The position numbers were made by a program, and so were the translations under genes. Shown here piece after piece: positions 1 through 59,335 of a stretch of 59,335 nt of DNA (positions are counted from its first letter, which is position 1; each line of letters opens with the position of its first letter). The stretch lies in the NCBI RefSeq assembly GCF_005404945.1, contig NZ_BJDG01000021.1, forward strand, positions 1 through 59,335, given 5' to 3'. This DNA comes from Lactiplantibacillus pingfangensis (GTDB lineage Bacteria; Bacillota; Bacilli; Lactobacillales; Lactobacillaceae). The notes beneath the pieces were generated by a model. It was given only the letters and a program-made list of their open reading frames with translations. It did not search any database and was not told the DNA's origin.

Positions 1-5
1 TGCAA

Positions 6-65
6 ACGAAAATCAGCCCAATACCTTATCGTCTAACGACTCTAAGATATTGAGCTGATTTTCGT
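6..65. repeat. 12-bp perfect inverted repeat
   Basis: ACGAAAATCAGC at 6-17 is exactly matched by its reverse complement at 54-65, leaving a 36-base loop. The structure overlaps the last codons of the ParB-like gene. It could be a terminator on the minus strand or a scar of an element boundary; no clear T-run is inside the window. Confidence 0.5.
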
Positions 66-1183
66 GAATATATTGGGTCTACTTTTACAAATGGTACACT
101 TTTATTTAACTTATGATTTGAAACATCTTCAGATATTGTATTTTCATGCACTTCGCTACTATTAGTTTGACCATCACCGGCAGATACATCTACACCATTA
201 TTACCAGTTTGATCATCATTTACAGGCATTTCTACACCATTATTACCAGTTTGATCATTATTTACAGGTATTTCTACACCACTATTACCAGTTTGATCAT
301 CATTTACAGGCATTTCTACACCATTATTACCAGTTTGATCATCATTTACAGGTATTTCTACACCACTATTACCAGTTTGATCATCATTTTCTTTAGCATT
401 TTTTTGTTCCAGCCTAGGTATTAGTGCTTCTATATCCTTTTTTTTACCAAAGGTACGTGAAATGGCCATATCTTTTTCATCAGATACTAGTTTGGCTTCA
501 TCCAAAACCCTCTTTATTTTCTCAACTTGCTCACTAGTTGGGCCACTACTACCGACAGCACCAATATACATTTGAATTGCCTTGTTATTTAATATTCTAT
601 CAGCACTTGTGATTCCACCAATATATTCACCTATTGTTTTTCCAAACATATTTTTAAAAAGTGATGTAGCTTTCCCCACATAACTAGCATCTTTCCCCAT
701 AGATCTAGCATAACGACGTGACGATTCTGTGTCCCAAGCCACACGCCCTATTCCATTTTGCATGCCGTCATGGTTTCTAGCCATTATACGCTGTGCTTCG
801 TCTTTGTTAACTATCGTAACCTCAACTTCAGTTGGAACTTTATCTAAATTTGCCTGTTGTAAAACTTTCTTATGCTTTTTACTCAAAAAGCCATACTTAT
901 TTGGATCACTTAGTAAGTTCAATGCTGCTAAACGCCTATTACCTTCATAAACATCATATTCATTTGTATTACCATGTTGAACTGCATATATTGGCTCATT
1001 TTCATCAAAACCCTTATCTGCTATTTCAAGAGCCAAGTTTATCAAATGAGACGAAGCTTGCCGATTCACTTTATACAATTTTTCTACGGCATCAAAATCA
1101 CTAACTGCATCGATTGTTCTTGGATTAGTGGTTAATTGATGTAATTTTTCAATCTTTATATTTTCCCGTTTAGGTTTGCTCAT
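26..1183 (-). CDS. ParB/sulfiredoxin-fold N-terminal domain protein with repeat tract
   Basis: The N-terminal part resembles ParB/Srx-superfamily proteins: it opens with a KIEKLHQLTTNPRT segment and has the motif EGNRRL near residue 80, the characteristic GxRR loop. The middle (to about residue 265) is helical and charged. Residues 266-335 are five tandem 14-residue units of the type NDDQTGN(S/N)GVE(I/M)PV, followed by a decayed sixth and a basic tail. I start at 1183 because GAGGA lies 9 bases upstream; a longer frame to 1246 has no such site. It is AT-rich and neighbours a broken integrase, so it looks like cargo of a degraded mobile element. It is not the housekeeping ParB, which lies at 26.8 kb. 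The function (partition-like, nuclease-like or defence-related) cannot be told from sequence. Confidence 0.75.
   Translation of the reverse strand: MSKPKRENIKIEKLHQLTTNPRTIDAVSDFDAVEKLYKVNRQASSHLINLALEIADKGFDENEPIYAVQHGNTNEYDVYEGNRRLAALNLLSDPNKYGFLSKKHKKVLQQANLDKVPTEVEVTIVNKDEAQRIMARNHDGMQNGIGRVAWDTESSRRYARSMGKDASYVGKATSLFKNMFGKTIGEYIGGITSADRILNNKAIQMYIGAVGSSGPTSEQVEKIKRVLDEAKLVSDEKDMAISRTFGKKKDIEALIPRLEQKNAKENDDQTGNSGVEIPVNDDQTGNNGVEMPVNDDQTGNSGVEIPVNNDQTGNNGVEMPVNDDQTGNNGVDVSAGDGQTNSSEVHENTISEDVSNHKLNKSVPFVKVDPIYSRKSAQYLRVVRR
179..388 (-). repeat. Five in-frame 42-bp tandem repeats
   Basis: Five 42-bp units run without a break inside the ParB-like gene, each coding 14 residues. Units alternate between an SGVEIP form and an NGVEMP form (1 and 3 versus 2 and 4). 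That implies expansion by duplication of an 84-bp double unit. A decayed sixth unit extends to about 137. The length is a multiple of three, so copy number changes keep the frame. Confidence 0.9.
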
Positions 1184-1365
1184 TTTCTTCATTCCTCGAT
1201 TACACTGCACAATATTATTATCTAAAAAACTCTTGCTCCTATACATTTAGATTATATACAACATTCTGTACTGTTATCAACCATCTATCAATAACTACTG
1301 ACTTGTGTAACCTTTTCATACATTACCCATAGTTCAGAAAAAAGAATGGTCGGCAGCAAGCCTAT

Positions 1366-1740
1366 TTAACACTTCTGAGTTATCGCCATGCTAGAATGAC
1401 CAATATTACGTAAAATGTAGACTAACTAGATATATTCTTATCAGCAATCATCAAAGTAGTCAACGTATGCCTAAAAGTATGCATGCTGACCTTAGACTCG
1501 GTCTCTAGCTTTTTCTGTAATTGATGATGCTATGCACTGCCGTTCTGATTCTTGGGTAACCGACTATCCTTATTTAGTAATGGAAAGTGATTAGAGTTAG
1601 CAATTCTATTTCGAAATAAGGCCTTCCAATAATAGTGAATCCACCCCTCTAGGATCTTCATAACCTTAGGTGGAATTGGTATCGTCCGCTTAGTATGTTG
1701 AGTCTTAGATCCTTTTATTATCGCCATTCACACTATTCCG
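1366..1740 (-). pseudogene. Tyrosine recombinase (integrase) remnant, C-terminal half
   Basis: Read on the minus strand, an intact stretch contains KTQHTKRTIPIPPKV, typical of phage/ICE integrases before the catalytic boxes. It is stopped by an amber codon, but the same frame continues with MHTFRHTLTTLM, the H-x-x-R box. After another stop, a shifted frame gives LRNIGHSSMAITQ, the GH box. The catalytic tyrosine region is lost. One nonsense change plus a frameshift make it non-functional. It probably mobilised the element that carried the neighbouring ParB-like gene. Confidence 0.8.
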
Positions 1741-1859
1741 GCGTTTAAAAGCCACGCAATTCTGATCGGATGGTCTTCATTTCATCCAGAATCATGTGAC
1801 TTTTTAGGCTTATATTATCTGCGAGAAACTGATTACTCCAGTATTTTATGCGTAAACAA

Positions 1860-1908
1860 AATTGGCTAGTAGGTTCCCGATAAAATGTCGAGGACACGCT
1901 AGCCAATT
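1860..1908. repeat. Inverted repeat, 10-bp arms
   Basis: AATTGGCTAG at 1860-1869 and CTAGCCAATT at 1899-1908 are exact reverse complements, separated by 29 bases that can partly extend the stem. It lies between the integrase remnant and a broken small gene. A terminator or an old attachment/recombination site are both possible; no T-run favours the second. Confidence 0.45.
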
Positions 1909-1977
1909 ATTGGATTAAACATTCACTTCAATTTTAAAGCTCATTTTAGTCGCAAAAAATTAGTGAAATTCTTCTAT

Positions 1978-2152
1978 TTACTTAGCACCCAGGTGATTCT
2001 CATCCAGCATATATTGGAATTTAACCATACTGCTTGCTTTAAACAGTCCTTGCCCTACTACTTTCATTGACCATTACAACAAAGTAATTGTCCTCTTTGT
2101 TGTAACTCCAAATAGTGCATGCCCGTAAATCCATTCTTGTAGAGCAAACCAA
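1978..2152 (-). pseudogene. Broken paralogue of the 82-residue protein at 6582-6830
   Basis: Minus-strand translation in three shifted frames recovers LIGL-YKNGF-G, then NYFVVMVNES, then GLFKASSMVKFQYMLDENH-GAK and a stop. These match in order the segments KLIGLFRKNGFKG, SYFVVMADEN and GLFKAD..EFQYMLDENHAVAK of the intact gene 4.5 kb away. At least two frameshifts separate them and the start is lost. It ends just before the stop of the beta-glucosidase gene. Confidence 0.8.
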
Positions 2153-3640
<1,488 letters not shown>

Positions 3641-3684
3641 TCAATGTGCCTCCATTCTACCTAGCGTACTATCATCAACTATGT

Positions 3685-4440
3685 TTATACTGGTTGCTGT
3701 GCTGGTCGAATCAAAACTTCGCTCACAACGACGTGCTTAGGTTGATCGATTGCATACAAGACTGCTTTGGCAACATCTTCAGGACTAATAGCTAAACCAC
3801 TTTCCTCCGGGGAATCAAACAGTGTTTCAATATTTTTTTGAAAAGCCGCGTCACGAACACTATTAACCAATTCAGTCTTCACGGCCCCTGGTGAAATAAT
3901 CGTGGACCGAATACCATCAGCATTTTCTTCCTGTCGCAAGCCTTCCATAATTGCACGTACGGCAAATTTTGTGCCGTTATAGACTGCTGATCCAGGATAA
4001 ACAACATGACCAGCAACTGAATCAGTCGCAATAATCAGGCCATCATGCTGCTTCTTAAAAATCGGTAACGCTTCGCCGATACCATTCAGAACACCCATAA
4101 TATTGGTCTCAATCGCTAACTGCCACCCGTCATAATCCCGACTGCTTAGCAATCCTTGTGGCATAACACCGGCGTTGTTATACAAAACATCCACATGCCC
4201 AAATCTTTGAACTGCAACATCCAACAAAGCAGCAACTTCGCTTCTTTTAGTGACATCCGTCGCTTTAAAAGCAACTTCACCAGCCTCATCCTTAAGTTCA
4301 TCGGCAATTTCAGCTAGACGCTCAACTCGGCGAGCACCTAAGACAACCTTGGCACCCTGTTCAACTAATAATCGCGCTGTCGCTCTCCCAATACCTGACG
4401 AGGCACCAGTAATAACGACAACTTTATTTTTAATGCTCAT
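3685..4440 (-). CDS. Short-chain dehydrogenase/reductase
   Basis: A classical SDR of 251 residues. The NAD(P)-binding TGASSGIG lies at residues 11-18 and the structural NNAG near 89. The catalytic serine is around 140 (ATDSVAG), and YNGTK near 155 supplies the catalytic Tyr and Lys. GARR after the second beta strand suggests NADP(H) preference. The substrate cannot be told. It lies downstream of the ferritin-like and SnoaL-like genes on the same strand, though 316 bases separate them, and a divergent TetR regulator starts the cluster. Confidence 0.9.
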   Translation of the reverse strand: MSIKNKVVVITGASSGIGRATARLLVEQGAKVVLGARRVERLAEIADELKDEAGEVAFKATDVTKRSEVAALLDVAVQRFGHVDVLYNNAGVMPQGLLSSRDYDGWQLAIETNIMGVLNGIGEALPIFKKQHDGLIIATDSVAGHVVYPGSAVYNGTKFAVRAIMEGLRQEENADGIRSTIISPGAVKTELVNSVRDAAFQKNIETLFDSPEESGLAISPEDVAKAVLYAIDQPKHVVVSEVLIRPAQQPV

Positions 4441-4756
4441 ATTTTTAGCTCCTTACTGAGATTAATCCAGTTTAATTATTGTTCGTCAATTCCAATCAAA
4501 ATCACAGTGCTTCCAACCATACAGCGCTAAAGTACAGTCGCTTTAACTTTCTATACATTGAGAATAATGCCTAGCAGCAAGTATGTCCAATGCTTAAACC
4601 AAATCCATTGCTATGCTTTTATTCTATATATGAGCAACGGGTTACGGCTACGTCTGAAAACAACTTGCCCCACTAACAACTACAATCTTCACTTAAACAA
4701 ATGCAGGACCAACTTATCTTTTAGGCGGAGAAAAACAGTATTCAAAATATTCAGTA
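4441..4756. other. Intergenic stretch without a recognised gene
   Basis: This AT-rich 316-base gap separates the SDR gene from the SnoaL-like gene on the same strand. It should carry the SDR promoter. I see no convincing hairpin with a T-run, no repeat-family member and no ribosome-site-linked small frame here. Confidence 0.5.
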
Positions 4757-5197
4757 TTAATCCGTTGATAATGCTTTACTATTCACAATCACATAGTAGG
4801 CCACCCGCTGGCTAATTCTCCACGACTTATTAACTTTGACATAAGTATCTTGATACTTAACACTATAATCTGTTAAAACTTCTTGACCTTCACTATTCAC
4901 ACGAACCATTTTCATTTGTGAGTACAAAGTACCCGTTGCACCTGCTCGGTTAAAATCAACAATGTGCTGGCCATCCAAACTAAAATAACGGTTTACTTCA
5001 GTAGCGTGGGTCTTAAATTCCTGGATCAACTTTTCCCGTCCAACCGTCTCCACAACCATCTGGTCGCCAAAGTAAACTTGATAATTAACATCTGAAGTCA
5101 TCAATTCTAACTGTTCTTCCGTCCGCTTTTCATCACCCAGTACAGTCCACCGATTGACTAATTTATCCAAACTGATTTTTTCTTCGAAATTTTTCAT
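4757..5197 (-). CDS. SnoaL-like / NTF2-fold protein
   Basis: A soluble protein of 146 residues with the sequence pattern of the NTF2-like (SnoaL, ketosteroid-isomerase-like) superfamily. It has an N-terminal helix with NRWTVLGDEKRTEEQLELM, then alternating strands, and ends with the SWRISQRVAYYV strand usual for the fold. Members are enzymes or ligand-binding proteins; no active-site assignment is possible. Start supported by GGAGG upstream. It follows the ferritin-like gene by 10 bases and is surely co-transcribed with it; the TetR regulator at 5795 is the likely controller. Confidence 0.75.
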   Translation of the reverse strand: MKNFEEKISLDKLVNRWTVLGDEKRTEEQLELMTSDVNYQVYFGDQMVVETVGREKLIQEFKTHATEVNRYFSLDGQHIVDFNRAGATGTLYSQMKMVRVNSEGQEVLTDYSVKYQDTYVKVNKSWRISQRVAYYVIVNSKALSTD

Positions 5198-5207
5198 GGA
5201 ATACCTC

Positions 5208-5594
5208 CTATTTCTGTGCTAATTGTTCCAATAAATTACCATGTGCTTTTTCTTGCTGAGCAACTGCGGCCAAAGTCGGAAATTGATCAACCAATGCTTC
5301 ATATTTTTGGGCCGTATCAAATTGTCCCTTGGCAGTCATTTCGAGTACTTTTTTCATTCCAAGTAGTGCTTTCATAACGCCCATCATTTTTCCAATGACC
5401 CCATTGCCTTTAACCACTGTCTTAGTTAATTTTTGTAACGCTTGACTGTGCGCATATTCCTCATTTGAGATTTGCAGTAATTTTTGAGTGATTTGTGGAT
5501 CATTCGCAATCTTTGCCAATTGCCGATAGATCTGTACACCAACTAATTCGCCCTTTTGTAGTCCAATTAATTTTTTCAAACTTTCGTTACCCAA
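5208..5594 (-). CDS. Ferritin-like (rubrerythrin-fold) protein
   Basis: A 128-residue helical protein with the spaced carboxylate/histidine pattern of ferritin-like diiron proteins: GELVGVQIYRQL, then NEEYAHSQ (E-x-x-H) and a final EKAHGNLL (E-x-x-H). This suggests iron or redox handling, or an orphan member that keeps the metal ligands. The start is TTG, with AGGAGG about 10 bases upstream. It heads the minus-strand operon divergent from the TetR gene, and the shared 200-bp region carries an inverted-repeat operator candidate. Confidence 0.75.
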   Translation of the reverse strand: MGNESLKKLIGLQKGELVGVQIYRQLAKIANDPQITQKLLQISNEEYAHSQALQKLTKTVVKGNGVIGKMMGVMKALLGMKKVLEMTAKGQFDTAQKYEALVDQFPTLAAVAQQEKAHGNLLEQLAQK

Positions 5595-5621
5595 GTTAAG
5601 TCATCCTCCTATAAGTTGTTA

Positions 5622-5682
5622 TGTCAGCTAAAATCAATTTCCTAAGCACTTAAGATGAGTCTATTAAAACTCTTAGCTGACA
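5622..5682. promoter_or_regulatory. Candidate TetR operator pair in divergent promoter
   Basis: TGTCAGCTAA at 5622-5631 is matched by its exact reverse complement TTAGCTGACA at 5673-5682. The second arm overlaps CTGACA, a plausible -35 box with TATAAA 19 bases downstream, reading toward the TetR gene. Position between divergent transcripts fits autoregulation and control of the ferritin-like operon. This is inference. Confidence 0.5.
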
Positions 5683-5794
5683 TTTTGTCAATTAGAATGT
5701 TTATAAAAATCTGAAAGTCAGTTATCGAGTTGCTTTTTTAGCTTTTTTAGCGTTGAATAGACTTATCTGATTTTAACCAAGGAGGTCGTTTGCC

Positions 5795-6442
5795 ATGGCT
5801 TTTCAACGTGCCCGATCAAAAGAACAGGTTGAGGCAAGAAAGCACGCTATAATTTTATCCGCAGCAAAGGTGTATCAGGAACTCGGCTATGAAGGCTTGA
5901 GTTTCGCCAGCATCGCCAGTCATACCGATTTTACTCGTCCCACTATCTATAATTATTTTGAAACTAAAGAAGAAATATTAATTTTGATTCTAATTAATGA
6001 TCTTGCAGAATGGTGTAAAGATTTCAATAATCAGTTTATTTTGAATCATATTTACTCAATTAAAGATGTGGGAACTATCTGGACCAAATGCCTGATGCAA
6101 CATGAGCGGATGATTGAATTACACTCAATTTTGTTTACGATTATCGCCAAAAATGTTTCCTCAGAATATCTGACTAAATTCGAACAAGCTTCCAAGAATG
6201 CCCGTCAGCAGATGGCTGCAACCTTAGCCGAACTATTTCCCAACGCAAGTGAACCAGCACTAATTAGCTTTACGTTCTCAGCACTATCGTTAGCACTGGG
6301 CGAATTTCCAGTGGCGAAGGTTAGCGACTTAAATCAGAAAAACTTTTCATTTGAAGAAATCGGGATTGACTTTAAAAATAGTTATCAGGATGCGATTTAC
6401 CTCTTGTTGTACGGATTAGAGCATAATATTTCGACGGACTAA
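5795..6442 (+). CDS. TetR/AcrR family transcriptional regulator
   Basis: The N-terminal 60 residues form a TetR-type helix-turn-helix, with the recognition region TRPTIYNYFETKEEIL. The remaining 150 residues are a divergent ligand-binding helical domain. Length 215 is normal. AAGGAGG precedes the ATG by 8 bases. It is transcribed away from the ferritin-like/SnoaL-like/SDR genes and probably represses them and itself through the inverted repeat in the gap. Ligand unknown. Confidence 0.9.
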   Translation: MAFQRARSKEQVEARKHAIILSAAKVYQELGYEGLSFASIASHTDFTRPTIYNYFETKEEILILILINDLAEWCKDFNNQFILNHIYSIKDVGTIWTKCLMQHERMIELHSILFTIIAKNVSSEYLTKFEQASKNARQQMAATLAELFPNASEPALISFTFSALSLALGEFPVAKVSDLNQKNFSFEEIGIDFKNSYQDAIYLLLYGLEHNISTD

Positions 6443-6480
6443 TTTGTCTGAAAATCTTACTTAATTTGTCCATTTATTGC

Positions 6481-6516
6481 AAAAGGACCTCTGGAAAATG
6501 ATCCAGAGGTCCTTTT
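6481..6516. terminator. Bidirectional rho-independent terminator
   Basis: A perfect 15-bp stem (AAAAGGACCTCTGGA and its complement) with a 6-base loop, A-run before and T-run after. It ends the TetR transcript and the convergent 82-residue gene transcript. Confidence 0.9.
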
Positions 6517-6581
6517 GGCATTTATATGATTGCATCTTTCACTAAGGATGTCCACAGCCATCCTTCTAAAATTAATTCTAT

Positions 6582-6830
6582 TTACTTCGCAACCGCGTGG
6601 TTCTCATCCAACATATACTGAAATTCAATCGTCCCACTTAACAAGTCGGCTTTAAATAACCCTTGCGTCCCATTATTTTCATCAGCCATCACAACGAAGT
6701 AACTAGCTCCTTCATCAACGACGTGTTGGAAACTAACGTATTCACCCTTAAAACCGTTCTTTCGGAATAAACCAATCAATTTAACCATTTCGCGTTGTGT
6801 AACTTCGTTTGCGTTTGTTGCTTCACTCAT
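6582..6830 (-). CDS. Conserved small hypothetical protein, 82 residues
   Basis: Not recognised. An acidic soluble protein with alternating helix/strand character and segments KLIGLFRKNGFKGEY and EFQYMLDENHAVAK. No signal peptide or metal motif. A decayed second copy lies at 1978-2152, which shows the family was duplicated in this genome. That both copies retain YFVVM and LDENH suggests these are the conserved core. It stands alone between a bidirectional terminator and the 71-residue gene. Confidence 0.7.
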   Translation of the reverse strand: MSEATNANEVTQREMVKLIGLFRKNGFKGEYVSFQHVVDEGASYFVVMADENNGTQGLFKADLLSGTIEFQYMLDENHAVAK

Positions 6831-6969
6831 ATATTTAAATACCCCTATCGATTCTCTTAATCTTACTGTCTAAACTTATGCCAATACTAACCCGTGGGCA
6901 GTACGGGGACGACGGGAGTCATTTTCACCTCACGCGCAGTCCCCTGAAACTTTAATCGCTAGTGACTAA

Positions 6970-7185
6970 TTAGTGACCACTACCAGCCTTCAACTCCGCT
7001 AACTTTTCTTCAATCAACTGATTAGCAATGCCAAACGCCTTCAAGCGCCGTTTAGCCAATGTCATCTGGGACTTATAACGTGATGGCTCATCTTTAGCTT
7101 CAAAAGTCTTCACCACTTCACGGATTTTATGCAAAGTGGAATCAATCTGGCGTTTAGCTTCTACTAATTCTGCTTCATCATACAT
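6970..7185 (-). CDS. Small charged helical hypothetical protein, 71 residues
   Basis: Not recognised. Nearly all residues fit a long amphipathic helix with Lys/Glu-rich heptad-like spacing (EAKRQIDSTLHKIREVV, then MTLAKRRLKAFGIANQLIEEKL). A coiled coil or small DNA/ribosome-associated protein is possible. AGGAGGG precedes the ATG. The upstream 190 bp, shared with the gpmA 3' end, is duplicated in inverted orientation at 42.2 kb. Confidence 0.7.
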   Translation of the reverse strand: MYDEAELVEAKRQIDSTLHKIREVVKTFEAKDEPSRYKSQMTLAKRRLKAFGIANQLIEEKLAELKAGSGH

Positions 7186-7187
7186 GC

Positions 7188-7376
7188 AAAGCCCTCCTAA
7201 TTTTCAGAAAGTTAACAAACTAAATTGAAAGTGGCAGTGCCCATTTAGCGTCCGTTTGCTGTCATTAATTGCCAAACTCATCCTAAGTTATCACAACTTA
7301 GCCGAATTTAGCGCCATAAAAAAGCGCCCCCACGAATGCGGACGCTTCTTCTAAAATCAGTAAATAATCACGCTGA
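7188..7376 (-). repeat. Intergenic segment duplicated in inverted orientation at 42231-42419
   Basis: This gap between gpmA and the 71-residue gene recurs, about four-fifths identical by eye, as its reverse complement at 42.2 kb. The match runs from just after the gpmA stop to the ribosome site of the small gene and includes the gpmA terminator hairpin. Confidence 0.8.
7318..7347 (-). terminator. gpmA terminator
   Basis: On the minus strand, AAGCGTCC and GGGGGCGCTT form a stem around GCATTCGT followed by a run of T. It lies about 30 bases after the gpmA stop. Confidence 0.85.
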
Positions 7377-8069
7377 TTATTTGCCTAACTTTTCTTTGCC
7401 TAAGACGTTTAATTTTTCATCAAAGTCATAAACAACTGGTTCACCAGTAGCCATTTCAAGGTTCATGATATCATCATCGGAGATGTTTTCAATGTACTTC
7501 GAAAGGGCACGTAATGAGTTACCATGGGCTGCGATGATGACGTTCTTGCCATCAAGCAACTTTGGCGCAATCTGGTCTTCCCAGAATGGCATAACCCGTT
7601 CCAAGGTAACCTTCAAGTTTTCGCCACCAGGGACGATGTTAGGGTCTAAGTCAGCATAACGACGATCGTTAACAGCTGAACCTTCATCATCAGCACTCAA
7701 TAATGGCGGTAAAACGTCATATGAACGACGCCAGATATGAACTTGATCGTCACCGTATTTTTCAGCGGTTTCCTTCTTGTTCAAACCTTGTAAGGCACCA
7801 TAATGACGTTCGTTTAAGCGCCAAGTCTTGGTTTCAGGAATCCAAAGTTGGTCAGATTCTTCCAAAACGTAGTGCAATGTCTTGATGGCACGAGTCAAAA
7901 CTGAAGTAAAGGCATAATCAAACTTCAAGCCAGCTTCGGCAACTTTCTTACCAGCAGCCTTAGCTTCTTCAACACCCTTTTCACTTAAATCAACGTCAAC
8001 CCAACCCGTAAATTGGTTTGACAGGTTCCATTCACTTTGACCGTGACGAATCAATACTAATTTTGCCAT
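7377..8069 (-). CDS. gpmA: 2,3-bisphosphoglycerate-dependent phosphoglycerate mutase
   Basis: Interconverts 3- and 2-phosphoglycerate in glycolysis. The N-terminal [10 protein letters not shown] supplies the phosphorylated histidine (His9). [13 protein letters not shown] and the late [12 protein letters not shown] histidine complete the active site. At 230 residues it is the standard dPGM length. It is monocistronic, with GAGGT upstream and its own terminator. Confidence 0.97.
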
Positions 8070-8141
8070 AGCAGTTAATGACCTCTTTCATTTATTATTT
8101 ACTCCACTCATTTTACACTGAAACGCCGAAAAATCAAAATA

Positions 8142-9218
8142 TTATCGGGGGTTATTTCCCGAATCATGGTCAGAATTTAAACTTTTTTTCAAATGAATTT
8201 TTGGTTTGAGACCATGAACCGGTTTCACGCCAATAATATCCAAAATAAAGTTAAATATTGGCACCCCGACAATCAGGCCCCAAACCCCAAATAGTCGTTC
8301 GCTCACCAGTAACACGACAAACGTATAAAAGACCGGTAACTCGGTGCGGCTCGCCATAAATTTAGGATTCAACACATAAGCTTCCAACGTGTGCACGATG
8401 GCGATCATGATCACCATATACACCACATACCGGAACCCACCGACTGAATAAGCAATCAAACTCAATGGTACTAGTGAAATAATGACTCCAGCCACTGGAA
8501 TTAAGCTCAATAGAAAAATCATCAAGCCTAAGCTGATCAATTGTGGCATATGTAAAAAAGCCATAAAAATCACTGTAATCACGGTATTCACAATCGCAAT
8601 TAAAAATTGGGCTTCCAAAACCACCCCAAAGCTATTGACGAACTTCTGTGCAAAAAAGTAAACATCTTGGAAAAACCAGCCAAAGGTACTTGTCAGGAAG
8701 CGTTTTGAGAAACGTTTCATTTGACGTTCTTCAACGGTAAAGAAAAAGCTCAATATAAACGACAGGAAGAACGTCAGACCCATATTACCAATATTTGTAA
8801 TGTATTTGAAAACAACCGAAATACCAGTTTTAAACTGCTTTAGAATCTCAGATTCTTGGAAATAATTCGTGACCCACGATAAAAATTCGTTCGTATCATG
8901 CGATGGATCTTGATAGAATCGATAGACTGATTCAAAGGTTGAAAAGGTTTGTTTAATCAACTGAGGCAAATACGTGGTGACCGCAAAGTACATCCCTAAA
9001 ACGACCAACGCATACACCGTGATCACAATCACAGCACTCGGAATCTTCACCCATCGTTGCACGAATCGGACTAAGCGCGTCACTAAAAAGGTGAAAATGA
9101 ACGTTAACAAAATAATACTCAACATGCTTGAAGCTAAATACAACCCCACACAAATTAGCAATAAGACGCAAGCTCGCCGTAGCCGCACGTTGTGGACAAA
9201 TCGTGACCAAAATTCCAA
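8142..9218 (-). CDS. AI-2E family transporter (PF01594-type permease)
   Basis: A 358-residue polytopic membrane protein with the family pattern: two N-terminal membrane helices, a long central extracytoplasmic/soluble stretch (about residues 75-140), then five or so helices including LIPVAGVIISLVPLSLIA and the ending GLIVGVPIFNFILDIIG. Family members have been linked to autoinducer-2 export and to Na+/H+ antiport; the substrate here is unknown. The start is TTG with GAGGGAG about 10 bases upstream. It stands alone. Confidence 0.88.
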   Translation of the reverse strand: MEFWSRFVHNVRLRRACVLLLICVGLYLASSMLSIILLTFIFTFLVTRLVRFVQRWVKIPSAVIVITVYALVVLGMYFAVTTYLPQLIKQTFSTFESVYRFYQDPSHDTNEFLSWVTNYFQESEILKQFKTGISVVFKYITNIGNMGLTFFLSFILSFFFTVEERQMKRFSKRFLTSTFGWFFQDVYFFAQKFVNSFGVVLEAQFLIAIVNTVITVIFMAFLHMPQLISLGLMIFLLSLIPVAGVIISLVPLSLIAYSVGGFRYVVYMVIMIAIVHTLEAYVLNPKFMASRTELPVFYTFVVLLVSERLFGVWGLIVGVPIFNFILDIIGVKPVHGLKPKIHLKKSLNSDHDSGNNPR

Positions 9219-9303
9219 GCAACATCCACTCCCTCTACTATCCTTACATCCATTCTAACTGAAACGGTCGCAATAAACATGAAAAGTCCGTCATTATTAC
9301 GCA

Positions 9304-9340
9304 AAAAACGTGTAAAGCTATCGCTAGCCTTACACGTTTT
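9304..9340 (-). terminator. Terminator of the ROK gene
   Basis: AAACGTGTAA and TTACACGTTT pair around an inner GCTA/TAGC stem, with Ts following on the minus strand. It sits just after the ROK-gene stop. Confidence 0.85.
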
Positions 9341-9350
9341 ATAAGCGTCT

Positions 9351-10598
9351 CTATGAAAAATGCATCTTTAAGCTTTCGAGTCCTAATGCCTGATGAATGA
9401 TCTCAGAGGCCCCACCTAGTAAGGCGGCCGATTGAACATTCTTCGTTGCAATGATCGGCACTTGCCGCGTTGGCGAGGACATCTTCGCGGTCGTGTCACG
9501 CAAATCTGTCAACAATTGTGGCAAGATTTCCAAAACACTCGTGTTCAAAACAACCACATCTGGTGCGAAAGCGGTGGAAACATTGGAGACCACCTTTGAC
9601 AAGTAGTAAACAAAATCATCAAATACTTTGGTTACTTCTGGATCGTGGTTAATATAATCATGTTTAACCGCGGTTAAATCCAAACGATCCACATGCTTAA
9701 TCGCTTTCAATTTCGCCCACAAGGTCTTTTCGGAAGCGTATTCATTGGCGGATTCCATATGATTCTCAACCGTGCGATCTTCAAGTAACGCCGTGCCCAC
9801 TTCACCGGCTTCACCTTCATGACCTGAATACAACCGTGAATCAGCAACGATTCCGGCATGGATTTCATCCCGAACGACCACCGAAACGACGTTGTCAAAG
9901 ATTTCATTATCATGGAAATCCCGTTCAAATACGGCCGTTAAGTTTGCTTTCTTTTCCAGCATAACTGGGATACGCAGTTTGTCGCGTAAATATTTCGCCA
10001 AATCAAAATGCGCTAAACATTTTATTGGCGTCTTCAAGATTTTGTTTTCGTAAATAATGCCGTCTAGTGCAATTGCGACCCCCATCAAGCCATGGACGGT
10101 ACCATAATCATCCACATTTCGTAACTGATCTTCAATTAAGTCAATGACATCCGTTAAAGTCATATCCGTTGTCTTGAAGCTCTGAAAATGTAGGATCTTA
10201 CCATTGAGCCGTGAATACATTAACTTCACAGCGTCTACAGATAAGTCGATGCTGGCAACAAAGCCATAGTTGACGTTGAGTTCCGCCATTACAGGTTTCC
10301 AACCACCATTTTTAGTGCTGACCCCACAACCAATTTCCTTGATAAATTGTGCCCGGAGCAACTGGTTATAAATATCAGAAACCGTTACTTTGTTTAAACT
10401 TAAGTTACGGGAAATTTGACTACGACTGATCGGACCTTCATTGATAACTTGTTGAAGGACTTGCTTCTCGTTCGTACTACGCATGACATGTTTATTAATA
10501 ATCATACTAAATTTCGGCGCTAGCGCCGCATGACTGGATAACCTTAATTGACCAAACTTGACAAACAATCTTGTCCATTGGCGCTGCCATGTATCCAT
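9351..10598 (-). CDS. ROK family protein with N-terminal HTH (repressor)
   Basis: A MarR-like winged helix (about residues 40-100: ISRSQISRNLSLNKVTVSDIYNQL) is fused to an ROK domain. The ROK part keeps the GHEGEAGEVG motif, but the CGCxGC zinc motif that normally follows is absent. That argues for a XylR/NagC-like repressor rather than a sugar kinase. Length 415. The start is uncertain: the ATG at 10598 has AAGGTG 13 bases upstream, while internal ATGs near residues 32 and 39 lack a clear site. No sugar operon is adjacent, so the target is unknown. Confidence 0.85.
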   Translation of the reverse strand: MDTWQRQWTRLFVKFGQLRLSSHAALAPKFSMIINKHVMRSTNEKQVLQQVINEGPISRSQISRNLSLNKVTVSDIYNQLLRAQFIKEIGCGVSTKNGGWKPVMAELNVNYGFVASIDLSVDAVKLMYSRLNGKILHFQSFKTTDMTLTDVIDLIEDQLRNVDDYGTVHGLMGVAIALDGIIYENKILKTPIKCLAHFDLAKYLRDKLRIPVMLEKKANLTAVFERDFHDNEIFDNVVSVVVRDEIHAGIVADSRLYSGHEGEAGEVGTALLEDRTVENHMESANEYASEKTLWAKLKAIKHVDRLDLTAVKHDYINHDPEVTKVFDDFVYYLSKVVSNVSTAFAPDVVVLNTSVLEILPQLLTDLRDTTAKMSSPTRQVPIIATKNVQSAALLGGASEIIHQALGLESLKMHFS

Positions 10599-10902
10599 CC
10601 AATCGACGTCACACCTTAACCCCCTAATCTTGTTAATATTCTAAAGCATCTAACAGAAATAGTACACAAAATAGTCATTTTTATACCTATTTTGACATTA
10701 AACTTGTAAAAAAATGCCCCAAAGTGATATAAATCTGACTGCCCCCACGGTTCAACTGCCATGTAAGCGTAGAAATTAATCTATCCTTACACCTCTATTT
10801 ATAACAGTTTTTATAAAAAAATCACCGATTCACACTTAATTTCAAGTGTTTTATCGATGATTGTAAAGTATGCTTCCATACTGGTCCTTAAATCTTAATC
10901 AA
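10599..10902 (-). promoter_or_regulatory. ROK gene upstream region
   Basis: This 304-base gap holds a minus-strand promoter candidate, TTTACA (10705-10710) and TATAAA (10680-10685) with 19 bases between, and at its far end the terminator of the surface-protein gene. No gene is seen. Confidence 0.4.
10815..10862 (-). terminator. Terminator of surface-protein gene
   Basis: AATCACCGATTCACACTT pairs imperfectly with AAGTGTTTTATCGATGATT; a T-run follows on the minus strand. Confidence 0.75.
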
Positions 10903-11850
10903 TTATGGCTGTGATTGCCATTGTCGCGCTGCTTCAACCGGTGTGATATGTGCGGCCGCCGCTTGTTGCATAATGGCTTGAATCTGTGCATCCGTAAATT
11001 GGTTACCATCCAAGCCCGCAGCCGTCAATTCTGCCCGTGTGGCTTGAATCCCAGATGGATCGACCGTCGTACTCGTGCTCGTCGCCGCTGAAGAACTCGT
11101 CGTTGAAGCCGAACTACTTTGCGTCTGACTAGTTGTCGCCGTTGACGACTGACTGGTCGCGCTACTACTTTGACTTTCTTTAGCAGGTTTACTGTCCGAC
11201 GACTTGGCCGGCTGCTCACTAGTTTGATTAGCATTTGACGTCACCGTCTGGGCTTCATTGTTTGTAATTGGCGTTGACCCCGTTAATGACTTGAGCGCAG
11301 CGTTATTTTCATGTCGTAGTCCCTTCGCCTTACGATAAATATCTTGGTAGTAATCTTGAGAAAATTGTTTGTTTTGGAATAACACCATTAGAACCCCGTT
11401 TGAATCCGTAAATTCATTGGCCTGATTTAAAACTAACGCTTTTTGATATAACTTATTGTCGCGTTTGCGTTGGCTAATGATCGTATCTAATAGTTCAAGC
11501 TTCGTCTGAGAACGTGTCATCAAAACACTGGACCCTTTTTTAACATTCTTCACCGTCGTAAAGGCCGTCTGTGCCGCGGCAAATCGGCGTGCTTTAATTG
11601 CTTCTTGGCCAGCGATATAGGTTTGGGTCTGTGATAAATAGCGCTGTGCCGCAGTATCGTTGACGATCGTGCGTGAGGCACGTGTAAAAGCATCCTCAGC
11701 TTCTGAGTATTGCTTAGCCGTAACGGCTTGTTTCCCACTCTGCATCTCTGTATGGTAGCCTTGCATTTGGACTTGATGTCGCGAATAAGTATAACCACCG
11801 ACACCAACTGCCACGAGAATCGTCACGACGACCCAAAGCCATTTTTTCAT
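10903..11850 (-). CDS. Membrane-anchored extracytoplasmic protein with Ser/Thr-rich linker
   Basis: Residues 4-22 form one N-terminal membrane anchor, and no lipobox or cleavage site is clear. Residues about 30-185 are helical with TPR-like spacing ([37 protein letters not shown]). Residues about 195-265 are a low-complexity Ser/Thr/Gln linker, probably glycosylated or wall-spanning. A small globular C-terminus ([20 protein letters not shown]..) ends the protein at 315 residues. No enzyme motif is visible. It is divergent from cfa. The exact role is unknown. Confidence 0.8.
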
Positions 11851-11986
11851 GATGACACCCCCCTTTTGGTTGATGTCCTATTATACCATTTTAGCAAATT
11901 ATCCGGGGTGCATTGTGCTTACAAAACTGTTTTCAGAGGCGTATAATAACAATTGTATTTTTTATCGAGAAAGGATCCTTATTCTA

Positions 11987-13180
11987 ATGCTAGAAAAGAC
12001 TTTTTATCACACCTTTTTAAGCCGCTCTTTCAATATTCCAGTAAAAGTTAATTATTGGGATGGTAGCAGCGAAAATTATGGTGGTGACGGTACCCCAGAA
12101 GTAACTGTGACTTTTAAAAAGGCGATTCCAGTTCGCGAAATCACTAAGAACGCTTCAATTGCGTTAGGCGAAGCTTATATGGACGGCGACATCGAAATTG
12201 ATGGTAGCATCCAAAAGTTAATCGAATCAGCTTATGAATCAGCAGATAGTTTCTTCAACGATTCCAAGCTCAAAAAATTCATGCCGAAACAATCTCATTC
12301 TGAAAAGAAGAGTCAAGAGGACATCCAAAGTCATTATGATGTTGGGAATGACTTTTATGAAATGTGGCTTGATTCCACATTGACGTACTCCTGTGCTTAT
12401 TTTCAAAATGAAGACGACAGCTTAGAAACTGCCCAAATCAATAAGGTGCATCACATTATTCAAAAACTCAATCCGCAACCCGGCAAAACATTGCTCGACA
12501 TTGGTTGTGGTTGGGGAACGTTAATGTTAACGGCTGCTAAAGAATATAACTTGAAGGTCGTTGGGATTACGTTATCCAAGGAACAATACAACCTCGTTGC
12601 CAAGCGGATTGAAGACGAAGGTTTGAGTGACGTGGCCGAAGTTCGTTTGGAAGACTACCGCGAACTTGGCGACGAACAATATGACTACATTACCAGCGTT
12701 GGGATGTTTGAACATGTTGGTAAAGATAACTTGGAAATGTACTTTAAAGATGTTAAAAAGTATCTTAAAGACGATGGTGTGGCCTTATTGCATGGGATTA
12801 CCCGTCAACAAGGTGGCGCAACCAATGGCTGGCTCGACAAATACATCTTCCCAGGTGGCTACGTTCCTGGGATGACCGAAAACTTACAACACATCGTTGA
12901 CTGTGGCTTACAAGTTGATGACGTGGAAACGTTACGCCGCCATTACCAGCGGACCACTGAATTGTGGGACGAGAATTTCAATGCCAAACGGACTGAAATC
13001 GAAGCCAAAATGGGTACCCGCTTCACGCGGATGTGGGATCTTTATCTCCAAGCCTGTGCCGCTTCATTCCAATCAGGTAACATTGACGTCATGCAATACC
13101 TTGTTTCTAAGGGACCTTCATCACGGACCTTACCAATGACCCGTGAATACATGTACGAAGACAATACCGTTAACGCTTAA
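11987..13180 (+). CDS. cfa: Cyclopropane-fatty-acid-phospholipid synthase
   Basis: Uses S-adenosylmethionine to add a methylene bridge to unsaturated acyl chains of membrane phospholipids, making lactobacillic-type cyclopropane acids. [14 protein letters not shown] and LTYSCAYF are Cfa signatures, and [11 protein letters not shown] (about residue 165) is the SAM-binding motif. I start at the ATG at 11987, preceded by GAAAGGA; an upstream in-frame extension to 11849 would overlap the divergent gene and lacks a ribosome site. This gives 397 residues, the usual size. Monocistronic with its own terminator. Confidence 0.95.
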
Positions 13181-13190
13181 CTTAACTTTC

Positions 13191-13237
13191 AAAAGGCACT
13201 GAAAATCAGGACTATCCTGGTTTCCAGTGCCTTTTTT
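13191..13237 (+). terminator. cfa terminator
   Basis: AAAAGGCACTG pairs with CAGTGCCTTTT, with an inner stem ATCAGG/CCTGGT and a T-run. Confidence 0.9.
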
Positions 13238-13246
13238 GCACTTTAC

Positions 13247-13678
13247 TAAAGGTTGAAAGATCAAAATCGCTAGTAATTACTACCATGTCAATGATTAGGA
13301 CATGAAGATTAGTTGACATGACCGCTTCCAGTCGCCACTGATAACACGCGGTCGTGGGACCGGATCAAGCCTGAGAAACGTCTTGGTCCTCGCCCGTAGC
13401 CCTTGCACAATTCGCAAGTGTCCCGGACCGTCCGTGGCGTAACGCCGGCAAGAAACATGCCGCCCCAACGCCACCTTCACGACCGATGCCATCAGCGGCG
13501 ACTTCCAGCTAATTTAAGTATTCTTAGGCTAGGGTTAGCGGAGGCATGCAGAATTGTTGTGCTGCGACTGTCCCTACAGCACAGCAATTCTGCATGCCGG
13601 AGCGGGATCAGCACTAATTTTAAAGTGCCTGTTACCTATATGACAGTGTTTAAGGACCCTTTTGTCCTTTCAACCTTC
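13247..13678 (-). mobile_element. MITE-like palindromic element, copy 1 (subtype I)
   Basis: The ends are AAAGGTTGAAAGATCAAAA (from 13248) and the reverse complement of AAGGTTGAAAGGACAAAA (to 13677). The branched core, 13325-13508, has an outer stem of about 17 bp enclosing three hairpins, in reverse orientation relative to the copies at 24 and 30 kb. Possible decayed target repeats GCACTTTAC (13238-13246) and AGACTTTAT (13679-13687) flank it. No coding capacity is supported. It abuts copy 2. Confidence 0.8.
13543..13610. repeat. Nested hairpin module, short form
   Basis: GGCATGCAGAATTG and its near-complement CAGCAATTCTGCATGCC bracket GTGCTG/CAGCAC arms and a short loop. This is the outer stem of the longer module at 19.07 and 24.26 kb with its interior deleted. 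Confidence 0.7.
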
Positions 13679-13688
13679 AGACTTTATC

Positions 13689-14123
13689 TAAAGGTTAAAA
13701 GGTGGCTAGTGGCTATCAGATAGCAGTATTTACATACGAAATATTACTCACAGACAGCCAATGAAAGCATTGAGAAAGTTCAAAATATTGCCGACTGGCT
13801 CAATGATTTTCAAGAATCAGATCAACCGTTTTTAACGTCATTTACTTTATAACCATTGACCTAGCTGAAGGGCGTCGCTGATTGCATCGGACGTGAAGGT
13901 CCCGTTAGAGCGGCGCTTTTTGCCGGTCTTACGGGATGGACGGTCCGGGATAGTTGCGATTTTTGCAACCATTCCGGGCGAAGGTCAAGACCGCTTCTCA
14001 GGCTTGACCTGGTCCCTCGTCCGCATGTAATCAGCGACGCCCGGAAGCGACAACCTTGACTATTTTCGTACCAACGTACCGTTACGACAGCGCTTATGAG
14101 TGGTTTTCATCTTTCAATCTTTA
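13689..14123 (+). mobile_element. MITE-like palindromic element, copy 2 (subtype II)
   Basis: The left end AAAGGTTAAAAGG and the right end CTTTCAATCTTT are related terminal inverted repeats. The core, 13869-14047, has the outer stem GGCGTCGCTGATTGCAT with ATGTAATCAGCGACGCC and three hairpins whose sequences differ from subtype I but pair equally well. The left third carries an open frame, 13724-13852, ending in NESIEKVQNIADWLNDFQES and a short tail; it is also present at 57.3 kb and looks like the end of a lost gene. Confidence 0.8.
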
Positions 14124-14202
14124 ACATTTTTTCATAGATTATGCAACTTGCATAAGCATTTTGACCCATTTCCAGCTATCCTAGGATTTGTGCTCAGGGG
14201 TG

Positions 14203-15264
14203 TTATGACATGAACTGGCCAATCCAACTGATCAGCACTAGGACCACGATGGCCTCGGCAGCGCGCAGCCACCATCGATAGCGGACCCAGTTGCCCTGAT
14301 TAACACGTCGACAAACCCAGCGATTGACCAAATGCATCACGACTGGTAAGCCAATCATGATAAAAATAGCACTCAATGTCACGACTTGATCTCGCGGATG
14401 TGGGTCAGTAAAACTGGCTAAAACAATTACGAGCCAAAGTCCCACGTACGACCACCATAGTGCTTTTTTAAGTCGTGGCCAGGCGGTCGGCAACCATTGC
14501 TTAACTTGTGAGGCTGTCAATTTTGACGGTTGTTGTGGTGTTATGGCAGCCAAAAAATCAGTCGCTGTTTGATAACGTTGCTGTGGATCAATCGCCGTTG
14601 CGCGTTCGATGATTGGACGCCAATACTCATCCGTCGTTAATTTCGTCATACTCGCTTGTCGGGTGGTCGGGACATTTCCAGTCAACAAACAGTTCAACAC
14701 AATTCCGAGTGAATAAATGTCACTGCGGCCGTCGGTTTGGGCAAAGCCATAATTTTCCGGTGCCGCAAAACCACTCGTCCCAAGGAGCCGGGTGTCGCTA
14801 CTTTTATCATGTTGATATTCACGGGCCGCACTGATATCAATTAAGTAATAGTGTTGGTGACTGACCATAATATTGCTTAGCTTGACGTCCCGATGCACAA
14901 TGCCTAGCTGTGCAAGTTGTTGCAAACTTTGACTGACATCTAAGGCCACTTGTTGCACGTCAGTTGGGTTAAACGTCCCTTGATGAGCTAATTCATCTGC
15001 CAAGGAGTGACCATTGATCAGTGTTTCAATACTCAGTTGGCAGTCTGGCGCTTGCAAAACAGCTTGCACCCGTGGCATTAGCGCAATTGGCTGTACCTTT
15101 AATTTTTCAGCAATACGCAACTCTGCTGGCGTAATCAACTTGGCGACAAACACGACTTGTTGCTGTTGAACCAGTAGTGGAAACTCCCGCCCAGTAATCA
15201 GCGGCCCTAATGGTGTGTAATCATGCGCTGCTAGCAGTTGCATTGCTTGAACGATCGGTAACAT
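14203..15264 (-). CDS. Membrane-anchored Ser/Thr protein kinase-like protein
   Basis: The catalytic loop HRDVKLSN (about residue 147), the conserved lysine in VFVAKLI, the APE-like APENYGF and DGRSDIYSLGIVL all mark an Hanks-type kinase. The metal-binding DFG is replaced by DIS. The glycine-rich loop is poorly kept, so activity is uncertain. About three membrane helices follow residue 270, and there are no PASTA repeats, so it is not PknB/StkP. The start at 15264 is chosen because AAAGGGG lies 8 bases upstream. It is divergent from a DUF4064 protein. Confidence 0.85.
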   Translation of the reverse strand: MLPIVQAMQLLAAHDYTPLGPLITGREFPLLVQQQQVVFVAKLITPAELRIAEKLKVQPIALMPRVQAVLQAPDCQLSIETLINGHSLADELAHQGTFNPTDVQQVALDVSQSLQQLAQLGIVHRDVKLSNIMVSHQHYYLIDISAAREYQHDKSSDTRLLGTSGFAAPENYGFAQTDGRSDIYSLGIVLNCLLTGNVPTTRQASMTKLTTDEYWRPIIERATAIDPQQRYQTATDFLAAITPQQPSKLTASQVKQWLPTAWPRLKKALWWSYVGLWLVIVLASFTDPHPRDQVVTLSAIFIMIGLPVVMHLVNRWVCRRVNQGNWVRYRWWLRAAEAIVVLVLISWIGQFMS

Positions 15265-15329
15265 CTTACTGGCCCCTTTCTTAATCAGTTTCAATACCTA
15301 GTCACAGTCAAAAATTTGGAGGAATTACA

Positions 15330-15704
15330 ATGTCAAAAGAAACAATTGTTAATGAAAATAATCAAAAAACGATTCAAACCAATCGTCCCCGCACAGCCGA
15401 ATTAGTCCTTGGAATTGTCGGCGGCATTTTCGGGATGATTGCCGGCATTATCGCCATCGCTATCGGCGGACTTGGTAGCGCGTTTGGTGCTAGCGGCAGC
15501 GGTAGTATCGGTGGCTTGGGGGGTGCTTGTATCGCCGTCTCGGCACTGGCGATTGTCTTAGCCGCACTAATTAACAAAAATCACAAATTAATGGGTTGGC
15601 TCATCATTATCTGTGGCGTGCTAAATATCGTTTTTGTGAGTTACTTTGGTATCTTGAGCGGACTCTTAATTATCATTGCTGGTGGTCTAGCACTTAGAAA
15701 GTAA
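15330..15704 (+). CDS. DUF4064-like small membrane protein
   Basis: A 124-residue protein with a short polar N-terminus and four membrane helices, the first being ELVLGIVGGIFGMIAGIIAI followed by a Gly/Ser/Ala-rich loop. The arrangement matches DUF4064 proteins of Firmicutes, whose role is unknown. GGAGG precedes the ATG. Divergent from the kinase gene, it could be functionally linked to it. Confidence 0.75.
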   Translation: MSKETIVNENNQKTIQTNRPRTAELVLGIVGGIFGMIAGIIAIAIGGLGSAFGASGSGSIGGLGGACIAVSALAIVLAALINKNHKLMGWLIIICGVLNIVFVSYFGILSGLLIIIAGGLALRK

Positions 15705-15776
15705 CTTTTTAATCGTTTTAACGCTGCGAATTCTGGTACACTTAAACCATTAATGAACAGTCGAGGTAATCTAGTT

Positions 15777-16208
15777 ATGGCACAAAAGACATCAGAATTA
15801 CTCAACGAAATCATGCACGCTAAAGAGGCCGACCAATTTATGACAAATGTCGAAACCAATTTTGCTCACTTCGAACCAGCTGAATATTTAGCCGAATTAT
15901 TACACATTAAAGGCCAAACTAAAAGTGTGGTGATTCATCAGGCCAATCTCACACCGACGACTGGCTATCAATACTTTGACGGTAAACGTCGTCCCAGTCG
16001 GTCGCGCCTGTTGGCACTTGGATTTGGGTTTCACTTATCTTTAGACGAGACCAATACCATGTTAAAACGTACGGGCTATGCCCCACTCTATGCCAAAGAT
16101 GAATGGGACGCCTTAGTTATTTTTGCCCTCGTGCAACGTTTTAATCTGAACCAAACCGATGAACTTTTATTTCAATACGGTTTGGGCACGATCACCGCCG
16201 CCAACTAG
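15777..16208 (+). CDS. HTH-domain protein, XRE-like
   Basis: A soluble protein of 143 residues. QTKSVVIHQANLTPTTGYQYFDGKRRPSRSRLLALGFGFHL fits a lambda-repressor-type helix-turn-helix in which the recognition helix reads a DNA half-site; it is split here only by the quoting of sub-motifs VIHQANL and GKRRPSR. It has no sensor domain. The start at 15777 is supported by GAGG 10 bases upstream, not the earlier in-frame ATG at 15753. It follows the DUF4064 gene and may be co-transcribed. Confidence 0.7.
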   Translation: MAQKTSELLNEIMHAKEADQFMTNVETNFAHFEPAEYLAELLHIKGQTKSVVIHQANLTPTTGYQYFDGKRRPSRSRLLALGFGFHLSLDETNTMLKRTGYAPLYAKDEWDALVIFALVQRFNLNQTDELLFQYGLGTITAAN

Positions 16209-16271
16209 CAACGAAAATGGGTACAGCAAATTTCAGCAGTCAACCTTCTGCAATAACAATTCAGAAAGATC

Positions 16272-16308
16272 ACCGAGCTTGGAGCTTAACGCCAGGCTCG
16301 GTTTTTTT
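16272..16308 (+). terminator. Rho-independent terminator
   Basis: ACCGAGC and GCTCGGT form the stem base, followed by seven T. It ends the HTH-gene transcript immediately before the convergent TauE gene stop. Confidence 0.85.
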
Positions 16309-16310
16309 AG

Positions 16311-17033
16311 TTAAAATACCAAATAATAACAACCACTTAGCCCAATAAAAGCGTAAATCACGCGCCGAACCATTAACATGTTCATGTGTGGCAAAATTCG
16401 ACCGGCTAAAAGTGTCCCCAACATGGCGCCTAACATGCCAATTAAAACGATTGGAATATCCGCTGAGCTTAAAATACCCGTTGAGACCCGAATCGTCGTG
16501 ATGTAAATAATATCAATCAAGAAAAAAGTTTGTAAGTTAGCAATATAATCTTCGGTCGTCTGCGATAATGATAAGAAATACAAGGCCATCAGTGGGCCGC
16601 CAATCCCAAATAACCCATTGAAAAACCCTGAGATGATCATAAAAGCCCCTGCAACGTAAAAGGGATAGCGCTGCGTTCCCGCTTGTTTGGAGAGCGTGAA
16701 ATAAATTGCTAATCCGACTAACAGCCCACCCAACAAGGTCCGCAGCAACTGGACGTCTAACACTTTGCCTAAATGAACTGACCAGGCCGCAACACTCGCG
16801 TATATGATAAACGGGATGATAATTCGCTTGAGTCGAATATGTTGTCGATAGCGCACGACCATTGTGATCACGCTAGCGGCCATAATTAGTCCGGCCACCC
16901 CGGCGCTCTGGTCAATTGGTAACAATTGCGGCAAAAAAATCATCATAATAATAGCCGCACCAAATCCAGTTAGCCCTTGGACTAGCCCCGCTAAAAATCC
17001 GGGTAAAATTACGAGTAACCACGTCACTGCCAA
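16311..17033 (-). CDS. TauE/SafE-type sulfite/organosulfonate exporter-like membrane protein
   Basis: A 240-residue protein of about eight membrane helices with the duplicated family glycine motifs: GLVQGLTGFGAAIIMM near the N-terminus and GFFNGLFGIGGPLMALYF in the middle. Family members move small anions such as sulfite or sulfoacetate; the substrate here is unknown. The start is TTG with GAGG five bases upstream; a GTG two codons later is equally possible. It lies downstream of azlCD on the same strand, with a weak terminator between. Confidence 0.85.
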   Translation of the reverse strand: MAVTWLLVILPGFLAGLVQGLTGFGAAIIMMIFLPQLLPIDQSAGVAGLIMAASVITMVVRYRQHIRLKRIIIPFIIYASVAAWSVHLGKVLDVQLLRTLLGGLLVGLAIYFTLSKQAGTQRYPFYVAGAFMIISGFFNGLFGIGGPLMALYFLSLSQTTEDYIANLQTFFLIDIIYITTIRVSTGILSSADIPIVLIGMLGAMLGTLLAGRILPHMNMLMVRRVIYAFIGLSGCYYLVF

Positions 17034-17080
17034 CGCCCCCCTCTCTTGATAAATTGTCTTGCAACTTGGTTTCCTATTCT

Positions 17081-17108
17081 AAAAAAAAGAACCAGCCTAT
17101 GCTAGTCC
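17081..17108 (-). terminator. azlCD terminator (weak stem)
   Basis: GACTAGC and GCTGGTTC pair imperfectly and are followed on the minus strand by eight T. Confidence 0.6.
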
Positions 17109-17126
17109 CATCGTTAAAGTTATTTT

Positions 17127-17477
17127 TCAAATATGCAGTACTAGCACAAATATCATCACTGACACCAAGCCAATGACCACTGATAAGGTCATTGACCGGG
17201 TTCTAAAGGCGATAAAACCAACAATAATTGCCGAAATAATCATGCCTAAATTTCCTGATGTCATGACTTGGTATTTGCTATCAATAAAGACACTTTTCAC
17301 AACTAGTGCCGTGAATAACGACACCGGCACAAAGCGCATCCACTCGTTAAACCACTCTGGAATTTTGCGCTTCGTAAAGAATAGTAATGGAAAGAAACGT
17401 GGAATAAACGCCACAATGGCACAAAAGATGACCAACCAAAAGTGGTCCAAACTACTCATTGAACTGACTGATTGCAT
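17127..17477 (-). CDS. azlD: AzlD-like branched-chain amino acid exporter, small subunit
   Basis: 116 residues with four membrane helices. IPRFFPLLFFTKRKIPEWFNEWMRFVPVS contains the AzlD-typical RFFPL and KRKIPEW elements (quoted in short). With AzlC it forms a branched-chain amino acid efflux pump; in Bacillus azlCD overexpression gives azaleucine resistance. GAGGGG precedes the ATG. It starts 20 bases after the azlC stop, so the two form one operon. Confidence 0.9.
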   Translation of the reverse strand: MQSVSSMSSLDHFWLVIFCAIVAFIPRFFPLLFFTKRKIPEWFNEWMRFVPVSLFTALVVKSVFIDSKYQVMTSGNLGMIISAIIVGFIAFRTRSMTLSVVIGLVSVMIFVLVLHI

Positions 17478-17497
17478 AATTAAAACCCCTCTGTACC

Positions 17498-18265
17498 TTA
17501 CTTGTCAGAGTCTTCCTCCATGGCCGAATGACCAGTGGGATCGTGAACTTTATATAACAAATGACTTTCTGGCTTATGTGCGATTAACTGGCGTTCAATA
17601 AAGTAGCCAGTCAGTGACGCCAATAACGTCGCGACAACTAATCCTAACGTACTCTTCATCAAAACTAAGAAGAAAATCGTTAATACGCCAGATAACGCAC
17701 AAACTAAAATCGTTAAGCGACTCTTTGTTTGCATAATTGCCATATAAATGAATAGCGCGGTTAACGCAAAATCGACGACACTTAGATTAATGGTCAACGC
17801 ACTCCCAATTAGACTGCCGACAATATTGCTGACTGTCCAAAATAGTAGTGAATAGTGCTCAACTAACATGGCCTGACTAGGTTTCCACTGCTTATCCGTC
17901 GCAAACTTTAAATAGTTCACGGCATAATTTTCGTCGTTCATCGAGAACGCAAAAAAGAAGATAAACGGTAACCGTTGTCCCTTTAAATAACGAGACAAGC
18001 TTGACCCAAGCAACGCGTAGCGTAACTCCAAGAAAAACATCATCAAAATAATTGTTGTCATTGGTGCATTGATGGTCAACATCGATGCAATTAAAAATTG
18101 GGCACCACCGGAAAAGACCAATACTGAGATTAACGCTGTCAGTAGATGGTTGAACCCGGCCGCATGCAATAAAACCCCACAAGCAAGACCAATGGGAATA
18201 TAGCTCAGCCCAAGTGGCATTACAGTCCGTAATACCATTAACCAATTTGGCTCGTTCTTTTTCAC
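17498..18265 (-). CDS. azlC: AzlC-like branched-chain amino acid exporter, large subunit
   Basis: The family opening MPLGLSYIPIGLACGVLL is followed by FSGGAQFLIASM and ELRYALLGSSLS, all AzlC hallmarks, with about seven membrane helices. I start at the GTG at 18265 (VKKNEPNW), because GGAGG lies 8 bases upstream. A longer frame to 18310 has no ribosome site. A perfect cre box lies 144 bases upstream, so the operon may be under CcpA control. Confidence 0.9.
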   Translation of the reverse strand: MKKNEPNWLMVLRTVMPLGLSYIPIGLACGVLLHAAGFNHLLTALISVLVFSGGAQFLIASMLTINAPMTTIILMMFFLELRYALLGSSLSRYLKGQRLPFIFFFAFSMNDENYAVNYLKFATDKQWKPSQAMLVEHYSLLFWTVSNIVGSLIGSALTINLSVVDFALTALFIYMAIMQTKSRLTILVCALSGVLTIFFLVLMKSTLGLVVATLLASLTGYFIERQLIAHKPESHLLYKVHDPTGHSAMEEDSDK

Positions 18266-18408
18266 CAAGAATGCCTCCAGTACCTTACCAGTAAAGAATT
18301 CTAGCAACATTGTCTGATGTCTATTTACTTAGACATTCGGGTCTAATTTTAACATGTTTCACCCGTCAATCCTACCTCTAACATTAGATTGTTCGCTTAT
18401 TCACGAAA

Positions 18409-18422
18409 AGCAAACGCTTACA
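18409..18422. promoter_or_regulatory. Candidate cre (CcpA) site
   Basis: On the minus strand TGTAAGCGTTTGCT fits the consensus TGNAANCGNWNNCW at every fixed position. It lies upstream of azlC and just downstream of the GNAT gene stop. Confidence 0.6.
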
Positions 18423-18433
18423 TTAACTATTTT

Positions 18434-18931
18434 CTAATCAAAATGCTTTCCAAGAATCACCAAATCATTTGGCCGTTGGTCCAGCTCAGCCACTGCTGGT
18501 AAAAATCCCCATTGGTCATAGCCAAATTTCTTAAATAATTTAATACTTGGCAAATTACTTGAAAAGACATAGGCCAGTAAAACTTTCAGCCCCGTCAACG
18601 TTACTTGAGTTGGCACCATTTCAAGCACCTGACTGCCAATCCCTTTGCCTTGAACACTGCGATCAAGATAAATCGAAATTTCAGCCGTTTTTGCATAAGC
18701 CGCCCGTCCATAAAATGGTGAGAAGCTCAACCAGCCAATAATCAACCCATCATTGATAATTACCCACAATGGATAGTGATCAGTAGTGTGCGCCAAAAAC
18801 CAGTCCCGACGCTGGTCAACAGTCACCGGTTTCAGATCAGCAGTCACTTGATGTCCTGGTATGACCTGGTTATAAATATCCACAATAAGTGGTAAATCTG
18901 ACATCGTTGCACTGCGTAAGGTTATCCCCAT
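18434..18931 (-). CDS. GNAT family N-acetyltransferase (phosphinothricin-acetyltransferase-like)
   Basis: 165 residues with the GNAT fold. ITLRSATMSDLPLIVDIYNQV opens the domain, and the acetyl-CoA loop is DRSVQGKGIGSQVLE. VIINDGLIIGWLSFSPFYGR resembles the Pat/Bar subfamily. It likely acetylates a small amine; the substrate is unknown. The start at 18931 follows AAAGGA by about 10 bases. Confidence 0.88.
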   Translation of the reverse strand: MGITLRSATMSDLPLIVDIYNQVIPGHQVTADLKPVTVDQRRDWFLAHTTDHYPLWVIINDGLIIGWLSFSPFYGRAAYAKTAEISIYLDRSVQGKGIGSQVLEMVPTQVTLTGLKVLLAYVFSSNLPSIKLFKKFGYDQWGFLPAVAELDQRPNDLVILGKHFD

Positions 18932-19045
18932 GACATTCAATCCTTTCACAACAACCTATTTTGTAAAACCCTTTCTTTATTATACCGTTATTCAGAAAAT
19001 GCCACATTTCTTTTTCATGTCACTTTATCTGACAAGTCATTTTTT

Positions 19046-19399
19046 GAGTGATCCCGCTACGGCAGGCAGAAATCGCTGTGCTATGGTGGGACAGTCGCAG
19101 CCATAGTGCGGTCTGCGACTTCGATTTAAAGCCGATAACCCACGTCTTTAAATCGCCCTGTAAGATTAGGCGGCCAAGACCCGCCGGCCAATCTTACCGA
19201 CACAGCACAACGATTTCTGCCCGCTTCCGCTAAACCTAACCTAAAAACAGTTAAATTAGCTGGAAGTCGCCGCTGATAACATCGGTCCCACGGCCGCATG
19301 TTATCAGTGGCGACCGGAAGCGGTCATGGCAACTAATCTTCATGACCTAATCGTTGACATGACAGTAGTTACTAGCAATTTTGTTTTTTCAACCTTTAA
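19046..19399 (+). mobile_element. MITE-like element, copy 3 (subtype I, interior deleted, with nested module)
   Basis: Only the outer stem of the core remains at 19261-19320: GTCGCCGCTGATAACAT pairs with ATGTTATCAGTGGCGAC, and the three inner hairpins are gone. The right inverted repeat is kept (to about 19399); the left end is missing. The nested hairpin module is full length at 19065-19232. Confidence 0.75.
19065..19232. repeat. Nested hairpin module, long form
   Basis: The outer arms GCAGAAATCG and CGATTTCTGC (with TGTGCT/AGCACA inside) enclose three hairpins: GTCGCAG/CTGCGAC, CGATTTAAAG/CTTTAAATCG and TGTAAGATT/AATCTTACxxACA. The same layout with paired substitutions occurs at 24255-24410. 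Confidence 0.75.
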
Positions 19400-19407
19400 G
19401 CTAGGAC

Positions 19408-19441
19408 TAAAAAAACACCTAAAACCGAAGTCTTAGGTGTT
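19408..19441 (-). terminator. dacA terminator
   Basis: AACACCTAA and TTAGGTGTT form a perfect stem, with a T-run on the minus strand. Confidence 0.9.
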
Positions 19442-19452
19442 CAAATGACTAT

Positions 19453-20787
19453 TTAGTTAAACCAGCTTCTAACACCACGCCACATACGGACGAAAATGTT
19501 GGCTTTTTCGATTGATTGCTTTGGTGTGACATTGACGGTCATCGACTGACTCTTGGTCCCACTAACAACGCTGATTGTTTTCTTATTCAACGCTAAATTA
19601 GCTGTCCCAACGGTCTTGCCGTTCTTGACTGGTGCTTGTAACTTACCGGCAGTTGTGGCAGTTTTGTTCAAACTAACCGTCCCTTTAAGTTGTGATGCAT
19701 CCGTACCAGTTGGCAAGTAAACCTTAGTATTATTACTATTATTAACCAAGGTTGATGTTAAAGCTTTCCCATCTTGGACGTTAACCGCTTTGACGCCATT
19801 GATCGTTTTGTTTTTCGCTAATGTCGTGGTCGTGTAGTTATGATAAACATAAGACATGATCTGAGCCGTTTGCGTGAAACGCTCCGTCCCACTGTCATTG
19901 GCGGCACCCGCATGCATGACAACCGTAATAATTCGATTACCATTGCTAAACTTAACCGTCCCAGTAAAGGCATTCCCAGCTTTGGTTGATGTCCCAGTCT
20001 TCAAGCCATCGACTGGTAAGGCATCATAATGCTTAACCAAGCCTTTTAACATGAAGTTCCGATTATCCATCTTAGTTTCTGAGCTAGTGCCCTTTTCAAA
20101 CCAAGCATGCGCGATACTAGACGTCTTCAAAACTTCTGGATAGTCAGCCAACAGCTTTTGGGCAACGGTCGCAACATCTTGAGCTGACATTTCATTTTCA
20201 GCATCGGCTGCTTCACTGCTGTAACCAATGGCACTCCCAACTTCTTTGTTGGTCAAACCGGAAGCGTTGATAATCGTTGCATCAGTAATACCAAAAGACT
20301 TAGCCGTTTTACGCATCATGTCCACAAACTTATGTGGTGACCCTGCAACTGCATCGCCCAATGCGGTAATGGCCGCGTTAGCCGAATAAATTTCAGTCGC
20401 GTTGTAAAGTTCACGTACAGAATACGTTTTAGTCGCAAGTAGCGGCACATTGGCGTAATCCGTATTTTGACTCATCTTAGCAACATCTTTGCTCACACTG
20501 ATTTTTTGATTCCAAGACAATTTTCCTTGCTTAATCGCCTGTAAAACTAAGTACGTGCTTAACATCTTAGTCATCGACGCAATCGCCATTGGCTGAGTGC
20601 TATTCTTATCATATAAAATCTGCCCAGTCCCAGCATCAACGGCAATCGCCGCCTTAGCCGAAATTGATGGCGTCGTTGCTGCTTGGGCCGTAATCCCCGC
20701 GTCAGCAATCCCCAGTCCAGCCGTGGTAAACGTCACCGCAGCAACGAGGCTGATCATAATCTTCTTTAATGTTCCCGCAACTCTCAT
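19453..20787 (-). CDS. dacA: D-alanyl-D-alanine carboxypeptidase (PBP5-type)
   Basis: Trims the terminal D-Ala from peptidoglycan stem peptides outside the membrane. A signal peptide (about residues 1-36, ending AQA-A) precedes the peptidase S11 domain. It has Ser71 in SMTK, SAN at 135-137 and KTG at 263-265. A PBP5 C-terminal domain and an amphipathic tail (FVRMWRGVRSWF) anchor it to the membrane. AAAGGGA precedes the ATG. It lies 73 bases after a histidine kinase gene on the same strand, which suggests envelope-stress control. Confidence 0.95.
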   Translation of the reverse strand: MRVAGTLKKIMISLVAAVTFTTAGLGIADAGITAQAATTPSISAKAAIAVDAGTGQILYDKNSTQPMAIASMTKMLSTYLVLQAIKQGKLSWNQKISVSKDVAKMSQNTDYANVPLLATKTYSVRELYNATEIYSANAAITALGDAVAGSPHKFVDMMRKTAKSFGITDATIINASGLTNKEVGSAIGYSSEAADAENEMSAQDVATVAQKLLADYPEVLKTSSIAHAWFEKGTSSETKMDNRNFMLKGLVKHYDALPVDGLKTGTSTKAGNAFTGTVKFSNGNRIITVVMHAGAANDSGTERFTQTAQIMSYVYHNYTTTTLAKNKTINGVKAVNVQDGKALTSTLVNNSNNTKVYLPTGTDASQLKGTVSLNKTATTAGKLQAPVKNGKTVGTANLALNKKTISVVSGTKSQSMTVNVTPKQSIEKANIFVRMWRGVRSWFN

Positions 20788-20860
20788 TTCTCAATTATCC
20801 CTTTCCTGAATGCCGAATCTAATATAGTTAAGTTTAATTAATTCCATGCCCTGACACAAG

Positions 20861-22021
20861 TTAATTTGAAACTTTTTGCGCCGTTTTCGTTAGTGGATGA
20901 TCGTGCTCGACTGGTAAATGAATCACAAAACTCGTCAGCGCATCATCACTTTGGGCATAAATATAGCCACCATGATGTTGCACGATGCTTTGGGCGATTG
21001 CTAAACCTAGGCCAGAACCGCCAGTTGCTTTAGACCGTGACTCTTCCACCCGATAAAATCGTTCAAATAACATCCCGAGCGAATCAGCCGGAATCCGTTG
21101 GCCGTCATTGGTCACATGAATGATCACCTCTGGCCCCTGTTGTTCCGCCTGTAAAATAACTTTATTGGCACCAGTACCGTATTTAAACGCATTCGTAATC
21201 AAGTTGTTGAAGACTCGACCTAACTTTTCCGCATCTGCTTCCAAATAAATTGGGGCGCTACCGCTCTCAACTTCGATGGTCAGATGCTTTTTATTGGCCT
21301 CCAATTCAAAGCTTGCCGCTAATTGTTCAAGCATCGCTGTCAAATTTAGTCGACTAATATTTAAAGGTGTTTCGGTTTGCCGGACCTTCGTATACTCAAA
21401 TAAATCCTCAACTAACGACTTCATCTGCGTTGATTTGAGATAAGCAATATGGGCATATTTCACCAAATCGGCTTCCGACTGATACTGCTGGTTCTCAATC
21501 AGGCCAAGATAGCCAATAATTGACGTCAGCGGCGTCCGAATATCATGACTAACATTAGTGATCAGTGCATCCTTAGAGCGTTCAATTTCGCGTTCCTCGT
21601 CCATCGAGTGGATGGCAGAATCGACTAATGCATTCACACTTTCGACCACACGCTGGGTATCACCGGTCAAATTAAAATTAATTCGATGGTCAAAGTGCCC
21701 CGCAGCAATATAATGCAGTTCACTAATGATGTGCCGCAATTGCATTTGTTTATAGCGTCGAATCAGCCGCCAATATAACACAAAGCCATCCGCAACAATC
21801 ATCAGCGCAATAAAGAGATTTTCATAACTCCATAACTGATAATTAGTCGGGCCAAGCTTGATCGAGCGTTTGATTTGGAAAATACCACTTTGTAATCCTG
21901 GATTATGTGCAATCGCACTATTGATCAGCACAACCACCGACAAGTTTAAAAGGAGTAGCAGAATAACTGTCACTACTCCTTCAAAAAATAGTTCACTTTT
22001 TTCGCGTCCTGTTAATTTCAA
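20861..22021 (-). CDS. Sensor histidine kinase
   Basis: Two membrane helices (about residues 12-34 and 67-85) bracket a short outside loop. A HAMP-like region follows, then the H-box SHDIRTPLTSIIGYL (phospho-His about residue 155), the N-box NLITNAFKYG and GGSGLGLAIAQSIV. The architecture resembles VanS-type kinases. It follows its response regulator by 15 bases and precedes dacA, so it probably senses a cell-wall or envelope signal. Confidence 0.92.
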   Translation of the reverse strand: MKLTGREKSELFFEGVVTVILLLLLNLSVVVLINSAIAHNPGLQSGIFQIKRSIKLGPTNYQLWSYENLFIALMIVADGFVLYWRLIRRYKQMQLRHIISELHYIAAGHFDHRINFNLTGDTQRVVESVNALVDSAIHSMDEEREIERSKDALITNVSHDIRTPLTSIIGYLGLIENQQYQSEADLVKYAHIAYLKSTQMKSLVEDLFEYTKVRQTETPLNISRLNLTAMLEQLAASFELEANKKHLTIEVESGSAPIYLEADAEKLGRVFNNLITNAFKYGTGANKVILQAEQQGPEVIIHVTNDGQRIPADSLGMLFERFYRVEESRSKATGGSGLGLAIAQSIVQHHGGYIYAQSDDALTSFVIHLPVEHDHPLTKTAQKVSN

Positions 22022-22036
22022 AAGCTAACCTCGCTA

Positions 22037-22726
22037 TTAGCGTGATTCAATCTTATAGCCGACGCCCCACACCGTTTGGATGACCTTTTCACCATCAGTG
22101 GCTTCTTCGATCTTGTCCCGTAAGTGACTCACATGGACCATCACCGTTTTGGCAGAAACGATACTTTCCTGTTGCCAAACACGTTCAAAGATATCATCTG
22201 CCGAAAAGACCCGGTTAGGATGACTGGCCAATAAGTACAAAATGCCAAATTCCAACGCGGTAAGTTGAATATCTTTACCGGTCAAGGTTTTAACTTCATG
22301 TGAATCTTTGTTGATAGTCAACGGGCCAATGTCCAAAATATCTGGTTCAGTGGTCGTCACGTTGTTTTCTGAGCGCCGCAATAAAGATTTAACCCGCGCC
22401 ATAATTTCTAATGGATTAAATGGCTTCGTGACATAGTCATCCGCCCCGGTAATTAAGCCTTGAATCTTATCCATATCACCCGTCTTCGCAGACAACACTA
22501 AGATTGGTAACTGAGAATCTTTCCGAACCTCTTTAATGACTTCAATCCCATCCATTTCGGGCATCATAATATCTAAGATCATTAAAGCAATATCTGGATT
22601 CGTATTTAATTTAGTTAAGGCCTCTTTACCATTATAAGCACTAATTGGCTCGTAGCCTTCATTTTTGATATAAATTTCTAATAATTGCGCAATTTCTTTA
22701 TCGTCGTCGACTACTAAAATTTTCAT
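22037..22726 (-). CDS. OmpR/VanR-type response regulator
   Basis: The receiver domain ILVVDDDKE carries the phospho-acceptor Asp in LMILDIMMPEMDG (about residue 51) and the lysine in TKPFNPLE. A winged-helix DNA-binding domain ends in KTVMVHVSHLRDKIE and TVWGVGYKIE. I start at 22726, where GAGGAGAAA lies 8 bases upstream, rather than at the longer frame. It is first gene of the regulator-kinase-dacA run. Confidence 0.95.
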   Translation of the reverse strand: MKILVVDDDKEIAQLLEIYIKNEGYEPISAYNGKEALTKLNTNPDIALMILDIMMPEMDGIEVIKEVRKDSQLPILVLSAKTGDMDKIQGLITGADDYVTKPFNPLEIMARVKSLLRRSENNVTTTEPDILDIGPLTINKDSHEVKTLTGKDIQLTALEFGILYLLASHPNRVFSADDIFERVWQQESIVSAKTVMVHVSHLRDKIEEATDGEKVIQTVWGVGYKIESR

Positions 22727-22857
22727 ATTAAATTTCTCCTCGTAAGTCATTCTGACTACATTCTACCAAATCAGACAGATTTGAGGGCGATTAACGGCCT
22801 TTTTTAGAGAAAACGCAAAGAATTAACTTATCTCAGTTTTCAAATCTGGATCAGTCA

Positions 22858-22898
22858 CAAAAAGGGCCACGAAACAAAAGCAGTTTCGTGGCCCTTTC
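22858..22898 (-). terminator. guaB terminator
   Basis: AAAGGGCCACGAAAC and GTTTCGTGGCCCTTT form a perfect 15-bp stem just downstream of guaB. Confidence 0.95.
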
Positions 22899-22910
22899 AA
22901 GTCAGCCTAA

Positions 22911-24068
<1,158 letters not shown>

Positions 24069-24189
24069 TTAGCTCCTTATGATTTTATTTTATCTGTAAA
24101 GGTAACAAAACATCGTGATAATTGCAAGGCTTCTGCCAGATTTTCAGTGACTTTTCATTTTGTCCCTAAAGATTACAAGCATCATAATG

Positions 24190-24640
24190 ATTATAAATCA
24201 CTATCATGTCAGCAACAGACATTACCAACACAAGACTCGTGGTAAGCGCTCCGTCAGTCAGAATCGTTGTGCTATGGTGGGACAGTCCCAGCCAAAAAGC
24301 GGTCTGGAACTTCGATTCAAAGCCGATAACCCACGTCTTTGAATCGCCCTGTAAGATTAGGCGGCCAAGAACGCCGACCAATCTTACCGACACAGCACAA
24401 CGATTCTGCCTGCCTACGCTAAACCTAAAAAACAGTTAAATTAGCTGGAAGTCGCCGCTGATAGCATCGGTCGTGACCGTGGCGTTGGGTCGGCATGCTT
24501 CTTGCCAGCGTTACGCCACGGACGGTCCGGGACACTTGCGATTTGTGCAAGGGTTCCGGGCGAGGGCCAAGACGTTTCTGGCTTGGACCGGTCCCACGGC
24601 CGCATGTTATCAGCGGCGACTGGAAGCAGCAATCTCCAGG
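24190..24640 (+). mobile_element. MITE-like element, copy 4 (subtype I, with nested module)
   Basis: The most complete interior in the window: the nested module at 24255-24410 is followed by the branched core at 24446-24627. The outer stem is GTCGCCGCTGATAGCAT with ATGTTATCAGCGGCGAC. Hairpin 1 is CCGTGGCGT/ACGCCACGG, hairpin 2 is CTTGC/GCAAG within CCGG arms, and hairpin 3 is CCAAG/CTTGG. Both terminal inverted repeats have decayed. Confidence 0.75.
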
Positions 24641-24692
24641 TGTCAATTACTGACACAGCACTAATTACTGATACCTTTTATGCTTTAATTTT

Positions 24693-24725
24693 GAAAAAAG
24701 AAACCTAAGCACTGGCCTAGATTTC
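24693..24725 (-). terminator. Terminator of the rsmG-to-DUF1129 block
   Basis: GAAATCTAG and CTTAGGTTTC pair on the minus strand and are followed by six T. Confidence 0.7.
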
Positions 24726-24736
24726 TCAATTTAAAT

Positions 24737-25456
24737 TTAAAATAAACTTGTCGTAATATTGAATTTCCGCTTAAGCCACATCCGGGCAAAGAACACGATG
24801 GCGGCGATGACTAAGTACACTGCCGCTGGTAAAGCTGGGTTCAATGCCTTTGGCAACATCGCTGCGGTCGTAAAGATCAACATCCACACCATTACGGCCA
24901 AAATTGACCACAAGATTTTACGCCACATTGGGACCTTTGGCTTGTTCTTGTCTGGTGCGAGATATTCAAATAATTTAGCGACCCCAAGACCACCAACAAC
25001 TGATGTCAGTAAGATGGCAGTAATCCCATTAGCCCCTTGTGACTCTTGAGATGCCTTGGAAATAAAGCCCATGACCCCATACATTAAGCAGAAGATCATG
25101 AATAACATCAACCCGTTATCTAGGGAAGTGACCCAATAGTTAGCCTTGGCTTGCTCCCGTGGCGTTTTCTTAGGTCCTTCAATAACGGCTTGTGTCCGTT
25201 CTTGAACAGTCCCATACAATTGACGCGCAGTCGTCCCCTTATGTTGTTCCGCTAATAACGTTGCCGTCATTTCGTCGAGAGCTGCTTTTTTCTTTTCACC
25301 TGACAATGCGGTCGCGTTCAAAGACTTACGCATTTGCCGCATGTAATCTTCATTTCGTTTGGTTAATTCGGTATCATCCCGTAATGGATGTTCCGACGCC
25401 TGGATCTGCTTAGCACCCGCTTGAGCATTCCGTGGTTCATTTGGCCCTTCACTCAC
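24737..25456 (-). CDS. DUF1129 family membrane protein
   Basis: 239 residues: a charged helical N-terminal half (ELTKRNEDYMRQMRKSL, KKKAALDEMTATLL) and four to five membrane helices from residue 115. This is the DUF1129 layout, found in lactobacilli next to ychF. Function unknown. The start is GTG with GGGGGA 7 bases upstream. It ends the housekeeping run from rsmG. Confidence 0.88.
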   Translation of the reverse strand: MSEGPNEPRNAQAGAKQIQASEHPLRDDTELTKRNEDYMRQMRKSLNATALSGEKKKAALDEMTATLLAEQHKGTTARQLYGTVQERTQAVIEGPKKTPREQAKANYWVTSLDNGLMLFMIFCLMYGVMGFISKASQESQGANGITAILLTSVVGGLGVAKLFEYLAPDKNKPKVPMWRKILWSILAVMVWMLIFTTAAMLPKALNPALPAAVYLVIAAIVFFARMWLKRKFNITTSLF

Positions 25457-25478
25457 GAGCAGTTCCCCCTTTTCTTAA

Positions 25479-26579
25479 TTAGACGTTGAATCGGAATTCA
25501 ACAATGTCGCCGTCTTGCATCACGTAATCTTTACCTTCAAGGCGCAGCTTACCGTTTTCCTTCACTTTGGCTTCACTACCCGCTTCATCCAAGGCATCAA
25601 AAGACATCACTTCGGCACGAATAAACCCACGTTCAAAGTCAGAATGAATAATCCCAGCAGCTTGAGGGGCCTTAGTCCCGGTCTTAAACGTCCAAGCTCG
25701 GGTTTCCTTACCACCAGCCGTAAAGAAGGTTTCGAGGCCTAAGAGCTTATAAGACGCCCGAATAAGCTTATTCAAGCCAGGTTCTTCAACACCTTCCGCT
25801 GCTAAGAAGTCAGCCTTGTCGTCATCATCGAGTTCGGCAATTTCTTCTTCGGTTTCGGCTGCAACACCAATAGCTTGTGCGCCTTCCTTTTTAGCGTAAT
25901 CAGCAATCACTTGATAGTATTTTGAGTTTTCAGGATCTGCCATGTCAGCTTCCGCAATGTTTGCTACATAAAGCACTGGCTTAGACGTTAGCAAGAACAG
26001 GCCGCGAACAATCGCTTGATCATCCTCGTTAAATTCCAAAGCGCGAACGGGTTGGCCGGCTTCCAAAGCTGGTTTGATCTTTTCCAAAACAGCTAATTCA
26101 GCCTTAGCTTCCTTATCGCTACCCTTTGCCGCACGTTGAACCTTTGCCAACCGCTTGTCAACGGCTTCCAAATCGGCCAAGCTCAATTCCAAGTTAATGG
26201 TTTCAATGTCGTCTTGAGGATCAACCTTACCCGTAACGTGGGTAATATTATCGTCGTCAAATGCCCGGACAACGTGGACAATCGCATCTACTTGCCGAAT
26301 ATTTTCCAAAAACTTGTTGCCCAAACCTTCACCTTTACTGGCGCCCTTAACGATTCCGGCAATATCAGTAAATTCAAATGTCGTCGGAACAACTTTTTTA
26401 GCGGGAATCAGTGCTTGAATTCGGTCTAAACGTTTGTCAGGAACTTCCACCATCCCCACGTTTGGATCGATCGTCGCAAATGGATAATTAGCCATTTCGG
26501 CGCCCGCCTTCGTAATTGCGTTAAACAATGTGGATTTACCAACGTTTGGTAACCCAACGATACCTGCTGTAAGTGCCAT
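25479..26579 (-). CDS. ychF: Redox-regulated ribosome-binding ATPase YchF (OBG family)
   Basis: A P-loop protein of 366 residues. GLPNVGKSTLFNAIT is the Walker A motif, DIAGIVKGASKGEGLGNKFL is switch II, and NIAEAD stands where GTPases have NKxD, fitting ATP preference. The C-terminal TGS domain runs to DYVMQDGDIVEFRFNV. It associates with ribosomes. It has its usual neighbours DUF951 and DUF1129. Confidence 0.97.
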   Translation of the reverse strand: MALTAGIVGLPNVGKSTLFNAITKAGAEMANYPFATIDPNVGMVEVPDKRLDRIQALIPAKKVVPTTFEFTDIAGIVKGASKGEGLGNKFLENIRQVDAIVHVVRAFDDDNITHVTGKVDPQDDIETINLELSLADLEAVDKRLAKVQRAAKGSDKEAKAELAVLEKIKPALEAGQPVRALEFNEDDQAIVRGLFLLTSKPVLYVANIAEADMADPENSKYYQVIADYAKKEGAQAIGVAAETEEEIAELDDDDKADFLAAEGVEEPGLNKLIRASYKLLGLETFFTAGGKETRAWTFKTGTKAPQAAGIIHSDFERGFIRAEVMSFDALDEAGSEAKVKENGKLRLEGKDYVMQDGDIVEFRFNV

Positions 26580-26610
26580 ATCGGTTATTCACTCTTCCTT
26601 TTCAAAATAA

Positions 26611-26802
26611 TTAAGCTTGATCGGCTTTCTTTTCAAGAATTTTCTTCATTTTCTTATTGAATTCGCGCCGCGGCAACATCACAACGTGGTCACAGCCGGT
26701 ACACTTGATCTTGATATCCGCACCCATCCGGGTAATTTCCCAACGGTTCACCCCACACGGATGCGCTTTCTTCATTTCGACAATATCACCTAAATCGTAC
26801 AT
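26611..26802 (-). CDS. DUF951 family protein
   Basis: 63 residues, beginning MYDLGDIVEMKKAHPCGVNRWEI with two later cysteines in KCTGCDHVVMLPR: a compact beta fold with a possible CxxC metal site. The family usually sits between parB and ychF in Firmicutes; role unknown. I start at the ATG at 26802 (AAGGGG 8 bases upstream); a TTG two codons earlier is too close to the ribosome site. Confidence 0.9.
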   Translation of the reverse strand: MYDLGDIVEMKKAHPCGVNRWEITRMGADIKIKCTGCDHVVMLPRREFNKKMKKILEKKADQA

Positions 26803-26822
26803 GCGCAACGCCCCTTCTCAAA

Positions 26823-27710
26823 TTAGTCTAAATTAATGTTCAAAATTTCTAAGATACGGCTGAGATCGTCATTCGATAAATATGGAATTTCAATCTTACC
26901 TTCATCTTTTTTAGTTGCCTTAGCTGAAATCGACACTTGGGTGCCAAACTTCTCTTGAAGTTGTTCTTCACTGGCCCGAATATACGGCGATTTCTTAACC
27001 GCTTTTTTGACCGGCTGTTTAGCATCACCATTAGCATGCGCCACGATTTGTTCCAACTGTCGTACCGTCAAATTATTTTTGACGGCTCGTTTAGCTAATG
27101 GCGCAATCTTGGTCTTATCTTTCAAAGATAACAACGTTCGAGCTTGTCCCATCGAGAGTTGTCCTTTTTGAATCATCGTTTTGACCGCGGTTGGTAACCC
27201 TAATAGGCGTAAATAGTTGGCAATATATGGTCGACTCTTACCAAGCCGCTTAGAGACTTCTGCCTGCGTTAACTTTAACTTCTTCATCAAAGAGTCGTAG
27301 GCTTCAGCTTCTTCTAAAGCCGTTAAGTCTTCGCGTTGTAAATTTTCCAACACGGCGACTTCCATCATTTGTTCTTCAGTGACCTCACGAACTATGGCTG
27401 GAATCGTCGTCTGTTTGGCTAGCTTAGACGCTCTAAAGCGGCGTTCACCAGCAATAATTTCGTATTTTTTTACTTCGGCATCCGGTTGGCGGACGATAAT
27501 CGGTTGAAAAACCCCTGATTTTTCAATCGAGCTGGCTAATTCTTTTAAAGCCGCTTGGTCAAACTTCCGCCGTGGTTGATAAGGATTCGCATGAATATCA
27601 GTTAATGCTAACTCAACGACGGCTTCTTCACTGGCTGGTTCATCAACATCGGCAAATAAAGCCCCAATGCCACGCCCCAACGCTTTATTTTGATCTTTTT
27701 TACTTGCCAT
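26823..27710 (-). CDS. parB: Chromosome partitioning protein ParB (Spo0J)
   Basis: Binds parS and spreads or slides as a CTP-dependent clamp to organise the origin. The N-terminal domain contains NPYQPRRKF and the CTP-binding GERRFRASKLA. The central HTH is LTQAEVSKRLGKSRPYIANYLRLL, split here as AEVSKRLGKS and YIANYLRLL. The C-terminal dimer domain ends LSNDDLSRILEILNI. It overlaps parA by 11 bases. Confidence 0.97.
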   Translation of the reverse strand: MASKKDQNKALGRGIGALFADVDEPASEEAVVELALTDIHANPYQPRRKFDQAALKELASSIEKSGVFQPIIVRQPDAEVKKYEIIAGERRFRASKLAKQTTIPAIVREVTEEQMMEVAVLENLQREDLTALEEAEAYDSLMKKLKLTQAEVSKRLGKSRPYIANYLRLLGLPTAVKTMIQKGQLSMGQARTLLSLKDKTKIAPLAKRAVKNNLTVRQLEQIVAHANGDAKQPVKKAVKKSPYIRASEEQLQEKFGTQVSISAKATKKDEGKIEIPYLSNDDLSRILEILNINLD

Positions 27711-28467
27711 GAGCAGCCAACACTTCCTTTGCTAATGCTAAGTAGACTTGTGCACCCTTGGACCGGGCATCATAATCAATAATTGATAGGCCATGACTTG
27801 GTGCTTCCGACAAACGCACATTTCGTGGAATAATCGTCGTATAGACGGCATCCTTAAAGTATTTGCGCACTTCTTCGTTAACTTGTTGACCAAGATTGGT
27901 CCGGGCATCATACATCGTTAACAAGACGCCTTCAATTTTCAAGTCTTTATTAAAATGTTTTTGAACTAATTTTATCGTATTTAATAGTTGGCTTAAGCCT
28001 TCCAACGCGTAATATTCACTTTGAACTGGAATCAGAATCGAATCACAGGCCGTGAACGCGTTGATGGTCAAAAGACCCAACGAAGGTGGACAATCAATCA
28101 AAATGAAATCATAATCGCCGCGCACATCGTCAATGGCATCCCGCAACCGGGTTTCCCGTGCCATCATCGGGGTTAATTCAATTTCGGCACCTGAGAGTTG
28201 AATCGTGGCTGGCACGATATCTAATCCCTTGTGACTTGTCGGAATAATGGTTTCTTTAATCGGGGTATCATTGATTAAAACATCATAAATTTCATTTTCA
28301 ATCGCTGATTTTTGAATCCCCAACCCGCTCGTGGCATTTCCTTGAGCGTCCGTATCAATTAAAAGTACCTTTTGACCTTGAGCGACGAGACTGGCACCTA
28401 AATTAATGCTAGTCGTCGTCTTGCCAACGCCACCTTTTTGGTTAGCGAGTGCAATTACGGATCCCAT
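27700..28467 (-). CDS. parA: Chromosome partitioning ATPase ParA (Soj)
   Basis: A deviant Walker A (KGGVGKTTTSINLG) with the signature first lysine, Walker A' IDTDAQGNATSG and Walker B ILIDCPPSLG identify a ParA/MinD-type ATPase. It positions origins with ParB and can influence DnaA. 255 residues, standard size. It starts two bases after the noc stop, within the rsmG-noc-parA-parB operon. Confidence 0.97.
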   Translation of the reverse strand: MGSVIALANQKGGVGKTTTSINLGASLVAQGQKVLLIDTDAQGNATSGLGIQKSAIENEIYDVLINDTPIKETIIPTSHKGLDIVPATIQLSGAEIELTPMMARETRLRDAIDDVRGDYDFILIDCPPSLGLLTINAFTACDSILIPVQSEYYALEGLSQLLNTIKLVQKHFNKDLKIEGVLLTMYDARTNLGQQVNEEVRKYFKDAVYTTIIPRNVRLSEAPSHGLSIIDYDARSKGAQVYLALAKEVLAAHGK

Positions 28468-28469
28468 AA

Positions 28470-29324
28470 TTATTGACCACTCCTTGGTTGATTTTTTGGA
28501 ATTTCAATGGTGATGCGATACCCATCTGCCGTTTCTTCTTCATGCGTCTTAACCGGCAGACCAGCATCCGTCACCATCTTAATTGATTGTTTAATCGTAT
28601 TAACCGCGATGCGGCTATCACCAGATAGCCCGCGCGGCCGTTTCTTTTTCGGCTTCGGTGGCAAACTTAATTGTTGCACCAGTCGTTCGGTTTCTTTGAC
28701 CGTTAATTGCTGGTCAAGAATTTTAGCCAAAATCGCCACTTGTTGTTCAGCCGGCACCGTTAATAAGGCGCGGCCATGGCGTTCACTAATCTGGCGTTGT
28801 AGCAAGGCTTGCTGAACAGGTGGTGCTAACTTTAATAAGCGCAGTTTGTTTGCCACAAACGACTGGCTTTTACCGAGTTCCTTGGCGAGTGCTGCCTGGG
28901 TCAACGAATTAAGTTTCATCAGTTCTTGATAAGCCGTGGCTTCTTCGATGACCGTCAAATCTTGCCGCTGCAAGTTTTCAATTAAAGCCATCGACGCCGT
29001 TTCACCATCATCCATCTTATGAATAATGGCTGGCGCGTCCGCCCAATGAAGCGACGTGATCGCCCGGAATCGGCGCTCACCGGCAATAATTTCGTATTTT
29101 TTCGGTTCATATTCGCGCAAGACGATCGGTTGTAATAACCCGTGTTCCGCAATCGTCGCCGCTAATTCAGCGATTCCGGCTTCATCAAAGACCTGACGCG
29201 GTTGAAAACGGTTTGGAATAATTGCCGTAACCGGAATCCGCACGATTTGTTGGCTGTGATCTACGACCGGGGTCTCTTTATTTTTATCTTTATCACGATT
29301 AGAACCAAACAAAGAAAATGCCAT
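28470..29324 (-). CDS. noc: Nucleoid occlusion protein Noc
   Basis: A ParB paralogue of 284 residues that prevents Z-ring assembly over the nucleoid. It has the ParB-type GERRFRAITSL CTP-binding loop and an HTH SLTQAALAKELGKSQSFVANK. Order after rsmG and before parA distinguishes it from ParB. The N-terminus is short and includes an amphipathic start (MAFSLFG) resembling the membrane-targeting helix of Noc. Confidence 0.93.
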   Translation of the reverse strand: MAFSLFGSNRDKDKNKETPVVDHSQQIVRIPVTAIIPNRFQPRQVFDEAGIAELAATIAEHGLLQPIVLREYEPKKYEIIAGERRFRAITSLHWADAPAIIHKMDDGETASMALIENLQRQDLTVIEEATAYQELMKLNSLTQAALAKELGKSQSFVANKLRLLKLAPPVQQALLQRQISERHGRALLTVPAEQQVAILAKILDQQLTVKETERLVQQLSLPPKPKKKRPRGLSGDSRIAVNTIKQSIKMVTDAGLPVKTHEEETADGYRITIEIPKNQPRSGQ

Positions 29325-29341
29325 CTAATTACCTCCCAACC

Positions 29342-30076
29342 CTATTCCGGTGCCGTTAACGGCTGTTTGGCCGGTGTACCCGGCTTCCGAGGATAGCGTT
29401 TTGGTGTCGGCCGTTTTTTATCAATGACGATGATATGCCGCGGGTCGCCCGTTTCTGGTAAAGTGAACGCCTCGTCTGTGACTAATTGGCCACCGAGTTG
29501 CTTCACGGCGTAGTCACCTTCCGCGGTTTCAGTCCGGGCATTCGACGCTTTCAAAGCGACCATCTGCCCACCAATTTTGACTAATGGCAAACAAAATTCA
29601 CTGAGCACGGATAATCGTGCCACCGCCCGTGCGGTCACTAAGTCGTAACTTTCGCGATGTGGCGACTTCTTACCAGCAAAGGTTTCAGCACGGTCATGGA
29701 ACGTCTGAACCCCCGTTAAGCCTAACGCGGTAATCAATTGCTGTAAAAAGTTGATTCGCTTATTTAACGAGTCCACAATCGTGACTTGCAATTGTGGAAA
29801 AGCAATCTTAAGTGGAATCGACGGAAAACCGGCACCAGCACCGACGTCACAAAGCGTTAGCGGTTGGTCCCGTAACGCTGCCACATAAAAAGCCGGGGTC
29901 AATGAATCATAGAAATGCTTCAAATACACTTCCGGCTCGTCAGTAATCGTCGTTAAATTGAATTGACGATTCGTCTCAACCAACAACTGATAGTACATTG
30001 CAAATTGGGCCATCTGATGATCATCTAACGAGATGTCATGGCTCGCCAAAGCTTGTTTAAATTCGGTTGGATTCAT
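29342..30076 (-). CDS. rsmG: 16S rRNA (guanine-527 N7)-methyltransferase
   Basis: Methylates G527 of 16S rRNA in the decoding-centre region. The SAM-binding motif is [17 protein letters not shown] (about residue 72), followed by [13 protein letters not shown] and [12 protein letters not shown], all RsmG signatures. 244 residues. It is first gene of the block that continues into noc-parA-parB. Confidence 0.97.
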
Positions 30077-30116
30077 GAATAAGCTCCTTAATTAAGGTCG
30101 CATTTGTCTTACAGTT

Positions 30117-30139
30117 GTGAAACAACTTGAATGTTTCAC
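30117..30139. promoter_or_regulatory. Everted parS-like inverted repeat upstream of rsmG-noc-parAB
   Basis: GTGAAACA (30117-30124) and TGTTTCAC (30132-30139) are exact reverse complements, 7 bases apart. They are precisely the two half-sites of parS (TGTTTCACGTGAAACA) in swapped order. This could be a promoter operator for a ParB-family protein or a coincidence. Confidence 0.35.
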
Positions 30140-30339
30140 GTCACCTCATAACTTTAACTTAAATTCTTGTTAAAATCAATGCTCCGGCTTGGATATTTAG
30201 TTGGTGAGAAGCCTTATTGATAAGCTGTTTGGCGCTGTTTAGTTGCTTCTGCATTTTCAGTAAATTGGTCACAAATTTTCAACTAGTTTACGTTAGTGGC
30301 TCAACATTGTAAAAAATACACTGTCTTTAAGCTAGTTGA

Positions 30340-30704
30340 CAAAGGGTTGAAAGGACAAAAGGCTTGTAAATACTGTCATATAGGCAACAGACACTTCCAA
30401 ATTAGTAGTAATTTCGCTTCAGCTAAACCTAACCTAAAAACAGTTAAATTAGCTGAAAGTCGCCACTGATCCCATCGGCCGTGACCGTGGCGTTGGGTCA
30501 GCATGTTTCTTGCCGGCGTTACGCCACGGACACTTGCGATTTGTGCAAGGGTTCCGGGCGAGGACCAAGACGTTTCTCAGGCTTGACCCGGTCCCACGGC
30601 CGCATGTTATCAGTGGCGACTGGAAGCGTTCATGGCAACTAATCTTCATGACCTAATCATTGACATAGCGGCAATGATTAGGTATTTTGATCTTTCAGCC
30701 TTTC
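30340..30704 (+). mobile_element. MITE-like element, copy 5 (subtype I) with target-site duplication
   Basis: The ends are AAAGGGTTGAAAGGACAAAA (30341-30360) and the inverted TTTTGATCTTTCAGCCTTT (30685-30703). GCTAGTTGA occurs directly outside both, at 30331-30339 and 30705-30713, as a perfect 9-bp direct repeat. The core is at 30454-30627. A nine- to twelve-base gap removes part of hairpin 2's lower stem. No nested module is present. This copy best defines the element boundaries. Confidence 0.85.
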
Positions 30705-30749
30705 GCTAGTTGAACTAACCCGGATGCTTACGAGTTATCATTTCCCGAC

Positions 30750-30791
30750 GAAAAAACGACCTCTCAGCCGTCACAGCTGAAAGATCGTTTC
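30750..30791 (-). terminator. Terminator of nucleoside transporter gene
   Basis: GAAACGATCTTTCAGC and GCTGAGAGGTCGTTTTTTC pair on the minus strand. Confidence 0.85.
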
Positions 30792-30816
30792 AAAATTCAT
30801 TGCTATTAACTCAAAC

Positions 30817-32100
30817 TTACCAAACGAATAACCCAACAACGCCGGCTGATAAGAGGGAAACTAAAATCCCAGCTAACAACATATAACCGACATTCCGTGA
30901 AATAACGTCGTTCTTTTCACGGTTAACAATTCCTTTGAACGCCCCAATAATCATACCGACCGTTGAGAAGTTGGCAAAAGATGTTAAGAAGACTGTCAAG
31001 ACAGCTTTGAAATGGGGAGCGAAGGTATTTACCTTGCTTGTAACTTCACCCATGACAACGAATTCGTTGGTGACTAACTTGGTCCCCATGTACGAAGCCA
31101 TTTGGAAAGCATCGTGTGGGTTGAAGCCAAGTAACCAAGCAAATGGGAACATGATAATCCCAAAGATATTTTCAAGTGACAAGTTAGAATTGATCAAGCC
31201 TAAAAGCTTATCAATCAATTTAGCTAACGCCACGAAAGCAATCACGTTGGCAGCGATAATCAAGATTAACTTACCGGCACCTAAAATTGAATCGCCCAAG
31301 AATGAGAAGAATGGTTCGCGAGCTGGTTTAACTGTCTTAACTTGTTCATCTGCCAAGGCTTCTGAACCGCTAGTTTCAGTCGTTTCAGTAGTTTCTTCAA
31401 CCGCTGCACTACTGCCAACTTTGGCAATCGTATCTTCTTCTGGTGAAACTTCCACTGGGTTCAAAATTGCGGCAATAATGGCCGCATTCAACACGTTCAT
31501 TGGCACCGCGGTCAAAATAAATTGGCCGGGCATCATTTGAATATAAGCCCCTAAAATGGAAGCCGTCACACAACTCATCGACATCATCGCGATGGTCAAA
31601 TTACGCTGTGCATTCATTTGTTTTAATTGTAATTGTGAAACGGCTAGCGCTTCAGTATTACCTAAAAACATCATTTCAACAACGAAGAATGATTCAAATT
31701 TTGGTTGCCCGGTGATATAGGCTAAGCCCCGACCAACCCATTTGATAATCCATGGTAAAACGCCGATATATGTCAAAATATCAAATAATGGCACAATCAA
31801 TAAAATTGGTAATAATGAACTGGTAACAAAGTCCATTTGTTTAACATTGACCCAGCTGGCTAAAGCGAAGGCAATCCCATCGTATGAAACATCGACGAGC
31901 CAAGTAAATCCGTCGGCAGCTGCTTTAACTGCGTCGACACCGACTTGTGAACCGGTTAAGAACCAGGCTAACAAGATTTCTAAAACCAGCATGATACCAA
32001 CTGAACGCCAATGAATGGCGTGCTTTTGCTTGGAGAATAAGTAGGCGATTGCGATGAACACCACAATCCCGATAATATTAACCACCAAGTTAAAGACCAT
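30817..32100 (-). CDS. NupC-type concentrative nucleoside transporter
   Basis: A 427-residue polytopic protein of the CNT family: proton- or sodium-driven nucleoside uptake. It has the CNT features WVNVKQMDFVTSSLLPIL, EMMFLGNTEALAVSQ and a late CALVG-type region replaced here by SFANFSTVGMIIGAF. Residues about 235-285 form an acidic hydrophilic insert rich in Glu/Thr (EVSPEEDTIAKVG..). Monocistronic; the upstream 600 bases hold repeats and a possible small transcript. Confidence 0.92.
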   Translation of the reverse strand: MVFNLVVNIIGIVVFIAIAYLFSKQKHAIHWRSVGIMLVLEILLAWFLTGSQVGVDAVKAAADGFTWLVDVSYDGIAFALASWVNVKQMDFVTSSLLPILLIVPLFDILTYIGVLPWIIKWVGRGLAYITGQPKFESFFVVEMMFLGNTEALAVSQLQLKQMNAQRNLTIAMMSMSCVTASILGAYIQMMPGQFILTAVPMNVLNAAIIAAILNPVEVSPEEDTIAKVGSSAAVEETTETTETSGSEALADEQVKTVKPAREPFFSFLGDSILGAGKLILIIAANVIAFVALAKLIDKLLGLINSNLSLENIFGIIMFPFAWLLGFNPHDAFQMASYMGTKLVTNEFVVMGEVTSKVNTFAPHFKAVLTVFLTSFANFSTVGMIIGAFKGIVNREKNDVISRNVGYMLLAGILVSLLSAGVVGLFVW

Positions 32101-32280
32101 GTGAATAATCCCTCTTCCCTATAAATGTTGACAATCCAATAAGTGACCAAAAAAAGTTCCTTTATTAATTTACCATTTCCACCAGCTTTATGGTAGGAAT
32201 ATTTTAAGGTTTCCTTAAGGGATTATTTGAAAAAAGAACGTAAAAAAGCGACTATGACTTCAAAGCTTTATAGTCGAAAC

Positions 32281-32390
32281 GTGCAACAAAAGGCTGCGAC
32301 CTCCGCTTAGCTACGGAATCCGAACGATTGAAAATTCCAATCATTCGGATTCCTAGGCTATGCTCGGTAGCAACCCGCCTTTTGTCGCAC
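32281..32390. repeat. 110-bp hairpin repeat, copy 1
   Basis: GTGCAACAAAAGGC pairs with GCCTTTTGTCGCAC at the base, and GGAATCCGAACGATTG pairs with CAATCATTCGGATTCC near the tip, with CCGCTTAGC/GCTATGCTCGG between. A second copy of identical length is at 59096-59205. No coding frame is supported. Confidence 0.8.
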
Positions 32391-32484
32391 TCTAAGAAAT
32401 AATCAAGCTCGAAGTTGCGCTCAACTTCGGCCCCTGCCAAGGAACCTTATTATACCGTGTTTGGCACTTGAGCGAACTAATTAT

Positions 32485-32648
32485 TTGACCCATCTTGTCA
32501 AACAGCGTAAGCTACAAGCAATAAATCGAAAGGGGGTGATGCTTTTTGAGTTCCAATCGAAATCTTAAGGCATCAGTCTCTGCACTAAAGGGTGCACTGA
32601 ACTGATTGCATTTAAGGAGACCCAGTCAACTCATTGGCTGGGTCTTTT
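32485..32648 (+). ncRNA. Candidate short transcript with a 19-residue small ORF
   Basis: TTGACC and TAAGCT, 17 bases apart, could be a promoter. AAAGGGGG lies 9 bases before a TTG at 32546 that opens MSSNRNLKASVSALKGALN (stop at 32605). A terminator, GACCCAG/CTGGGTC plus TTTT, follows at 32619-32648. The unit is complete in miniature: promoter, ribosome site, frame, terminator. It might be a small protein or a regulatory RNA. The -10 box is weak. Confidence 0.4.
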
Positions 32649-32720
32649 GCTGTCAAAAAGTTGCAACATCAGCTCATTTAAGCTAAGTTTAGTAACGAAC
32701 TGATAAGAATAGCAGGAGAC

Positions 32721-33572
32721 ATGATGAAAACAACTACTAAGCAGGTTTTTGTGGCCGCAGCTTGGCTACTCACATTATTTGGCGTGATCGGTGGAACGCT
32801 ATTGTGGCAACGGCAAGTTCGCCGACCAAAGCACCCCGTGGCCGCCATCACCGTGGGCTCTACCACGCGGATTCCGACCATCCTTTTATTAGATGCCAAA
32901 ACAACTAGCGCACAGCGTCACGAATTTACCGCCAGTTTACAAGGTCATAATGGCAATCAATCGGTTATTACCGCCCAACTGACAACTGCTGGCGCCGTCA
33001 AATTTAGTGGCCAATTAACTGCCTATGATACCCGCCCTTACATACAACTAAAACTACCGACAAAGTCTGCCAGCATGGCACAACAAGCCACTTGGCTCAA
33101 ATTGGCCTTAAAACGCGCCCAGCAACAGTTTAAGTTTAGCCAGTTTAATCTAATCACATACGGTACTGGTGGTTTAATTGCCACGACCTATCTTGAAGAA
33201 ACTGACAATTCTCCCTTACCAAACCAACTTGTTGCAATTGCAACCCCGTTTAACGGCACTAGTCTCAAACAAAACACCAATGAGACAACGGCAGTTAGCC
33301 GAAAAGATCAGACCAGTCAGCTAAAAAATCTAATCACCAAAAAAGCCGCCATCAGTGCTAACATTCGTGTGCTGCTCATCGCAGGACAAACGAAGGGTGA
33401 TATTAATGGCGACGGCGTTATCCCGGTTCAAAGTGCTTTAGCTGGGCAAGCCATCTATCGCCCCGTTGTCAAACACTATGAACAAAGTGTCATTCACAGT
33501 TGGCACGCGAGTCATACAAGCTTATACAGTAGTTGGAAACTGGCTAACCTCATTCAAGAATTTATCGACTAG
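32721..33572 (+). CDS. DUF915 alpha/beta-hydrolase family protein, apparent pseudoenzyme
   Basis: An N-terminal membrane anchor or signal (residues 9-29) is followed by a DUF915 alpha/beta-hydrolase domain common in lactobacilli. The nucleophile elbow GHSxGG reads TYGTGGL here, so the catalytic serine is glycine. The acid (GDINGDGVIPVQSA) and the histidine (HASHTSLY) are kept. It is thus probably catalytically dead or repurposed outside the membrane. AGGAG precedes an ATG-ATG pair; either may start. Confidence 0.85.
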   Translation: MMKTTTKQVFVAAAWLLTLFGVIGGTLLWQRQVRRPKHPVAAITVGSTTRIPTILLLDAKTTSAQRHEFTASLQGHNGNQSVITAQLTTAGAVKFSGQLTAYDTRPYIQLKLPTKSASMAQQATWLKLALKRAQQQFKFSQFNLITYGTGGLIATTYLEETDNSPLPNQLVAIATPFNGTSLKQNTNETTAVSRKDQTSQLKNLITKKAAISANIRVLLIAGQTKGDINGDGVIPVQSALAGQAIYRPVVKHYEQSVIHSWHASHTSLYSSWKLANLIQEFID

Positions 33573-33626
33573 CGAAAAAAATAAGTCTGAGATACCTCGA
33601 AGTAGCTCAACTATTCGAAGATTTTC

Positions 33627-33664
33627 AAAAGAAGCCATGACGCTCAGGTCACAGCTTCTTTTTT
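33627..33664. terminator. Bidirectional terminator
   Basis: AAAAGAAGC pairs with GCTTCTTTT, with an inner TGAC/GTCA stem, between the convergent DUF915 and LysR genes. Confidence 0.85.
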
Positions 33665-33686
33665 ATCTATTAACGACTAACCGTTG

Positions 33687-34583
33687 CTATTGCCACAACA
33701 TCTGGTCAGCATATTCATCTGTCAAAAATTGTTTAATTGCCCGAATCATCATCACCGTTGAAGGCGCAGTGGCTTGCGTTTTATTTGCCACGAGCGCGAT
33801 CTCACGATTATAGGGCTCAGCAAAGGGGTAGGTATTAACATCGCCAGTTAACTTTTTCAAGGCCAGTTGCGGTAAAATTCCCATTCCCAAACCAGACTCA
33901 ACCATCGAAATAATTGACTGATCATCAATTGAGAACCGCAAAAAGTTATTCGTGACGTGATAATGGTCTAGTGCCAACTTCGTATCACGATCGTAATCAC
34001 TTTGTTGCAAAATAAAGTTTTGATCCACGACATCATCCGTCGTCATATAGCTGCCATTTGCCGGAACAAATCCTGCCGGCGTCACACAATAGATTGGATC
34101 ATTAACTAGCGCATGCACGAGCAAATTGTCGTTCACCGGCATTGATGTGAAGCCAATGTCAATGGTCCCAATCTTCGCCCACTTTGTAATTTCATTAAAA
34201 TCCCCCTGAACAACTGAGATTTCAATATCTGGATAAGCATGATTGAACCGCCGAATAATCCGCGGCAACCAATTAATGCAGACACTACTAAACCCACCAA
34301 TACGCACCGACCCAGAATGTAACCCTTGGATATTGTCCGCAACTTGTCGCAAATTACTTTCAGTATTCAAAATTTCTTGTACATATGGTAAGACTTGACG
34401 GCCATCACTGGTAAGTTCAACTCCCGAACGGTTACGGATGAATAACGGAAAGCCGAGTTCTTTTTCGAGTTGATTGACCGAATGACTAACCGCACTCGGG
34501 GTAACATTCAAGGTCGCAGCCGCTTGGTAAAAGGTTTTCTGAGCCACGACCGTTGCAAAAACTTCGTATGAAAAATTTGCCAT
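33687..34583 (-). CDS. LysR family transcriptional regulator
   Basis: The N-terminal winged HTH is AAATLNVTPSAVSHSVNQLEKELG, given here as TPSAVSHSVNQLE. A two-lobed effector-binding domain of normal length follows (298 residues in all). It is divergent from the aminotransferase gene at 34723 and probably controls it; the 140-base AT-rich gap would hold both promoters. Confidence 0.93.
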   Translation of the reverse strand: MANFSYEVFATVVAQKTFYQAAATLNVTPSAVSHSVNQLEKELGFPLFIRNRSGVELTSDGRQVLPYVQEILNTESNLRQVADNIQGLHSGSVRIGGFSSVCINWLPRIIRRFNHAYPDIEISVVQGDFNEITKWAKIGTIDIGFTSMPVNDNLLVHALVNDPIYCVTPAGFVPANGSYMTTDDVVDQNFILQQSDYDRDTKLALDHYHVTNNFLRFSIDDQSIISMVESGLGMGILPQLALKKLTGDVNTYPFAEPYNREIALVANKTQATAPSTVMMIRAIKQFLTDEYADQMLWQ

Positions 34584-34722
34584 CGTCGGTTTTACTCCTT
34601 AGGTGAATGAATTTCATTTATAACTGAAAAAGTTGAGCTTTACTAAATCTCCCCTTCATTTTATCATACTAACAATCAATAAAATAATAACTAACTAGAA
34701 AAATTTAAGTGAGGGCATCATC

Positions 34723-35955
34723 ATGAAAAAACTATTTGCAGATCGCGTCTTAAACAATGATTCTTCTGAACTTGACGATATTTTCAAAAATAGTGCTAAT
34801 CCGGCTAATATTTCCTTTGCAGGCGGCTTTCCAGATGCTGCCCTATTTCCTGAAAATGACTTAAAACAAGCTTACCAAACGGCGATTGATACCGCTGGAC
34901 CATCAATTTTTCAATATCAATCGACACAAGGCTTGCCAGCACTACGGCAAAAGTTGGCGCAACGGATGGCTAGTCACGCGGGCGTCATGACAACTGCGGC
35001 CAATGTGCTCTTAACTCAAGGCGGCCAACAAGCCATCGACTTGGTTGCGAAGCTCCTCTTAAATCGCGGCGACTCGATGGTCGTTGAAGGGCCAACCTAC
35101 ATGGGGGCGCTAACCGCATTCGACACTTACGAACCAACTTATTATGAAGTGCCAGTTGATAGCCACGGCATGGACATTCGGCAACTGCGCCAAACGCTAC
35201 AAGCCCATCCTGAAATTAAATTAATTTATACGGTTCCAGATTTTCATAACCCAACCGGTACGACCCTTTCTGCCAAGCGTCGCCAGGCCATGGTTGCCTT
35301 GGCAAACCAATACGATGTCATGATTTTAGAAGACAGCCCTTACCGTGACTTGCGTTATAGTGGTAAATCGCTTCCGGCAATCAAACACTACGACACTGAA
35401 GGCCGCGTGATCTTTATTTCGAGTTTTTCAAAGATTCTCTCTCCGGCTTTGCGGACCGGCTGGATCGTTGCCGCTGATGACGTCATGCACGAACTCATTG
35501 GGCTAAAATCAGCAATTGACGTCCAATCACCAAATGTAACCTTGGCCGCAATTAACGCCTACTTGGACAGTCATGAGATTGATGACCACATCGCCGCAAT
35601 CAACCAAGCATACCGACTTAAACGCGACGCGATGTTAGCCGCACTCGACCGCTACATGCCAGCCAACGTGCACTATACCCGACCGGCTGGTGGCTTCTTC
35701 ATTTGGGTCACGCTACCAGCTGATATTGACGCCAAGCAGCTTTTAAATGACGTCGTCTTGCCACAAGCACACGTCGCTTATGTTCCAGCAGCTTGTCAGT
35801 TTGCGAGCCGCCAAGTCAAAAACGCGTTCCGCTTGAACTTCACCAGTTTGACAGCAACAACTATCGAACTCGGTATCAAACGCCTCGGCGAAATTTTACA
35901 AACGAGCACTGCCGTTGTTCCTGCAACAACCATGATGCCTGCTATCCAATTCTAA
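34723..35955 (+). CDS. PLP-dependent aminotransferase, class I/II
   Basis: A 410-residue fold-type I aminotransferase. TQGGQQAIDLVAKLL binds the cofactor phosphate, and YTVPDFHNPTGTTLS carries the conserved Asn. SFSKILSPALRTGW supplies the Schiff-base lysine, and the final RLNFTS arginine binds the substrate carboxylate. It resembles 2-aminoadipate/aromatic (LysN/ARO8-like) transaminases. Amino acid ABC transporter genes follow at 36.8 kb, fitting a role in amino acid catabolism. Confidence 0.9.
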   Translation: MKKLFADRVLNNDSSELDDIFKNSANPANISFAGGFPDAALFPENDLKQAYQTAIDTAGPSIFQYQSTQGLPALRQKLAQRMASHAGVMTTAANVLLTQGGQQAIDLVAKLLLNRGDSMVVEGPTYMGALTAFDTYEPTYYEVPVDSHGMDIRQLRQTLQAHPEIKLIYTVPDFHNPTGTTLSAKRRQAMVALANQYDVMILEDSPYRDLRYSGKSLPAIKHYDTEGRVIFISSFSKILSPALRTGWIVAADDVMHELIGLKSAIDVQSPNVTLAAINAYLDSHEIDDHIAAINQAYRLKRDAMLAALDRYMPANVHYTRPAGGFFIWVTLPADIDAKQLLNDVVLPQAHVAYVPAACQFASRQVKNAFRLNFTSLTATTIELGIKRLGEILQTSTAVVPATTMMPAIQF

Positions 35956-35962
35956 CTTAATC

Positions 35963-36002
35963 AAAACGACAACTGCTGGTTTTCATTAGTTGTCGTTTTT
36001 TT
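35963..36002 (+). terminator. Aminotransferase gene terminator
   Basis: AAAACGACAACT and AGTTGTCGTTTT form a perfect stem with a T-run. Confidence 0.95.
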
Positions 36003-36029
36003 AGTCTAAAAGTACAGGACGTGGTTGAA

Positions 36030-36360
36030 AACACAAAAAAAGCTTGTAACTGTCGCCATCAGTCAAACCGGACAGTTCTAGCAATATTAGGTAGCCAATT
36101 ACTATTACCGACCACGATGCCAATTATCTCCACTAAGCTTAATAGCTGAAGGTTGGGACTGATAACATCGGTCGTGATGGTGGCGTTAATCGGCTGATTT
36201 TGCTGATTTTGCCGATTTTACACCACGGACGGTCCGGGACACTTGCGATTTTGGCAAGGGTTCCGGGCGAGGTCCAAGACGTCCCTGGCTTGGACCGGTC
36301 CCACGACCGCATGTTATCGGCCCCAACTGGAAGTGACCGCCGTTAATCAGTCTGTATGAG
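36030..36360 (+). mobile_element. MITE-like element, copy 6 (subtype III)
   Basis: The left end GGTTGAAAACACAAAAA is recognisable but decayed and the right end is lost. In the core (about 36150-36340), the outer arm GTTGGGACTGATAACAT pairs with ATGTTATCGGCCCCAAC, and hairpin 1 has a TCGGC/GCCGA tip. Hairpins 2 and 3 match subtype I. Confidence 0.7.
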
Positions 36361-36480
36361 ATCGTTAATTGAAGCCTCGATAAAATTAACTAAAAATGAT
36401 AAAAATAACAATATAATTAGTTAATTATGATAAAACGATTTGACAGCCATCAATTGGCGCGCTAAACTAACCTTAAATAA

Positions 36481-36742
36481 GTGAAACGTCCGGATGAGAT
36501 GAGTAGTCCGCGTTTTCAGCTAAGAGAGTTGCCAGGACGGGTGCAAGGCAATCTGAAAACAAAGATGAAGATGGTCTCTAAATGGTTGCGGTGAGCACAA
36601 TGTAAGCCGTAAACGCCCTGTACCCGTTACCGTACTTGAGTTAATTAAACTCATGGAGCTGAATCATGTGAATGGTTCAGAAACAAAGGTGGTACCGCGA
36701 TTGCATTCGTCCTTTTTACTAAGGATGGTTGCAATTTTTTTA
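36481..36742 (+). promoter_or_regulatory. T-box riboswitch leader
   Basis: A classic tRNA-sensing leader. Stem I carries an AGTA S-turn (36502-36505) and the stem GTTTTCAG/CTGAAAAC. It has a distal AGAGAGTTGCC bulge region, and the T-box AAAGGTGGTACCGCG at about 36686-36699 pairs with uncharged tRNA ends. A terminator (ATTGCA..CGTCCTT with AAGGATG..TGCAAT plus seven T) ends at 36742. The 3' side of the specifier loop (36561-36573) reads AAAGATGAAGATG, so ATG (Met) at 36565 is a candidate specifier, but register is uncertain. Confidence 0.92.
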
Positions 36743-36776
36743 TGGTCAAAATTTAAAACATGGGAGTGGCTAGGAT

Positions 36777-37595
36777 ATGAAAAAATGGGTTAAACAATTA
36801 GGTGTCGCAGTTTTAGGGGTTGCATTAGCAGTAACTTTAACGGCTTGTGGGAAGGCTTCGAACAGTAGTCGCACGTCATCGAGTGCCGCCAGTTCAAACT
36901 TAGGTTTGCAACAGTCGGGCACCTTAACGATTGGCTTGGAAGGTACCTTCAAGCCTTACAGTTATCGTTCCAATGGCAAGCTAACTGGCTTTGAAGTTGA
37001 TCTAGGTAAGGCGATTGCCAAGAAACTAGGTTTGAAAGCAAAATTTGTCCCAACGAAATTTGATTCTTTGATTGCGGGACTGGATGTGAATAAATATGAC
37101 GTTGTGATTAATGATATCGCCGAAACACCAGCTCGCGAAAATAAGTACCTTTTCTCAACGCCTTATATTTATTCGAAATCACAACTCGCGGTTAAGAAAT
37201 CATCAACAATCAAGAAAATCACTGAGATTAAAGGAACTAAGATTGCGCAAACCACAACTAGCAATAATGCTGCGGATGCCAAACGTTTAGGCGCGACCGT
37301 CACCCCAACGGATGGGTTTCAACAGTCAATTGATCTGGTTTCACAAGGCCGGGTAGCTGGGACGATTAATTCGCGTGAAGCCTTTTACGCCTACTTCAAG
37401 CAAAATAAGAACAGTGATATTCGGCTAATTAATGCGGGTTCTTCGATTGCCACCTCTAAGATTGGCGCCATCTTCACGAAGAAACACGCTAAATTGCAGA
37501 CCAAAGTTTCCAAGGCTATCCAAGACCTGCGGCAAGATGGGACTTTAACAAAGCTCTCTAAAACTTACTTTGGTGGCGACGTCACTAAAAAATAA
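36777..37595 (+). CDS. Amino acid ABC transporter substrate-binding lipoprotein
   Basis: A signal peptide ends in the lipobox LTAC (Cys about residue 23), then a Ser-rich linker and a SBP_bac_3 polar amino acid binding domain: GTLTIGLEGTFKPYSYR, GFEVDLGKAIAKKLG. 272 residues. It is the first gene behind the T-box leader and is about 70 percent similar to the next gene, a tandem paralogue. The likely operon is SBP-SBP-permease-ATPase. Confidence 0.95.
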   Translation: MKKWVKQLGVAVLGVALAVTLTACGKASNSSRTSSSAASSNLGLQQSGTLTIGLEGTFKPYSYRSNGKLTGFEVDLGKAIAKKLGLKAKFVPTKFDSLIAGLDVNKYDVVINDIAETPARENKYLFSTPYIYSKSQLAVKKSSTIKKITEIKGTKIAQTTTSNNAADAKRLGATVTPTDGFQQSIDLVSQGRVAGTINSREAFYAYFKQNKNSDIRLINAGSSIATSKIGAIFTKKHAKLQTKVSKAIQDLRQDGTLTKLSKTYFGGDVTKK

Positions 37596-37731
37596 GGCTT
37601 CAGCGCGTTTAGTGCTACCATGAATCGGCTTCCTTCGCTATAATAAAAACACGGTACTTATTTTTTGTCAGTTGTTTCACTTTCAACTATGATGAAATAG
37701 TGTCAAAAAAATTAGGGAGTGTTTTGCAATT

Positions 37732-38544
37732 ATGAAACGATTCATGAAAAAGCTTGGCTTAGCTGCCTTCGGGATTGCCTTAGCAGCCACTTTAACGGCT
37801 TGTGGCAATAGTAGTTCGAGCAAATCCAGCGCGGCTGGTTCAGATTTAGGCTTACAACAATCTGGCACGTTGACCGTTGGTTTGGAAGGAACTTTCAAGC
37901 CATACAGTTATCGGAAAGATGGCAAGTTAACTGGCTTCGAAGTCGACCTGGCACGTGATGTGGCGAAAAAGATGGGCGTGAAAGTTAAATTCGTCCCAAC
38001 GAAGTTCAACTCGCTAGTCGCTGGCTTAGATACGAATAAATTCGACGTGGTCATTAACAACATGGCGGAAAATAAAGAACGCAAACAGAAGTACCTCTTC
38101 TCAACACCGTATATTTATTCTAAGTCAAAGCTTGCAGTTAAGAAGAACAACAAGTCAATCAAGACAATTACCGACATTAAAGGTAAAAAAGTCGCTGAAA
38201 CAACCACTAGTAATAACGCGACTGACGCTAAACGCCTGGGCGCGACGATTACCCCAGTGGATGGTTTTCAACAATCAATCGACTTAGTATCTCAAGGCCG
38301 AGTTGACGGGACGATTAATTCTGGTGAATCCTTCTACTCATACTTGAAACAAGAGCCCAATGCTAATATTCGTTTAATCGATGCTGGCGATTCAATTGCC
38401 TCGCAAAAGATTGGCGCTATCTTTACTAAGAAACACACGAAATTACAAAAACAAGTTAATAAAGCCATTCAAGAGTTACGCAAAGACGGCACTTTAACGA
38501 AACTTTCTAAGAAATACTTTGGTGCTGATGTGACTAATAAGTAA
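37732..38544 (+). CDS. Second paralogous amino acid ABC transporter substrate-binding lipoprotein
   Basis: Same plan as the preceding gene: a lipobox LTAC, a Ser-rich spacer and an SBP_bac_3 domain with FKPYSYRKDGKLTGFEVDL. 270 residues. The pair arose by tandem duplication. Differences cluster in surface loops (NNMAENKERKQKY versus NDIAETPARENKY), so ligand range may differ. The 136-base gap has no terminator, so the same T-box should control both. Confidence 0.95.
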   Translation: MKRFMKKLGLAAFGIALAATLTACGNSSSSKSSAAGSDLGLQQSGTLTVGLEGTFKPYSYRKDGKLTGFEVDLARDVAKKMGVKVKFVPTKFNSLVAGLDTNKFDVVINNMAENKERKQKYLFSTPYIYSKSKLAVKKNNKSIKTITDIKGKKVAETTTSNNATDAKRLGATITPVDGFQQSIDLVSQGRVDGTINSGESFYSYLKQEPNANIRLIDAGDSIASQKIGAIFTKKHTKLQKQVNKAIQELRKDGTLTKLSKKYFGADVTNK

Positions 38545-38615
38545 TCAGCACCACGCCGCCAGTTTACTGGCGGCCCTACATAGCAGCACAACTTTAGTTT
38601 TTCAGGAGGATTTTC

Positions 38616-39323
38616 ATGGCATCCATTTGGCATATTATCGTGACGTCGACGCCCCAAATCGTGGCCGCCGGACTTAAATATACAATTCCAATTGCAATCA
38701 TTTCATTTATTATTGGCCTAATCTTGGCCGTTTTAACGGCGCTAACTAAGCTATCTCCTCGGCGAGGCTGGTTTTCAATCGTCAAGGCCATCGCCTATTT
38801 CTACGTCTGGTTATTCCGCAGTACCCCCTTACTCGTCCAGTTATTCATCGTCTACTTTGGGTTGCCTTATCTTAAAGTAAAAGGACTCTGGCCAAATGGG
38901 ATTCAACTTGATCCTTGGACTGCTGGGATTGCCACGTTCTCCCTCAATACTGGCGCTTACTGTGCCGAAACGATTCGCGCGTCAATTTTGTCGATTCCGC
39001 AAGGTCAGTGGGAAGCTGCTTATTCAATCGGGATGACAAAGCCACAAGTTTTACGGCACATTATTTTGCCACAAGCCGCCCGGGTTTCCTTGCCACCACT
39101 GTCGAATAGCTTTATCAGTTTAGTTAAAGACACGTCATTGGCCGCATCTATCACTATTATCGAAATGTTTGAAGTGAGTCAACAAATCGCAGCCGAAAAC
39201 TATCAACCACTCATCATGTATGCACTAGTTGCCGCGCTTTACGCGGTGCTCTGCTCGATTCTAAGCTGGTTACAAGGCTATCTGGAAAAACGGACCTCAC
39301 GTTACATCAGCCCAATTAATTAG
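38616..39323 (+). CDS. Amino acid ABC transporter permease
   Basis: 235 residues, five membrane helices, HisM/GlnP type. The EAA loop is EAAYSIGMTKPQVLRHIILP, in the form QWEAAYSIGMTKPQ..LPQAA. LFRSTPLLVQLF is the usual N-terminal motif. A single permease gene implies a homodimer. AGGAGG precedes the ATG. Confidence 0.95.
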   Translation: MASIWHIIVTSTPQIVAAGLKYTIPIAIISFIIGLILAVLTALTKLSPRRGWFSIVKAIAYFYVWLFRSTPLLVQLFIVYFGLPYLKVKGLWPNGIQLDPWTAGIATFSLNTGAYCAETIRASILSIPQGQWEAAYSIGMTKPQVLRHIILPQAARVSLPPLSNSFISLVKDTSLAASITIIEMFEVSQQIAAENYQPLIMYALVAALYAVLCSILSWLQGYLEKRTSRYISPIN

Positions 39324-39334
39324 GAGGCGCCACC

Positions 39335-40096
39335 TTGATTAAATTTGAACACGTCAATAAAACCTTCGGCGAACATCCGGCTTTGATTGACATCAATACC
39401 GAATTTAAAGAACATCAAACGACTGTCATTGTTGGGCCTTCTGGCTCCGGCAAGTCAACACTACTACGATCACTCAACTTACTGGAACGACCAGAATCTG
39501 GCCACTATCAGTTTAATGATTTAACTGTCGATTTTGCCAAACCATTATCCAACAAGACCATCTTAACGTTACGTCGCAAAACTGGGATGGTCTTTCAAGG
39601 CTACAACCTTTTCCCACACTTAACCGTCGTTAAAAATGTGATGGAAGGTCCCATCCAAGTTCTCAAACAATCGGCAACGGACGCCAAAAAGGCCGCGCTC
39701 GAGTTGCTCGACAAGGTTGGCTTAGCGGACAAAGCTGATGCTTATCCTAGCCAACTATCCGGTGGACAACAACAACGGGTCGCGATTGCGCGTTCCCTCG
39801 CGATGAATCCGGAATATATTTTGCTTGATGAACCGACTAGCGCCTTGGACCCCGAGCTGGAAGCCGGCGTCTTACGCGTCTTGCTAGAACTAGCACAAGA
39901 AAAAGACTCCATGATCATCGTGACCCATAATTTGGAATTTGCCCGCGCAGTTGCTGATAAGATTCTCTTCGTTGAAAACGGCAAGATTTTATTTGACGGC
40001 ACACCCGCCGAATTCTTCAAACAGCCGACCCAACGAATTTCCGACTTTTTAGCGGCGATGACCTTCACCACTATTTCAGATAAAGCTAATCAATAA
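39335..40096 (+). CDS. Amino acid ABC transporter ATP-binding protein
   Basis: Walker [10 protein letters not shown] (about residues 33-41), the Q-loop FQGYNLFPH, the signature [15 protein letters not shown] and Walker [13 protein letters not shown]. 253 residues, GlnQ/HisP type. The start is TTG 11 bases after the permease stop with AGGAGG upstream. It completes the importer. Confidence 0.95.
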
Positions 40097-40135
40097 AAAA
40101 ATGCCAATTCAGCGAAAACTGAGTTGGCATTTTTT
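40095..40135. terminator. Bidirectional terminator
   Basis: AAAAATGCCAA and TTGGCATTTTT pair with an inner TCAG/CTGA; it separates the ABC operon from the convergent DUF4097 operon. Confidence 0.92.
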
Positions 40136-40153
40136 ATTAAGCGAACATGAGCC

Positions 40154-41083
40154 CTATGAAGTGGCCCGCACGTTAATATCCCCATCCGTGGTCGTCAGTT
40201 GATATTGCTGACTCGCTTTCGGTTGGGTCTGATAATTGTTAGTTTCGTCACTGTGCCAATCAAAAACGGTCAAGTCGCCGTCCGTCGTGCTAGCATTGAC
40301 GCCGACATTTCGATCAGCTGTCACATGAATATCGCCATCCGTTGTTTTAACCGCCAGCTGTTGCGCCAACTGATTATTCGCAAGTGACACATCACTATCC
40401 ACGGTATTGATCTGGCCACTTTTTAACTGAGTCTGTCGCATGGTCACATCATCGTTACTTTCAATTGAAGATGCCGCTTGATCAAACTTACTTTGATCAA
40501 TGTGCACATCACCATCGCTCTTCAATCCTAAGCTGGGGGCCGTAACCTTAGTCAGGGACGTATTCTCCGCCGTTAGATCTGTTAAGGGGTCATCTACCGT
40601 CAGTTGGTTCAAATTCAAATCACCATGAATTTGTAAGGCCAGAGATTTTACCGCTAAATTGCTAATCCGGACATCGCCTTCTTGCTGGGAATCCGCTTTA
40701 ATTTCACTTAATTTAGTCCCTCTGGCCACTGTAATCACCGTCGTATCGTGAATCGCTCTAGTCAGTTGAAAATTAAACGTTTGATAACTACCAGAACTAG
40801 ACCTGACGGTCAAATGACCATCATTTACCTCGACGGTGAGCTTTTGCAACCCACTAACGACCTTCACACTATTTCGGTCACCGGATTGAATAACGACATC
40901 CGAACCTGTTTGTAGGGTGATTGACTCGATTTTACTTGGATGAGACGTCTCAACGTAGCGATGTTGCACGTGAAAGCCGTTCTTCCAATAAACCGTTTGA
41001 ATCCCGTTGTTCGCAATGCCTAAGATGGCTAAAATAATGCCTAAAATTAATAATAAGAAACCAATTTTAACGGTTTTCTTCAT
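40154..41083 (-). CDS. DUF4097-type membrane-anchored beta-helix protein
   Basis: One N-terminal membrane helix (residues 4-24) precedes about 260 residues of short repeating beta-strands with TTDGDI/TDSDVSL-like turns (DGDINV, DGDIHVT, DGDLTVF), the DUF4097 right-handed solenoid also seen in LiaF-like proteins. Started at 41083 because GAGGAGG is 8 bases upstream; this overlaps the DUF1700 gene end by 17 bases. It is the last gene of a PadR-DUF1700-DUF4097 operon, which in Firmicutes responds to envelope stress. Confidence 0.85.
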   Translation of the reverse strand: MKKTVKIGFLLLILGIILAILGIANNGIQTVYWKNGFHVQHRYVETSHPSKIESITLQTGSDVVIQSGDRNSVKVVSGLQKLTVEVNDGHLTVRSSSGSYQTFNFQLTRAIHDTTVITVARGTKLSEIKADSQQEGDVRISNLAVKSLALQIHGDLNLNQLTVDDPLTDLTAENTSLTKVTAPSLGLKSDGDVHIDQSKFDQAASSIESNDDVTMRQTQLKSGQINTVDSDVSLANNQLAQQLAVKTTDGDIHVTADRNVGVNASTTDGDLTVFDWHSDETNNYQTQPKASQQYQLTTTDGDINVRATS

Positions 41084-41705
41084 GGTGACGGCCTCCTCTC
41101 TCTGCACGATTCCGTTTGACAAACCGATGATATAACCGTTGGACTACCGTAGAAACCCCTTGGATCATCACGCCGATAAACCAAACAACCAATGGTAAGA
41201 TTAACAGTTCGACACCAATAATCGCTAATCCACTACCGATGTAGAAAATTGATACCCAAATTTCTTGGGTAAAAACGCCAACCCCAGCCGTAATCGCACT
41301 GAACGCTAACATCGTCACAGCGGCAATAGTCGCCACGAGTGCCACCCCAATTGCAAAGACGACCGCGGCCATGGCAAACAGAACGGCTAAAATCACAATC
41401 AATGCTGGAATCGTAATTGGTGTCGAAAGTAACGCCAAGACGACCCACCAGATCGCCCGGACACCCGCCCGTGATTTTTGACGTTTACCTTGATCCGCCG
41501 TCAGATTTTCGTTAAAGCGGATCGAATAATCGGCTAAAATTTTACGTGCAAGCTGCTTAGGTGTCCCCAGTTCGGCCACACAGTCATCATAATCTTGGAT
41601 TCCCGCATCCAATAAGTATTCCCGGTAAAACTCGATCACTTCGTCACGTTCGCCATCCGCTAACTGAATCAGATAGGCAGCGAATTTATCTAAGTAGTTC
41701 TTCAT
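41067..41705 (-). CDS. DUF1700 family membrane protein
   Basis: 212 residues. The N-terminal 60 residues are cytoplasmic, with the family pattern ADGERDEVIEFYREYLLDAG, split as ERDEVIEFYREY and LGTPKQLARKI. Four to five membrane helices follow. DUF1700 proteins travel with PadR regulators and are probably partners in envelope stress sensing. It overlaps the PadR stop by 4 bases. Confidence 0.9.
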   Translation of the reverse strand: MKNYLDKFAAYLIQLADGERDEVIEFYREYLLDAGIQDYDDCVAELGTPKQLARKILADYSIRFNENLTADQGKRQKSRAGVRAIWWVVLALLSTPITIPALIVILAVLFAMAAVVFAIGVALVATIAAVTMLAFSAITAGVGVFTQEIWVSIFYIGSGLAIIGVELLILPLVVWFIGVMIQGVSTVVQRLYHRFVKRNRAERGGRHHEENR

Positions 41706-42019
41706 GACGTTGCCTCCCCCTTTAATAATTGATTAATTGCTTGATAATAACTTTGCCAGTCTGCTTGAATCACCGTTAATTGCTGTTGCCCCGCCGCAGT
41801 TAGTTGATAGTAACGCCGATTGCGGCCTTGAAAGGCTTGATCATACGTGGTGACCCACCCATTCTTCTTTAAACGGCGCAAGACTGGATATAGGGTCGAT
41901 TCGGAGACTGCCACGGTCGTTTGTAACCGTTGCGTGAGTGCGTAACCATAATAATCTTCATCACTCAGCAGCGCTAACACGCAGCCATCCAGCAGTTCCG
42001 AGCTGATTTGAATTGCCAT
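41702..42019 (-). CDS. PadR family transcriptional regulator
   Basis: 105 residues: a winged helix only, GCVLALLSDEDYYGYALTQRL then VSESTLYPVLRRLKKNGWVT and a short helix. I start at the second ATG of an ATG-ATG pair (42019), where AGGGGG is 7 bases upstream; the longer frame has no site. A 13-base palindrome lies in its promoter, fitting autorepression. Confidence 0.92.
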   Translation of the reverse strand: MAIQISSELLDGCVLALLSDEDYYGYALTQRLQTTVAVSESTLYPVLRRLKKNGWVTTYDQAFQGRNRRYYQLTAAGQQQLTVIQADWQSYYQAINQLLKGEATS

Positions 42020-42039
42020 CATTATTCCCCCTGTTATAT

Positions 42040-42052
42040 TATACGTCGTATA
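42040..42052. promoter_or_regulatory. Candidate PadR operator and promoter
   Basis: TATACGTCGTATA is a palindrome around one central base, overlapping TATACT, a good -10 box for the minus-strand operon. Confidence 0.5.
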
Positions 42053-42230
42053 GTATTGCTTGATTAATAGTATATAAGTCATCGTCATTCAGGTCAATCA
42101 AAATATTAATATTTTCCATTAAAAATCAGACTTCGGTAACAAGAGTTTTCAAACAGGCCCGGCCAGTCGGGTAGCATTCCTGAACTCTGAAGATCAGATT
42201 GCTCCTGAGTTGCTTGATAGAAAGATCGTC

Positions 42231-42419
42231 ATCAGCGCGATTATTTACTGATTTTAGACTAAGCGCCCGCATTCGTGGGGCACTTAGTCTGGCACTAAAT
42301 TCAGCTAAGTTGCGATAACTTAGGATGAGTTTGGAAACTTATGACAAGAACAGATACTAAACGGCCACTGTCACTTTCAATATAGCTTGTTAACTTTTTG
42401 AAAACTATGGGGGACTTTA
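42231..42419 (+). repeat. Inverted duplicate of the 7188-7376 intergenic segment
   Basis: This reverse-complement copy of the gpmA to 71-residue-gene gap covers the terminator hairpin and the stretch up to the ribosome site. The hairpin arms here are GACTAAGCGCCC and GGGGCACTTAGTC, changed in pairs relative to the other copy. No flanking gene was copied with it. Confidence 0.8.
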
Positions 42420-42558
42420 TAAAGCTCGGATAAAGACCCGGATAAAGACACTCTTACTATAAAGAAATATTTTCGGAGTATAATTAAAACAGTAAAATAG
42501 TGTTTTTTATCCTGAATTTCTTCTATGAAACTATTAAAAAATGAAAAGAGCAATAGAA

Positions 42559-43122
42559 ATGAACAAACCTAAACTGATTATAATTACAGGAATGCCTGGA
42601 GCTGGTAAATCTACATTGTCAAAAAAACTTGGCGCACAAGTCTGTATGCCAGTAATCAGTAGAGATGAAATTAAAGAAGGATATGTTCATACATTAGGGG
42701 TACCAAGTAAAGAACTACTTAATGACTCAAATGAAGAAGCAACAGAAATATATTTCGCGGTTTTGAAACAATTAATTCAAGATGGTGTTTCTCTAATTGC
42801 AGAAGCAGCTTTTCAACATGAACTTTGGTTAAAAAATTTAGGTTGGTTTATTGAGAGAGCGGACGTTTCTATTGTTATTTGCACTGTTGAAGAAAAAGTT
42901 GCACATGAACGATTTTTGAAAAGAGGGTTATCTGATCATAGACGGGAATATTTTCATAGTGATTACGGTGTAGAACAATACCGAAAAGGTGAGAAAGTAG
43001 AATTTTCACATTATAACGAACCTAAAATTGATGTAGAAACAATACATGTAGATACAACAGAAAAATATTCTCCTTCATTGAAGGAACTGTCAGCCATGCT
43101 TTCTTTGATTCCTCATCACTAG
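42559..43122 (+). CDS. P-loop kinase (AAA/zeta-toxin-like small kinase)
   Basis: 187 residues. Walker A GMPGAGKST (about residues 11-19), the following ISRDEIKEGY, and the lid-like HERFLKRGLSDHRREYF mark a small-molecule kinase of the zeta-toxin/Cpt-like P-loop group. The target is unknown and no antitoxin gene adjoins. Codon use is AT-rich with repeated AGA arginine codons, unlike the neighbours, so it is probably a recent acquisition. I start at 42559; an ATG six codons earlier is possible, and the ribosome site is weak for both. Confidence 0.75.
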   Translation: MNKPKLIIITGMPGAGKSTLSKKLGAQVCMPVISRDEIKEGYVHTLGVPSKELLNDSNEEATEIYFAVLKQLIQDGVSLIAEAAFQHELWLKNLGWFIERADVSIVICTVEEKVAHERFLKRGLSDHRREYFHSDYGVEQYRKGEKVEFSHYNEPKIDVETIHVDTTEKYSPSLKELSAMLSLIPHH

Positions 43123-43219
43123 CATATAATACGAACACTTTCTGCTGAAAAAAACGATTACTAGCCTCAGTACGTCCACACCAACCGACTGACTTCCTGG
43201 GTTGGCTGATTCAAAAATA

Positions 43220-43271
43220 AGCCACTCAAAAAAGCGCCAGTACAATTGTATTGGCGTTATTTTGAGTGGCT
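43220..43271. repeat. 52-bp near-perfect palindrome
   Basis: AGCCACTCAAAA and TTTTGAGTGGCT form the outer arms, with GCGCCAGTACA and TGTATTGGCGT inside, meeting at a centre of ACAATTGT with almost no loop. It could end the kinase transcript or form a cruciform. Confidence 0.75.
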
Positions 43272-43405
43272 CACTATCGAGCGACAGGTGACGGGTCATT
43301 GAATTTGCTGTATCGGTCAAATTTGAGTGATGTCACAGCCTCATTTGAAATTAATCGCACACCTATTGAATTACTTATCTTCAATCCTAAAAGTTACTAA
43401 TCTTC

Positions 43406-44491
43406 CTAGAGCTGACCGTTGTACAAGTCTAGTAGCACTACTGCCACTGATAAAATCAATAGTGCGACCGTTGCCGCGGCATGCCACCATTTGTGTTTCA
43501 TAAAAATTGCAATATACTCACGAATGATTGCATCCGGTAAAAAGAAACGGGCAGTACGCGCCCCAATCCCATCGGCGGTTAACCCGGCTTGCTTCGCAAA
43601 CATCCCGGCCCGAAAAGTATGATAATTATTTGTCACAAAAATCGTGCGCGGTGCCTTAACCTGACCTTGATCAATCAAAGCCTTGCTAAATCGCATATTT
43701 TCTAAGGTAGTCGTCGATTTTGTTTCTGCCCAACCATCTTTTGCTGGCAGCCCTTGAGAAATCGCATAGTTTAGCATCGCCTGTCCCTCAGGAACGGTTT
43801 CATCGCCACCTTGCCCACCGGAAAAGATCATCACGGCCGGATGACCAGTTCGCCGTTGTTGCTTTTGATAAAATTTCAACCCGCGCATGATTCGCTGTGC
43901 TAACAACGGTGACACTTCATCCCCATTTAGTAAGCCAGCTCCCAAGACGATAATGTAGTCTTGCCGCAACCGTGGCCGATTAAACTGATAAATAACCAGC
44001 ATTGTCAAATAATTATAAAACCAAAAAACAACGTATAAAATGACTAAATTTGGAAAAATCGTCATGAACGTATTGACCGGTTGTGGCACCCGATTTCCAA
44101 CGGCACTGGCGACAAACGGTAATACTAGAATGGCGATGCCTAAAATTAACGTCAACATGTTTGCCAACGTATGACTTTCATGCCGCCACATGATCCAAGC
44201 ATTCCATAACAGGAGAAACGCTTGCAAAAAGAACAGCACCGCTAAAAAGAGAATAAAGCCAATGAAAATGGTGCCACAAACAATGATTAATGGATGATTA
44301 TTCGTTCCAAAAATTGTCACCGCCAACATGGCCAAAAATGAATAGAAAAATAGCGAAAACCAGAGTCCATTACTCAAACGAACCTTGTCGCGCCGATACC
44401 GCCAACTAAAAATCACCCCAAAAACAAACGGAATTAACCAAAACCAATAAGCCCCCGTTGGTATCGGAAGCCAAACATCTGACTGAGTCAA
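43406..44491 (-). CDS. YdcF/SanA-type DUF218 membrane protein
   Basis: About five N-terminal membrane helices are followed by a DUF218 (ElyC/SanA/YdcF) domain: IIVLGAGLLNGDEVSPLLAQRI, quoted as VLGAGLLNGDEVSP, FSGGQGGDE, ESTTLENM-like STTTLENMRFS and TNNYHTFRAGMFAKQAGL. The family is tied to envelope or peptidoglycan maintenance. About 361 residues. I choose a TTG start at 44491 because AGGGGG lies just upstream; a longer TTG-started frame to 44554 lacks a site. Confidence 0.85.
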   Translation of the reverse strand: MTQSDVWLPIPTGAYWFWLIPFVFGVIFSWRYRRDKVRLSNGLWFSLFFYSFLAMLAVTIFGTNNHPLIIVCGTIFIGFILFLAVLFFLQAFLLLWNAWIMWRHESHTLANMLTLILGIAILVLPFVASAVGNRVPQPVNTFMTIFPNLVILYVVFWFYNYLTMLVIYQFNRPRLRQDYIIVLGAGLLNGDEVSPLLAQRIMRGLKFYQKQQRRTGHPAVMIFSGGQGGDETVPEGQAMLNYAISQGLPAKDGWAETKSTTTLENMRFSKALIDQGQVKAPRTIFVTNNYHTFRAGMFAKQAGLTADGIGARTARFFLPDAIIREYIAIFMKHKWWHAAATVALLILSVAVVLLDLYNGQL

Positions 44492-44557
44492 GCCACGCAC
44501 ACCCCCTATAAAAATCTCACTACCTATCACATCATAAAAACAGTCGTGACACAATCA

Positions 44558-45313
44558 TTATTTTAATTGTTTTTGTTCATTATAAAAGTTTCGATAAGCT
44601 AAATAGCAGGCGATGATTGAGCCTAAACTAGTTGCCGATAACAGCATGAAGGTCACCATAATTTGGTATTTGATGGCGCGAACTGGATCAACACCAGCAA
44701 AAATCAATCCTGACATCATTCCGGGTAAGCTCACTAGGCCAACCGTTTTAGCCGAATCAATGGTTGGCGACATCCCCGTCCGAATCGCCTCGCGGACAAT
44801 CGCAATGGAAGCATCCATTAAGCCAGCACCTAATGCCAGTCGTTCCAGAACCCCTTGTCGCTGATCATGGAACTGACTATTGAGACTCCGATAAGCTAAC
44901 CCAATGGCGACCATTGAGTTAGACGCAATCATTCCAGAAATTGGAATCATCTGTGACGGAATAAATTTAATGGCACCCGCCAAGACTAAGACCCCGAGTG
45001 TCACCCCAGTGCTGACAAAAATCGCTAAAAACGAGATCGGTAAGGCATGGGCGATCCCAGCACCCCGTTTTTGCGCGTTCCAAGCCGCGTTGAAAATAAT
45101 AAATAAAATCATCGCGGTTGTTAGCCAAAAATTATTCACCCGGAAGATATATTTCAATAAATACCCGACGATAAATAATTGAATGACGGCACGGACAACC
45201 CCAATAATAATGTCTTTATCCAGGCCTAATTTTTGCCACAGACTAATCGCTAACGCCACCAGTACAAGCATTGCGGCTAAGAACAACGATGTATTATTAA
45301 CGACTAAATTCAT
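44558..45313 (-). CDS. FetB-like (UPF0014) ABC export permease
   Basis: 251 residues, about seven membrane helices, UPF0014 signatures RAVIQLFIVGYLLKYIF and LVSLPGMMSGLIFAG. E. coli FetAB exports iron and helps resist peroxide stress. It overlaps its ATPase gene by 4 bases, so the pair is translationally coupled. Confidence 0.92.
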   Translation of the reverse strand: MNLVVNNTSLFLAAMLVLVALAISLWQKLGLDKDIIIGVVRAVIQLFIVGYLLKYIFRVNNFWLTTAMILFIIFNAAWNAQKRGAGIAHALPISFLAIFVSTGVTLGVLVLAGAIKFIPSQMIPISGMIASNSMVAIGLAYRSLNSQFHDQRQGVLERLALGAGLMDASIAIVREAIRTGMSPTIDSAKTVGLVSLPGMMSGLIFAGVDPVRAIKYQIMVTFMLLSATSLGSIIACYLAYRNFYNEQKQLK

Positions 45314-45960
45314 GCGCCCACCTCCAAACGGCCATCGACCACACGTAACAACTGATCAGCCGCTTCAATTTCCGTCGTATCATGGGTGATCATGATGGTT
45401 GTCACCTGTCGATCTTGATTCAAGTGTCGTAACCACTCATGAATGATGTCCTTGTTGGCCGTATCTAACCCTGCCGTCACTTCATCTAATAACAATATTT
45501 TGGGTAAAAACAAAATGTTGCGAATTAAAGCGACTCGCTGGCGTTCACCGCCAGATAAGTCTTCAATTTTTTGCGTTAATTGTTTAGCCGATAAGCCAAC
45601 ATAGTCTAACGCCGCCGTGACGTGCGCAGTGTCCATCGTTTGTTTGCGAATTTGATAAGGAAACGCTAAGTTATCGGCAACTGTGGCCCCAAACAAGGTC
45701 GGCTGTTGGAAACAATAAGAAACTTCTCGCCGATACATGATCGGGTCATAACTTTCAATTGGTTGCCCATCAAAAATCAAGTCGCCCCTAGTTTTGGAAA
45801 TCATCGCCGCCATCAGTCGTAAAAGCGTACTTTTGCCACTCCCAGACGGTCCGGTCATCGTATAGTGCGCCCCGGCTGGCACCGTCAAGTTGATGTCCTT
45901 TAAAATCAAGTTATCTTCGACCTGATAAGTGACATTTTTTAACGTCATTAAAGCAGTCAT
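45310..45960 (-). CDS. FetA-like ABC transporter ATP-binding protein
   Basis: 216 residues. Walker [11 protein letters not shown]-loop CFQQPTLFG, signature LSGGERQRVALIRNI and Walker B ILLLDEVTAGLD. Partner of the UPF0014 permease. I start at 45960, where GGAGGGG is 6 bases upstream. Confidence 0.92.
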   Translation of the reverse strand: MTALMTLKNVTYQVEDNLILKDINLTVPAGAHYTMTGPSGSGKSTLLRLMAAMISKTRGDLIFDGQPIESYDPIMYRREVSYCFQQPTLFGATVADNLAFPYQIRKQTMDTAHVTAALDYVGLSAKQLTQKIEDLSGGERQRVALIRNILFLPKILLLDEVTAGLDTANKDIIHEWLRHLNQDRQVTTIMITHDTTEIEAADQLLRVVDGRLEVGA

Positions 45961-46197
45961 CGAACACCCCTCCATTCAACTTCTAGTTGCCCTAAGTTTA
46001 GCATAAACCGCTTACATGATTGTCGTGTAACCATCGTGTCAGTCGCGACTGGCTCCGGGCTAAAATGACCGCCATCAGTCTCACAAATAGCGTCCCATAA
46101 TCTGCGTGTTCGCCGGTCCTTTCTCCCTTTACCATCAGCCGACATGCTATAATGACTTGAACGCAGTTAACAGAAAACGAGGTTAGTTAAAGCTAAT

Positions 46198-47643
46198 ATG
46201 ACAGAATCGAATCATTATTCAAATCGCCGACCAGCGCGGCCCTCACAAGCGCGCCGTCAACCGGCTGAAAAAGTTCAAGCCGATATCACACTGGGACAAC
46301 GCTTCCCATTGACCATCAAGCGACTCGGTATCAATGGTGAAGGAATCGGCTACTACAAACACGTCATCACCTTCGTCAAGGGCGCTTTGCCCGGTGAAGT
46401 CATTGTCGCAGAAGTGACCACGGTTCATCCACGTTACTTAGAAGCTAAAATCCGTAAAATTCGGAAATTTAGTCCAGATCGGGTTGATCCCCGTGATGAG
46501 TATGCTGGTGAAGTCGGTGGCTTTGAACTCGAACATTTAGACTATCCGGCGCAACTCAAATTTAAGCAAGATTTGATTCGGCAGGCATTAGAGAAATACC
46601 AACCAGCCGGCTTCCGTCAGTATGACATCCGACCAACCATTGGTATGGCCGATCCTTATGAATACCGCAACAAGGCCCAGTTCCAAGTGCGGCTGATTGA
46701 CGGTCATGTGGCGGCTGGCCTGTATAAGGAAAATAGTCACGACTTAGTCGATTTACCAACTTGTTCCGTCCAAATGCCCGTCACAATGACCGTCATGCGG
46801 GCAGTTGTAAAATGGCTCGAAGAACTAGCCGTTCCGATTTATGACGAAGAACACAATTCTGGCATCGTCAAAACGGTGATTGTCCGGGCCGCAGCGGCTA
46901 CTGGTGAAGTCCAATTGGTCTTTGTTACCAATACACCTAAGTTTCCGAAAAAGCATCAACTACTCATGAAGATTGCCGACAATTTACCAATGGTCGTCTC
47001 CGTAATGCAAAACGTTAACATTGGTAAAACATCACTGATCTGGGGTGACCAGACCACTTTGTTAGCCGGCAAACCGACCATTACGGAAGAACTTGATGGT
47101 CTCGCCTTTGACTTATCGGCCCGGGCTTTCTTCCAATTAAATCCGGAACAAACGCACAAACTCTATCAGCTTGCACGAACCGCATTAAATATAGCGCCAC
47201 ACGAAACTTTAGTTGATGCGTATTCGGGAGTCGGAACTATCGGACTTTCTTTAGCGGACGTTGCTCAAGAAGTTCGCGGGATGGATACGATTCCAGCCGC
47301 AGTGATGGACGCCAATGAAAACGCCAAGCGTAATCAGATTACGAATGCTAAGTATGAAGTTGGCGAGGCTGAAACACTGTTGCCACAATGGTTGGCAGCT
47401 GGTTTCGCTCCCGATGCCATCGTCGTTGATCCGCCACGAACAGGGTTAGACGATGTCTTGATCGACGCTATTTTACAGTCAGCGCCTGAAAAATTAGTTT
47501 ATATTTCATGTAATCCATCAACGTTAGCTCAGGATTTACGCCAATTAACGCATGGCTATCAAGTCGATTACATTCAATCAATTGATATGTTTCCACAAAC
47601 CGCCCGCTGCGAAGCGGTCGTCCGTTTCACCAAGCGGCATTAA
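46198..47643 (+). CDS. rlmD: 23S rRNA (uracil-C5)-methyltransferase, RlmD/RlmCD type
   Basis: Methylates a 23S rRNA uridine at C5 using SAM. A TRAM RNA-binding domain (about residues 30-95) precedes the methyltransferase. Motifs are DAYSGVGTIGLSLA, VDPPRTGLD and the catalytic Cys in VYISCNPSTLAQDL. The cluster cysteines that bind 4Fe-4S in E. coli RlmD are not seen; only one cysteine (LPTCSVQ) is in that region. The substrate position (U1939, U747 or both) cannot be told. Confidence 0.92.
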   Translation: MTESNHYSNRRPARPSQARRQPAEKVQADITLGQRFPLTIKRLGINGEGIGYYKHVITFVKGALPGEVIVAEVTTVHPRYLEAKIRKIRKFSPDRVDPRDEYAGEVGGFELEHLDYPAQLKFKQDLIRQALEKYQPAGFRQYDIRPTIGMADPYEYRNKAQFQVRLIDGHVAAGLYKENSHDLVDLPTCSVQMPVTMTVMRAVVKWLEELAVPIYDEEHNSGIVKTVIVRAAAATGEVQLVFVTNTPKFPKKHQLLMKIADNLPMVVSVMQNVNIGKTSLIWGDQTTLLAGKPTITEELDGLAFDLSARAFFQLNPEQTHKLYQLARTALNIAPHETLVDAYSGVGTIGLSLADVAQEVRGMDTIPAAVMDANENAKRNQITNAKYEVGEAETLLPQWLAAGFAPDAIVVDPPRTGLDDVLIDAILQSAPEKLVYISCNPSTLAQDLRQLTHGYQVDYIQSIDMFPQTARCEAVVRFTKRH

Positions 47644-47664
47644 TCAGTAAGGGAGTTTTTGTTT

Positions 47665-48105
47665 ATGGCAGATACTGATAGTCAAATTGCCTTAACGATG
47701 ACCTTTAGTTTGCGGCCACCGTTCAAGACCCATTTCTTATTGTTGAAAGATTACGTTGCCGATGTTCGCATTCCAGAACGCGATGGCATGTTAACGACAT
47801 TGATTGCAAAAAACATTCCGTTATCACCGACACTTGAGCAGTTAAAAACCATTTTTGATGATGTTAAAAATCCAGTTTATTGGCAACTGCATGATCAAGC
47901 GGTGCAAGAATTTTTCGATAATCACCCTGATCAGCGGCCTATTCTGCCACTAGATCTGTTGCAAGTCGTCATCAACACGCTCGCCGCCCAAGGTTTGACT
48001 GATAAACAGTTGGTCGCAATTATGAAGGATGTTTTTAATCGACTCCAAACCAATCAATTTAGTGATCAGACTGCACAAAAAATCTTAACCGAATTTACCA
48101 AATAA
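47665..48105 (+). CDS. Hypothetical protein, 146 residues
   Basis: Not recognised. A soluble, mixed helix protein starting MADTDSQIALTMTFSL, with a central KTHFLLLKDYVADVRIPERDG and a helical C-terminus (LTDKQLVAIMKDVFNRLQTN). No known motif. AGGGAG precedes the ATG at 47665 by 9 bases. It starts 22 bases after rlmD and shares its transcript, ending in a strong terminator. Confidence 0.75.
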   Translation: MADTDSQIALTMTFSLRPPFKTHFLLLKDYVADVRIPERDGMLTTLIAKNIPLSPTLEQLKTIFDDVKNPVYWQLHDQAVQEFFDNHPDQRPILPLDLLQVVINTLAAQGLTDKQLVAIMKDVFNRLQTNQFSDQTAQKILTEFTK

Positions 48106-48114
48106 TTGTTATGA

Positions 48115-48155
48115 AAAAAGAAGCTATGACATCAGTAAAGTCATGGCTTCTTTTT
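48115..48155 (+). terminator. rlmD operon terminator
   Basis: AAAAAGAAGC and GCTTCTTTTT, with an inner ATGAC/GTCAT stem. Confidence 0.92.
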
Positions 48156-48551
48156 GTCTGTCCGACCGATTACAACTAAAAATTGAAAGATGAAATTCGC
48201 TATCTCAACTCAAATTCAGCATTATTTGCAATTTTCACGACGAAACTTTTTAAGATTTCCGCGACAAACTAGACCGTCGTTTAAGATTACTTATCAACTG
48301 TTTGAGACCAGTTGTTATCCGTTTAAGAATTGAGGTAACTCGTTTAAAACATCATTCAGCACATGGCAATTTTGGTCGAGTTTTTTCATAAAGCTAAGCC
48401 TTGTTTATCTGTTTTTAAAGCGTTACAACGGTAGTTGAGCATTAGATTTTTGTTTAACCATAAGAGAGGTCATAAAAATTGAAAGTCGCCCTGCTACTAT
48501 CCTTGTTCCAACTTAATTCAGATCATGTACAGCACTATTGGAGGTTCAAAA
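48156..48551. other. Intergenic region upstream of the L,D-transpeptidase
   Basis: This AT-rich gap holds the phased direct repeats at 48277-48348. At 48479-48565 there is a possible 28-codon TTG frame behind AGAGAGG that runs into the transpeptidase start; I do not call it a gene. Confidence 0.5.
48277..48348 (+). promoter_or_regulatory. Four phased 9-bp direct repeats (LytTR-type operator geometry)
   Basis: TCGTTTAAG (48277), CTGTTTGAG (48298), CCGTTTAAG (48319) and TCGTTTAAA (48340) recur with exactly 12 bases between, a 21-bp period. LytTR regulators such as PlnC/PlnD and AgrA bind 9-bp direct repeats with this spacing. No LytTR gene lies in the window. Confidence 0.6.
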
Positions 48552-49133
48552 ATGCGAAGGCTTAAAAAAAGCATCCTCCTAATCGGTCTCGTCCTAATCG
48601 CTGGAATTGTCACAATATCTACTATCACCACCAATCACAAAACACAGCCGACTAAAAGACCAGTGAAATCAACCGTCATGCGTACACCGATCAATTGGCG
48701 CAAATCCTCAGAAAAGGTCGCCTATCCAGATGTCGCTAAATATCCCAACTTGTGGATTCACGTTTCACTCAAAAAGCAACGCTTATATTTGATGACTCAT
48801 CAGCATAAACTGTATACAATGTATGTTTCAACCGGCGTCCCAACAGCTGACCGTAAAACACCACGCGGCATTTACCACGTTCAAGCCGAGCGCGGCAAAT
48901 ATTTTTATAGTGCTGTTGTTAATGAAGGCGCCTATTACTGGGCCTCATGGCTCAATCATGGTGAATATCTCTTTCATTCAACTCCGGTCAATACCCAAAA
49001 ACAGTTTATTAAAACCGACGCTGCTGATTTAGGAAAAAAGCCATCATCACACGGTTGTATTCATTTAAGTGTGGCGGATTCCAAATGGATTTACGAGCAC
49101 ATTCGCTATGGGACTAAGGTCGTCATTGATTAA
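48552..49133 (+). CDS. L,D-transpeptidase (YkuD domain)
   Basis: Cross-links or modifies peptidoglycan outside the membrane. An N-terminal anchor (residues 5-24) precedes the YkuD domain: WIHVSLKKQRLYLM, GVPTADRKTPRGIYHV and the catalytic HGEYLFHS...SSHGCIHL box with the nucleophilic cysteine. 193 residues. I start at 48552, 7 bases after GGAGG. Monocistronic with a terminator; the upstream direct repeats suggest regulated expression. Confidence 0.92.
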   Translation: MRRLKKSILLIGLVLIAGIVTISTITTNHKTQPTKRPVKSTVMRTPINWRKSSEKVAYPDVAKYPNLWIHVSLKKQRLYLMTHQHKLYTMYVSTGVPTADRKTPRGIYHVQAERGKYFYSAVVNEGAYYWASWLNHGEYLFHSTPVNTQKQFIKTDAADLGKKPSSHGCIHLSVADSKWIYEHIRYGTKVVID

Positions 49134-49140
49134 ACACACT

Positions 49141-49189
49141 AAAAAGACGTCTTCACAAACAGGCTTAAAACTGTTTGGAGACGTCTTTT
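49141..49189 (+). terminator. L,D-transpeptidase gene terminator
   Basis: AAAAGACGTCT and AGACGTCTTTT, with inner ACAAACAG/CTGTTTG. Confidence 0.92.
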
Positions 49190-49256
49190 CAATTTGCTAA
49201 TAAAGTTTTCACACTAATCCTTCTTTATTTTTCTGAAATGCTAGCCCTTAACAAGC

Positions 49257-49315
49257 AAAAAACGACAACCAAGACCAGTAGCAGCTTACTGCTCGCTGAG
49301 ATTGATTGTCGTTTT
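49257..49315 (-). terminator. MerR gene terminator
   Basis: AAAACGACAA and TTGTCGTTTT enclose an AGTAGCAG/CTGCT inner stem; T-run on the minus strand. Confidence 0.75.
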
Positions 49316-49341
49316 CGGTTAATCATATCCCCAATGATTAA

Positions 49342-49788
49342 CTACGCTCTAGCTTTCAAAATAAACTTCGGTTGATCATCCACCAGCTTCACAAATAGTT
49401 CTTGCGCCGGATCTGGATCGAACTTTCCCAAATCAACCAATAGCTGACCATCTTCCGCCACTTCATAGCCTTGATACCGACCAAATAAAAGACGATACAT
49501 TGTTTGTGCCGGCCGCATGCGCTCATCCACTTGTGCCGCTGCCGCCTTCAACGTATAACCGGTCTGCAACAAATTGCTCATGGCAGCCGCCTTGATCACC
49601 ATCTTCATGGTATAAATCCGCGCACGCCCCGGTTCGTCTTCATTTTTAGGGATAATATATCCCTTTTTTTGCCAATAACGCAGCTGGCGTGGCGAGACAC
49701 CAGTCATTCTGCTTAACTCACTAATACCGATCGTCAATTGTCCCCGATGAAACAAGTCACGAAAATCCGGGCTCGGTTGTTCAGCCAT
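49342..49788 (-). CDS. MerR family transcriptional regulator
   Basis: 148 residues. The winged-helix N-terminus is LTIGISELSRMTGVSPRQLRYW then KKGYIIPKNEDEPGRARIYT; a helical C-terminus lacks metal-binding cysteines, so it likely senses a small ligand. I start at 49788, since GGGGG lies 8 bases upstream. Adjacent to an NmrA-like gene on the same strand. Confidence 0.9.
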   Translation of the reverse strand: MAEQPSPDFRDLFHRGQLTIGISELSRMTGVSPRQLRYWQKKGYIIPKNEDEPGRARIYTMKMVIKAAAMSNLLQTGYTLKAAAAQVDERMRPAQTMYRLLFGRYQGYEVAEDGQLLVDLGKFDPDPAQELFVKLVDDQPKFILKARA

Positions 49789-49881
49789 GCTAGCGTCCCC
49801 CTTTCCAAATGCTTTTGTCAATTTAAATTATAGCATGGAATGGGGACTTACCCGTGACCTGACGATGAATTTTACGCGGGT

Positions 49882-50748
49882 TTAGGCTTTTTCTGGCAAA
49901 TTAGTTTGTAAAAAAGCCGTTAGTGATTGCGCCGGATGACCCATGATCGTGTCGTAATCGTTGCTGACTTCGCTCAATAGTCCCATTGCGCCACCAGCAT
50001 ACATCGACCCTAACATATGACCTTCATTACCTTGGTTATACAGCTTTTCAAACTGCGCTAATGTGACTGGTTGATAGCCAATTGGTTGCTTTGAAACTTG
50101 ACTTAACACTTGTGCTAAAGCTGGCATTGTATAAGCTTGCGATTGCGTCAACGTATAAATTTTGCCATTCACTAATAGCTCTGCGGTGGTCGCAACTTTG
50201 GCAAAAGCGGCCGCACTATCAGCTTGACTAATAAAGCTCAATGCTTGATCAGCCATCGGATAGATAACATTTTTGCGCGTAATCAATTCTGGCAGATAAG
50301 GAATCAATGGATCAGCGTACAAACTATTACGGATAATCGTATAACGTAAGCGAGAAGCCGCTAATCGACGTGGCACATACCCATAAAATGCGGACAATGC
50401 AAACGGGTTATTCACTTGATCCGCAATAAAGCCCATCACTAAAATATGCTTAACCTGACTCGCTTCCGCGGCCTGAATGACATTTTCAAATTCGCTGACC
50501 CGCGAATAACTGTCATGACTCTTGCTGGGCACATAAATGAAAACATCACTGTCAGCCAATACTGGCTTCAGGCTGTCCACATCATGATAATCCATCGCAG
50601 TTACAGTCATGCCCTGCGCGGCAAACTTAGCGGCTTTAGCAACCGTGTGTACCCCTAAATTGAGTTGACTTGCTGGTACTAGTTGACTTAATGCCTTAAC
50701 AATTTGTGTCCCTAAATGCCCGGTTGCACCGGTGATTGTAATTTTCAT
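49882..50748 (-). CDS. NmrA-like NAD(P)-binding atypical SDR
   Basis: About 288 residues. KITITGATGHLGTQIVKAL is the nucleotide-binding loop; DSDVFIYVPSKSHD and YTIIRNSLYADPLIPYL are typical of NmrA/QorB-like NAD(P)H:quinone reductases. It likely reduces quinones or acts as a redox sensor. I start at 50748; the upstream site (AAGTGGG) is weak. It precedes the MerR gene in the same direction, so the two may be co-regulated. Confidence 0.88.
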   Translation of the reverse strand: MKITITGATGHLGTQIVKALSQLVPASQLNLGVHTVAKAAKFAAQGMTVTAMDYHDVDSLKPVLADSDVFIYVPSKSHDSYSRVSEFENVIQAAEASQVKHILVMGFIADQVNNPFALSAFYGYVPRRLAASRLRYTIIRNSLYADPLIPYLPELITRKNVIYPMADQALSFISQADSAAAFAKVATTAELLVNGKIYTLTQSQAYTMPALAQVLSQVSKQPIGYQPVTLAQFEKLYNQGNEGHMLGSMYAGGAMGLLSEVSNDYDTIMGHPAQSLTAFLQTNLPEKA

Positions 50749-50814
50749 TTTTGATTTCCCACTTTCCTGTAACTTCATTAGTTACATTAAATCAACTTTA
50801 AGCCGATTTGTCAA

Positions 50815-51170
50815 CTAGAGACCATCTCAACTAAAGATTGACTGACGAAAATCACTAATAAATGCTGTCGTATCAGTACATTGGTAACGAAAAGAAGTCA
50901 ACGTTGCCGCTTCCTGGCGTCGCTGATTACATGCGGACGAGGGACCAGGCCAAGCCTGAGAGGCGGTCTTGGCCTTCGTCCGATGCAATCAGCAACGCCT
51001 TCCAGCTAGGTTAATGGTTATAAGGATAAAAGGCTTAAAAATAGTTGATTAAATTCTTGAAAATAATTACGTCAGTTAGAAATTCTTTGGACTTTCTCAA
51101 TACTTTTATTGGCTATCCGCGAGTAATATTTCGTGTGCAAATACTGCTACACTGGAATTAATAGCCACTC
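50815..51170 (-). mobile_element. MITE-like element, copy 7 (subtype II, reversed, interior deleted)
   Basis: Outer arms of subtype II (GGCGTCGCTGATTACATGCG with its partner CGATGCAATCAGCAACGCC) and hairpin 3 remain at about 50908-51003; hairpins 1 and 2 are gone. Beyond them lies a decayed minus-strand copy of the relic frame, including SSVAVFAHEILL. It abuts copy 8. Confidence 0.75.
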
Positions 51171-51171
51171 T

Positions 51172-51425
51172 TACTAACACAGCACCGCGTTTTTTCTTGA
51201 CTCCGCTAAACCTAATAACTGTAGGTTGGGACTAATCACATCGGTCGTGAAGGTGGCGTTGAATCGGCCGGGCTTGCCGATTTTACACCACGGACGGTCC
51301 GGGGCACTTGCGCTTTTTTGCAAGGGTTCCGGGCGAGGGGCAAGACGTTCCTGGCTTGACCCGGTCCCACGACCGCATGTGATCAGTCCCAACCGGAAGT
51401 GACAGCACTTAATTAATCTGTATGG
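51172..51425 (+). mobile_element. MITE-like element, copy 8 (subtype III)
   Basis: The core at 51222-51400 has outer arms GGTTGGGACTAATCACAT and ATGTGATCAGTCCCAACC, fully complementary yet different from subtypes I and II. Three hairpins are kept. A trace of the nested module's right arm (ACACAGCAC..) lies at its left. Confidence 0.8.
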
Positions 51426-51433
51426 GCTTTGGA

Positions 51434-51479
51434 GACACAAAAAGGAACCATGACTTGATGTCACAGCTCCTTTTGTGTC
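51434..51479 (-). terminator. PTS operon terminator
   Basis: GACACAAAAGGAGC and its partner with an inner TGAC/GTCA stem; T-run on the minus strand. Confidence 0.88.
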
Positions 51480-51537
51480 GCGTCTATTTTGAAAGCCGCT
51501 TATGCCAAACACTTTTTTCAATGCAGCATAGGTTTCC

Positions 51538-53541
51538 CTACGCAGCTTGTTCCCCTAAATGTTTCTTTTTTGGTGCAGTCTTAACGTTTTTAACATCTTC
51601 ATCGGAGAAGCCAAACATGTAAGTCAACGTGAAGGCAACAATAATGTCGGCGATTGATGCAATCCAGAAGCCCCAGAAACTAAAGTCCAAGCCTTTCGGG
51701 TTTACGAATGAGGTGAAGCCAATCAATGAACCAGCAAAGCCCCACATATTAACGTGCATCAAACCAGTTAAGAACCCACCGACGGCCCCACCAATGCTGG
51801 CAGTGACGAAGGCCCGACCGTACTTCAAGTTAATCCCGTACATTGCGGGTTCAGTAACACCAGAGAAGGCTGAAATTGTTGCAGGCCAAGCTAATTCTTT
51901 AATGTTGGCTACTTTAGACTTCATCGCAATGGCTAAGACGGCCCCACCTTGGGCAACCATCGTCGCAGAAACAATCGCGTTCAAATAACTGTGTCCGGTC
52001 GTGGCAATATCGTTGGCCACAATCGGAATAACCGCCCAATGTAAGCCGAAGATAACCAAGACTTGATAAAAGCCACCAATAATCAACCCGGAAATTGCGG
52101 GACTGAGTTCGTAAATCTTAACAATCCCAGCCGCGAGTGCGCCAGATAAGGCAGTAATAATTGTACCAAGGAATAAGATAATCGCACCAGAAACAATGAT
52201 AACTTCGAGTAATGGGACAAAGATCATCCGTAGAACCGTTGGGATCACACGTTTGAGCCATGGTTCCAACTTGCTGGCCAACCAAGCACCGGCAATCATT
52301 GGGAAGATGGAATAACTGTATGACGCCACGTGGACTGGCAGACCGAAGAATGTCGCATTAATCCCCATACCTAGTAAGTGACTCGTGACTTTCCCAGTTG
52401 TCGCAATTGCCACAATCGTTGGATACGTCAATACCCCACCAATGATCCCCATAATAACGGGATCAGAGCCTAATTTCTTTGCAGCAGTAAAGCCGACGAA
52501 AATCGGCAGGAAGTAGAAGACGGAATCTCCCATCGCATTAATAATCACATAAGTTGTCGTGGTTGCCGAGACGAGTTTGAAGGAAGTCAGTAGGGCCAAG
52601 ACCCCTTTTAAGATACCTGAAGCGGCTAACAACCCAATCACTGGAATCATGGAACCGGTGATAACCCCAATTAAGGCGCTAAAGCCATGTTTAACTTTTT
52701 GCCAAGGTGTCATCTTTTTCCAAGCGGCCTTGTTAGCTTCTTTTTCACTGGCGATGGCCGATGCATCGTCATCTCCGAAGCCAGGGCCAAGTTGCGCAAC
52801 CACTGCGTCATACACATCGTTGACGGCTGGACCAATAACGACTTGATATTGGCCGCCAGCCTTGGCGACATCAATGACACCCTTTAAATCTCGAATGACA
52901 TCATCTTTCGCAATACTTTCATCCTTTAAGTAAAACCGAACCCGGGTAATACAATGAATGACACTCTTAACGTTCCCAGCACCACCAATATTCGTGATGA
53001 TCTGGCGCGCTAAGTCATCGTACTTGCCGCCATTTCCCTTGGTCACAGCTGCGGCAGCCGGTGCCGTGGTCGTTTCAGCTTGCAAATCAACTTGTGCAGC
53101 GACTGCGCCAGCCGTCACATTGCCTAAGTTCGGCGTTAATGCGGCAACCTTATCCGCAGTATTGGTGACTGCCAGAATTACCGTAGTTTGCTTGCCGGCC
53201 GCTTTTACCGCGGCTAAATCCATCGTCCCAATCTTGTCACCGGCTTTAACTTCGTCGGCGACTTGCACACTGAGCTTAAACGGTGGGTTGTCTTTCAACT
53301 CAACCGTATCAATGCCTAAGTGAATTAACACTTCCAAACCATCCGTAGTCGCAAAGCCAATCGCATGCAAGGTCGATGCGACCATCGTAATTCGCCCGCT
53401 AACTGGTGCGACGATTTGACCATTGGTTGGTTCAACCCCGAACCCTTTTCCCATCATACCTTGTGAAAACACCGGATCTTTAACATCGCTTAAGGGTATT
53501 ACTTGCCCTTTGATTGGTGATAATAATTGCACTTGTTTCAT
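51538..53541 (-). CDS. PTS sugar transporter IIABC, probably trehalose
   Basis: 667 residues, domains in the order A-B-C. IIA (residues 1-155) has His59 (TLHAIG) and phospho-acceptor His74 (VLIHLGIDTVEL). An Ala/Thr-rich linker leads to IIB (about 172-255) with Cys197 in IHCITRVRFYL. IIC (about 285-645) is the membrane channel with GVTEPAMYGINLKYG. It belongs to the glucose-superfamily beta-glucoside/sucrose/trehalose group. Trehalose is inferred from the adjoining hydrolase. It starts 14 bases after that gene, in one operon. Confidence 0.92.
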   Translation of the reverse strand: MKQVQLLSPIKGQVIPLSDVKDPVFSQGMMGKGFGVEPTNGQIVAPVSGRITMVASTLHAIGFATTDGLEVLIHLGIDTVELKDNPPFKLSVQVADEVKAGDKIGTMDLAAVKAAGKQTTVILAVTNTADKVAALTPNLGNVTAGAVAAQVDLQAETTTAPAAAAVTKGNGGKYDDLARQIITNIGGAGNVKSVIHCITRVRFYLKDESIAKDDVIRDLKGVIDVAKAGGQYQVVIGPAVNDVYDAVVAQLGPGFGDDDASAIASEKEANKAAWKKMTPWQKVKHGFSALIGVITGSMIPVIGLLAASGILKGVLALLTSFKLVSATTTTYVIINAMGDSVFYFLPIFVGFTAAKKLGSDPVIMGIIGGVLTYPTIVAIATTGKVTSHLLGMGINATFFGLPVHVASYSYSIFPMIAGAWLASKLEPWLKRVIPTVLRMIFVPLLEVIIVSGAIILFLGTIITALSGALAAGIVKIYELSPAISGLIIGGFYQVLVIFGLHWAVIPIVANDIATTGHSYLNAIVSATMVAQGGAVLAIAMKSKVANIKELAWPATISAFSGVTEPAMYGINLKYGRAFVTASIGGAVGGFLTGLMHVNMWGFAGSLIGFTSFVNPKGLDFSFWGFWIASIADIIVAFTLTYMFGFSDEDVKNVKTAPKKKHLGEQAA

Positions 53542-53555
53542 CGCGAAGTCCCCCT

Positions 53556-55208
53556 TTACTTTAAATCGCGTCGTAAGGCAATTGCTTCATATGGTTGTAA
53601 AATCACAGCATTACCAACCACGGTGGCGTCATAATTCGAAATTAGGACCTGCGCACCGACAAATTCTGGTGGTAACTCGACTGTCGTTTTTCGACCAAAG
53701 AAATTAGTCAAAACGGCTACCTGCTGGCATGAACTCGTCCGCAGATAACCCAACACTTGGGGATGATCTAATAACAGTGGTTGATAATCCCCATCTGAAA
53801 TCGCTGAAACTTGTTTTCTTAACTGAATTAACCGTTGATAATAGCTAAATATTTCCCCATGAGCCAGCTCATCCGCCACGTTGATAGTCGCCTGATTCGT
53901 TGGTTTCAACCATGGTGTTCCAGTCGTGAATCCGGCCGTTTTCGGGGCCGCTGTCCATTGCATCGGCGTCCTGGCATTATCACGAGACTTGACATGTACG
54001 AGATGAAACGCCGCCCGATCACTATGACCTTGGGCGCGTAACTGCCGATAAGCATTGTGACTTTCGATATCCACATAATCATCAATCTCATGATATTGTG
54101 GATCAGTCATGCCAATTTCTTCCCCCATATAAATAAAGGGGGTGCCGCGACCTAAATGAATGACCGTCGCCAACATTTCAGCGGATTTTTCCCGATAATG
54201 CGTCACATCGCCAAACCGATTCACTGCCCGTGGTTGATCGTGGTTATTCCAAAATAACGCATGCCAACCGCCAGCTGTAGCCATGCCTTGTGCCCAATCG
54301 TTCATAATATTTTTCAAGGCCGGAAAGTCAAACTGTCGATCAGTCCATTTGTTGCCGTGATCATAATCGACTTTGAGATGGTGAAAATTGAAGACCATCG
54401 AGAGCTCATGATGTTCAGGTTGCGTATAAGCGATACTGTTCGCCAACGTGGCCGAGGACAATTCACCAACCGTAATATCTTCCGGATGCTGACCAAAGCT
54501 GGCCGCATTTAGTTCCTTTAAATAGTCATGCACAATTGGTCGATCGGTATAAAGCAACTTACTGCTCATCGTCGGTGGCGCATCCAACAACGTTTCATCC
54601 TTACCAATCACATTGATGACATCAAATCGGAAGCCCCGAACCCCTTTGCGTTGCCAATAATTAATGATATTGGCACAAGCTTGACGAACCGCAGGGTGAT
54701 GCCAATCTAAATCTGCTTGCGATGGATCAAACAAGTGCAAGTAGTACTGACCAGTCTCTCCGAAAGGCGCCCAAGCTGAACCGCCAAACTTCGATTGCCA
54801 ATTCGTTGGTGAACTTCCATCGGCCTTGGCGGGACGGATATAATAATATTGCTGAAACTCAGGGTCACCTGCCAAGGCTTTTTGAAACCACTCATGCTGT
54901 GTCGAGGTGTGATTGAACACCATGTCCAGCATGACATCAATCCCAACATTTTTTAAGGCTTGCACCAACTCATCAAAATCCGCCATTGTCCCAAATAAGG
55001 GATCAATTTGATAATAGTCTTCAATATCGTAACCATTATCACGTTGCGGTGAGACAAAGAACGGATTGAACCAAATCATATCCACGTTCAGACGCGATAA
55101 ATACGGCAGCTTTTCAATGATTCCCCGTAAATCACCAATGCCATCGCCATTGCTGTCATAAAACGATTTAGGATAGATTTGATAGATCACTTTTTGTGAA
55201 AAGTGCAC
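53556..55208 (-). CDS. treC: Trehalose-6-phosphate hydrolase-like GH13 enzyme
   Basis: Splits trehalose-6-phosphate (or a related alpha-glucoside) to glucose and glucose-6-phosphate. IYQIYPKSFYDSNGDGIGDL opens a GH13 barrel; the nucleophile is the Asp of RGFRFDVIN, the acid/base the Glu of TVGELSS, and NNHDQPR carries the third carboxylate. About 550 residues, as in TreC/TreA. The start is GTG at 55208 after GGAGGGGG. First gene of a two-gene operon with the PTS; a cre box lies 47 bases upstream. Oligo-1,6-glucosidase is the alternative reading. Confidence 0.88.
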   Translation of the reverse strand: MHFSQKVIYQIYPKSFYDSNGDGIGDLRGIIEKLPYLSRLNVDMIWFNPFFVSPQRDNGYDIEDYYQIDPLFGTMADFDELVQALKNVGIDVMLDMVFNHTSTQHEWFQKALAGDPEFQQYYYIRPAKADGSSPTNWQSKFGGSAWAPFGETGQYYLHLFDPSQADLDWHHPAVRQACANIINYWQRKGVRGFRFDVINVIGKDETLLDAPPTMSSKLLYTDRPIVHDYLKELNAASFGQHPEDITVGELSSATLANSIAYTQPEHHELSMVFNFHHLKVDYDHGNKWTDRQFDFPALKNIMNDWAQGMATAGGWHALFWNNHDQPRAVNRFGDVTHYREKSAEMLATVIHLGRGTPFIYMGEEIGMTDPQYHEIDDYVDIESHNAYRQLRAQGHSDRAAFHLVHVKSRDNARTPMQWTAAPKTAGFTTGTPWLKPTNQATINVADELAHGEIFSYYQRLIQLRKQVSAISDGDYQPLLLDHPQVLGYLRTSSCQQVAVLTNFFGRKTTVELPPEFVGAQVLISNYDATVVGNAVILQPYEAIALRRDLK

Positions 55209-55254
55209 CCATACCCCCTCCAAACCTAACTCGGAATTAAGTAACGCAAGCTTT

Positions 55255-55268
55255 AGAAACCGCTTTCA
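55255..55268. promoter_or_regulatory. cre (CcpA) site upstream of the trehalose operon
   Basis: On the minus strand TGAAAGCGGTTTCT fits TGNAANCGNWNNCW fully. Position in the promoter region fits carbon catabolite repression. Confidence 0.75.
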
Positions 55269-55377
55269 TTTACTCGTAACCATCATATCGACCTCAACGC
55301 TGATGGTCAAATATAACCTAACGATTTATTCGCTTATATGATGATTTAACGGACGACTTTATTAGTTAACTTACTTT

Positions 55378-56028
55378 CTAATGCAAGTGCAACTGCTGGT
55401 CAGCAAGAAAAGAACGTTGAAAGTCTGGTGCTGATTTAACTTGTTTCCCGAATTCAACAATCAACGCATGAAATTCGCGCGCCGCCGCAAAGTCAAAACG
55501 CCAATTGGCCGCAATCACAGCTTGGGCTTTCACATATGAACTAGGTAAGTTGACGCCTAGCCAAGTGAATAGCCGACGCAAATAGGTGTCCACAATAATT
55601 GTGGGCTTATTAAACACATACATACTGAAGTAATCCGCCGTTTCATCACCAATCCCTTTGAGGGCTTTGAGTTCCCGCCGAATCTGGGTGGCAGGTAACG
55701 CCCGAATTTTAGCCAGATCAAAGCCATAGTGACCACTCCAAGCGGCTAAGCCTTGTAGCGTCGGCACTTTCCGCGTGTAAAATCCTGCCGGCTTAACTAA
55801 GGCCGTTAACTCGCTCGGGGTTAAGGCTAAGACCCGTTCTGGCTCAAATTGCGTCGCTTGTTTTAAATTAGCCAACGCGTAGTCAACGTTGCGCCAATTT
55901 GTATTTTGGACTAACACGCCACCCCATAAGATCTCCCAGGGCGTTTCTGCCGGCGCAACACCAGGTTCCAACCAATGTTGCGGGCCCATCGTCGTTAACA
56001 TTAAGTGATAAAGTTCATCAATCGTCAT
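55378..56028 (-). CDS. HhH-GPD DNA glycosylase without Fe-S cluster
   Basis: Endonuclease III-superfamily fold, 216 residues: LVQNTNWRNVDYALANL at the N-terminus, the helix-hairpin-helix LKALKGIGDETADYF and the catalytic Asp in IIVDTYLRRLF. The lyase lysine of EndoIII (GRKTA) is replaced (GDETA), and the protein has no cysteine, so no 4Fe-4S cluster. It is likely a monofunctional glycosylase for alkylated or mismatched bases. I start at 56028, 7 bases after GGAGG. Confidence 0.88.
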   Translation of the reverse strand: MTIDELYHLMLTTMGPQHWLEPGVAPAETPWEILWGGVLVQNTNWRNVDYALANLKQATQFEPERVLALTPSELTALVKPAGFYTRKVPTLQGLAAWSGHYGFDLAKIRALPATQIRRELKALKGIGDETADYFSMYVFNKPTIIVDTYLRRLFTWLGVNLPSSYVKAQAVIAANWRFDFAAAREFHALIVEFGKQVKSAPDFQRSFLADQQLHLH

Positions 56029-56045
56029 TAATTTTCCTCCCAAAT

Positions 56046-56076
56046 AAAAAAAGCGCTCGGAATTTTCCTCGCGCTT
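56046..56076 (-). terminator. Rho-independent terminator
   Basis: AAGCGCGAGG pairs with CCGAGCGCTT, followed by seven T on the minus strand; it ends the reductase/85-residue transcript. Confidence 0.85.
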
Positions 56077-56141
56077 CGATTTATGCTTTATGATAATTGA
56101 ACTGACCCTTAAATAACAGTCAATAGTTCTGATTGTCCGAA

Positions 56142-56399
56142 TTAATCGTCAGTGACACTGGTCCGCTTAACGGTTAAGACGATATCTGCTTTTCTGTTAG
56201 TTGGTTTGACCTTTTCAGCGAAGTCCAAGCCGGCATCCTTAAATAAGTTTTGAACTTCAGTATTAACTAACGGTAAGTCGCGAGGATCTCCGGCTTGCTG
56301 GCGAATATAAACGACATATTCATCTGGCAATTCTTCCAAATCGTACTCAACATCTTCATCATTTAAAATGACATAAATCAACTTACGTTCTCTGTTCAT
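56142..56399 (-). CDS. Small acidic hypothetical protein, 85 residues
   Basis: Not recognised. Begins RERKLIYVILNDEDVEYDLEELPDEYVVYI (shown here only as LIYVILNDED and EELPDEYVVYI) and ends KADIVLTVKRTSVTDD, suggesting a small alpha/beta protein. Acidic, no membrane part. It lies 35 bases downstream of the FMN reductase gene on the same strand, so probably in one transcript. Confidence 0.7.
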   Translation of the reverse strand: MNRERKLIYVILNDEDVEYDLEELPDEYVVYIRQQAGDPRDLPLVNTEVQNLFKDAGLDFAEKVKPTNRKADIVLTVKRTSVTDD

Positions 56400-56434
56400 C
56401 TGAAATTACCCCTCAACGCTTATTTTTTTAGTTC

Positions 56435-56995
56435 TTATTCATTGACCGTATTTGCAGTCACTTGTTGCACAAACTTAAGGTAGTCCTGCGTACAATGATC
56501 GAGCCACTCAATGGTTGGTTGATCCGTAATATGCCCCGCAGCATCAAATTTGTTTTGAACCGTTCCCATCAAGAATTCATCACCAGGCATGGCTAAGGCC
56601 GCTACCCCGGGTGAATCTAAGATTTGGCGCAAATGACCTTGCGCCCGTACCGTTCCTAATGGTCCCATCGTGGCGCCCAAGATCATTGCTGGCTTCCCTT
56701 TTAACGGATGTTCAACCCGTGAGAGCCAATCGATCGCATTTTCAAGCACACCGGAAATACTGTGATTGTATTCTGGGGTGACAAAAATAACACCATCTGC
56801 GTCGAGGACTAACTGTTTGAAAGCCTTAACATTATCAGGCGCGGTTAGTTCAATATCTTGGTCATAGTACGGTAAGTCACGCAATGACGGAATGACAACT
56901 TCCATCTGATCCGCGTAACGGTTTTTCACATATTCGGCTAGTTTTTGATTGTACGAGGCATGTCGAATGCTACCAACAAGTGCAACAATTTTCAT
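56435..56995 (-). CDS. NADPH-dependent FMN reductase
   Basis: 186 residues of flavodoxin-like fold: VALVGSIRHASYNQKLAEYV binds FMN phosphate, VTPEYNHSISGVLENAIDWLS is the family signature, and PAMILGATMGPLGTVRAQGHL follows. Such enzymes reduce quinones, azo dyes or chromate in vitro; the natural substrate is unknown. AAAGGAG precedes the ATG. Confidence 0.92.
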   Translation of the reverse strand: MKIVALVGSIRHASYNQKLAEYVKNRYADQMEVVIPSLRDLPYYDQDIELTAPDNVKAFKQLVLDADGVIFVTPEYNHSISGVLENAIDWLSRVEHPLKGKPAMILGATMGPLGTVRAQGHLRQILDSPGVAALAMPGDEFLMGTVQNKFDAAGHITDQPTIEWLDHCTQDYLKFVQQVTANTVNE

Positions 56996-57094
56996 GTACT
57001 GGACACTCCTTTAAGCTGTATTTAAACTAAGTATACCCCTTTTTAGGAAGACTTGCGGAACCGGTTTCAAGTATTTTCAGAAATATTGTAAAAT

Positions 57095-57185
57095 AATGAA
57101 CTAACGGCGGGACCTGACCAGTTCCACAACCACCTATTATCAGTTACAACCCGAAGTGAATTCTGTATGGGCTTAGTTATTGGCG
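57095..57185 (+). mobile_element. MITE-like element, copy 9 (right-end relic, subtype III)
   Basis: GGGACCTGACCAGTTCCAC, a decayed ATCAGTT-CAACC arm and GAAGTGA then CTGTATGGGCTT match the right part of copy 8 in order. Left half lost. It directly precedes copy 10. Confidence 0.6.
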
Positions 57186-57218
57186 TGTTGGAACTTACAT
57201 GCAACTCTTAGCTTTCAC

Positions 57219-57661
57219 CTAAAAGTTGCATGATGGCTAGTGACTAGTAATCCCAGTGTAGCAGTATTTATACATGAAATATTAATACAGGCAACCAATG
57301 AAAGCATTGAGAAAGTTCAAATCATTGCCGGCTGGCTCAATGATTTTCAAGAATCAACTCAACTGTTTTTAGGGCCACTTACTTTATAACCATTAACTTA
57401 GCTGGAGGGCGTCGCTGATTGCATCGGACGTGAAAGTCCCGTTTGAGCGGCGATTTTTGCCGGTCTTATGGGACGGACGGTCCGGGATAGTTGCGATTTT
57501 TGCAACCATTCCGGGCGAAGGCCAAGACCGCTTTTCAGGCTTGGCCTGGTCCCTCGTCCGCATGCAATCAGCGACGCCCGGAAGCAACAACTTTGACTGC
57601 TTTTCGTTACCAATGTACTGGTAAGACAGCATTTAGTAATGGTTTTCGTCTCTCAACCTTC
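57219..57661 (+). mobile_element. MITE-like element, copy 10 (subtype II)
   Basis: The left end AAAAGTTGCATGATGG and right end CGTCTCTCAACCTT are diverged inverted repeats. The core (57405-57585) keeps the outer stem and all three hairpins of subtype II, about 90 percent identical to copy 2. The relic frame is open here from 57234 to a stop at 57387-57389 and ends NESIEKVQIIAGWLNDFQES plus a short tail. Confidence 0.8.
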
Positions 57662-57800
57662 CGTTAGATAAAGGAAGGCAACAATCGCAAGTCACGTTAA
57701 CTTTTTTCTTAACTTTTTTCAAAACAACGCCTCCTACCCATCTCACACATACCTAGTCTGTTATACTGTTTATTAGAGAATTTGATCGGGGGTTTTAACT

Positions 57801-59054
57801 GTGTATTATCGTGGTGAAGTGCTAGATTTTGTAAATATGTTGCTAACAGATACCGCCGCACCATTAATGCGTTCACGGCTAGTTTTTTCTAGTAAAATTG
57901 ACGTGGAACGCCTTAAGGCTGCAGTCCTATCTTCTGCGCAAATCGTCCCCGAAATTTTTGCGCACTATCAAGCGGATCATAATCGCTTCGAAGTGATCAA
58001 CCAACAAGTTGACGATATCGTCATTGAAGCACAAAGTCCGTATAGCCCAGAAAACTTTGATTTCAATTTCAAAACTGGACCGCAATTACGCCTGTTTGTC
58101 ATTCATCATGATCAATACGATGTCTTGCAAGCATTCATGAGCCACCTACTAACCGATAGTGTTGGCTTCAAGGAATACCTCTACTTGCTGTCACAAGCTT
58201 ACAATCTTGACGACTTAACGGGCGTAACCAATGAACGGCGACTGCGTTCGGTGATGCCGGAATTACAACGTCAATTTCAACGGCCAAATCGGCATCCAGA
58301 ATTACCACTTAATACAGTTAAATTACCACACTACCAAGGCATGAACTTGCGTCACGTTGGTCACATTATGCTAACGAGCAAACAATTTATGCGCGTCCGC
58401 AAAGTGGCTAAAGCCCAAGATGTTGGCATCAGTGAAGCAATCTTGGCCGCCTATGCCAAAGCGTTACAAGTTTTGACCGGACACACTACCATCACGTTGC
58501 CTTGTCCGATCAACTTCCGCCACTTTGCGGAAGAACAGCCTAAAACGACGCGGATTGCCAATTTAACTGGCGCCGTTTATCTCAACGTTAAAGTTGATGT
58601 TGACGCCCCATTTTCGGCGTTAGTCCAACATGTCCATGATTTATTAACTACGGAGCGCACGCAGGCTGCCTTTCTATACCGCTTAACGAATTTGCAAAAA
58701 ATGAATCACACGATGCCGGTCACCCTAATGCGTAAATTAACCAAGCGCTGGCTGGCGCAACAACCACTGACTTACACGAACTTCGGTGTTATCGACCAAG
58801 AGCAGTTACAATTTCATGGTTTGACCGTAGTCAATTGTGTCTTTTCTGGGGCCTTTCGTAACGCCCCAACGATGGAAATTGCCGCCAGCACCTTTGCTGG
58901 GACTTGCACCTTAAGCTTCAATAGCATTAGTTCTGAACGTGATTATCAACTCGGAATGAAGATTCTTGAAAATGTTCAAGCACAACTCCTCGTCTGGTCA
59001 CAAACCGCAGTCGTGAGTGAAACGCTTGACTCAGTTGCGACCAACGAACGCTAA
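57801..59054 (+). CDS. Condensation-domain-like CoA-dependent acyltransferase superfamily protein
   Basis: 417 residues with the two-lobed chloramphenicol-acetyltransferase/condensation fold. MSHLLTDSVGF keeps the His and Asp of the HHxxxDG active site, but the first His is Ser and the Gly is shifted. A second-lobe LPCPINFRHF resembles the solvent-channel region. Relatives include alcohol acetyltransferases and stand-alone condensation proteins. Starts at GTG with GGGGG upstream. It stands alone; the substrate is unknown. Confidence 0.75.
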   Translation: MYYRGEVLDFVNMLLTDTAAPLMRSRLVFSSKIDVERLKAAVLSSAQIVPEIFAHYQADHNRFEVINQQVDDIVIEAQSPYSPENFDFNFKTGPQLRLFVIHHDQYDVLQAFMSHLLTDSVGFKEYLYLLSQAYNLDDLTGVTNERRLRSVMPELQRQFQRPNRHPELPLNTVKLPHYQGMNLRHVGHIMLTSKQFMRVRKVAKAQDVGISEAILAAYAKALQVLTGHTTITLPCPINFRHFAEEQPKTTRIANLTGAVYLNVKVDVDAPFSALVQHVHDLLTTERTQAAFLYRLTNLQKMNHTMPVTLMRKLTKRWLAQQPLTYTNFGVIDQEQLQFHGLTVVNCVFSGAFRNAPTMEIAASTFAGTCTLSFNSISSERDYQLGMKILENVQAQLLVWSQTAVVSETLDSVATNER

Positions 59055-59095
59055 TTGCCGGCCCTTTTGTAGCTCTGAATATTTATCCTCAAAAC

Positions 59096-59205
59096 GTGGA
59101 ACAAGAGTCTGCAACCTCCGCTTAGCTACAGAAACCGAACGATTGAAAACCCCAATCATCCGGTTTCTTAGACTATGCTCGGTAGCAACCTACCTCTTGT
59201 TCCAC
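59096..59205. repeat. 110-bp hairpin repeat, copy 2
   Basis: GTGGAACAAGAG pairs perfectly with CTCTTGTTCCAC, and GAAACCGAACGATTG with CAATCATCCGGTTTC. Same length and layout as 32281-32390, with paired substitutions. A T-run follows, so this copy may also terminate the preceding gene. Confidence 0.8.
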
Positions 59206-59335
59206 TCTTTTTTGCCTACAGTTCATTAAATTTGTCGAAAATTTCTATTAATAACGTTCCCGAATTGTCAAATCAAGTGCAACACTAAGTAAAATAAACA
59301 AAGACATGGAGCTATACTCATTAATGCAATGTGAG

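Follow-up and report, generated by a model that had tools for sequence, protein, structure and literature searches.

MITEs of IS4-family insertion sequences have terminal inverted repeats (TIRs) and target duplications in common with an IS4-family element, and group IIC introns are known to insert beside intrinsic terminators. REP, BIME and REPIN sequences, which are linked to RAYTs, are palindromic, and many of their families occur as inverted dimers, most with spacers of 20-100 bp; REPs themselves measure 20-40 bp, with one end tagged by GTAG or CGTC (available part of PMC3733652). In the Bacillus cereus group, bcr1-3 are MITE-like and often lie in UTRs or operon spacers, while bcr10 and bcr18 have conserved secondary structures (available part of PMC3446304).

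Here we examine a repeat family of Lactiplantibacillus pingfangensis, starting from a window of 59,335 nucleotides, i.e. the whole stretch of contig NZ_BJDG01000021.1 that was analysed. No published description of the element was found in the accessible parts of open-licence papers (PMC2267715, PMC2864571, PMC3733652 and PMC3446304 among them). Rfam gave 0 matches at or above the gathering threshold in the window, and permissive searches with part of the window and six loci gave no match on any core.

Copies of the element in the window

The core of the element is ∼185 nt long. Read on one strand it runs 5′-TAGCYGGAGG...CCGGAGGC-3′ (ends TAGC...GGAGGC), and it is organised in four helices, a long outer stem enclosing three hairpins. 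An initial annotation had ascribed a single architecture, with terminal inverted repeats throughout, to ten places in the window. All ten do hold sequence of the family, but full cores (outer stem and three hairpins) were found at only seven of them. As for the TIRs, allowing up to 2 mismatches, both ends were present in three of these seven, the right end only in one, and neither in three. The three stem subtypes described earlier (I, II and III) are present in the window sequence, as are the exchanges from GTGGCGT/ACGCCAC to TCCCGT/ACGGGA in hairpin 1 and from CTTGC/GCAAG to GTTGC/GCAAC in hairpin 2. A covariance model, R1, was built on the seven full cores, and the scores below refer to it.

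Subtype I comprises three of the full cores. The first belongs to an element with IS4-type TIRs at 13246-13680 (−), with its core at 13324-13511 (−; 203.6 bits), TIR motifs at 13249-13266 (+) and 13660-13677 (−), and a 6-bp flanking repeat, TAAAGT. The second, at 24442-24627 (+; 201.7 bits), lies in an intergene of 674 bp, compared to 157 bp in the close relative G001, which is without the insertion. The third is carried by an element with both TIRs at 30340-30705 (+; core 30450-30627 (+), 166.3 bits), where TIR motifs at 30343-30360 (+) and 30685-30702 (−) are accompanied by the 8-bp duplication CTAGTTGA. Subtype II is found as an element with both TIRs at 13688-14124 (+; core 13862-14048 (+), 201.0 bits) and as a core at 57399-57585 (+; 199.0 bits), and subtype III as cores at 36143-36334 (+; 175.6 bits, without recognisable TIR) and 51216-51400 (+; 187.7 bits).

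The remaining three places hold reduced copies. A shortened core at 19257-19321 (+; 56.5 bits, and fold) has kept its outer stem only, all three hairpins being lost, and is followed by a right TIR motif at 19379-19396 (−). At 50909-51008 (−; 58.3 bits, and fold), only hairpin 3 is left of a subtype II core. At 57.10 kb, all that is left is a remnant of the core's 3′ half (57105-57157, +), recognised by eye and missed by R1 at E≤1. Two diverged partner cores of opposite orientation (module B), not separately named before, were also detected, one at 19056-19232 (−; 66.6 bits), inverted relative to the 19257-19321 part, the other at 24247-24422 (−; 65.0 bits).

Spread of the family and mobility of the elements

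The covariance-model search that the initial annotation had proposed revealed a family larger than reported. R1 detected at least 142 non-overlapping places in the 2.9 Mb genome of the window (150 of 778 candidates scored), and it matched 13 of the 21 genomes of the genus and 69 of 397 genomes of the family, belonging to 9 of 40 genera, Lactiplantibacillus included. No R1 match below E 0.78 was obtained in 80 other loci (1.36 Mb). Cores were mostly intergenic. Recent duplication of a few sequences, raised earlier as a possible explanation, does not account for the copies, since the 127 analysed in the window's genome are all distinct, with a median pairwise identity of 80%. Blastn found no match among plasmids and phages for one core of this genome, nor among plasmids for two cores of other genera; viral contigs gave two exact motif matches, neither of which is a core by the model at E≤0.01. 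Because most copies were found with a model that rewards structure, and because the sets from G328 and G365, genomes of two other genera, consist of the best-scoring loci and their neighbours, decayed copies are under-counted.

In the window's genus, many copies sit within terminal repeats common to an IS4-family transposase. Ends of the CTAAAGGTTGAAAG type were found on both sides of 38 of the 127 copies; counted separately (up to 2 mismatches, within 600 nt), left TIRs were present for 62 and right TIRs for 59. The 38 elements with two TIRs are 306-567 bp long and have no transposase gene inside, and 17 of them show target duplications of at least 6 bp (6-8 bp), compared to 0.2 expected from shuffled pairing. 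The same ends are found in elements of G001, around the transposases at L308, L320, L321 and L322, and around a decayed transposase at L323; none were seen around that of L324. The IS4-family transposase is present in 5 of the 21 genomes of the genus, the element-rich G002, G010, G012 and G020 being without it.

TIRs, target duplications and a matching transposase would fit a plain IS4-family MITE, the interior of which would be inert filler. As a full account this is already contradicted, by the presence in other genera of cores without these ends and by the covariation of the cores across genera (see below); improbable in general, it could apply at most to the vehicle used in the window's genus. 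In G328 and G365, inspection of the flanks by eye showed single cores or head-to-head pairs without IS4-type ends. The TIR motif was found near 4 of 29 cores, which is not beyond chance (mean 2.0, up to 5, in shuffled flanks), and 16 core pairs gave no sign of target duplications (mean shared word 3.50 versus 3.31, sd 0.27). A pooled test over 37 core pairs, with one place entered twice, did not reveal target duplications beyond shuffling either.

Neighbouring cores are arranged head-to-head (−+) in 30 of 32 pairs outside the window's genome and in 10 of 12 pairs within it, and none are tail-to-tail. Altogether, mobility of the elements is well supported. Two other modes of mobility were considered and rejected. 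RAYT-type mobility does not fit the distribution of Y1_Tnp within the genus: no Y1 transposase was found in the element-bearing G001, G004, G007, G010, G012 and G020, and 8 matches were found in the element-free G008. Retrotransposition by a resident reverse transcriptase was discarded as well, an RVT_1 match being absent from 9 of the 13 element-bearing genomes of the genus.

With respect to genes, elements of the window's genus often lie close behind an intrinsic terminator, in terms of raw, uncontrolled distances. Polarity relative to gene ends was strong in the window's genome (99 of 120 copies), compared to 63 of 100 elsewhere and 11 of 25 in G328, and is therefore not treated as general. 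In G328, the best split of 107 copies by replication strand reached 35, for a random 95% level of 31, the observed scan being made on a finer grid than the random one.

Covariation and strand asymmetry of the fold

The four-helix fold is well maintained in the window's genome. Standard pairs occupy 95.1% of 8865 pair cells, compared to 86.9% when the 3′ letters are shuffled and 32-41% when the arms are slid, and the 40 best-scoring of the 127 copies have a mean MFE z of −9.1 relative to mononucleotide shuffles. Pairing is equally good with and without TIRs, with a median of 95.8% both in the 77 copies that have a TIR and in the 50 that have none. In more divergent sets the result was similar: the 27 copies of G328 (median identity 69%) are 96% paired, and the 22 of G365 (64%) are 93% paired, values that fall to 74% and 72% respectively when arms are swapped between copies.

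Covariation was measured with our own script, using a phylogeny-preserving null, rather than with R-scape itself. In the model-fitted alignment across genera, 39 of the 71 pairs covary above the phylogenetic null, the test that the initial annotation had asked for; among non-partner columns, 1 adjacent pair and 0 unrelated pairs do so. An alignment made from sequence only gave 36 of 71 pairs, with 2 adjacent pairs and 1 elsewhere. When the window's genome is taken alone, only 3 of the 71 pairs exceed the phylogenetic null. The proposal of a selection on structure, as RNA or as folded single-stranded DNA, is thus supported by the covariation across genera and by the copies not being recent duplicates. 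Matched changes that keep the four-stem fold across genera suggest that the element is mobile and that its folding as a single strand is of importance.

Covariation could also arise in the absence of selection, if template switching in quasi-palindromes copied changes from arm to arm. Such a DNA artefact could draw on the long, nearly perfect palindromes of the core and on the many compensatory double changes seen on terminal branches (82 events). Yet three wobble pairs, which repair to a perfect palindrome would be expected to eliminate, are kept in most copies (99/123, 110/123 and 98/124), and conservation across genera extends to several unpaired columns. Moreover, template switching should be strand-symmetric, and the pair changes are not: on internal branches, G·T exceeds A·C by 42 to 8 in the window's genome and by 88 to 31 across genera. 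We consider this artefact quite unlikely.

The G·T excess fits better with one folded strand, be it RNA or single-stranded DNA, than with a duplex palindrome. In 122 of 127 copies, the + strand has a more stable fold than the opposite strand, and in the window's genome the G·T to A·C ratio is higher on internal than on terminal branches (Fisher p 0.001). Part of the excess may however be mutational, given the bias of unpaired columns on terminal branches (C>T 0.087 versus G>A 0.030 per site) and given that, across genera, the ratio shows no clear rise from terminal (136:51) to internal branches (88:31). Another point against the explanation favoured below is that the rate of change of paired relative to unpaired columns hardly differs between terminal (0.55) and internal branches (0.52).

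Possible roles of the fold and comparison with known repeats

A folded + strand might serve copying alone, in the form of single-stranded DNA or RNA handled by a mobility enzyme, in the manner of REP doublets, with neutral decay of each copy after insertion. The head-to-head pairs are in line with such a purely selfish element, as is the stronger G·T over A·C ratio on internal than on terminal branches in the window's genome. Comparison of sites with G002 points the same way: only 7 of its 30 loci share an intergene with a full core of the window's genome (5 in the same orientation, 2 in the opposite one; core identity 76-86%), and the outer stems at these shared sites are mostly different. 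The ten bases near the core's left edge agree fully only in L365/L205, where the core is 86% identical versus 64% and 76% in the flanks, and nearly so in L366/L272. Against pure selfishness, TIR-less copies are paired as well as TIR-bearing ones; a DDE transposase should require nothing beyond the TIRs; compensatory double changes are also seen on terminal branches; and neither Y1 transposases nor reverse transcriptases track the elements in the genus. We regard the purely selfish explanation as a serious contender, though one that is less likely than not.

The explanation we favour, with reasonable though not high confidence, is that of a non-autonomous family of mobile repeats with a conserved ∼185-nt core as payload, the fold being kept for a role as a single strand, putatively as RNA. 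In the window's genus, an IS4-type transposase would move the elements in trans, or would have done so in the past; in the other genera, cores would be moved by another enzyme. As for the role of the fold, we infer that it is exerted in single-stranded form, RNA from transcription of the element being the likeliest; binding by a protein, or an influence on where transcripts end at gene boundaries, may be the reason for its maintenance. A bolder view, which we hold only tentatively and find rather doubtful, is that of a class of structured RNA not described before, mobile, present in over 100 copies per genome in many genera of lactic acid bacteria, its fold being preserved at each site for a function of the RNA at gene boundaries.

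Relative to what had been reported, the present analysis adds the signs of mobility, the IS4-family ends in the genus, the head-to-head pairs and the extension to nine genera. The same core rides within the ends of one transposon in the window's genus, while two further genera have it without such ends. With hosts that are easy to handle, it offers a test case for whether high-copy bacterial repeats persist through copying or through a function as RNA, and it would add a family to Rfam-style annotation. To our knowledge, few structured intergenic repeats show base-pair covariation this broad across genera. Compared to MITEs of IS4-family insertion sequences, the elements differ by structured cores that elsewhere stand without the TIRs. 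Insertion beside intrinsic terminators is shared with group IIC introns, but here TIRs and duplications are present, and there is no Rfam match and no correlation with a reverse transcriptase. Inverted dimers recall REPs and REPINs; unlike REPs, the core is ∼185 nt long with four helices, no GTAG or CGTC tag was seen, and no link to a Y1 transposase was found in the genus. Finally, the elements resemble bcr1-bcr18 in being intergenic, in their high copy number and in their Gram-positive hosts; in the available part of PMC3446304, those are described for one group, whereas here a single core family, with its head-to-head rule, extends over 9 of the 40 genera sampled.

Copies of the core in the window and its genome

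The initial annotation had counted ten copies of one architecture in the window. Seven of these are full cores (fold energy −96 to −120 kcal/mol), two are present only in shortened form, and the 57.1 kb place is a relic, recognised by eye. A covariance model built from the seven full cores (R1) also detected two diverged partner cores in the window. In the whole L. pingfangensis genome, R1 matched at least 142 places without overlaps, a lower bound as 150 of the 778 candidates were scored. Of these places, 133 lie beyond the window; about 2 kb on each side was retrieved for 130 of them, and 127 matches (E ≤1e-18, a few of them shortened) from 99 loci and the window were aligned. Locus L287 is not included, nor are the three places of contigs C18 and C46. 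The nearest relative, G001 (judged by one protein, 99% identity), has 21 matches among 124 candidates scored, against at least 142 here, so the number of copies apparently changes quickly.

A T-box leader (RF00230, 36482-36717, + strand; 91 bits, below the gathering score of 93) follows immediately downstream of the subtype III core and precedes two similar tandem genes (36777 and 37732) that look like ones for uptake-system lipoproteins. The window also holds 42-nt tandem repeats (114-389, family D1) within a minus-strand open reading frame (26-1246), and a pair of 127-nt stretches, 84% alike (32267-32393 and 59082-59208, family D9).

Covariation and the folding strand

Standard pairs occupy 95.1% of the 8865 pair cells in the 127-copy alignment, and both sides have changed in 51 of the 71 base pairs. 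Covariation was measured with our own script, modelled on R-scape, against a null in which inferred substitutions are replayed on the tree at random columns. The own genome alone yielded 3 significant pairs, all within the structure. A search of 93 loci (own genome, related species, other genera) gave 165 matches, of which 150 were aligned (148 distinct): 39 of the 71 pairs covaried, with one adjacent and none elsewhere. Since this alignment had been fitted to the model, a sequence-only realignment was made, and 36 of 71 pairs covaried (two adjacent, one elsewhere). Covarying pairs fall in the outer stem and all three hairpins. Selection on the fold, proposed as acting on RNA or single-stranded DNA, is well supported; the folded object is likely a single strand, and we infer RNA.

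In the own genome, Watson-Crick pairs turned into G·T 134 times and into A·C 93 times on terminal branches, against 42 and 8 times on internal ones; with single changes alone the ratios are 133:91 and 41:8 (Fisher p 0.001). Across genera there was no clear rise (136:51 terminal, 88:31 internal). Because C>T exceeds G>A in unpaired columns of the own copies, the plain G·T excess may be partly mutational; such a bias does not account for the terminal-to-internal rise seen in the own genome. In 136 of 150 copies of the wider set and 122 of 127 own-genome copies, the + strand folds more stably than the complementary strand. Template switching, by which arm-to-arm copying in quasi-palindromes would itself generate the covariation, we regard as improbable.

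Ends, transposase and gene boundaries

Many cores in this genus lie between CTRAAGGTTGAAAGRACAAAA-type ends, IS4-type terminal inverted repeats (TIRs). At least one end is found in 77 of the 127 own-genome copies and both in 38, and 17 of these 38 have a flanking direct repeat of at least 6 bp (0.2 expected). An IS4-family transposase is bounded by the same ends. It is broken into two parts at L308 of the own genome; G013, G004 and one of its two G001 places carry an open version. Mobility of the elements is well supported. A partner-core edge motif occurs within 150 nt 5′ of the core in 42 of 127 copies, versus 2 on shuffled flanks. Three short TIR-to-TIR elements of the own genome (C5:78755-79205, C13:8682-9089 and C46:5004-5452) contain a shortened core only, so the ends are apparently able to carry reduced interiors.

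In 99 of 120 own-genome copies, the neighbouring gene on the core's 3′ side has its 3′ end towards the core; a terminator lies in between in 48 of 89 testable cases (27 of 37 for copies with a right TIR). Right-TIR copies with a terminator start 1-10 bp behind its T-run in 19 of 27 cases, TIR-less ones in only 1 of 21.

Cores in other genera and related systems

Out of 150 candidates scored in each of two genomes of other genera, R1 matched 149 in G328 and 131 in G365. Cores occur there singly or in pairs, and their outer ends, judged by eye, resemble TGCCGCCTCCGG; IS4 ends were not found above chance level, and no target duplications were detectable at the pairs. Of 32 pairs of neighbouring cores outside the own genome, 30 are arranged head-to-head and 2 in tandem. 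Median identity between copies is 69% in G328 and 64% in G365, yet the copies are 96% and 93% paired, versus 74% and 72% with arms swapped between copies, in sets made of the best-scoring loci and their neighbours.

Own-genome copies pair equally well with and without TIRs. This, together with deep divergence with intact folds, leans towards upkeep of the fold after insertion, in a search that itself favours intact copies. On balance we favour, with moderate confidence, non-autonomous mobile repeats whose core acts as a folded single strand; the fold may serve in copying, in RNA at the borders of genes, or in both.

Nothing in Rfam fits the core, and searches of open-licence papers yielded no description of the repeat in lactobacilli. 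Among described systems, the bcr repeats of Bacillus cereus (PMC3446304) and REP dimers (PMC3733652) come closest.
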